DNA of 28,129 nucleotides from a virus. Below, piece by piece: positions 1 to 28,129 of the stretch; the stretch's first letter is position 1; each line of letters opens with the position of its first letter. The position numbers were made by a program, and so were the translations under genes. The stretch covers positions 1 through 28,129 of the IMG/VR virus record IMGVR_UViG_3300037264_000319. The stretch is one strand, 5' to 3'. The notes beneath the pieces were generated by a model, which worked only from the letters and a program-made list of their open reading frames with translations, searched no databases and was not told the DNA's origin.

Positions 1-1
1 A

Positions 2-538
2 ATTTGCGAAGACCTTGGGCTTAAAACCAGATTTGTTTATGGAAAACAGCCCACCTTTAGCTCTGGTAATGATTTTCAGATTATCATAGATAGTCGAGAA
101 CAAAACCCCCTTAAATTTAATGTCTTTACCGTAAGCTCTGGACTCAATGTTGGCGACTATTGTGCGACGGGGGAATATTATAGGAATATTGGATTCGAAA
201 GAAAAAGCCTCCCCGATTTGATTTCAACGATTTCTCAAGGGTATGAAAGGTTTATCAAAGAAATCGAACGGGCAAAAGAGTTGGGGATTTATTTGGTTGT
301 TCTGTGCGAGTCTGAATTAAAATTTTTGCTAGAGAAACAAGACTGGATTCATAGTCAAGCCGCGCCAGAATTTATCACCCATCGTATTAAAGAACTGATG
401 CAGAAATACGATAATGTTCAATTTTTGTTTGTAGACGGACGAGTGAAGATGGCAAACATGATTGAGAAACTGGTATCGTGTAATCAAGATATTAAAAGTC
501 TTGACCTTCAATACCTTTACGAAATGGAGTGGATATAA
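2..538 (+). CDS. ERCC4-type nuclease, 5' truncated
   Basis: The reading frame is open from base 2, so the gene starts before the window and only about 178 C-terminal residues are visible. They carry the ERCC4/XPF-type nuclease signature in order: an IDSREQ segment, then VGDY, then GFERKSLPDLI. The acidic and ERK residues form the metal-binding active site in this family, which cuts branched or flapped DNA. The rest is alpha/beta with an IYLVVLCES strand, as expected for a restriction-like nuclease fold. The stop overlaps the next start by one base (TAATG), and the gene leads directly into the packaging genes. A role in trimming branched replicated DNA before packaging, or in recombination, is inferred from position. 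The family call is fairly secure; the role is not. Confidence 0.78.
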   Translation: MCEDLGLKTRFVYGKQPTFSSGNDFQIIIDSREQNPLKFNVFTVSSGLNVGDYCATGEYYRNIGFERKSLPDLISTISQGYERFIKEIERAKELGIYLVVLCESELKFLLEKQDWIHSQAAPEFITHRIKELMQKYDNVQFLFVDGRVKMANMIEKLVSCNQDIKSLDLQYLYEMEWI

Positions 539-723
539 TGAGAAACTGGCTATTCGGAGAGAAGATGATTCAGCGTATGTTTAACTTAGAGCAACGATGG
601 ACAAGGAAAGGAATTGATATTTTAGATTGGTATTTTGAACTGGCCGAAAAATATTGTCCCCCAAGAAAAGGTAATTATGGAAACAGACACCACAAGTGTA
701 ATTGCAGAAGTAACCGCAACTAA
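538..723 (+). CDS. Small hypothetical protein, 61 aa
   Basis: This short ORF begins with an ATG sharing one base with the preceding stop and has a good ribosome-binding site (GGAG) about seven bases upstream. Its first 45 residues look like an amphipathic helical protein rich in Trp, Arg and Glu (MRNWLFGEKM, then LDWYFELAEKY). The last residues (HHKCNCRSNRN) lie in the overlap with the next gene and are probably shaped by it. I do not recognise the family. It may be a real small packaging-region protein or a translational link to the next gene. Confidence 0.45.
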   Translation: MRNWLFGEKMIQRMFNLEQRWTRKGIDILDWYFELAEKYCPPRKGNYGNRHHKCNCRSNRN

Positions 724-1867
724 TCCGCAACCAATAGTGCCAGTATCCGCAACTGTTGATGCTAAAATTATTTTATCGGACGAGCACAAAAAAAAGATTG
801 TTGACCTTTGGAATAGCAACCCAACTAAACCACCCTCTTTGAGAGAGTTGGTGGAAGTGAATTTTCCCGGCAAGGATGGGCGGTCTAATGAAGGCATGGC
901 GGTTAAGGCTTATCTTTCCGTTGCTAAGATTAAGGCGCAGACGAGTTATGAGGCTGACCACAAAGTTAAACCGGCTGACCCGGTGGTAACTCTCAAACCA
1001 GAGCAAGAAGAATTCATTAAGAATAATCTTAATCAATCGGCTATTGATATAACCAAGATTGTCTTCAACAATATTACTTTAGGTCTTGATTCGCCAGAGT
1101 ATAAGGCCGTAGCGATTCATTTGCGGGGAATTCCTGAGTATAAGAACCGTCTCGCCCTTGACGATTATAAGAGTCCACGAAATACGCCCGAAGCGATGGC
1201 GAGAATTAATCGTTACGTTCCTGTTCCAGTAGACAAGGATAAATTGACGCCCCAACAGAAAATTTGTATCGAAAGCACTTTGAATATTTTGAGTGGCATT
1301 CGTTTTCGTTACATTATCAACTCATATATGATTGAGGAACAGCGTGAGCTATTTGAATACTCCTTTGTTAATTATATTTACGATAAGGCAGACCTGATTG
1401 CAGAGGATATTGAATTGTATCTGAATTTGGCGATGGAGAACGTTGACCAAGCTGATTTGATTAGGCGGCGTAACCTTCTCAGCGACTATTTTGATACAGC
1501 CGTAGCCGCCAGCGGGGGTACGAGCGCGAGTAAGTCCATTGGAGACATGATTGATTCAATTAGTAATGCTATTGACCACTCTAAAGAACGACAGGAAAAA
1601 ATTATCAAATCTCTGCGTGGGACAAGAAGCGAGCGAATGAAGCATAAGCTTCAAGAGAACCAATCTATCTCCGCATTAATAGAAGGATTCAAACAGGAAG
1701 AACACCGTCAACGCATGGCTAAGTTTGCTATGAATAAGGACGAGAAGGTGCGAGACGTTATCCGAAAATACGAGACAATGGATAAACTAATGGCTTCTAT
1801 TTGGGGAATTTCGCCAGAGGAAATTGTCCCGCCAGAAGAAGAAAAGACCGAAGAGAAAACGGAATGA
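677..1867 (+). CDS. Probable terminase small subunit / DNA-recognition protein
   Basis: The protein has 396 residues if it starts at the ATG at 677, which has AAAAGG five bases upstream. A TTG at 635 in the same frame is a weaker choice. Residues 30-80 (SDEHKKKIVDLW, then SLRELVEV) look like a helix-turn-helix DNA-binding segment. The middle (TPQQKICIESTLNILSGIRF) and the long charged helical C-terminus resemble proteins found directly upstream of terminase large subunits in other large phages. The tail ends in a Glu/Lys-rich stretch. The stop overlaps the large terminase start by four bases (ATGA), so the two are translationally coupled. Recognition of the packaging site is inferred from position and the N-terminal domain; the length is large for a small terminase, so this could instead be a separate packaging or replication factor. 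Confidence 0.6.
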   Translation: METDTTSVIAEVTATNPQPIVPVSATVDAKIILSDEHKKKIVDLWNSNPTKPPSLRELVEVNFPGKDGRSNEGMAVKAYLSVAKIKAQTSYEADHKVKPADPVVTLKPEQEEFIKNNLNQSAIDITKIVFNNITLGLDSPEYKAVAIHLRGIPEYKNRLALDDYKSPRNTPEAMARINRYVPVPVDKDKLTPQQKICIESTLNILSGIRFRYIINSYMIEEQRELFEYSFVNYIYDKADLIAEDIELYLNLAMENVDQADLIRRRNLLSDYFDTAVAASGGTSASKSIGDMIDSISNAIDHSKERQEKIIKSLRGTRSERMKHKLQENQSISALIEGFKQEEHRQRMAKFAMNKDEKVRDVIRKYETMDKLMASIWGISPEEIVPPEEEKTEEKTE

Positions 1868-3708
1868 TAGATTGCGGATTACAAGAGAAATTTCAGTGGC
1901 CGAATATTAACCGTGAGGTTTATAATCTTAAGGGTAATATTTCAGACATAGAGGCAAAGAGGCTTTTGGCGAAATTCATTAGCTGGAATCCGGGGTTCGC
2001 TTGGGAAATGCTTTCGGGAATGGAGCTAGAGGCTTTCCAAGATTTTATCATTCGGGGCTGGATGGTTAAGAATTTTAGTATGAACATATGGAGCAGGGGC
2101 GGGTCAAAAACCGAGCTTGCAGCCGTTTTTTGCGGATTGTGGCCTATCATCCAACCGGGCGCACAGGTTGTGATTGCCGCGCCGACATTTCGAAAGAGCC
2201 GCGAAATCCTTGAACGCTTTGATAAGTTTTCTCATCACCCTAAAGCTGCCCTATTAAGACAATGTATTACCGAGCCATTAAAGCGAAAAAATGATATGTA
2301 TAGTTTGAAGATTGGAAGCGGGACTTTGGTTTCTATTCCTCTTAATCCCGCAGTCCGTGGTTTTCGTAGTAATTGTTTGTTCGTAGACGAAATGCTTTTG
2401 GTTGGAGAAGAGATGTATACTTCCGTTTTATTTCCCTTCTTAGCCGCGAGAAGCGGAGTCCAAGAAGCCCTAAAGATTAAGAATATGGAAGAGCTTTTGA
2501 TTCGTCAGGGGCTAATGACGCAGGATGAAAGACAACTTCAAACGAGTTTGAAAAAAGTCATTCTGTTGTCTTCGGCTGCTTATGAGTTTGAGTTCATGTT
2601 CGATTTGTATAATAAGTGGATTGACCAACTTAAGGATGCCAAGAAGCGAGACGATAGAATTAAGGGGACTTATTTTGTTTCACAGTTAGGGTGGGAAGCT
2701 ATCCCTGATACAATTATGGACGTTAGTATGGTTCTACAATCTAAAAAGGATATGTCCGAGTCCACTTTCAATCGGGAATATAATGCTCAATTTACAAAGG
2801 ATTCTGGCTCGTTCTTTTCAATGAAGTTGATGGAACTATGTACTGTAAAGCCCGGCCAACTTCCAAGGGCTGAATTGAAGACCGATGGTAAGTCGAAATA
2901 TATCGTCGTGGTAGATACTAATTTAAGTGCCAGTTTGACGGCTGACCATTTTGGGATGGCAGTTTTAAAAATAGATTATGAAGCCAAGAAATGTTATGTT
3001 GTTCACAATTATGCGCGAGCAGGCGTAGGATTTAAAGAGCCTTCCCGCTATTTCTATTATTTAATGAAATTCTTCAATCCTGTTGCGGTTATTTTAGATA
3101 AAGGCGCGGGTGGGTGGAGATTTGTCGAAGCTTGTATGGAGAGTGCCTTATTTAAAGACGATAAATTTATGCTGGAAGAATGGAAAGCTGATTTTGATTC
3201 AGAAGATTATTCCGAATCGCTACGGGAGGCGAAGAGGCTTTACAACGTGGAAGCGAAACGGATTGTTTATCTACAAAATTTTAGTAGCGCGACTATCAGT
3301 AAAATGAACGACAACTTGCAGATTTTTATTGAAAAACAAAAGGTCTGGTTTACTTCCTCTCTTAATAGAATGGAAGATGCTTATCAATTTGCCGAAAAAA
3401 CCTTGCCCCCGTATATCTTCGAAGAAGGGGTCGAAAAACACCGCTTTATCGAAGACTTGTTGGACGACCAAGAAGATTTGATGAATGGAATGAAGAATGA
3501 AACAGCTTTGATTGAAGTCAAAACTACCCCGCAGGGTAATCGGACATTTGATTTACCACAACATTTAAAACGCTCAGATTCACCGGGTCGAGCAAGGCGC
3601 GATTCCTATTCTTGTTTATTGATGGGATGCTGGATGGCGAAGGTATTGCTGGACATGGCTGACTATAAAGACGAACAGGCCACAATAACGCCCATGTTCT
3701 TAGGTTAA
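1864..3708 (+). CDS. terL: Terminase large subunit (packaging ATPase and nuclease)
   Basis: The protein has 614 residues and starts at the ATG overlapping the previous stop. It is the motor that pumps DNA into the prohead and cuts the concatemer. The ATPase domain shows a Walker A-like SRGGSKT (residues 77-83), a Walker B CLFVDE (171-176) and a coupling-motif-like VILLSSA (232-238). The nuclease domain shows spaced acidic residues in strands: VVVD (D351), VILD (D412) and RRDSYSCLLMG (D580), as in the RNase H-like nucleases of terminases. Walker A has Ser instead of the usual Gly before the Lys, a variant I believe occurs in other large-phage terminases. Portal follows after 25 bases. The call is strongly supported by motifs, length and neighbours. 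Confidence 0.92.
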   Translation: MIDCGLQEKFQWPNINREVYNLKGNISDIEAKRLLAKFISWNPGFAWEMLSGMELEAFQDFIIRGWMVKNFSMNIWSRGGSKTELAAVFCGLWPIIQPGAQVVIAAPTFRKSREILERFDKFSHHPKAALLRQCITEPLKRKNDMYSLKIGSGTLVSIPLNPAVRGFRSNCLFVDEMLLVGEEMYTSVLFPFLAARSGVQEALKIKNMEELLIRQGLMTQDERQLQTSLKKVILLSSAAYEFEFMFDLYNKWIDQLKDAKKRDDRIKGTYFVSQLGWEAIPDTIMDVSMVLQSKKDMSESTFNREYNAQFTKDSGSFFSMKLMELCTVKPGQLPRAELKTDGKSKYIVVVDTNLSASLTADHFGMAVLKIDYEAKKCYVVHNYARAGVGFKEPSRYFYYLMKFFNPVAVILDKGAGGWRFVEACMESALFKDDKFMLEEWKADFDSEDYSESLREAKRLYNVEAKRIVYLQNFSSATISKMNDNLQIFIEKQKVWFTSSLNRMEDAYQFAEKTLPPYIFEEGVEKHRFIEDLLDDQEDLMNGMKNETALIEVKTTPQGNRTFDLPQHLKRSDSPGRARRDSYSCLLMGCWMAKVLLDMADYKDEQATITPMFLG

Positions 3709-3719
3709 AAGTGTAAAGT
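3707..3719 (+). promoter_or_regulatory. AAAAGTGTAAA element before portal (putative late promoter)
   Basis: AAAAGTGTAAAGT begins within the terminase stop codon and lies about 14 bases before the portal ATG, with a strong ribosome-binding site (AGAGGAAAGG) in between. It is one of 11 copies of a shared element in this window and the only one with AAAG instead of AAAT at its 3' end. Promoter function is inference from repetition and placement. Confidence 0.5.
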
Positions 3720-3733
3720 ATAAGAGGAAAGGT

Positions 3734-5668
3734 ATGCCAAGAAAAAAGAAAGAAAATAATGAACCGATTAACATTGCCCAAGCTCAGAATACTCTAGCCC
3801 CCTCTTTTGCGGCTTGGGGTATTTCAGAGGAACGAACGGGGTCAGGGACAATGACTCGTACTCGACGGGGTAAAACACTTCTTACTAGCGTTCCATTAAC
3901 AGACAAATATACCTTTATTAATGAGTTGCCGCTGCCCTTTATTCGATTCTCTTATGGGGCAAATAACTATATCTCAATCCGGGAGACTCTCCAACTCATA
4001 GAAAAGGCTTATTTCGGATTTGCGCTATTCCGAAACGTAGTCGAAACTTTCGTCGAACTTTCTAATACTGATATTTATCTTAAGGGCGGGAACAAGGAAT
4101 CTCGTACCTTTATCAGCAAGTGGTTGGAGAGAGTTGGTATTTGGAATGTTGCTGACCAATGGTATCGTGATTACTTCTGGAAAGCGAATGTTTTTCCGTA
4201 TCGAAGGGATGCTAATTTCTCTGATGCCGATATTAAACAATTGCAGATGATTTATGGGTCTAAGGCGAAAATCTCTGGATTGAAACAAATTCCAATTGAT
4301 TATACATTTCTAGCCCCGGAAGACTTAGTGACCCAAGTGGGTTGGAATTATGGTGGTCAATTTTATAAAGTAATGAGTCCAGCCGAAATTCAGAGAGTGG
4401 CTAATCCTAAGACTGACGAAGACAAGCAATTTGCCGAGCAGTTTACGCCCGAAGAGCGTAAGATGGCACAACAGGGGTCATTACAGTATCAAGCAATAGA
4501 CCCCGAACGGCTCTATTATTCAACTTATAAGCGGCAGAGTTATTATCCGTTTGGAGTCCCGTTTGGATTCTCTGTCCTTGCTGATATTAACTTTAAATTG
4601 CTTTTGAATAAACTGGACGAAGAAATTGCAAAAACTCTTGACTTGGCATTACTTCATATCGCTGTTGGCGATGAAAAAACAGGTATCATTAACAACAACA
4701 ATATCTCCACTTTGCAACAGATGTTTGGTAATCCGAAGCTCCAACGAGTTTTAGTAACTGATTATACGGTAAAACTAGAGTGGAAAATTCCTCAAATAGA
4801 TACGCTACTTGGCCCGACGAAACACGAAGAAATCAACCGCCGGTTGAAGGAAGGCTTATTCTCTGCCATATTTGGAGAGGCTGAGAAATTTGCCAGTTTA
4901 TCAGTCAAGGGCAAAGTTTTGGTTGAGAAGCTTGAAGAGGCGCGGCGTGGCTTCCTAAATGATTTCTTGCAGCCTGAGATTAAACGGGTTAGTCAGATTA
5001 TGGGATTTAAGAACTTCCCAAGGGCGTATGCCAAGGATATTAGCCTTGAGGATGAAGTCACACTCCGTCGAATTTATGGGCGGCTGGCTGAAATTGGATT
5101 CCTTACTCCGCAAGAAACTTTTCAGGCGATTCAGGAAGGGATTTTACCTCTGCCAGAAGAGAGTTTGGAGAACCAAGAAGAGTTCAAGGCTCAGAAGGCT
5201 AAAGGTTTATGGGTTCCGGCAGCGAATCCACCTTCTCAATTTGTCAAGTCTGCTCCTAAACCCCCGATGATTGGGGGCGTGACTGGTAGACCGGCGGGTA
5301 CGGGGACGCCACAGACGACAAAGAAAACAAAACCGATTGGTTCAAAAGGGTCATTTAGCATGGCAAAGATTTTAGAGAAAGTTGTCGCATTAGGAGAGCT
5401 TGAAAAACTAGTTTATCCACAAGTATGTAAAATAGCCGCGCTTCAGGAAACGGATGAAACAGGTAAGCGGCTTGCTAAGACAATATCGCTATCCTTGGCA
5501 GTGAACAGGGATATTAAAGAATGGAATAGTTCAATTGAAGAATTCATTCGGAATCCGAAACTTAACGAAATTGACGAAAAAGTAAAGGCCGAAATATTTG
5601 AAATAGAACAGGAACTTGGTGTTGATAACGAACAAGCGACTATTCTATTTTTAAGTAATCGGGAGTAA
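3734..5668 (+). CDS. Portal protein
   Basis: The protein has 644 residues and follows the large terminase, the standard portal position. It would form the ring at one capsid vertex through which DNA enters and to which connectors bind. The start is supported by AGAGGAAAGG just upstream. Residues 95-150 (ALFRNVVETFVEL, then WLERVGIWNVADQWYRDYFW) match the usual portal pattern of an early helical region with a first-contact WxxRDYF-like segment. The middle contains long helices (FKLLLNKLDEEIAKTLDLALL), fitting the stem/wing region, and the C-terminal third is a Pro/Gly-rich linker followed by a charged helical tail. Length is typical for large phages. The call rests on order and fold impression rather than on a catalytic motif. 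Confidence 0.85.
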   Translation: MPRKKKENNEPINIAQAQNTLAPSFAAWGISEERTGSGTMTRTRRGKTLLTSVPLTDKYTFINELPLPFIRFSYGANNYISIRETLQLIEKAYFGFALFRNVVETFVELSNTDIYLKGGNKESRTFISKWLERVGIWNVADQWYRDYFWKANVFPYRRDANFSDADIKQLQMIYGSKAKISGLKQIPIDYTFLAPEDLVTQVGWNYGGQFYKVMSPAEIQRVANPKTDEDKQFAEQFTPEERKMAQQGSLQYQAIDPERLYYSTYKRQSYYPFGVPFGFSVLADINFKLLLNKLDEEIAKTLDLALLHIAVGDEKTGIINNNNISTLQQMFGNPKLQRVLVTDYTVKLEWKIPQIDTLLGPTKHEEINRRLKEGLFSAIFGEAEKFASLSVKGKVLVEKLEEARRGFLNDFLQPEIKRVSQIMGFKNFPRAYAKDISLEDEVTLRRIYGRLAEIGFLTPQETFQAIQEGILPLPEESLENQEEFKAQKAKGLWVPAANPPSQFVKSAPKPPMIGGVTGRPAGTGTPQTTKKTKPIGSKGSFSMAKILEKVVALGELEKLVYPQVCKIAALQETDETGKRLAKTISLSLAVNRDIKEWNSSIEEFIRNPKLNEIDEKVKAEIFEIEQELGVDNEQATILFLSNRE

Positions 5669-5671
5669 AAA

Positions 5672-6493
5672 ATGAAAAAGAAATTTTTGGCAATCGCATT
5701 GCTCTGTATGCTAATGCTCCAAATCAGTTGTTCTTACCTCGTTCCAACCAAAAGCGAACTTCAAGCGAGATACGATATAGCTTATCAAAATCAAGTCGTC
5801 GCGGCAGCGGGTTATGTTTCGGCGGCTAAAGACGTAGTTGAAATACTTTCCTTTTCTAACCAAACGTCAGAAGTTCTTGTCAGTGAGAATTTGTTAACAA
5901 AGGCAGAGAGTCTACTTCCTAGACCGGCGATTAAAGACAGGATAGATGTTCACGGATTATTGTCAACAAATAAGTCCACTCTTGCCAAAGCCAACACGAA
6001 ATTAAAAGATAAATGGACGACAGACGTTCAACGGGACGAAAGAATCGTGTCCTTAAAGAAACAGGTAGATACAGAAGATAGGAAGGTGGATGCTCTTGCC
6101 GCCAAATATGAAGAAGCTAATAATAAGCAAATCTGGTGGAAATTCTGGACTTGGACGGGCAGCACCCTTGTTATCGGTGGAATCATTGCGGCTTGTGTAT
6201 TTTTTCCTGCTTTAATTCCAGTTGTTCTTGCTGTAGTCAGAATGATTATCAATACATTTGTGAGCTTTATTCAGTGGCTTGTTCCTGCTTTTAGTAGAAC
6301 CATTAAAGGTATTTCTAATTTTAAAACGCAACTTAATGCGGAAGCAGAAGCTAACAAGGCACTCCCGCCTGATAAGAAAATTACTTACACGCCAGAAGAG
6401 GTCAGTCATTATTTAGGAGAAGAATTAAAGAAAGCAACCGACGAAAAAGATAAAGAAGTCATTTCAAAGCTAAAGACCAAAATAAAGGCGTAA
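5672..6493 (+). CDS. Putative lipoprotein with hydrophobic hairpin or transmembrane helix
   Basis: The protein has 273 residues; GGGAG lies six bases before the ATG. The N-terminus is a signal peptide with a lysine-rich start, a hydrophobic core and a lipobox-like LQISC, giving a lipidated Cys at residue 20 (the -3 position is Gln, slightly off consensus). Residues 21-155 are helical and charged. Residues 164-207 form a long hydrophobic stretch that could be one or two membrane helices, preceded by a Trp-rich belt (IWWKFWTW). A charged tail of about 65 residues follows. An outer-membrane lipid anchor plus an inner-membrane helix is the layout of single-protein spanins, but a superinfection-exclusion or envelope protein is equally possible. 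Its place between portal and protease is odd for any of these roles. Confidence 0.6.
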   Translation: MKKKFLAIALLCMLMLQISCSYLVPTKSELQARYDIAYQNQVVAAAGYVSAAKDVVEILSFSNQTSEVLVSENLLTKAESLLPRPAIKDRIDVHGLLSTNKSTLAKANTKLKDKWTTDVQRDERIVSLKKQVDTEDRKVDALAAKYEEANNKQIWWKFWTWTGSTLVIGGIIAACVFFPALIPVVLAVVRMIINTFVSFIQWLVPAFSRTIKGISNFKTQLNAEAEANKALPPDKKITYTPEEVSHYLGEELKKATDEKDKEVISKLKTKIKA

Positions 6494-6504
6494 AAGTGTA
6501 AATA
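6492..6504 (+). promoter_or_regulatory. AAAAGTGTAAATA element (putative late promoter)
   Basis: An exact copy of the shared element starts inside the stop codon of the lipoprotein gene and ends 23 bases before the ATG at 6528. No TTGACA-like box lies 17 bases upstream of it. Promoter function is inferred. Confidence 0.55.
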
Positions 6505-6527
6505 ATTCATCAGAAGGAATATTTCAT

Positions 6528-6890
6528 ATGACGAAAGAACAAATCAAGCAATTCAAAACTGAATCCGAAGACCTTTCTCTCAAGGCTAAGGGCGCACTTG
6601 ATACCTTTCAAAAGGCGATTGCTGCAATGCCCGGTGATGTAGCGGTTAGCCCTCAAGACATGAAAACGATTTGTGAAAATCTGTATGGTTCGATGAGTTA
6701 TCTACACGATAGGATTAGTAATTTGGCAACAGCGATGTATAACCATTCTGATAACGGTCACTTGCCCCCGATTCCTTCAAACTCCCATATGCAGAAAGCA
6801 TTGAAAGTGCTTGGTTTGGATTCAGAATACGAATCCGCGCCAAAACGCACCGTTTATGCTGGCAAGGCTGAGTATATTGTCGGAGAGTAA
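6528..6890 (+). CDS. Hypothetical protein, 120 aa
   Basis: The ATG has AGAAGGAA upstream at suitable distance. The protein is soluble, mostly helical in its first 80 residues (SEDLSLKAKGALDTFQKAI, then MSYLHDRISNLATAMYNHSD), followed by a Pro-rich turn (HLPPIPSN) and a short tail. I see no signal peptide, membrane segment or known motif. It sits between the lipoprotein and protease genes with its own putative promoter, so it is probably a head-assembly accessory, but I do not recognise a family. Confidence 0.7.
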   Translation: MTKEQIKQFKTESEDLSLKAKGALDTFQKAIAAMPGDVAVSPQDMKTICENLYGSMSYLHDRISNLATAMYNHSDNGHLPPIPSNSHMQKALKVLGLDSEYESAPKRTVYAGKAEYIVGE

Positions 6891-6963
6891 TGAGAAAGAA
6901 GATTGAAAACTATTGCTCATAGTACGACTTAAATTAATTATCGAACAGCTTAAATATCCGATA

Positions 6964-6976
6964 AAAAGTGTAAATA
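6964..6976 (+). promoter_or_regulatory. AAAAGTGTAAATA element (putative late promoter)
   Basis: This exact copy ends only six bases before the protease ATG at 6983. There is no ribosome-binding site in the gap. If the element is a -10-type box, transcription would begin at or next to the start codon. Confidence 0.55.
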
Positions 6977-6982
6977 TTATAA

Positions 6983-8524
6983 ATGCAAAAGAAGAAATTT
7001 CCATATAGAGCGATTTTCACTTCTGTCGCCCACGTTTTAGTAAATCAAGAGAGAGAAGATTTTCTCGCTCAAGCGAGCTTGGAAGACCTAAAAAGTCTCA
7101 TTCCAGATGAGGTTTTGAAATCGAAAGCTCTACTTCCAATTGCTTTTCCCGCTTTTACTGTTAATTTGCCGAATAAAAATCAAGACATAATCCTTGCCGA
7201 AGATGCTTTGCCTATCTATAAAGGATTTATTCATCAACAGGTGAATCGCTCTCATAATCAAGCTATTCCTATTGGGCATATCGTTGGGGCATCTTTATCT
7301 CGTTATAGTCCTAATTATAGTGCTGGTGTTGGGAATAACATTTTAACGGAAGACGAAGTTAAGAAAAATATCAAGAAACCTTTCAACGTTGCTTTGGCGG
7401 CGGCACTTTATTGGGTCACTGACGAAGATTATTTGCAGCAAGTCGAAGATAGTGCCGACCCCAATAGCGAAAACTATATGATGATTACCGCATCATTCGA
7501 AGTTGCCTTTGATGATTATCAGATTATGCGGAAATCGCCCGACATTAGTAAGGCCGAATTTATTACGGATGCTGCTGTATTAGAAGAGCTTAAACCGTTG
7601 CTAAAAGCTTTTAAAGGCAAGGGTGTTGACGAGAATAATGAGCCAATTTATCGTGTTATGAAAGGCGAGATTGTTCCTGTTGGTATTGCCCTAACTACTC
7701 GTCCGGCAGGGACGGTAAAAGGGATTGTAACTATCGGCACAGCAGAAATTTCCAATTCCGCCGAAAAAAGTGTAAATGCAAATGCTATAGTAGAAATTTC
7801 AGAGGAAAGTTCCAAAAATAGAGAAAAAAGTGTAAATGGAGATACAGATATGAAGCAGATTAAAACCCTCGATGAGTTGAAAGCAGTTAAGCAAGAAGAC
7901 CTTGCACAAGTAGCTCACGCCTCAATTATTGAAGTTGTAGAAAAGGGCATCGAAGATGCTAACGTTCAATATACCAAGAAGCTTACCGAAAAAGATGACG
8001 CTATCAAGACTGCGACTCAAAACGCGCAAGCGGCTCAAGAAAAGGCTGACAAGCTAGAAAAGGATTTGCTGGAAGTTAATAAGAAGCTTCAAGAGAACGA
8101 CCAGAAGGCTCTCGCACAGGCGAAGGAGCAGACGTTCCAAACTCGTATGAGTTCTATCAACGACACTTTCGAATTGGATGAGAAGCAAGTTACCGTAGTT
8201 GCAAAGCAGATTAAAGACCTTGACGAAGCTGGCTTCACTGGCTGGCTTGAAGGTTTCGAAGCTTTTGCGGCTAAGAAGACTAAGGTTAAGTTCGGCAAGG
8301 ACGGAAAACCGATTGTTGACGAAAAGGAAGTAAAAGACGGTAAGAAAGAAGAGAAGCTTGAAGCGAAAGCAGAGCTAGTTGATAAAGATGCCGAAACTCA
8401 ACGTATCCTAGACGAAGCAAAGGCTAAGGAATCGCAAATCGCGGCTGCGAAGACGATTGAGGATACAAAAGCAGATTTGAAACAAGACTTCACTCTCGGT
8501 GAAGGCATTATTTTGACCAAGTAA
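6983..8524 (+). CDS. Prohead protease fused to scaffold protein
   Basis: The 513-residue protein joins two functions. Residues 1 to about 255 resemble the herpesvirus-type prohead serine proteases of large phages: FIHQQVNRSHNQ supplies the probable catalytic His (H91), and MMITASFEVAFDDY the probable Ser (S171), with GHIVGA between. Residues 290-513 are a charged coiled coil with many Ala, Glu, Lys and Gln, typical of a scaffold that fills the prohead and is then digested. A linker of about 35 residues joins them and contains EKSVN twice. No ribosome-binding site precedes the ATG. An internal ATG at 7850 with GGAGA upstream could make scaffold alone, as in lambda C/Nu3. The position just before decoration and capsid genes fits. 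Confidence 0.85.
   Translation: MQKKKFPYRAIFTSVAHVLVNQEREDFLAQASLEDLKSLIPDEVLKSKALLPIAFPAFTVNLPNKNQDIILAEDALPIYKGFIHQQVNRSHNQAIPIGHIVGASLSRYSPNYSAGVGNNILTEDEVKKNIKKPFNVALAAALYWVTDEDYLQQVEDSADPNSENYMMITASFEVAFDDYQIMRKSPDISKAEFITDAAVLEELKPLLKAFKGKGVDENNEPIYRVMKGEIVPVGIALTTRPAGTVKGIVTIGTAEISNSAEKSVNANAIVEISEESSKNREKSVNGDTDMKQIKTLDELKAVKQEDLAQVAHASIIEVVEKGIEDANVQYTKKLTEKDDAIKTATQNAQAAQEKADKLEKDLLEVNKKLQENDQKALAQAKEQTFQTRMSSINDTFELDEKQVTVVAKQIKDLDEAGFTGWLEGFEAFAAKKTKVKFGKDGKPIVDEKEVKDGKKEEKLEAKAELVDKDAETQRILDEAKAKESQIAAAKTIEDTKADLKQDFTLGEGIILTK
7766..7778 (+). promoter_or_regulatory. Intragenic AAAAGTGTAAATG element, upstream copy
   Basis: This element lies inside the protease/scaffold gene, in the linker between the two domains, where it encodes part of EKSVN. 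It ends 71 bases before the internal scaffold ATG at 7850. It is the only member of the tandem pair placed far enough upstream to give a leader that includes the internal ribosome-binding site. Confidence 0.5.
7826..7838 (+). promoter_or_regulatory. Intragenic AAAAGTGTAAATG element, downstream copy
   Basis: The second copy lies 60 bases after the first, again encoding KSVN, and ends 11 bases before the internal ATG. The GGAGA ribosome-binding site starts at its last base. The surrounding DNA looks like a diverged tandem duplication: AGAAATTTC precedes both copies. Confidence 0.5.
7850..8524 (+). CDS. Scaffold protein from nested in-frame start
   Basis: This is the C-terminal 224 residues of the protease/scaffold gene read from an internal ATG in the same frame. 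GGAGAT sits six bases upstream of that ATG, better than anything at the full-length start, and two copies of the putative promoter element precede it. The product is a charged, Ala/Glu/Lys-rich helical protein with a coiled coil near residues 45-100 and a compact segment (TGWLEGFEAFAAKKTKVKFG) near its middle. A separate scaffold made in excess from a nested start is established for lambda (Nu3). Here it is inferred from signals alone. Confidence 0.55.
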   Translation: MKQIKTLDELKAVKQEDLAQVAHASIIEVVEKGIEDANVQYTKKLTEKDDAIKTATQNAQAAQEKADKLEKDLLEVNKKLQENDQKALAQAKEQTFQTRMSSINDTFELDEKQVTVVAKQIKDLDEAGFTGWLEGFEAFAAKKTKVKFGKDGKPIVDEKEVKDGKKEEKLEAKAELVDKDAETQRILDEAKAKESQIAAAKTIEDTKADLKQDFTLGEGIILTK

Positions 8525-8543
8525 ATAGGAGATAATACAGACA

Positions 8544-9101
8544 ATGAAACTAAAACCACTTCAACAGGTAGATGAGGCGAATGTAATCAATGGATTTTTC
8601 GCTCTGAATGCGAATACGGGCGACGAAGGTTGCTTTGCGACAATTCTTTCTTCGGGTTGGGTTAACAACTATAACGATATGTATCGTTTTGTTAATCTTA
8701 CTAGCGAAGCGAATGTTGTTTCTCAGTACCGTGTCTTGACTTCACAAGTCAAGCTTTCCGCTTCTGGCGACCTTAAGGGCGCACAAGTGGTTGGTATCTT
8801 GCTTAAGAACGTTCGTTCGGTTGATTATCTTGGCCGCGACCTTCGTTGGGACGAAACTCGTAAGACGGAAATGAATGCCGTCCTTTCGGGTGAAGCTGTG
8901 CCGATTTGTAAGCGCGGCTTGTTCCTAGTCCAAGGCATTGACGGAACACCGGCGGCTGGTTCTGGTATTGCGATTAGTAATAGCGGTGCGGGTATTTGGC
9001 GCGTGTATAAGCCTGCTGCTGAGACGACTGTGCCGACGCTTGGCACGTTCCTTGGCGCGGCAGACCGTGACGGTTACGCATTGGCTTGGATTGACGTATA
9101 A
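8544..9101 (+). CDS. Probable capsid decoration / head-stabilising protein
   Basis: The protein has 185 residues, with AGGAG 12 bases before the ATG. It is Gly- and Val-rich and apparently all-beta. The repeated GxxV strands and the C-terminal pattern (TLGTFLGAADRDGYALAWID) recall small decoration proteins of the DUF2190/head-fibre type, which end in a similar LGxxLxxxDxxGxxxV segment. It lies between scaffold and major capsid genes, where lambda gpD lies. Codons look more uniform than in neighbouring fibre genes, as does the capsid gene, which fits high expression. The product would trim the outer capsid surface. The assignment is by position and pattern and could be wrong in detail. Confidence 0.55.
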   Translation: MKLKPLQQVDEANVINGFFALNANTGDEGCFATILSSGWVNNYNDMYRFVNLTSEANVVSQYRVLTSQVKLSASGDLKGAQVVGILLKNVRSVDYLGRDLRWDETRKTEMNAVLSGEAVPICKRGLFLVQGIDGTPAAGSGIAISNSGAGIWRVYKPAAETTVPTLGTFLGAADRDGYALAWIDV

Positions 9102-9121
9102 TATAGTAAACTTTGTATAAT
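9091..9121 (+). promoter_or_regulatory. Weak sigma70-like promoter before capsid gene
   Basis: TTGACG (9091-9096) and TATAAT (9116-9121) are separated by 19 bases, longer than the optimal 17. The -35 box overlaps the last codons of the decoration gene. It could give extra capsid transcript, but AT-rich sequence here makes chance likely. Confidence 0.25.
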
Positions 9122-9136
9122 AGGAGAAAAAACGAT

Positions 9137-10291
9137 ATGAGAATTAAATTTAAAGAGACACCAAAACAGGTAGAGCTAGTCAAGGCGATGGCGTCCAAGA
9201 ATCGTATTACTTCGGAACAGGCGCAGTATGCCTTTGCCGAATTGATGCAGCCTGTCATTGAGAAGGTCATTCTTGAGAATGACGTTACCAGTGGCTTGTT
9301 TGAGGATATGCCGTTCAATGAGAACGACGACCCCTCGTTGCCGCTTGACCCCTTCCGTAATTATAAGGAAGATACCCTCTCCATTTGGAGTCAGGAAGTG
9401 GCTGGTGGCCTTGCTACCAACTATGTCAAAGCCCCAACGGACGAAATTAAGTTTACGACATTTCGTGTAGATAGCGGCATTTCTTACGAAGAGAAGTTTG
9501 CTCGTAAGGCTCGCCTTCCTATTATCGCTGGTTATATGACGATGATGGTTCAAGAGTTGCTCCGCAAGCGGAAGTATAATGCGTGGACGACCCTTTTGAC
9601 CGCGCTGGCTCTTGCCTCGCATAAGAGCGTTTTGGCTACGGCTAGTCCTCACGTTTTTCGTGCGACGACTGCTCAGAAGTTCGACTTGGATGAGTTGAAT
9701 TATTGGTTCCGGTTGGTTCGTCGTTTGAACGTTTCGATTTTCGGCGGCTCTCCTACCGATAATCCGTTTGGTTTGACTGACATTTGGTGCAGCCCTGAGT
9801 TTGTGATGGCGATTCGTTCGTTGTCCTATAACCCGATTAATACCAAGGGGTCAAATAATACGGCAGGAACGAATGCTTCGGGTGTTATCACGCTTCCTGA
9901 TTCTGACCGGACAGCCCTTTTGAACACGGCTGGTACGGCGAACTTCATGGGCGTGAACCTTCACGAAATGAACGAGCTTGGCCTTATCGGTGAATTCAAC
10001 ACCATCTTCGATGCGGTTGCTGGCTCTACGGCATACTACAAGAAAGATGATTCAACTAATAGCGCGTTTGTTGGCGGAACGACTGAGGAAATCGTGGTTG
10101 GTACTAACGGTGGTGCGCCGTTCGGTTATCGCCCGATTGAGACTTCGGATGAAGATGCTTCAAAGTCTACGTTCCAGTTGCAGCCCGACGACCAGTTCAC
10201 CCGTAGAAGTGGCAGGATTGGCAGCTACGGCTGGTATAATCTCGGACACTTGATTACTACGACCCGTCCTCTGAGTGGATTTATCTGGTAA
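9137..10291 (+). CDS. Major capsid protein
   Basis: The protein has 384 residues from the ATG at 9137, which has AGGAG ten bases upstream; an in-frame TTG at 9113 lies before that ribosome-binding site and is rejected. The helical N-terminus (SEQAQYAFAELMQPVIEKVI) leads to an alpha/beta body consistent with the HK97 fold, including a long spine-like helix (AGYMTMMVQELLRKRKYNAW) and later strand-rich segments. The C-terminus, with SGRIGSYGWYNLGHLITTTRP, resembles capsid proteins of large phages. A strong terminator follows within 25 bases of the stop. Position after protease/scaffold and decoration genes, length and the terminator all support the main shell protein. Confidence 0.85.
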   Translation: MRIKFKETPKQVELVKAMASKNRITSEQAQYAFAELMQPVIEKVILENDVTSGLFEDMPFNENDDPSLPLDPFRNYKEDTLSIWSQEVAGGLATNYVKAPTDEIKFTTFRVDSGISYEEKFARKARLPIIAGYMTMMVQELLRKRKYNAWTTLLTALALASHKSVLATASPHVFRATTAQKFDLDELNYWFRLVRRLNVSIFGGSPTDNPFGLTDIWCSPEFVMAIRSLSYNPINTKGSNNTAGTNASGVITLPDSDRTALLNTAGTANFMGVNLHEMNELGLIGEFNTIFDAVAGSTAYYKKDDSTNSAFVGGTTEEIVVGTNGGAPFGYRPIETSDEDASKSTFQLQPDDQFTRRSGRIGSYGWYNLGHLITTTRPLSGFIW

Positions 10292-10314
10292 TAAACTGGA
10301 TTAATCATAGATTA

Positions 10315-10349
10315 AGCCCCGAAGTCACAAGCTTCGGGGTTTTTCTTTT
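10315..10349 (+). terminator. Rho-independent terminator after the capsid gene
   Basis: CCCCGAAG (10317-10324) pairs perfectly with CTTCGGGG (10332-10339) around a seven-base loop and is followed by TTTTTCTTTT. It ends the scaffold-decoration-capsid unit. Confidence 0.9.
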
Positions 10350-10352
10350 AAC

Positions 10353-10381
10353 TTGATATTTATGGTGTTAGATAGTATAAT
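10353..10381 (+). promoter_or_regulatory. Sigma70-type promoter TTGATA-N17-TATAAT
   Basis: TTGATA (10353-10358) and a perfect TATAAT (10376-10381) are spaced by exactly 17 bases, four bases after the capsid terminator's T-run. The same pair with the same spacing recurs at 23035. It would drive the gene at 10404 from host RNA polymerase. Confidence 0.7.
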
Positions 10382-10403
10382 AAGAAAGTATAGGAGATAA
10401 TAT

Positions 10404-10778
10404 ATGCCACGCAAAGCCAAGAAATTCCACGCAGACGGGGAAGATATGGAACAAAAACCACAACGAGTCGTTTTAGCCCACCAAACAATTGATGATATAT
10501 TAGGTAAACAAGTTTTATCTGATTACGAACAGAAGGACGAGGAAAATTATCGGGATTGGTGCTCCGCACAGGGCGACCTAGAGCTTCAAAAAGAGTGTAT
10601 TCGCGTCGGCGTGTGGCCGAAGGACAATCGTAAATGGAATTTGGAGAAGCTAGTCGAGCGATTCCATCTTCAAGCTGCCAAGGCCGAATTGAGAGCTACA
10701 AAGCCGGTTGTCGCCAATACAAACCTTACTAAAGAGCAGGAACGCGCTTTAGAAGGCGGCAAGAACAAGCTTGGTTAG
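10404..10778 (+). CDS. Hypothetical protein, 124 aa
   Basis: AGGAG lies eight bases before the ATG, and a sigma70-type promoter is just upstream, separated from the capsid unit by a terminator. The product is charged and mostly helical, with a basic start (MPRKAKKFHADG), a middle with two Cys (CSAQGDLELQKEC) and a Lys/Glu-rich tail. No domain is recognised. Because it sits between capsid and fibre genes and has the host-type promoter, it may be made earlier than its neighbours, but its role is unknown. Confidence 0.75.
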   Translation: MPRKAKKFHADGEDMEQKPQRVVLAHQTIDDILGKQVLSDYEQKDEENYRDWCSAQGDLELQKECIRVGVWPKDNRKWNLEKLVERFHLQAAKAELRATKPVVANTNLTKEQERALEGGKNKLG

Positions 10779-10797
10779 AGTCCATTTTTCTTCTGTT

Positions 10798-10809
10798 AAA
10801 GTGTAAATA
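10798..10809 (+). promoter_or_regulatory. AAAGTGTAAATA element (putative late promoter)
   Basis: This copy ends 32 bases before the ATG at 10842, with GAGGAG as ribosome-binding site between them. It opens the fibre gene block that runs to 14927. Confidence 0.55.
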
Positions 10810-10841
10810 CGGTAAGAATATAACTTTAATGAGGAGTTTTT

Positions 10842-11162
10842 ATGGGATTACACAATGTTTCTAACAATCCGTCTGCTTATGCTGTCAGAACTAATATCGC
10901 GGCTTCCACAGGAAGTGTCGCTTTAGTCAGTGGTGCGTATGATGCGGTAATTATTTATAACGATTCTACCGCCACTTTATATCTTGGATATGGCGATAGA
11001 CCTGTTTCGGGTTGGGGCGCAGGGGGAACGGGAACGGCTGATTTTTCATTTAGTATTCCTCCAACCGGGAAGTATGAATCTCCCAAAAATTATTTTCAAG
11101 GGACAATCAATGGATTTTGGAGTAGCGCGGTTGGGACAGGGAAAATAACAAAGATTTCGTAA
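10842..11162 (+). CDS. Small beta-sandwich structural protein
   Basis: The protein has 106 residues, preceded by GAGGAG. It is rich in Ser, Gly, Thr and aromatic residues with alternating strands. Its body (IIYNDSTATLYLGYG, then FSFSIPPTGKYESP, then INGFWSSAVGTGKI) aligns by eye with the last 70 or so residues of the next gene (FYNNATTPVYVKWG, then FSFILASGDYYEMP, then VALWQGTPTGSGML), so the two share a domain. Such domains occur as caps or attachment modules on phage fibres and head decorations. I infer a virion surface component, partnered with the next gene, whose start lies two bases after this stop. Confidence 0.6.
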   Translation: MGLHNVSNNPSAYAVRTNIAASTGSVALVSGAYDAVIIYNDSTATLYLGYGDRPVSGWGAGGTGTADFSFSIPPTGKYESPKNYFQGTINGFWSSAVGTGKITKIS

Positions 11163-11163
11163 T

Positions 11164-12252
11164 ATGCCTAATTATACTATTACAGGGTTTCCTTATGTAA
11201 ATGCGGCTCGTCCGGCGGTTGTCTATTTGTCGGGTGTGGGGGATACTTTTTATCCCGCTAGTAAAGCTGATTTTCAATCAAACGTAAGTCTTAGTGGCGC
11301 AACTTTTAGTGTCGGTGCGGTTAGTGTCACAGGAGGCTACATTGGAATTACTGGTAATGTCGCGGTAACAGGAGTAAGCGTAAGTGTCGGGGCTGTTAGT
11401 ATAACTGGCGGCTATCTTACCTTGACCGGAGTTCCACTCGTAAGAATTTCTGCTACGACTTTCTATCTTCAACAGGTTGCCTTATCGGGAGACAATCAGA
11501 TTGGTGTTTCGGGCGGGGTAACGGTAGCTAATTTTCCCCTCATTGCTCAATTAAGCGGGACTAATAACGTTACAATCACAAACCCCGTAGCTCAAGTTCT
11601 ACTTACCGGGACAAATACGGTTACTGTTTCTAACCCAACAACCCAAGTTCTACTTACCGGGACAAATACGGTTACTGTTTCTAACCCAACAACCCAAGTT
11701 TTGCTGACGGGTTCGAATTCAGTTTCCATATCTAATAGCCCGACAGTGGTTGTTCCAGCGCACTTAGTTGGGCAAAGCGGTCTTTGGAATGTCGCTGTAT
11801 CAGGACAACCAGTGTGGGCGACTGGTACGTTTTCTATTGGCAATAGCCCCACCGTTGTTGTTCCAGCCCATGAAGTCGGGCAAAGTGGGCTTTGGAACGT
11901 TGCAGTTTCGGGTCAACCAATTTATGTAACTGGAACGGTAGTAATAACTGGAAATCAGAATGTATGTCAATCCGCCAGTTCGACCCCGACTGTCTTAGGT
12001 ATCCTGTCAGTCGCCAGTCCGACTTTACTTACTGGTTCAAATGCGAACCGGATTGGTCTTTCTTTTTATAACAATGCCACGACTCCGGTTTATGTGAAGT
12101 GGGGAACAACGGGAGTAAGTCCATCTTCATTTTCATTCATTTTGGCATCTGGCGACTATTACGAGATGCCTCTTCGTTATACGACAGCCGCTTTGGTCGC
12201 GCTGTGGCAAGGTACGCCTACGGGGAGTGGAATGTTAACGGAATTAGCCTAA
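11164..12252 (+). CDS. Repetitive fibre protein with C-terminal beta-sandwich cap
   Basis: The protein has 362 residues and starts two bases after the previous stop with no clear ribosome-binding site, so it is probably coupled. Residues 1-125 are beta-rich with SVGAVSVTGGY and SVGAVSITGGY repeats. Next come four 17-residue units (type QVLLTGTNTVTVSNPTT), two of them identical at DNA level, then two 36-residue units (SPTVVVPAHLVGQSGLWNVA type). The last 90 residues form a domain shared with the gene before. Short in-register beta repeats of this kind fold as trimeric fibre shafts. I infer a head or neck fibre, or a displaced tail fibre. Confidence 0.65.
   Translation: MPNYTITGFPYVNAARPAVVYLSGVGDTFYPASKADFQSNVSLSGATFSVGAVSVTGGYIGITGNVAVTGVSVSVGAVSITGGYLTLTGVPLVRISATTFYLQQVALSGDNQIGVSGGVTVANFPLIAQLSGTNNVTITNPVAQVLLTGTNTVTVSNPTTQVLLTGTNTVTVSNPTTQVLLTGSNSVSISNSPTVVVPAHLVGQSGLWNVAVSGQPVWATGTFSIGNSPTVVVPAHEVGQSGLWNVAVSGQPIYVTGTVVITGNQNVCQSASSTPTVLGILSVASPTLLTGSNANRIGLSFYNNATTPVYVKWGTTGVSPSSFSFILASGDYYEMPLRYTTAALVALWQGTPTGSGMLTELA
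11542..11745 (+). repeat. Four 51-bp tandem repeats in fibre gene
   Basis: Units begin at 11542, 11593, 11644 and 11695. The second and third (11593-11694) are identical over all 51 bases; the first and fourth are diverged. Each encodes 17 residues ending in NP or NSP. Confidence 0.85.
11737..11952 (+). repeat. Two 108-bp tandem repeats in fibre gene
   Basis: Units at 11737 and 11845 encode 36-residue copies containing VVVPAH, VGQSGLWNVAVSGQP and TGT. The proteins are very similar but many codons differ, unlike the adjacent identical 51-bp units. Confidence 0.8.
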
Positions 12253-12253
12253 C

Positions 12254-13045
12254 ATGATTTATAAGAATTTAGCAAATCTAGGCGGCGGGGTAAATGCCGC
12301 CCAATTAACCGGCTACGAACAAATAGCCCGTAAAAATCAACCAACCGGCTATGTTGGACTTGACGCCAGCGGAAACTTGTCTTCCTGTGTTTTGATTCCT
12401 CGCCAAGATACCGAAGCTAATCTTAATACTATTGTTTTAGCTAGTGGAGAGTTTGCCTCAACTACCGATACCAAAAAATTAAGGTTAGGTGATGGAATAA
12501 CAACCGGCGGTAATAATTATGACACTAGTTCTTTCGACCAAAATTTAAACTCCACCGGGTCTGTTCTTTTTTCAACGTTAACGACAAACAAAATTAATGA
12601 GTTTACCCATGACCCCGGCAGTCGTGATTTTACACGGTCAATTCTACAAGGATTCAAGTTGGCAAACAACGCACCATTCCTTACTTTTGCAGGGTTATAT
12701 GATTCAGACGATGATACGAGACAGTTTGGAGCTTTTTTAGATACTCAGACATACGGGTATCCTGAAATTTACTCTGGTTTACAGGTATTTCTTATTCATC
12801 AAATAGAAACCATTCCGCAATTAAGCGTGTCTATCCCTACTACCGCATCCCAAACATTTACGATTAGTCCTTCGCACCCTAGTTCTGGTTTGGCCTTTAC
12901 TAACCATACAGGAACTTCGCCGTCAATTATTTCACAAAGCACATTTACAGGGGTGGTTGGGGCAACCGGTATAACCCTTGGTCAGCCTTCGGGTTGGATT
13001 CAAATAATGGTAGACGGGAAAACTGGAAAAATCCCTTATTATTAA
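12254..13045 (+). CDS. Fibre/adhesin with Mtd-like N-terminal motif
   Basis: The protein has 263 residues; its ATG follows the previous stop by one base without a clear ribosome-binding site. Residues 47-85 (LIPRQDTEANLNTI, then LASGEFASTTDTKKLRLGDG) match the pattern RxDT...NxVLxxGExxxxTDTxxxxxGDG found near the N-terminus of many phage tail fibres and of the major tropism determinant. In those proteins it is a small attachment or trimerisation fold. The C-terminus (GWIQIMVDGKTGKIPYY) matches another common fibre ending with a G-K/T-Y-x-I/L-P-x-Y strand. The middle is beta-rich with no visible repeats. I infer a virion surface fibre or receptor-binding component in the same operon as its neighbours. 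Confidence 0.65.
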   Translation: MIYKNLANLGGGVNAAQLTGYEQIARKNQPTGYVGLDASGNLSSCVLIPRQDTEANLNTIVLASGEFASTTDTKKLRLGDGITTGGNNYDTSSFDQNLNSTGSVLFSTLTTNKINEFTHDPGSRDFTRSILQGFKLANNAPFLTFAGLYDSDDDTRQFGAFLDTQTYGYPEIYSGLQVFLIHQIETIPQLSVSIPTTASQTFTISPSHPSSGLAFTNHTGTSPSIISQSTFTGVVGATGITLGQPSGWIQIMVDGKTGKIPYY

Positions 13046-13067
13046 TTTGCGATAGCAAGGATAAACG

Positions 13068-14927
13068 ATGATTAAAGTTTATTGTCCATCTGGAACTACG
13101 GCTCGCAAACTAGTCGTCCCGACTCCTAGATTCTCCTTATCCTATAGTGGCGATTTTATTGTTGTCTCTTCTGGTTCTGGTTTTTCTGGAATACAGCAAG
13201 ACGTAATAACTTATCGTAATCCTTCGTACACAGGAAACAATAATCAGCAAATTATTATTGATGCCCAATCTCCGGTCAATCAGTTTACATATACGTCTCT
13301 GAATCCAGAAAAAGGCACAGTTAATAATACTGGATATGTTTCTTGGGTTTCGGGCGCAAACTGTGTCGTCCACGTTACCGCAGATAGATATACGACTCGA
13401 CAGATAGAAGTTCCAATTAGTAGAGGGATTTATAATGGCGTCCTTTCTGTCACTGGTTTTGTCAGCGGTTCTTTAGCTTGGCATTGTAATCAAGAAATTA
13501 TTCGCCTTTCGTCCGGTATCAATACGGGGACGAGTTTAACTAAAGATTTATATACTTGGAATAATGGGATTCAAATGTATATTAGAAATACCGGTTGTTG
13601 GGCTAACAGTATTAGTGGAATCGAAGCTTTTGTTTGTAGAAATACAGGTTGGGCGGGAAACTTTTATCACGGTATTTTAACCTCTCCAATTCACGTTGCT
13701 TACTGTGCTCACGGTGGCGGGAGTCCCTATCCGACTGGCAACCCTCTTGAATGGACTTGGCATTTGCAATGGGCGGCACATAATTCAGGGAATAATTGCG
13801 ATAGAAGAATTACGGGACTACAGACGATTTACCCTTGGCCCGGTCTGGATGCTCTCGTTGAAGTTTTAGAGTCCGGTGTTCATTCCAGTATTAAACCATT
13901 GAAGGTTTTACCGGCGAATTATAAAAATTATTTTTTACACCTAAGTAATAATTTTGATGGTTTATATGGAAATTCAATACCAGTATTCCAATCTAATAAA
14001 TATCTACAAGGGGTTATAAATTGGATATATATAATAAGTCCTGCTCTTAATAGTCAACAGGCAATCAATATTTATGGAGCAGGTAGTCCTTTAGCTACCC
14101 CAAAAGAACAATGGTTATATTACTCCTTAGATTTAGGAGATTCTTCTGCTTTGTCTTGTCTAGTAATTAATAATGAATTAGTTTTAGTCAAAACCGCAAC
14201 GAGTCGCGGAGGTGGATATTGGTGGAATACAATTGGTAACGTAAATTCAGGAATGGCATCTTGTGGAAAAGTTGGGACTGGAACTCTTAGTGAAGTATAT
14301 ACGGCGGTGGGATTTGGACAACAAGAGTATAATGGGACATATAAACTGACAGAAACTCTTGACCCAAATAACGAGAAGGCTTATCAAAATTCAAATGGAA
14401 AATGGTTGTATACAGAAGGGGATTTAGGAATCCTTTCACTAAGCGAAAGTTTAAACGATACATACGAGGGTGCTGGTGTTGCCTATTATAATATTGATAG
14501 TTCATTTACTGGAACTTGGACGGCGCACACCGGAATAACACCCTCTGGTAGAATGATTCCGACTTATCAATTAGTTGAATACGATTTAACCAAGTTCCCA
14601 ATTGATATTACGGGAGCGAGATTTAGCGGTTATTCATTTGGGGATAATCGAATAAATGGAGTTTATAATTATTCTGGAAAGTCAAACAGCGCAAATTTTT
14701 TCCTTGATTTTTGGAAGAATCAAAGCGGTTATTATTTAGCCCGAAGTATTGATAACAATGCCGGTAACAGATGGTATTTAAGTTATGTCGTAGACTTTGA
14801 CGACTCCGATTTTCAGTCGAATACTCTTGAATCAAATACAGGTATGTTTGCTCCCGTCACTGGTATTTATGGTGATTGGACTCTGGTTGGGGGAGCAGGC
14901 AACGTAGGTCGGTTTATCTTATTGTAA
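13068..14927 (+). CDS. Multidomain surface protein with trypsin-like serine protease domain
   Basis: The protein has 619 residues, with AAGGA before the ATG. Residues 15-120 look like an immunoglobulin-type beta domain. Residues 130-400 look like a chymotrypsin-fold protease: AYCAHGGG puts a His at 215, GLDALVEVLESGV an Asp at 261, and LDLGDSSALSCLVINNELVL a Ser at 359. The spacings (46 and 98) are close to chymotrypsin's 45 and 93, and the GDS motif is in place, although the usual following Gly is Ser. The segment IKPLKVLPANY also fits such phage domains. Residues 410-619 hold two similar sugar-binding-like modules, each opening FGxxxxNGxY and closing with GxWxxxxG. It may cleave or bind a host surface protein. 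Activity is unproven and the domain could be an inactive binding fold. Confidence 0.65.
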   Translation: MIKVYCPSGTTARKLVVPTPRFSLSYSGDFIVVSSGSGFSGIQQDVITYRNPSYTGNNNQQIIIDAQSPVNQFTYTSLNPEKGTVNNTGYVSWVSGANCVVHVTADRYTTRQIEVPISRGIYNGVLSVTGFVSGSLAWHCNQEIIRLSSGINTGTSLTKDLYTWNNGIQMYIRNTGCWANSISGIEAFVCRNTGWAGNFYHGILTSPIHVAYCAHGGGSPYPTGNPLEWTWHLQWAAHNSGNNCDRRITGLQTIYPWPGLDALVEVLESGVHSSIKPLKVLPANYKNYFLHLSNNFDGLYGNSIPVFQSNKYLQGVINWIYIISPALNSQQAINIYGAGSPLATPKEQWLYYSLDLGDSSALSCLVINNELVLVKTATSRGGGYWWNTIGNVNSGMASCGKVGTGTLSEVYTAVGFGQQEYNGTYKLTETLDPNNEKAYQNSNGKWLYTEGDLGILSLSESLNDTYEGAGVAYYNIDSSFTGTWTAHTGITPSGRMIPTYQLVEYDLTKFPIDITGARFSGYSFGDNRINGVYNYSGKSNSANFFLDFWKNQSGYYLARSIDNNAGNRWYLSYVVDFDDSDFQSNTLESNTGMFAPVTGIYGDWTLVGGAGNVGRFILL

Positions 14928-14960
14928 AAGATATTACACTAATTATCTCGTTCTTGCCTT

Positions 14961-14972
14961 AAAGTGTAAATA
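14961..14972 (+). promoter_or_regulatory. AAAGTGTAAATA element (putative late promoter)
   Basis: The element ends 14 bases before the ATG at 14987, with AAGG as ribosome-binding site. A partial inverse copy, TTACACT (14934-14940), lies just upstream and could pair with AGTGTAA. It opens the second fibre sub-block, to 19005. Confidence 0.55.
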
Positions 14973-14986
14973 CTGTAAGGTAAATT

Positions 14987-15334
14987 ATGCAAAACTTTAT
15001 TGAATTTGACCTAATAAAAGGCAAAACTTTTTCCGAAACGATTACGGTAACGGACTCTCAGGGGCTACCGTTTAACTTCTCTGGATATGATGTTCGGGGG
15101 ACAATCCGCAGTAATTACGGGCAAAGTGGGGTTGTAGGCAATTTTAATGTAATTGTGGCTAATGAATCAGGCGGGATACTTGCCCTTCAAGTTGGGGCGA
15201 ATGATTCGACAGGGTTCGCGCCTATACGCGCAATAGCGGATATAGAGGCGTATACGAGTGGGGATGGAGTTGTAATTCCGGTTGTTCCTTTTATGAGGCT
15301 AAACATCTATCCAGAAGTATCTAGAGAATACTAA
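14987..15334 (+). CDS. BppU-N-like small structural protein
   Basis: The protein has 115 residues. The pattern LIKGKTFSETITVTDSQG, then FSGYDVRGTIRSNYG, a central ILALQVG strand and a closing LNIYPEVSREY matches the small beta domain seen at the N-terminus of phage upper-baseplate proteins and as separate genes in fibre clusters (kGxxfsxxxxvxdxxGxxxdlsGyxxxxxiR). In those proteins it mounts fibres on the virion. Its stop shares one base with the next start, so it is probably a partner or base for the fibre encoded there. The family assignment is from memory of the pattern. Confidence 0.6.
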   Translation: MQNFIEFDLIKGKTFSETITVTDSQGLPFNFSGYDVRGTIRSNYGQSGVVGNFNVIVANESGGILALQVGANDSTGFAPIRAIADIEAYTSGDGVVIPVVPFMRLNIYPEVSREY

Positions 15335-16575
15335 TGAGTGATACAAATGTCAGAATTACCCAAGGGACAAACCAAGTTGTTACGATTTCAAAGACGAGTC
15401 CCAATGTAAGCATTGCCAGTTCCTCTCAGGGCGGGGGAGAAACAATCGTCAACGGATTACAGGGGATTATTCGTATTTCTGGCGAAAATGGGACAGTTGT
15501 TTACAATAATGGGCAAACAATTGTTATTAATGGGCAAACCGGGGTTCTATTTAATTTAATTACTGGTCTTATCACTGGTGGAAGCAATGGCGCGGCAGCA
15601 GGGGTTCTTTCCCTTAATAGCTTGACTGGTAACGTAACTATCACTGGTATTGGTGGAACTGTCGTCTCTCTCAATGGGCAAAACGTTCAAATTTCGGGTG
15701 GAGCGACGGTTGATTTAAGCCCTTACGCTACGGTTCTAAATTTGGCCTCAACTGGCTCATCTCTACAGGGGCAAGTTGATACCTTAAACACGGCTACGGG
15801 GCAACTCTATCCGCGTTATAATCCAAGCGGTTTTATAACCTCAAGTGGACTTTTGCGCTCCGGCGATTTGCACGTTTACAACGACAGTAATTTAACTCCC
15901 AAAAATAGCGGTACTTGGAATACATATTTCGCTGGATATTTTACTACTAATATCGTCCCGACACTAAAGAATAATGATTTAGTTGTTATAAATGATTCTG
16001 AATATAAGAAAGCTACGCGAGGAGCTGATGCCCGAATAATGGTTTATCATACCGGGACTTTTGTTCCGACTAAGGCGGGTAAGATTTATCCGTGGCAGAT
16101 TGTAACCGGGACTTACAATGCTCAACCATTTTATCTTCAAAAAGTTCGCCCCGCAACGTGGATAACTAACGGGTATCAGCCGATAAGACTCGGTTCAACG
16201 GCTTATGTGGGTGGGGGTAATCTAGATTATAGGACTGGCTATATCATTAAGCCTAAAAGCCAATCCCCTCTATGGTATTTAAATGTTATTCACGCCCCGG
16301 TGTCGGTCGGTGGCCTCGCACATTCTACTATAGCTTTGAAATTTCCAAACTCTTATAAGAATATTCAAGCGGCGACTGTAAAAATGAATTTTAATATGTC
16401 TTCGGGAAATACTACTAGAATAGATGTTTTTAATAGCGGCCTTGCAGGAAATATTATTTTCACAATTACTGGAACAAATTATGATTTTGTTGAAGAACAT
16501 ACCTTTTTATTCTTAAATCAGGGTTCAGGGTCTTCACCCGGTATAAGAACTTATGGATGGGTTTTATGGGATTAA
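15334..16575 (+). CDS. Fibre protein with SLNxLTG and 25-residue shaft motif
   Basis: The protein has 413 residues. The first 35 residues are a short beta attachment segment. Next come a Gly/Ile-rich stretch and VLSLNSLTGNVTITGIGG, the SLNxLTG beta motif common in phage tail fibres. Then comes one copy of the unit NLASTGSSLQGQVDTLNTATG that is expanded in the next long gene. Residues 165-413 form a unique beta-rich head with many aromatic residues, a likely receptor-binding or virion-surface domain. It starts on the last base of the preceding stop codon. Confidence 0.65.
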   Translation: MSDTNVRITQGTNQVVTISKTSPNVSIASSSQGGGETIVNGLQGIIRISGENGTVVYNNGQTIVINGQTGVLFNLITGLITGGSNGAAAGVLSLNSLTGNVTITGIGGTVVSLNGQNVQISGGATVDLSPYATVLNLASTGSSLQGQVDTLNTATGQLYPRYNPSGFITSSGLLRSGDLHVYNDSNLTPKNSGTWNTYFAGYFTTNIVPTLKNNDLVVINDSEYKKATRGADARIMVYHTGTFVPTKAGKIYPWQIVTGTYNAQPFYLQKVRPATWITNGYQPIRLGSTAYVGGGNLDYRTGYIIKPKSQSPLWYLNVIHAPVSVGGLAHSTIALKFPNSYKNIQAATVKMNFNMSSGNTTRIDVFNSGLAGNIIFTITGTNYDFVEEHTFLFLNQGSGSSPGIRTYGWVLWD

Positions 16576-16655
16576 CAATTTGGGACAACCAAAATGCATC
16601 GGGAGCGCAAAGCCCTTTGCCGGGGGTAATACCCCCTTACTTTTATGAATACTAG
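16566..16655 (+). CDS. Possible 29-residue ORF linking two fibre genes
   Basis: This ORF starts inside the end of the preceding gene (GGATGGG just upstream) and ends 11 bases inside the next gene. It encodes 29 residues ending PLPGVIPPYFYEY. It fills the only gap here and could couple translation to the ATG at 16645, which has no ribosome-binding site. It is too short to call with confidence. Confidence 0.3.
   Translation: MGLTIWDNQNASGAQSPLPGVIPPYFYEY
16607..16636 (+). other. Two adjacent short hairpins
   Basis: GCAAA/TTTGC (16607-16620) is followed at once by GGGGGT-AAT-ACCCCC (16622-16636). Both lie in the gap before the repeat fibre gene. There is no T-run, only TTACTTTT, so a terminator is unlikely; an mRNA structure affecting translation is possible. 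Confidence 0.45.
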
Positions 16656-18321
16656 ATTAAATGCCAAATATATAATGCTGGACGGAAAATTGATGCAAGT
16701 CAGTGGCAATTCTCTAGTCTTCGACGGGGCTTACTATACATCGCTAGACTATGTTACTGGTATCAGCGGAGCTTTAGATATTAGGATTGGTTCAACGGGT
16801 TCTAATTTGTATGGAGCAATCAATACTTTAAGTGGCAATCTTGGAACGACTAATACCAATTTAGGAACGACAGGAAGTAACCTTTACGGTGCAATTAATA
16901 CCGTCAGCGGCAATGTCGGAACTGTTGCTACTAATCTAGGAACGACAGGCGCGAACCTTTACAGTTACGTCACTAACGTCAGTGGTGCGCTAAATACGAC
17001 AGGCGCGAATCTCTATGGGTCAATAAACACCGTCAGTGGGAATGTCGGAACGGTTGCGACTAATCTCGGTACTACGGGAGCTAATCTGTATGGCGCAATC
17101 AATACAGTCAGTGGCAATGTTGAAACTGTTGCGACTAACTTAGGAACAACGGGGGCAAATCTATACGGAGCTATTAACACGGTTAGCGGAAACGTAGGTA
17201 CAGTTGCAACCAATTTAGGGACGACCGGGGCGAATCTTTATGATAGTATTTCTATCCTAAGTGGTAATTTAGGGACGACAAACTCCAATCTTGTCACAAC
17301 CGGCGGGAACTTGTATAGTCAGATTGACACGATTCGAAGTAATACTGGCTCGTTCATGGCAAGCACCGGTTTCGTTTATGCGGTTAGCGGAGTTTTGGAT
17401 AGCAAAATTGGCGGGGCAGTCGCAGGAGTTTCTTCATTAAACACAGCGACGGGGGCAATTCTCCTTACTGGCGCAGGAAATATTACTGTTTCTTTAGATT
17501 CTTCTACTTTGATAATTTCTGGTGCAGCGGGAATAGGTGGGGGTGGAGTTACTTCTGCTAATACCCAAACAGGCGCGTTAACCTTTACCGGGGCGGGAAC
17601 AGTTAGTGTTTCGTCCAATGGACAAGACTTTACTTTTTCCGGGGCGACTCAAGATTTATCCTCTTATGCTACAGCAGCGAACCTTGACTCGACTGGCAGT
17701 AATTTGTATAGTTTTATTAATACGGTCAGTGGAAATGTTGTTTCGACTGGTTCTAGTCTATATATTTTAATCACCACGTTAGATACGGCGACTGGTACTT
17801 TATCAACAAATTTAGCTACTACTGGTACGACTTTATACGGATATATTAGCACCTTAAATACCGCCACCGGGACTCTAGTAACTAATTTGGCTTCTACCGG
17901 TTCTAATCTAAACACATTGGTTACAACTCTTAACACGGCAACGGGAACTTTATCTACCAATCTGGCTTCGACTGGCTCTAATTTATATACTCTAATCACG
18001 ACTTTAAATACTGCTACCGGGACTTTGGTGACAAACCTTGCTGCTACCGGTTCTGACTTAAATACGCTGATTACGACCCTGAATACTGCAACTGGTACAC
18101 TATCAACTAACCTAGCTTCGACGGGTTCTAATTTAAACACGTTGATTACTACGTTAAATACCGCGACTGGAACGTTGTCAACTAATTTAGCATCCACTGG
18201 TTCTAGTTTAAATATATCTAAATTATCTACTGGCGCGTTCTATGGATTTGGCAAGATTACAGTATCAACGAGCGCACCGGCGAGTCCAGCGACAAACGAT
18301 GTTTGGATTGATATTTCGTAA
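16645..18321 (+). CDS. Long repeat-shaft fibre protein
   Basis: The protein has 558 residues and no ribosome-binding site before its ATG. Residues 49-236 and 347-524 are two arrays of a 25-residue unit, types NLGTTGANLYGAINTVSGNV and NLASTGSNLNTLITTLNTATG, with regularly placed Leu, Ile and Val suggesting a trimeric coiled or mixed shaft. Between them lies a beta segment with two SLNTATGAILLTG-like motifs. The C-terminus (ITVSTSAPASPATNDVWIDI) matches a common fibre ending. This is a structural fibre; its target and virion location are unknown. A 29-residue ORF and two hairpins lie directly upstream. Confidence 0.75.
   Translation: MNTRLNAKYIMLDGKLMQVSGNSLVFDGAYYTSLDYVTGISGALDIRIGSTGSNLYGAINTLSGNLGTTNTNLGTTGSNLYGAINTVSGNVGTVATNLGTTGANLYSYVTNVSGALNTTGANLYGSINTVSGNVGTVATNLGTTGANLYGAINTVSGNVETVATNLGTTGANLYGAINTVSGNVGTVATNLGTTGANLYDSISILSGNLGTTNSNLVTTGGNLYSQIDTIRSNTGSFMASTGFVYAVSGVLDSKIGGAVAGVSSLNTATGAILLTGAGNITVSLDSSTLIISGAAGIGGGGVTSANTQTGALTFTGAGTVSVSSNGQDFTFSGATQDLSSYATAANLDSTGSNLYSFINTVSGNVVSTGSSLYILITTLDTATGTLSTNLATTGTTLYGYISTLNTATGTLVTNLASTGSNLNTLVTTLNTATGTLSTNLASTGSNLYTLITTLNTATGTLVTNLAATGSDLNTLITTLNTATGTLSTNLASTGSNLNTLITTLNTATGTLSTNLASTGSSLNISKLSTGAFYGFGKITVSTSAPASPATNDVWIDIS
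16789..17352 (+). repeat. Array of diverged 75-bp repeats (fibre shaft A)
   Basis: About seven to eight imperfect 75-bp units encode NLGTTGANLYGAINTVSGNV-type repeats. Protein similarity is much higher than DNA similarity; one unit is shortened. Confidence 0.8.
17683..18216 (+). repeat. Array of diverged 75-bp repeats (fibre shaft B)
   Basis: Units at 17884, 17959, 18034 and 18109 plus partial or diverged flanking units encode NLASTGSNLNTLITTLNTATG-type repeats. The units at 17884 and 18109 share 24 of 25 residues but use different codons at 17 of those 24. Confidence 0.85.
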
Positions 18322-18330
18322 GGCAAATAA

Positions 18331-19005
18331 ATGGCGACTTGGAATCTATATCCGTCAGGCGCGGGGGACTTAACTACTTGGATACCTCTTTCAAGCACGA
18401 ACTGGTCAAACGTTGATGAAACGGGAGCTAATGATGGCGATACAAGTTATGTTTCTTGGACGGGAACAACCGCCACAAATGACCTTTATAATCTTATAAA
18501 TGATACGGGAAACTTTCTTTCTGGTGCTCAAACTATCAGCGGAATTGACGTTATTGTTTATTCCAAATATGTTTCGGCTGGTTCTGCCGGTAGTACTCCT
18601 TCCGCACCGACATTAAATATCTTAATAAAGCCAACAGGATATTCGGTAGTAACTGGTAGCAATTATACTGTAACCACTGCATATGTCCCTTTTACGGGAA
18701 CTTGGACGACAAATCCAAGTGGCGGCGGGGCGTGGACGCAGGCAACTCTTAATGGATTACAAGCCGGAATCCGTTCCGCTAAAACTCAGGGAAGTTCATC
18801 CCGAACTCGTACCCCGTATGTTACGCAAATTTATGTGAGGGTGAATTACCTTTCGGCTCTTCCCGCAAACGCTGGCAAGGCTAAAGTCTATGTCGCTAGT
18901 AGTTGGGAGTCAAAACCAATTAAAGTTTATGTTGGCGGGTCTTGGGTAGTTAAATCGGGAAAATTCTATGATGGCGGGGCTTGGCAATATATCAATCGGA
19001 CTTAA
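18331..19005 (+). CDS. Beta-rich adhesin with C-terminal KVYVxxSW repeats
   Basis: The protein has 224 residues, with AAGG seven bases before its ATG. Residues 1-175 look like a jelly-roll or lectin-like beta domain (WNLYPSG, GDTSYVSWTG, VTQIYVRVNYL), a type common in phage adhesion proteins. The last 40 residues are three 13-residue units, KVYVASSWESKP, KVYVGGSWVVKS and KFYDGGAWQYIN, resembling short C-terminal repeats in other phage surface proteins. It closes the fibre block; the next promoter element comes within 15 bases of its stop. Surface attachment is inferred. Confidence 0.6.
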   Translation: MATWNLYPSGAGDLTTWIPLSSTNWSNVDETGANDGDTSYVSWTGTTATNDLYNLINDTGNFLSGAQTISGIDVIVYSKYVSAGSAGSTPSAPTLNILIKPTGYSVVTGSNYTVTTAYVPFTGTWTTNPSGGGAWTQATLNGLQAGIRSAKTQGSSSRTRTPYVTQIYVRVNYLSALPANAGKAKVYVASSWESKPIKVYVGGSWVVKSGKFYDGGAWQYINRT

Positions 19006-19019
19006 AACATTCGAAAATT

Positions 19020-19030
19020 AAGTGTAAATA
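19020..19030 (+). promoter_or_regulatory. AAGTGTAAATA element (putative late promoter)
   Basis: The element ends 13 bases before the ATG at 19044, with AGGAAGGA between. It heads the four-gene connector/neck operon. Confidence 0.55.
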
Positions 19031-19043
19031 TAGGAAGGATATT

Positions 19044-19511
19044 ATGAAAGCAATAGATTTAGCAACAGATATATACGACGAACTTGGCGAAACCGGGCTT
19101 TCTATCCCCTTTATTTCCAGTTGGTTACGAAATAATATTGGCAAACTGAATTTGGAATTAGATTTGAATATCGTTCCTTCGGGTCAATTTTTGGAGCTAG
19201 AACCAGAATTGGAGACAGACCAAGCGGGAATTTATAAGCTTTTGTTTTTAGAACATTATTACGGGCGGCAGGCAAGAGCTAACTTAGGGGCAAATGGTTA
19301 TCAAATTATACGAGCTACCGAAGGTGATTCTACTATTCAGTTTGCAGAGAAAAAAGATGTAGAGAAGAGTTATATTGCCCTACAAAAAGATACTCGTAGT
19401 GCAATTAATGATGCCGTTAAAATGTATCGGTTAAATTATTCTGTTCCTAAGCAAGCTACAACAAGCGGCGATTGGTCGGTTTATCCGTTAAACGTCCCAT
19501 ACTCATACTAA
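19044..19511 (+). CDS. Head-tail connector (adaptor) protein
   Basis: The protein has 155 residues from the ATG with AGGAAGGA upstream; an in-frame start inside the previous gene is rejected. It is mostly helical: an early DLATDIYDELGE helix, a SWLRNNIGKLNLEL helix, and a later LLFLEHYYGRQARANLG segment. This fits the helical adaptor ring proteins that bind below the portal (HK97 gp6-like). Its place as first gene of the neck operon supports that. No catalytic features are seen. Confidence 0.65.
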   Translation: MKAIDLATDIYDELGETGLSIPFISSWLRNNIGKLNLELDLNIVPSGQFLELEPELETDQAGIYKLLFLEHYYGRQARANLGANGYQIIRATEGDSTIQFAEKKDVEKSYIALQKDTRSAINDAVKMYRLNYSVPKQATTSGDWSVYPLNVPYSY

Positions 19512-19515
19512 ATTT

Positions 19516-19974
19516 ATGGCTGGATATTTGTCTGATGCAATAAAAACAGAAATAGAAGGGATTTGGAATTTACACCACGAATCTTGGGCTGACGAATTTT
19601 ACTATTTTCTGGAAAAGGAAATTCTCACGATAACGGCAGATGCGAACTACAATTACGGCTATGGTATGAATCAGGATGGAGTTACTAAAAGCTTAGAGGC
19701 CGTTTCAGGGATGATAACAGGAAGAATTCAGTACGTTCCAATTATTACGTTAAGTCGCAGAGCAAAAACAACATATCCTGACGAGAATATCCCGCTGGTG
19801 GAGAGGAAATCCCTTGCAAGACTCAAGGTAGATGCTGCCGGGTATGAAATAGTAAAACAATCCAAACAGATAGTATTACCAGACGGGAAAACTTACGTTT
19901 GGAAAGGCCCAACTCAAGCAATTGGCCCATTTAATTTAAATTATACGAGCCTTTTATTGGAAGAGGTAAAATAA
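19516..19974 (+). CDS. Head completion / stopper-type protein
   Basis: The protein has 152 residues. It starts four bases after the previous stop with no ribosome-binding site, so it is probably coupled. A helical start (AIKTEIEGIWNLHHESW) is followed by a beta-rich body with charged loops (TGRIQYVPIITLSRRAKTTYPD). Its last base pair of codons overlaps the next gene by one base. Size, order and fold impression fit a head-closure or stopper protein between adaptor and tail, but I do not recognise a specific family. Confidence 0.5.
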   Translation: MAGYLSDAIKTEIEGIWNLHHESWADEFYYFLEKEILTITADANYNYGYGMNQDGVTKSLEAVSGMITGRIQYVPIITLSRRAKTTYPDENIPLVERKSLARLKVDAAGYEIVKQSKQIVLPDGKTYVWKGPTQAIGPFNLNYTSLLLEEVK

Positions 19975-20645
19975 TGCCGCGCCAACCAGTTATACATTTT
20001 GATGTAATTATGGATAGAGTGGCGAAGCTTCCCCTAACGATTAAAAACATTGAGGGGCAGGCAGCGGCGACTTTTGAGCCAAAAAAGGAACAGTTTTTAG
20101 AGGCAATTGAGAACAGTGATGTTTCTCAAGAAATTGAGGCGGGTTCTGACGGAGAAGGAGCAGAGAATATTTCGGGGACATTGGAAGGGAAAGGCGACCT
20201 ATTTAGTTTCATTGGATTTGATAGAGGCACTCATCCGGTTCAATATTTTATCAATTTTTTACGATATACAATCCAAACGAGCCGAATTACGAGAGTTAAT
20301 AAGACAAGCCGAAATACACGGCGGTTTGTTTTTAATGTAATTGTTCCAACAAAAGACGAAATTACACAAGAGACTCAGATTCCTTGGAATCCCGGACGCT
20401 CTTGGGTTTATGGAATTGAACAGGGAATTAGTGGGTTTGGATTATATTTAGCTAAGAGTATGTTAAGAACAGGAAATGATAAATTAAGGGAACACCTAGA
20501 AGAAATTATTGATGAACATTCTCATTCTGGTCAAGCCCTGCAAATGAAACTCAGGCGGGGCGGTAGTGGGCGACCCGGACGATTCCATAGCGTTTCCTAT
20601 TTTTCACCTTTGTTCGCAGCCTTTAAGAAGAGCGTTAGCCGCTAA
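19974..20645 (+). CDS. Neck / tail completion protein
   Basis: The protein has 223 residues, with one-base overlaps at both ends. It contains GKGDLFSFIGFDRGTHPVQY and a C-terminal basic segment with SGQALQMKLRRGGSGRPGRF followed by aromatic residues (SVSYFSPLFAAF). This layout recalls neck or tail-terminator proteins of large siphoviruses and the HK97 gp10 group, which join head and tail. Assignment is by order and pattern; the exact role within the neck is unresolved. Confidence 0.5.
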   Translation: MPRQPVIHFDVIMDRVAKLPLTIKNIEGQAAATFEPKKEQFLEAIENSDVSQEIEAGSDGEGAENISGTLEGKGDLFSFIGFDRGTHPVQYFINFLRYTIQTSRITRVNKTSRNTRRFVFNVIVPTKDEITQETQIPWNPGRSWVYGIEQGISGFGLYLAKSMLRTGNDKLREHLEEIIDEHSHSGQALQMKLRRGGSGRPGRFHSVSYFSPLFAAFKKSVSR

Positions 20646-21481
20646 TGAAAAAACAAATAGACCATAGCATAACAACATCCTTCCTAGAAAAATTGGATAA
20701 CAAAATTGTTACTAAAGGTGAAGCTTTTATTAATGTTAGCACAGGCTTTTATCCTGTTAAGACGGTAAATCAGCAAGTGTATGCCTATGCTTCGCCCTTT
20801 AAACAGTTCATTTACGACTCTAGTATCGGTGGAACAGTAAATTTGAGTGGAATTTGGAGTGATGGGGTATTTTATAGTCGCGCAAGCGGAATTACTATTG
20901 ATTATCAAAATGGAAGGGTTCTTTCTAAAACGCAATTAGGCTCAAATATTTCGGGAACGTTTTCTCTGCACGAATTAAATATTAAATATACCGATAAGAA
21001 CGAAGACCAGATTTTAATGGAAACAAAATATGTTTCAGAACCCATTCAACCTCAACAGATTACAGGAATTGCCGAATCGGTTGAAACGTATCCGATGATT
21101 TATGTCACCTATAATAACGGAAAGAATATGCCTAGAGCAATGGGGGGCTTAGATTCAACAAATGGGCGATTTACTTGCTATGCAATGTGCAATTCTAGTT
21201 GGCAATTAGATGGGGTTTTGTCCATCATGCGGGACATGAAACATACTATTTTTGCCCTGCTGGATAGTTCTGAATTGCCCCTAAATGTGTCAGGAGACTT
21301 AAAAAATCCCAATTATAGCTATAATACTTTGGTTTCGGGAAAATCTTACCCAAATATCGTTCATATTGAAGATGTAAATTGTTCGAAATTAACTGTTGAA
21401 GCTAATCAGGCTATAAATCCGACTGTTCGGGTTGGGATTGCCGAATTTGAAACTGCAATGACTCGAAACCCCCGCCTTTAA
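20645..21481 (+). CDS. Neck or tail-completion protein, hypothetical
   Basis: The protein has 278 residues and overlaps the previous gene by one base. A helical N-terminus (SFLEKLDNKIVT) precedes a beta-rich body with QFIYDSSIGGTVNLSGIW and a Ser/Asn-rich C-terminus. It is the last gene of the neck operon and is followed by the promoter element of the tail tube. It probably completes the tail top or neck; no known motif is seen. Confidence 0.5.
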   Translation: MKKQIDHSITTSFLEKLDNKIVTKGEAFINVSTGFYPVKTVNQQVYAYASPFKQFIYDSSIGGTVNLSGIWSDGVFYSRASGITIDYQNGRVLSKTQLGSNISGTFSLHELNIKYTDKNEDQILMETKYVSEPIQPQQITGIAESVETYPMIYVTYNNGKNMPRAMGGLDSTNGRFTCYAMCNSSWQLDGVLSIMRDMKHTIFALLDSSELPLNVSGDLKNPNYSYNTLVSGKSYPNIVHIEDVNCSKLTVEANQAINPTVRVGIAEFETAMTRNPRL

Positions 21482-21498
21482 GTTCCAATTAATTCCAA

Positions 21499-21511
21499 AA
21501 AAGTGTAAATG
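21499..21511 (+). promoter_or_regulatory. AAAAGTGTAAATG element (putative late promoter)
   Basis: The element lies 38 bases before the tail tube ATG; GATAGGAGAA is the ribosome-binding site. The tube gene is then closed by its own terminator. Confidence 0.55.
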
Positions 21512-21549
21512 TAGAGAGAAGAATCAATTTTTGATAGGAGAACGATAAT

Positions 21550-22608
21550 ATGGCAAGAGATAGAATACAATATAATAGCCTCGCAGTTTACGCCACAAAT
21601 TCACCTGCAACGGGGGCTGTTGGGACAACGACTCAGCTTAAACGAATTACGAATCTTTCTTGGAATTTTAACGTCAGCCGTACTCCCGTTCAGATTTTCG
21701 GGCGATTAGCTCGTCTTTCGAATGTCATTACTGAGCCGCCCACGGTAGGATTGTCTACGACTTGGCACGATGTTAATGCAAACAACGAGAGCACTCTTGA
21801 AATCGTACTTGATGGAAGCAATTCATTTGCTAGAATCCTAAGTGGTGTTAGTGATACTCGTAATTATGCTATTCTTTTGGCTGATAATGAAGACGATGCT
21901 ATCGCCGCCACGCCACCGGGCTATTCTGTTATCGGGATTGGTAATGCTGGCCTGACGAGTTATAGCGCAAAGGGCGCAGTCGGTGGATTTCCTGAATGTT
22001 CAATCTCGGTTGAAGGAATGAACTTTGCAGTTGCTATTGGAACATCTATTGCAAATCCTTCGATTGACCCTAGAGATGGCGGAAGTGCTCCGGGCGGCGG
22101 TTCAATAAGTTGTGGTGCTCCTGTTACTGGTTTGGGAGTTGATATTTTGCGTCAGGGCGATGTTACGCTTAATATTAGCAATGCTATTGGCGTTAATATG
22201 AGCGACTTAAAAGTTCAGAATTACGACATTAGCGTTAGTATGAACCGAAGCTCGCTTAATAAGCTTGGTAATCGCTACGCCTATGCTCGAAAAATTAACT
22301 TTCCCGCGACAATTACGGCAAACTTTAGCTGCGAGCTTGGTGATTTGGCCGCTGGCAACTTGAGAAATCTCTTATGTTCTGACGCTGGTTTTGATGTTGG
22401 AATTGTGTTGAAGACTCCTACCTGTCCGACTGGTGGGCCTGCCGCGACCCCTGTTAAGGGATATACGGTTAAGGGGGCGCAAATATCCTCACAAGACTTT
22501 GGTGCTTCTATTGGTGGTAACGCGACTTGTAACTTGAGTTTTGTCAGTACAATGTCTGCTCCAAGTGATACCTCCGTTGGATTGTTTATTAGCGGTATCA
22601 CTGAGTAA
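21550..22608 (+). CDS. Major tail tube protein
   Basis: The protein has 352 residues with AGGAG upstream. It is nearly all beta with repeated strands and shows two similar halves: the first contains ITNLSWNFNVSRTPVQIFGR, the second LKVQNYDISVSMNRSSL with further strands. Two tube-type barrels in one chain would give a large tube subunit. A Gly-rich hinge (near 22080-22110) separates the halves. Strong ribosome-binding site, own promoter element and a terminator right after the stop suit an abundant protein. It lies before chaperone-like genes and the tape measure, the standard place. No sheath gene is adjacent. Confidence 0.75.
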   Translation: MARDRIQYNSLAVYATNSPATGAVGTTTQLKRITNLSWNFNVSRTPVQIFGRLARLSNVITEPPTVGLSTTWHDVNANNESTLEIVLDGSNSFARILSGVSDTRNYAILLADNEDDAIAATPPGYSVIGIGNAGLTSYSAKGAVGGFPECSISVEGMNFAVAIGTSIANPSIDPRDGGSAPGGGSISCGAPVTGLGVDILRQGDVTLNISNAIGVNMSDLKVQNYDISVSMNRSSLNKLGNRYAYARKINFPATITANFSCELGDLAAGNLRNLLCSDAGFDVGIVLKTPTCPTGGPAATPVKGYTVKGAQISSQDFGASIGGNATCNLSFVSTMSAPSDTSVGLFISGITE

Positions 22609-22628
22609 AAAGACCTATTCAAGATAAG

Positions 22629-22663
22629 AGCGACAGCCTAATAAGTTGTCGCTTTTTCTTTTT
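22629..22663 (+). terminator. Rho-independent terminator after the tail tube gene
   Basis: AGCGACA (22629-22635) pairs with TGTCGCT (22647-22653) around an 11-base loop, followed by TTTTTCTTTTT. Confidence 0.85.
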
Positions 22664-22669
22664 CTAAAG

Positions 22670-22681
22670 AAAGTGTAAATA
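22670..22681 (+). promoter_or_regulatory. AAAGTGTAAATA element (putative late promoter)
   Basis: The element follows the tail tube terminator by seven bases and ends 28 bases before the ATG at 22710. Confidence 0.55.
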
Positions 22682-22709
22682 ACCACGCATAAGTAATTAT
22701 GCAAGGAAT

Positions 22710-23048
22710 ATGGAAAGAAAACAGTTGGATAAGGGGTCTATCGCTCAGGATTTTTTAGAGTTTCAGCTAAGACGAAATATAACAAATCTTTTCCGAAACT
22801 ATTTGGAAAGTCTAGATGGATTAAAATCTCAGCATGAAATTATGATGGAAAAGCTTGAAAAAGTGCTTCCAAAAGAACAATTCGCTCTCGTTCAAGCCGC
22901 TGATTTTTTTAATGAGAAGCAAAGCTCGGCTATTCGAAAGAACATTCTGGACGTTGGGAATAATTCTATTAATGATTTGCTTAAAGTCATTGAGCGTTTT
23001 GAATTAATTGCGTTTAATGGGAACATAAAAGTTCTTGATAAATACTAG
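22710..23048 (+). CDS. Small helical tail-assembly protein
   Basis: The protein has 112 residues with AGGA very close to its ATG. It is all-helical and charged (NITNLFRNYLESLDGLKSQH, then MMEKLEKVLPKEQFALVQAA, then AIRKNILDVGNNSINDLLKV). I recall similar helical proteins directly after the tail tube in other large phages. A chaperone or tail-assembly role is inferred from position; no motif gives a mechanism. Confidence 0.55.
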   Translation: MERKQLDKGSIAQDFLEFQLRRNITNLFRNYLESLDGLKSQHEIMMEKLEKVLPKEQFALVQAADFFNEKQSSAIRKNILDVGNNSINDLLKVIERFELIAFNGNIKVLDKY

Positions 23049-23063
23049 GGTAAAAGGTATAAT
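23035..23063 (+). promoter_or_regulatory. Sigma70-type promoter TTGATA-N17-TATAAT
   Basis: TTGATA (23035-23040) and TATAAT (23058-23063) are spaced by exactly 17 bases. The -35 box lies in the last codons of the preceding gene. The boxes and spacing equal those at 10353. Confidence 0.6.
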
Positions 23064-23081
23064 AATAAAGGAAAAAGGAAT

Positions 23082-23930
23082 ATGAAGCAAGATAAACATC
23101 TCTACACTACGACAATCACTCGCGTTGTTTCTACGGACGTTACCAAGACGGAAAAGCGGGACGGAAAAGATGTATCCGTGACGGAAAAGATTGATAAGGA
23201 AATTCCGGTTAAACTTGTTATCAGAAACCCGACCCGTAAGGAGAGGGACGATGCTGACGAATACTATTCAATCGAATTGTCTAATCTAATCAGCAAAGGC
23301 GTTCTCACGAAGCATATGCTTCGAAAGAAGATTATTGATGGGGCGGGTGGTTTTTTGACGAATACCGAAAGCCAAGAATTTAATGATGTATTAAAGAAAA
23401 TGCAAAATTTAGAGACGGAATATCAACGTCTTTTGCTGATTGCCGACAAAGAGCGAACGCCAGAGGATAAAGAAAAACTCGATAAGATTCAAGGTGAATG
23501 GGCGGCAATTCAGTCTAATATAATGCAACTTGAACAGACTCAGCAATCTCTATTTAATCATACCGCTGAGAATATTGCTTCAAATAAATTGGTGACTTAT
23601 TTTGTTCTAGGTTTGTCTTGTGTGGAAGAGGGTAGCGAGCTAAAGCCAATTTTTGAGGGGAAGACTTTGGAGCAGAAGTACCAAAAATATGATGAAATTG
23701 AGTCTGGTGGCGACAAATTTTGGCTTGATTGTTTCACTCGTTCTTTCCTAGTTGTCGCGCTTTGGCGAAATGGAATTGCGGAAACCCAAGAGGAATTTGA
23801 TGCTTCGGTTAAAAAGATTACCGAAAAGGCAAATCCAGTTCCAGAAGTTAAACCCACGGAAGATAAAGTTCCAGAAATCAAAGTCCCGGAAGAGAAGAAG
23901 AAAGAATCTCCAAAGGCGGCGGTGAAGTAA
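23082..23930 (+). CDS. Tail assembly chaperone-like protein
   Basis: The protein has 282 residues, with AAGGA upstream. After a beta N-terminus it has IRNPTRKERDDADEYYSIEL and LISKGVLTKHMLRKKIIDGAGG, a pattern I recall in proteins between tail tube and tape measure genes of large phages. Then follow a long coiled coil, a conserved-looking C-terminal helix region (KFWLDCFTRSFLVVALWRNG) and a Pro/Lys/Glu-rich tail. It probably holds the tape measure during tail assembly, as lambda gpG/GT does. No frameshift extends it into the next gene. Its promoter is sigma70-like rather than the shared element. Confidence 0.6.
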   Translation: MKQDKHLYTTTITRVVSTDVTKTEKRDGKDVSVTEKIDKEIPVKLVIRNPTRKERDDADEYYSIELSNLISKGVLTKHMLRKKIIDGAGGFLTNTESQEFNDVLKKMQNLETEYQRLLLIADKERTPEDKEKLDKIQGEWAAIQSNIMQLEQTQQSLFNHTAENIASNKLVTYFVLGLSCVEEGSELKPIFEGKTLEQKYQKYDEIESGGDKFWLDCFTRSFLVVALWRNGIAETQEEFDASVKKITEKANPVPEVKPTEDKVPEIKVPEEKKKESPKAAVK

Positions 23931-23931
23931 T

Positions 23932-24924
23932 GTGGATGCCTATGAGATAAAGGCAATCTACGGGGATATACTTCGCGGGTTTTCGGTTATAACTTACCAG
24001 AAAGAGAATATTTATCTAAAACATTTCTCTAATTTTGTCTTATCAGATTTAGATTCAAATTATACCACCCTATTTAAAGAAGCTAGGGAAAAGGGACTGC
24101 CGACGAACGAAGACCGTCTCAAAGTTCTCAAAGAGATGAACCTTTGGACTGAATCCGATGAAGAGTCTATCCATAATGCAAAAAAGACACTAGAAGGGCT
24201 AGAAGCAACACGGCGTAAGGTCTTTCTCGAAAGCCAACTATCTCAAATAACTCGGAGTATAAATAACGAGAGAATCAACCTCACCATAATACTGAGTCGA
24301 AAGCTCAAACTTTTGGGGTTGACTGCTGAATCTAAAACAAGTTCTCAAATTAGTAACCTTTATTTATTAAATTCTACTTATAAAGATAAAGATTTCACAA
24401 TTCCCTTATTTTCGAAAGAGGATTGGGATAATTTATCCCACGATAAATTTGAAGAAATTAGCGTAAATTATCGGCAAAATAGCGACCGATTTAGCATCGA
24501 AAACATTCGGAAGGTTGCTATTAGTTCAACTTGTCAGATGCAGTATGATTTATGCGGGGATAATCCTTATAACTTTTTTGCCCGTCCTATCTGTTATTTG
24601 ACTGTTCATCAAACGGAGCTTTGTCGCTGGATGAAAATCTTTCATAGTATAATCACAAATACTAAAAATATTCCCGAAAATCTGTTTAACGACCCCGAAG
24701 GGTTGGTTGATTGGGTTCAATCCTCTCGCAACCTTCAAGAAACAGCTAACGCTAATAAAGAAAAAGGTGCTGATGCCCAAACAACCGTTATCGGAGCAAC
24801 GAAGAAAGACCGTGAAAAAGCAGGGTTAGGTAATCCATTTGATTTTATTAATGACCTTCGTGAGCAGGGAAAAACAACAGCTAATATTCAGGATATTGTT
24901 AACTTACAAAAGGATAAGAAATAG
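23932..24924 (+). CDS. Second tail assembly chaperone-like protein
   Basis: The protein has 330 residues starting with GTG one base after the previous stop; the nearby ATG at 23930 reads only seven codons. It is helical, with an early LPTNEDRLKVLKEMNLWTES, a central LTIILSRKLKLLGLTAES and a conserved-looking CGDNPYNFFARPICYLTVHQ segment. I recall this last pattern in proteins next to the tape measure of other large phages. It ends with a charged, Gly-containing tail. It probably acts with the previous gene in tail assembly. It ends 42 bases before the tape measure start. Confidence 0.6.
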   Translation: MDAYEIKAIYGDILRGFSVITYQKENIYLKHFSNFVLSDLDSNYTTLFKEAREKGLPTNEDRLKVLKEMNLWTESDEESIHNAKKTLEGLEATRRKVFLESQLSQITRSINNERINLTIILSRKLKLLGLTAESKTSSQISNLYLLNSTYKDKDFTIPLFSKEDWDNLSHDKFEEISVNYRQNSDRFSIENIRKVAISSTCQMQYDLCGDNPYNFFARPICYLTVHQTELCRWMKIFHSIITNTKNIPENLFNDPEGLVDWVQSSRNLQETANANKEKGADAQTTVIGATKKDREKAGLGNPFDFINDLREQGKTTANIQDIVNLQKDKK

Positions 24925-24931
24925 TCTCATA

Positions 24932-24944
24932 AAAAGTGTAAATA
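24932..24944 (+). promoter_or_regulatory. AAAAGTGTAAATA element before tape measure
   Basis: An exact copy lies 22 bases before the tape measure ATG, with AGGATAAGG as ribosome-binding site. An inverted copy sits inside the start of the gene. Confidence 0.55.
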
Positions 24945-24991
24945 AGTGATAGGATAAGGTAAAATTATGCCAGATGCAGCATTTACACTTT
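24933..24991. repeat. Perfect 11-bp inverted repeat around the tape measure start
   Basis: AAAGTGTAAAT (24933-24943) is repeated in reverse complement as ATTTACACTTT (24981-24991), inside codons 5-9. The 37 bases between hold the ribosome-binding site and the ATG. In a transcript reading through from upstream, this could place the start in the loop of a hairpin; alternatively the inverse copy is an antisense promoter element. Confidence 0.75.
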
Positions 24992-27900
24992 ACGGTGATT
25001 TAGTATTAAATCAAGATTCGCTCACAAGAGCAGCGTCACAGGCGCAGACGGCAGTTTCGAAGATTCGAATGCCACAGCACGACTTTGCCCTTGGGCGCAT
25101 TACTTCTGACGTAAATCGTTTCAATCAATCTATCGAATCCGCTTCTGTCCGTGTTGCTGCTTTTGGTGCTACGGCTTCCATCTATTTCTCTGTCGTCAAG
25201 GGCATTAAGGCGTTAGTTACGGAATCTATTGGATTAGAAAAGAAACTAACTAATATTAACGTAATTCTACAGGCTTCCTCTGGTCAATTAAAGAATTTTT
25301 CCAATTCATTATTTAAGATTGCTAAAGATACTGGTAATTCAATTGATACTGTTTCTGATGCCGCCCTAGAGTTTTCTCGTCAGGGCTTGGGAATGGAACA
25401 AACCCTCAAGCGCACAAGGGATGCCCTTTTACTAGTTCGTATTTCGGGTTTGGAAGCTGGTAAAGCTGTTCAAACATTGACCACTATCACAAATACTTAT
25501 GAAGAGAGTATTTTTGATACGACAAGGGCAGTTAGCCAGTTGGCGAAAGTTGACGCCGCATATGCTGTGTCGGCTGGCGACTTGGCCGATGCCGTTACCC
25601 GTACCGGTTCTGCCGCTTTGGATGCTAAGGTTAGCTTTGAAGAACTGCTTGCCTCTGTTACGGCTGTTCGTCAACGTACTGGTCGAACTGGCGCAGAGAT
25701 TGGAAATGCCTTTAAAACAATTTTTCAACGGATTGGCCGTCCAGAAGCCCTTACACAATTAGAAGGAATTGGGATTGCGGTTAGGGATATAAAAGGAAAT
25801 ACTCTTCCTGCTATCGAAATTTTAACGGAATTAGCGAAGAGGTTCAATGGTCTTTCGGACGCTCAAAGGTCTACTCTTTCTCAAACTGTCGGTGGCGTTC
25901 GCCAATTAAACATTCTCTCGGCATTGTTGAGAGATTTAGCAAAAGATACGAATATTTATAGCGGAGCGTTGGAAGCCGCAAACTCGGCTACGGATGAAGC
26001 CGTTCGCCGTAATGAACTGCTAAATCAAACTTTGGCGGCAAGGGCAAATCGAACGAGTCAGGCTTTTCGTCAAGTAGCGGCAGGCGCGGGAATGACCGTT
26101 TTTAAGCCAGTTTTAGAAAAAGTCTTTACCGCTGGTGAAGCGACGGCAAATGTTCTAACCGGTCAACGTGGATTAACCGGAATGAAGGATATAGACGATA
26201 TGGGAGCGAGAGTCGGAGATGGGATTCTTCGCGGTATTGGTTCGGCGTTATCCGGCCCCGGATTAGTAATGATAAGCGTCTTGCTTGGAAAACTAGCGAT
26301 GCAAGTTGGTAAAATAGGATTTGGGGCTGGTAGTAAGATTCTGTTGGGTCAAACTCAAGAGCGCGTTAACCTTGAAAATGCTGTCAATGTTGTGTTACAA
26401 CAACAAGCCGCAGCCGGAAATAACCTGATTGCGAAACATACTTCAATTTTAGGTATTCAGCGGGAAGTTTTAGCGGTTATAGAAGCTCAAACAATAGCTT
26501 CGCAAAGATTATCATCGGTGTCTAGTGCTGTAGCGGCTCGTCTTTCGCCGTTGGGAGTCACGGCGACTGAATCTGGTTTAGCAAGAGCACCGGTAGCGAG
26601 TGGATTTATCCCCTCCCTTGCGATGGAGAATGAATCTATTCGACGGGGAGTGGGTGGAGTTAGCCCCGGCACGAAACCGGTTCTTGGTTCTATTCGGACA
26701 AAACAGGGGGTTATTCCATTTGTCGGACACCGCCAAGAAGTTAAAGTTTTAAACTGGATGGGAACGGGAGAAGATGCGATTCTTAATCCTGACCAAATAA
26801 AAGCTTTCGGAAAGCGTAATTTAAATAAATATGGGACTGTTCAGCCTTTAGGAACGGGTTATGTTCCTAATTTAGCTGACTATACGGGCGGGATTTGGCC
26901 GGTTACTCGTTTTGACCAGAAGCGGCAATTGAAGTTTTTGATTACGGAAGCTGGTAAGCACAACAAAGTATTAAATGAATTTATTGGTACGCCGGAAGGG
27001 GCGGCGGCGATGAAACAATATCGAGCCTTATTCCCGCGACAAGGGGAACTTCGGTTAGGGGCGGCTGGCGGGATGATTCCTAATTTCGCTCCCCAAGGCT
27101 ATCGTTTATATTATGATGCTCTGCAACACCCGGACGTTCAGGGAATGGTTGACCCTAGAGCGTTTGGAGTGAAGAATACACCCCCGTTATCACAGTCAAG
27201 CGTTCACGCTGGAAGAGAAAGGATTTCCCGACTACTTCCGTCAGAAAGAGAGTATCTTGAAAAGTTAAAACAGATAGAGATTACCCCGGAAAATATGTGG
27301 CGAGCTTCGGGGGTATTTCACCAAGGCAAGTTCCTGCCCTCAAACTTTTTAACTGGCGTAGATGCGGGGGCGCGGGATTCTACAGTCGTCAATTATAAAT
27401 CAAACTACGGGAAGTCGGAGGAAATACTCCGTTTGAATCGGGCTTTTGGTTGGCCGCATAGACTTAATCCGTTTGGAATGGAATCTCCGTCGAACCTAAA
27501 TATTAATACCGTTTTTGGCTCGCAAACTAAAGGGGGAGTATTTGCCCCAAAGTATCCTGACCCTTGGGTTAATGAAACTGGATTAGGCAATCTAAGAATT
27601 GTAACCAGACCGCAAGAAGCTTTAGCGTTGGCTCGTCAGAGTATGGCAATGCGGTTGGCGGGTGGGCGTATTCCTAATTTTGCGGAATATGGGCCAATTA
27701 GGGGTATATCTGAGTCTTTAATTGCCGAGAATTTAAGGGGCGATTATCATCGGGGGTCACACTTTAAAGGTTTCTATCACGACTTTAACGCCGATAGCAA
27801 GACTCTTGGTTCTCCGCTTATCTTGTCTGGAAGAGAATTAGGAACAGAAGGACAATTCTTTAAAAAACTTTATGCTCAACAGAGCTTTGACACAAATGAT

Positions 27901-28129
27901 GCCCAAGCTGTTATGCCTCTAGCTAAAATTGTTGATAGCCTAAGAACGGGACGCAATCCAAAACTTGAACGGGATATTCTTGAAAGTTTAAGGTCGGGAA
28001 CTAGGCGATGGGGTATGTTTGAAAAGTTATTGGCAGACCCGAATCTGGTAATTGGGGGAAGAAAACCCTATAAGAAGACTTCTCAGTTTTTTGAATCCTT
28101 GAATCTAAATCCAGAAGCTTTAGCTATAG
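24967..28129 (+). CDS. Tail tape measure protein, 3' truncated
   Basis: The frame stays open for 1,054 codons to the end of the window, so the full protein is longer. Residues 40-330 match the TP901-type tape measure core: helical, with SIGLEKKLTNINVILQASSG, LEAGKAVQTLTTITNTY and RTGRTGAEIGNAFKTIFQR. Residues 426-448 are hydrophobic (LVMISVLLGKLAMQ), a possible membrane segment. From residue 546 the protein is modular: the motif G-x-I/V-P-N/S-F/L-A occurs at 546, 631, 702 and 900 (FIPSLA, YVPNLA, MIPNFA, RIPNFA), and GTGEDAILNPDQIKAFGKRN precedes the second. The core sets tail length and helps eject DNA. The modules after it may act on or in the host envelope; their roles are unknown. Confidence 0.88.
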   Translation, partial: MPDAAFTLYGDLVLNQDSLTRAASQAQTAVSKIRMPQHDFALGRITSDVNRFNQSIESASVRVAAFGATASIYFSVVKGIKALVTESIGLEKKLTNINVILQASSGQLKNFSNSLFKIAKDTGNSIDTVSDAALEFSRQGLGMEQTLKRTRDALLLVRISGLEAGKAVQTLTTITNTYEESIFDTTRAVSQLAKVDAAYAVSAGDLADAVTRTGSAALDAKVSFEELLASVTAVRQRTGRTGAEIGNAFKTIFQRIGRPEALTQLEGIGIAVRDIKGNTLPAIEILTELAKRFNGLSDAQRSTLSQTVGGVRQLNILSALLRDLAKDTNIYSGALEAANSATDEAVRRNELLNQTLAARANRTSQAFRQVAAGAGMTVFKPVLEKVFTAGEATANVLTGQRGLTGMKDIDDMGARVGDGILRGIGSALSGPGLVMISVLLGKLAMQVGKIGFGAGSKILLGQTQERVNLENAVNVVLQQQAAAGNNLIAKHTSILGIQREVLAVIEAQTIASQRLSSVSSAVAARLSPLGVTATESGLARAPVASGFIPSLAMENESIRRGVGGVSPGTKPVLGSIRTKQGVIPFVGHRQEVKVLNWMGTGEDAILNPDQIKAFGKRNLNKYGTVQPLGTGYVPNLADYTGGIWPVTRFDQKRQLKFLITEAGKHNKVLNEFIGTPEGAAAMKQYRALFPRQGELRLGAAGGMIPNFAPQGYRLYYDALQHPDVQGMVDPRAFGVKNTPPLSQSSVHAGRERISRLLPSEREYLEKLKQIEITPENMWRASGVFHQGKFLPSNFLTGVDAGARDSTVVNYKSNYGKSEEILRLNRAFGWPHRLNPFGMESPSNLNINTVFGSQTKGGVFAPKYPDPWVNETGLGNLRIVTRPQEALALARQSMAMRLAGGRIPNFAEYGPIRGISESLIAENLRGDYHRGSHFKGFYHDFNADSKTLGSPLILSGRELGTEGQFFKKLYAQQSFDTNDAQAVMPLAKIVDSLRTGRNPKLERDILESLRSGTRRWGMFEKLLADPNLVIGGRKPYKKTSQFFESLNLNPEALAI

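Follow-up and report, generated by a model that had tools for sequence, protein, structure and literature searches.

The short element that recurs throughout the window, by which we mean the whole 28,129-base stretch of DNA that was analysed, is probably a late promoter that depends on a sigma factor, in the style of the promoters read with T4 gp55 or phiEco32 gp36; from the window and its relatives we infer the start point, the timing, the reader and the possession of the sigma factor by this phage. The window is a complete IMG/VR entry and a fragment of an uncultured tailed phage, covering its late region, with genes for an ERCC4 nuclease, a terminase, a portal-like protein, a protease-scaffold protein and a tape measure, together with a gene weakly matching a capsid cement protein and many genes of unknown function. 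Gene 9113 is the probable major capsid gene, an assignment made from gene order only. Megablast against deposited phages gave no DNA-level match. The coordinates of the elements and of the features around them are compiled in the table.

Table. Late-promoter-like boxes and associated features in the window (distances run from the G of GTG to the ATG; G001 is a 172 kb relative)
Feature	Position	Strand	Sequence	Context	Counterpart in G001
ERCC4-type nuclease gene	2..538	+		cut by window start	
Large terminase gene, distantly SPbeta/Slash-like	1855..3708	+		without preceding box	
Box	3710..3719	+	AGTGTAAAGT	23 nt before portal-like gene 3734	CGTGTAATAG at 146516
Portal-like gene	start 3734			preceded by box 3710..3719	
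Box	6495..6504	+	AGTGTAAATA	32 nt before small gene 6528	
Box	6967..6976	+	AGTGTAAATA	15 nt before protease-scaffold gene 6983	CGTGTAACAT at 149657
Probable protease-scaffold gene	6983..8524	+		protease residues ~1-245, coiled-coil scaffold residues ~290-513	
Box	7769..7778	+	AGTGTAAATG	inside protease-scaffold gene, 80 nt before internal ATG 7850	
Box	7829..7838	+	AGTGTAAATG	inside protease-scaffold gene, 20 nt before ATG 7850	
TTGATA-17-TATAAT promoter	10353-10381			11/12 matches; before gene 10404, right after strong terminator 10314-10342	
Box	10800..10809	+	AGTGTAAATA	41 nt before gene 10842	
Box	14963..14972	+	AGTGTAAATA	23 nt before gene 14987	CGTGTAATAT at 153357
Box	19021..19030	+	AGTGTAAATA	22 nt before gene 19044	CGTGTAATAA at 6710
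Box	21502..21511	+	AGTGTAAATG	47 nt before gene 21550	CTGTAATA variant
Intrinsic terminator	22626..22656	+		12-pair stem, T-rich tail; divides preceding unit from box 22672	
Box	22672..22681	+	AGTGTAAATA	37 nt before gene 22710, right after intrinsic terminator	AGTGTAAATA at 10255, likewise right after a terminator-like hairpin
TTGATA-17-TATAAT promoter	23035-23063			11/12 matches; before gene 23082, which lacks a late box	
Box	24935..24944	+	AGTGTAAATA	31 nt before tape-measure gene 24967	GTGTAATACT at 12637
Tape-measure gene	24967..28129	+		continues past window end	
Extra copy of box	24989-24980	-	AGTGTAAATG	inside tape-measure gene start	

An earlier note on this DNA had listed eleven copies of the element, all on the + strand, nine before gene starts and two inside one gene. 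All eleven were recovered, with coordinates accurate within 1-2 bases, and their placement held, the two internal copies being those at 7769 and 7829; a single - strand copy was also found, so that the ratio is 11:1 rather than exclusive. The core common to all 11 + copies is AAGTGTAAA. The full 13-mer AAAAGTGTAAATA given in that note occurs exactly in only three copies (6492, 6964 and 24932), while AGTGTAAATA is exact in seven of the window copies. With three mismatches allowed, the loose 13-mer showed no excess (25 occurrences vs 22 in shuffles), so the signal resides in the core of 8-10 bases. For AGTGTAAA, 12 occurrences were observed against 1.06 expected from shuffles, the maximum among 100 shuffles being 4. 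Nine + copies lie in zones 6-60 bases before gene starts, which together span 5% of the window (P = 1e-10), and the same word, which was not preset, heads the 8-mers enriched upstream of genes (9 vs 0.29; P = 3e-11). A tenth + copy stands ahead of an internal start within the protease gene that would suit a nested scaffold. The claim that the copies mark each functional module was not upheld, since none precedes the terminase gene, the probable major capsid gene, or genes 10404, 16645 and 23082.

Relatives did not emerge from single-protein scans with the terminase, the gene 6983 product or the portal-like protein; they were reached via the tape measure and, later, via sigma and terminase alignments. 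The terminase alignment gave no match in the genome_contigs set; in IMG/VR this phage clade has more than 500 terminase relatives. The 172 kb contig G001, found through the tape measure, is syntenic with the window, 15 of whose genes match it by tblastn at approximately 26-39% protein identity. Its boxes, mostly of the form GTGTAATA, have co-diverged from the window form: they precede six of the seven orthologues of boxed window genes (portal, protease-scaffold, 14987, 19044, 22710 and tape-measure) but none of the seven orthologues of unboxed genes (Fisher P = 0.005). As the same orthologues are boxed and the form has changed, the box has drifted in sequence while its positions were retained. 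In an unbiased 7-mer search, GTGTAAT ranked first (i) in G001 (20 vs 1.1; P = 1e-18), (ii) in G002, another relative found through the tape measure, and (iii) in 80 further loci (150 vs 4.7, in related contigs whose counts are partly dependent). Run through the same k-mer script as controls, T4 returned its known late box, TATAAATA, and the Slashvirus Staley gave mostly ribosome sites, without GTGTAAT. The box and the sigma factors described below are shared by uncultured phage contigs from lakes and oceans, numbering in the hundreds; the literature yielded no relevant account of the box, or of any described system in this clade.

A logo of 167 non-redundant sites displays AT-rich flanks and no -35 signal at 16-18 bp, with only weak A/T at -22 to -28, which bears out the lack of a -35 box reported earlier from the window. 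At +14 from the G of the box, a purine is found in 86% of the sites with a more distant start codon, and mapping the box onto T4 TATAAATA predicts the same start, +14. The distance between box and ATG ranges from 10 to 47 and is often 14-20 nt. Shine-Dalgarno-like sequences accompany 12 of the 23 sites with the ATG at least 25 nt away and only 1 of the 103 with the ATG at most 18 nt away. Because the use of such sequences tracks this distance, the element most likely sets the 5' end of the mRNA, transcription starting near the box and short distances giving leaderless messages. Inspection by eye of the window copies agrees, the one at 6967 (15 nt) being without a Shine-Dalgarno sequence and the farther ones having it; the mRNA of gene 6983 is thus predicted to be leaderless. 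Taken with the strand and position bias, the co-divergence at orthologous genes and the sigma genes of the relatives, the absence of a -35 signal speaks for the promoter reading that had been proposed.

The gene that carries the two internal copies probably encodes a maturation protease with a coiled-coil scaffold fused to it, roles suggested by sequence layout and position; its product has no family match. The in-frame ATG at 7850, which opens the scaffold part, is conserved, and in relatives a variant resembling ATGTAAA lies at about -23 to -26 from it. This is suggestive of an internal promoter, although it is weaker evidence, as the sequences are related and coding. Nested scaffold genes have a precedent in lambda C/Nu3; for the two in-gene boxes of the window, T4 gene 17, which is annotated as transcribed from within, offers a parallel.

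No sigma gene was found within the 28,129-base fragment, and G001 encodes two sigma-70-type proteins, P0001 and P0002. P0001 matches Pfam Sigma70_r2 above the cut-off. A Pfam region-4 match is absent from G001; the idea of a sigma factor without region 4 was dropped, because a sigma-4-like domain appears at the C-terminus of the structure model. This model, of moderate confidence (pLDDT 73), resembles sigma factors over the sigma-2 and sigma-4-like (helix-turn-helix) domains, between which lies a conserved Cys-rich stretch (knuckle); sigma-factor folds dominate its structure matches, with Foldseek E-values that are not significant. At least 339 proteins from viral contigs belong to the P0001 family. 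P0001 occurs in 23 of 24 longer contigs and, close by homologues of window gene 635, ERCC4 and the terminase, in 80/80 loci that were themselves retrieved using P0001. The cassette of the relatives runs sigma, 635 homologue, ERCC4, terminase; in the window (2-1867) the order of the ERCC4 nuclease and gene 635 is reversed. Deposited phage genomes gave no significant match to the sigma of the clade. In the genome_contigs set, the sigma alignment matched three MAG contigs (Flavobacteriales, Halobacteriovorax and Flavobacteriaceae bins), which we did not accept as host evidence. The P0001 homologues of G012, G017 and G031 contain one in-frame TAG within the match, which may reflect either a small alteration at the C-terminus or recoding of TAG.

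In the mechanism that we propose, each copy would serve as a -10-type late-promoter box needing no -35 box, at which host RNA polymerase core with a phage sigma-70-family factor would recognise (A)GTGTAA(A/T)(A). A purine some 14 bases past the initial G of GTGTAA would serve as the start of the RNA, late genes lying at the start point would be translated from leaderless or near-leaderless mRNA, and those farther downstream would tend to bear a Shine-Dalgarno site. The box would most likely be read by the P0001-family sigma, itself expressed from a TATAAT-type promoter in an early/middle to late cascade. Of the two sigmas, we prefer P0001, as its gene is part of the late cassette and accompanies the structural genes most regularly. 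Among 82 loci, its operon is preceded by a TATAAT-type box in 64 and by GTGTAA in 2, which would place the sigma upstream of the late class. Several observations count against this mechanism: the window has no sigma gene; G002 has the box and P0002 but no P0001; a sigma-4-like domain such as that predicted for P0001 normally reads a -35 box, and the sites have none; and the post-gap genes 10404, 16645 and 23082 have no box, two of them carrying TTGATA-17-TATAAT instead. A wider proposal, which we advance only tentatively, is that a large uncultured lake and sea clade runs a two-sigma cascade in which a late sigma of a new type, combining a sigma-2 domain, a Cys-rich knuckle and a sigma-4-like domain, ignores -35 and reads only GTGTAA(A/T)A, and that in AT-rich members both early and late transcripts start at the start codon and are mostly leaderless.

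Other promoters were also apparent. Of 26 TTGACA occurrences upstream of genes in G001 (L015-L023), 13 start 34-36 nt ahead of the start codon, a distance that would put the first base of early messages at that codon; TTGACA marks a second, separate class of host-type early promoters, and among the genes listed the box class and the TTGACA class share none. Shine-Dalgarno-like sequences are found in only 43 of 211 G001 genes, and expression there is predicted to be mostly leaderless. Just upstream of the sigma gene (L031-L110) is a gene for a product of about 145 aa, often with a tail of the F-x-(K/R)-E-A-G-x-(I/L)-R type; its promoter has TATAAT, no TTGACA and a recurring TATTTAGAATATA-like stretch upstream, and perhaps represents a third (middle) class. 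Between 58.8 and 69.8 kb, G001 encodes prepilin-like and autotransporter-like proteins, some with late boxes upstream, and these surface proteins hint at a Gram-negative host.

As to who reads the box, it may instead be a P0002-family sigma (region 2 with a region-4-like end), with P0001 serving another promoter class or being replaced in some lineages. We regard this as unlikely, even though G002 has the GTGTAAT box and P0002 but no P0001 (in a contig that is probably incomplete), P0002 co-occurs with P0001 in G001, G004 and G022 (both were present in 5/5 contigs of at least 130 kb searched for both), and P0002 matches the PHROG family of phiEco32 gp36 (phrog_1740; E 3e-4), a member of which reads a similar single element. 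Against it, most contigs of 30-97 kb, which are fragments, yielded no P0002, and P0001 is the more conserved and belongs to the late cassette. The earlier note had left room for a phage polymerase besides a sigma-like factor. The terminase is distantly akin to those of SPbeta-group phages, whose late genes are transcribed by YonO (PMC5467207), but the box is short and -10-like, and in G001 we found no RpoB-type domain (PF00562, controls positive), no open reading frame with a DxDGD motif and no T7-type match (PF00940, for which the control was silent); a promoter for a T7-like or YonO-like polymerase is accordingly very improbable, the YonO reading being unsupported.

T4 middle promoters and many other phage promoters use activators, and the box might be an activator or repressor site acting with the host sigma-70 holoenzyme. 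This too is improbable: no second conserved element (-10 or -35) appears at a fixed distance in the logo over 60 bases upstream and 40 downstream, and the purine signal falls at the +14 start position. Its frequent location 14-20 nt before the ATG could also suggest a translation or mRNA-processing signal. The variable spacing and the dependence of Shine-Dalgarno use on it argue otherwise, as does the fact that boxes follow terminators and are absent from closely packed genes; directly after the hairpins preceding box 22672 and its G001 counterpart, a promoter would be expected and a ribosome signal would not. Shuffles excluded a chance repeat, and we give the translation, processing and chance readings hardly any weight. 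The late-promoter reading allows late gene control in this clade, with its more than 500 IMG/VR terminase relatives, to be approached from sequence, supplies testable promoter-sigma pairs where no cultured model exists, and would present a sigma that has an apparent region-4 domain and yet uses a promoter lacking a -35 box. Late transcription units in other contigs of the clade may also be marked by means of the box.

Compared with known systems, the window shares with SPbeta a distantly related terminase and a late cluster under phage control; YonO is, in contrast, an RNA polymerase of which no counterpart was found in the relative G001, and the SPbeta promoter sequence was not determined in that study (PMC5467207). 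The late promoters of Kayvirus, TGTTATATTA, consist of a long -10 box without -35 before structural genes, with a phage sigma inferred (PMC7698491), but box, host and sigma all differ here. The likeness to T4, whose late promoters TATAAATA are read with sigma gp55 (PMC2988020), holds for the architecture, namely a single box of 8 bases placed roughly one turn of the helix ahead of the start, an AT-rich downstream region and no -35 conservation, and TGTAAATA differs from TATAAATA at one position; it does not extend to the sigma, as hhalign of P0001 with T4 gp55 (single sequence) was not significant and no homology was detected. In phiEco32 (Kuravirus), the gp36-dependent middle and late promoters have a single element with the consensus tAATGTAtA, read by host core with the phage sigma, and transcription starts 6-8 bp downstream (PMC8948821). 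Kinship with gp36 is at most marginal, P0001 matching phrog_1740 with a marginal E of 0.04 and hhalign to gp36 giving no significant similarity. The box of the present phages, (A)GTGTAA(A/T)A, belongs to another phage lineage, and P0001 has an additional Cys-rich knuckle and sigma-4-like domain; both systems nevertheless place a single short element with a TGTA core, and no -35, before their late genes.
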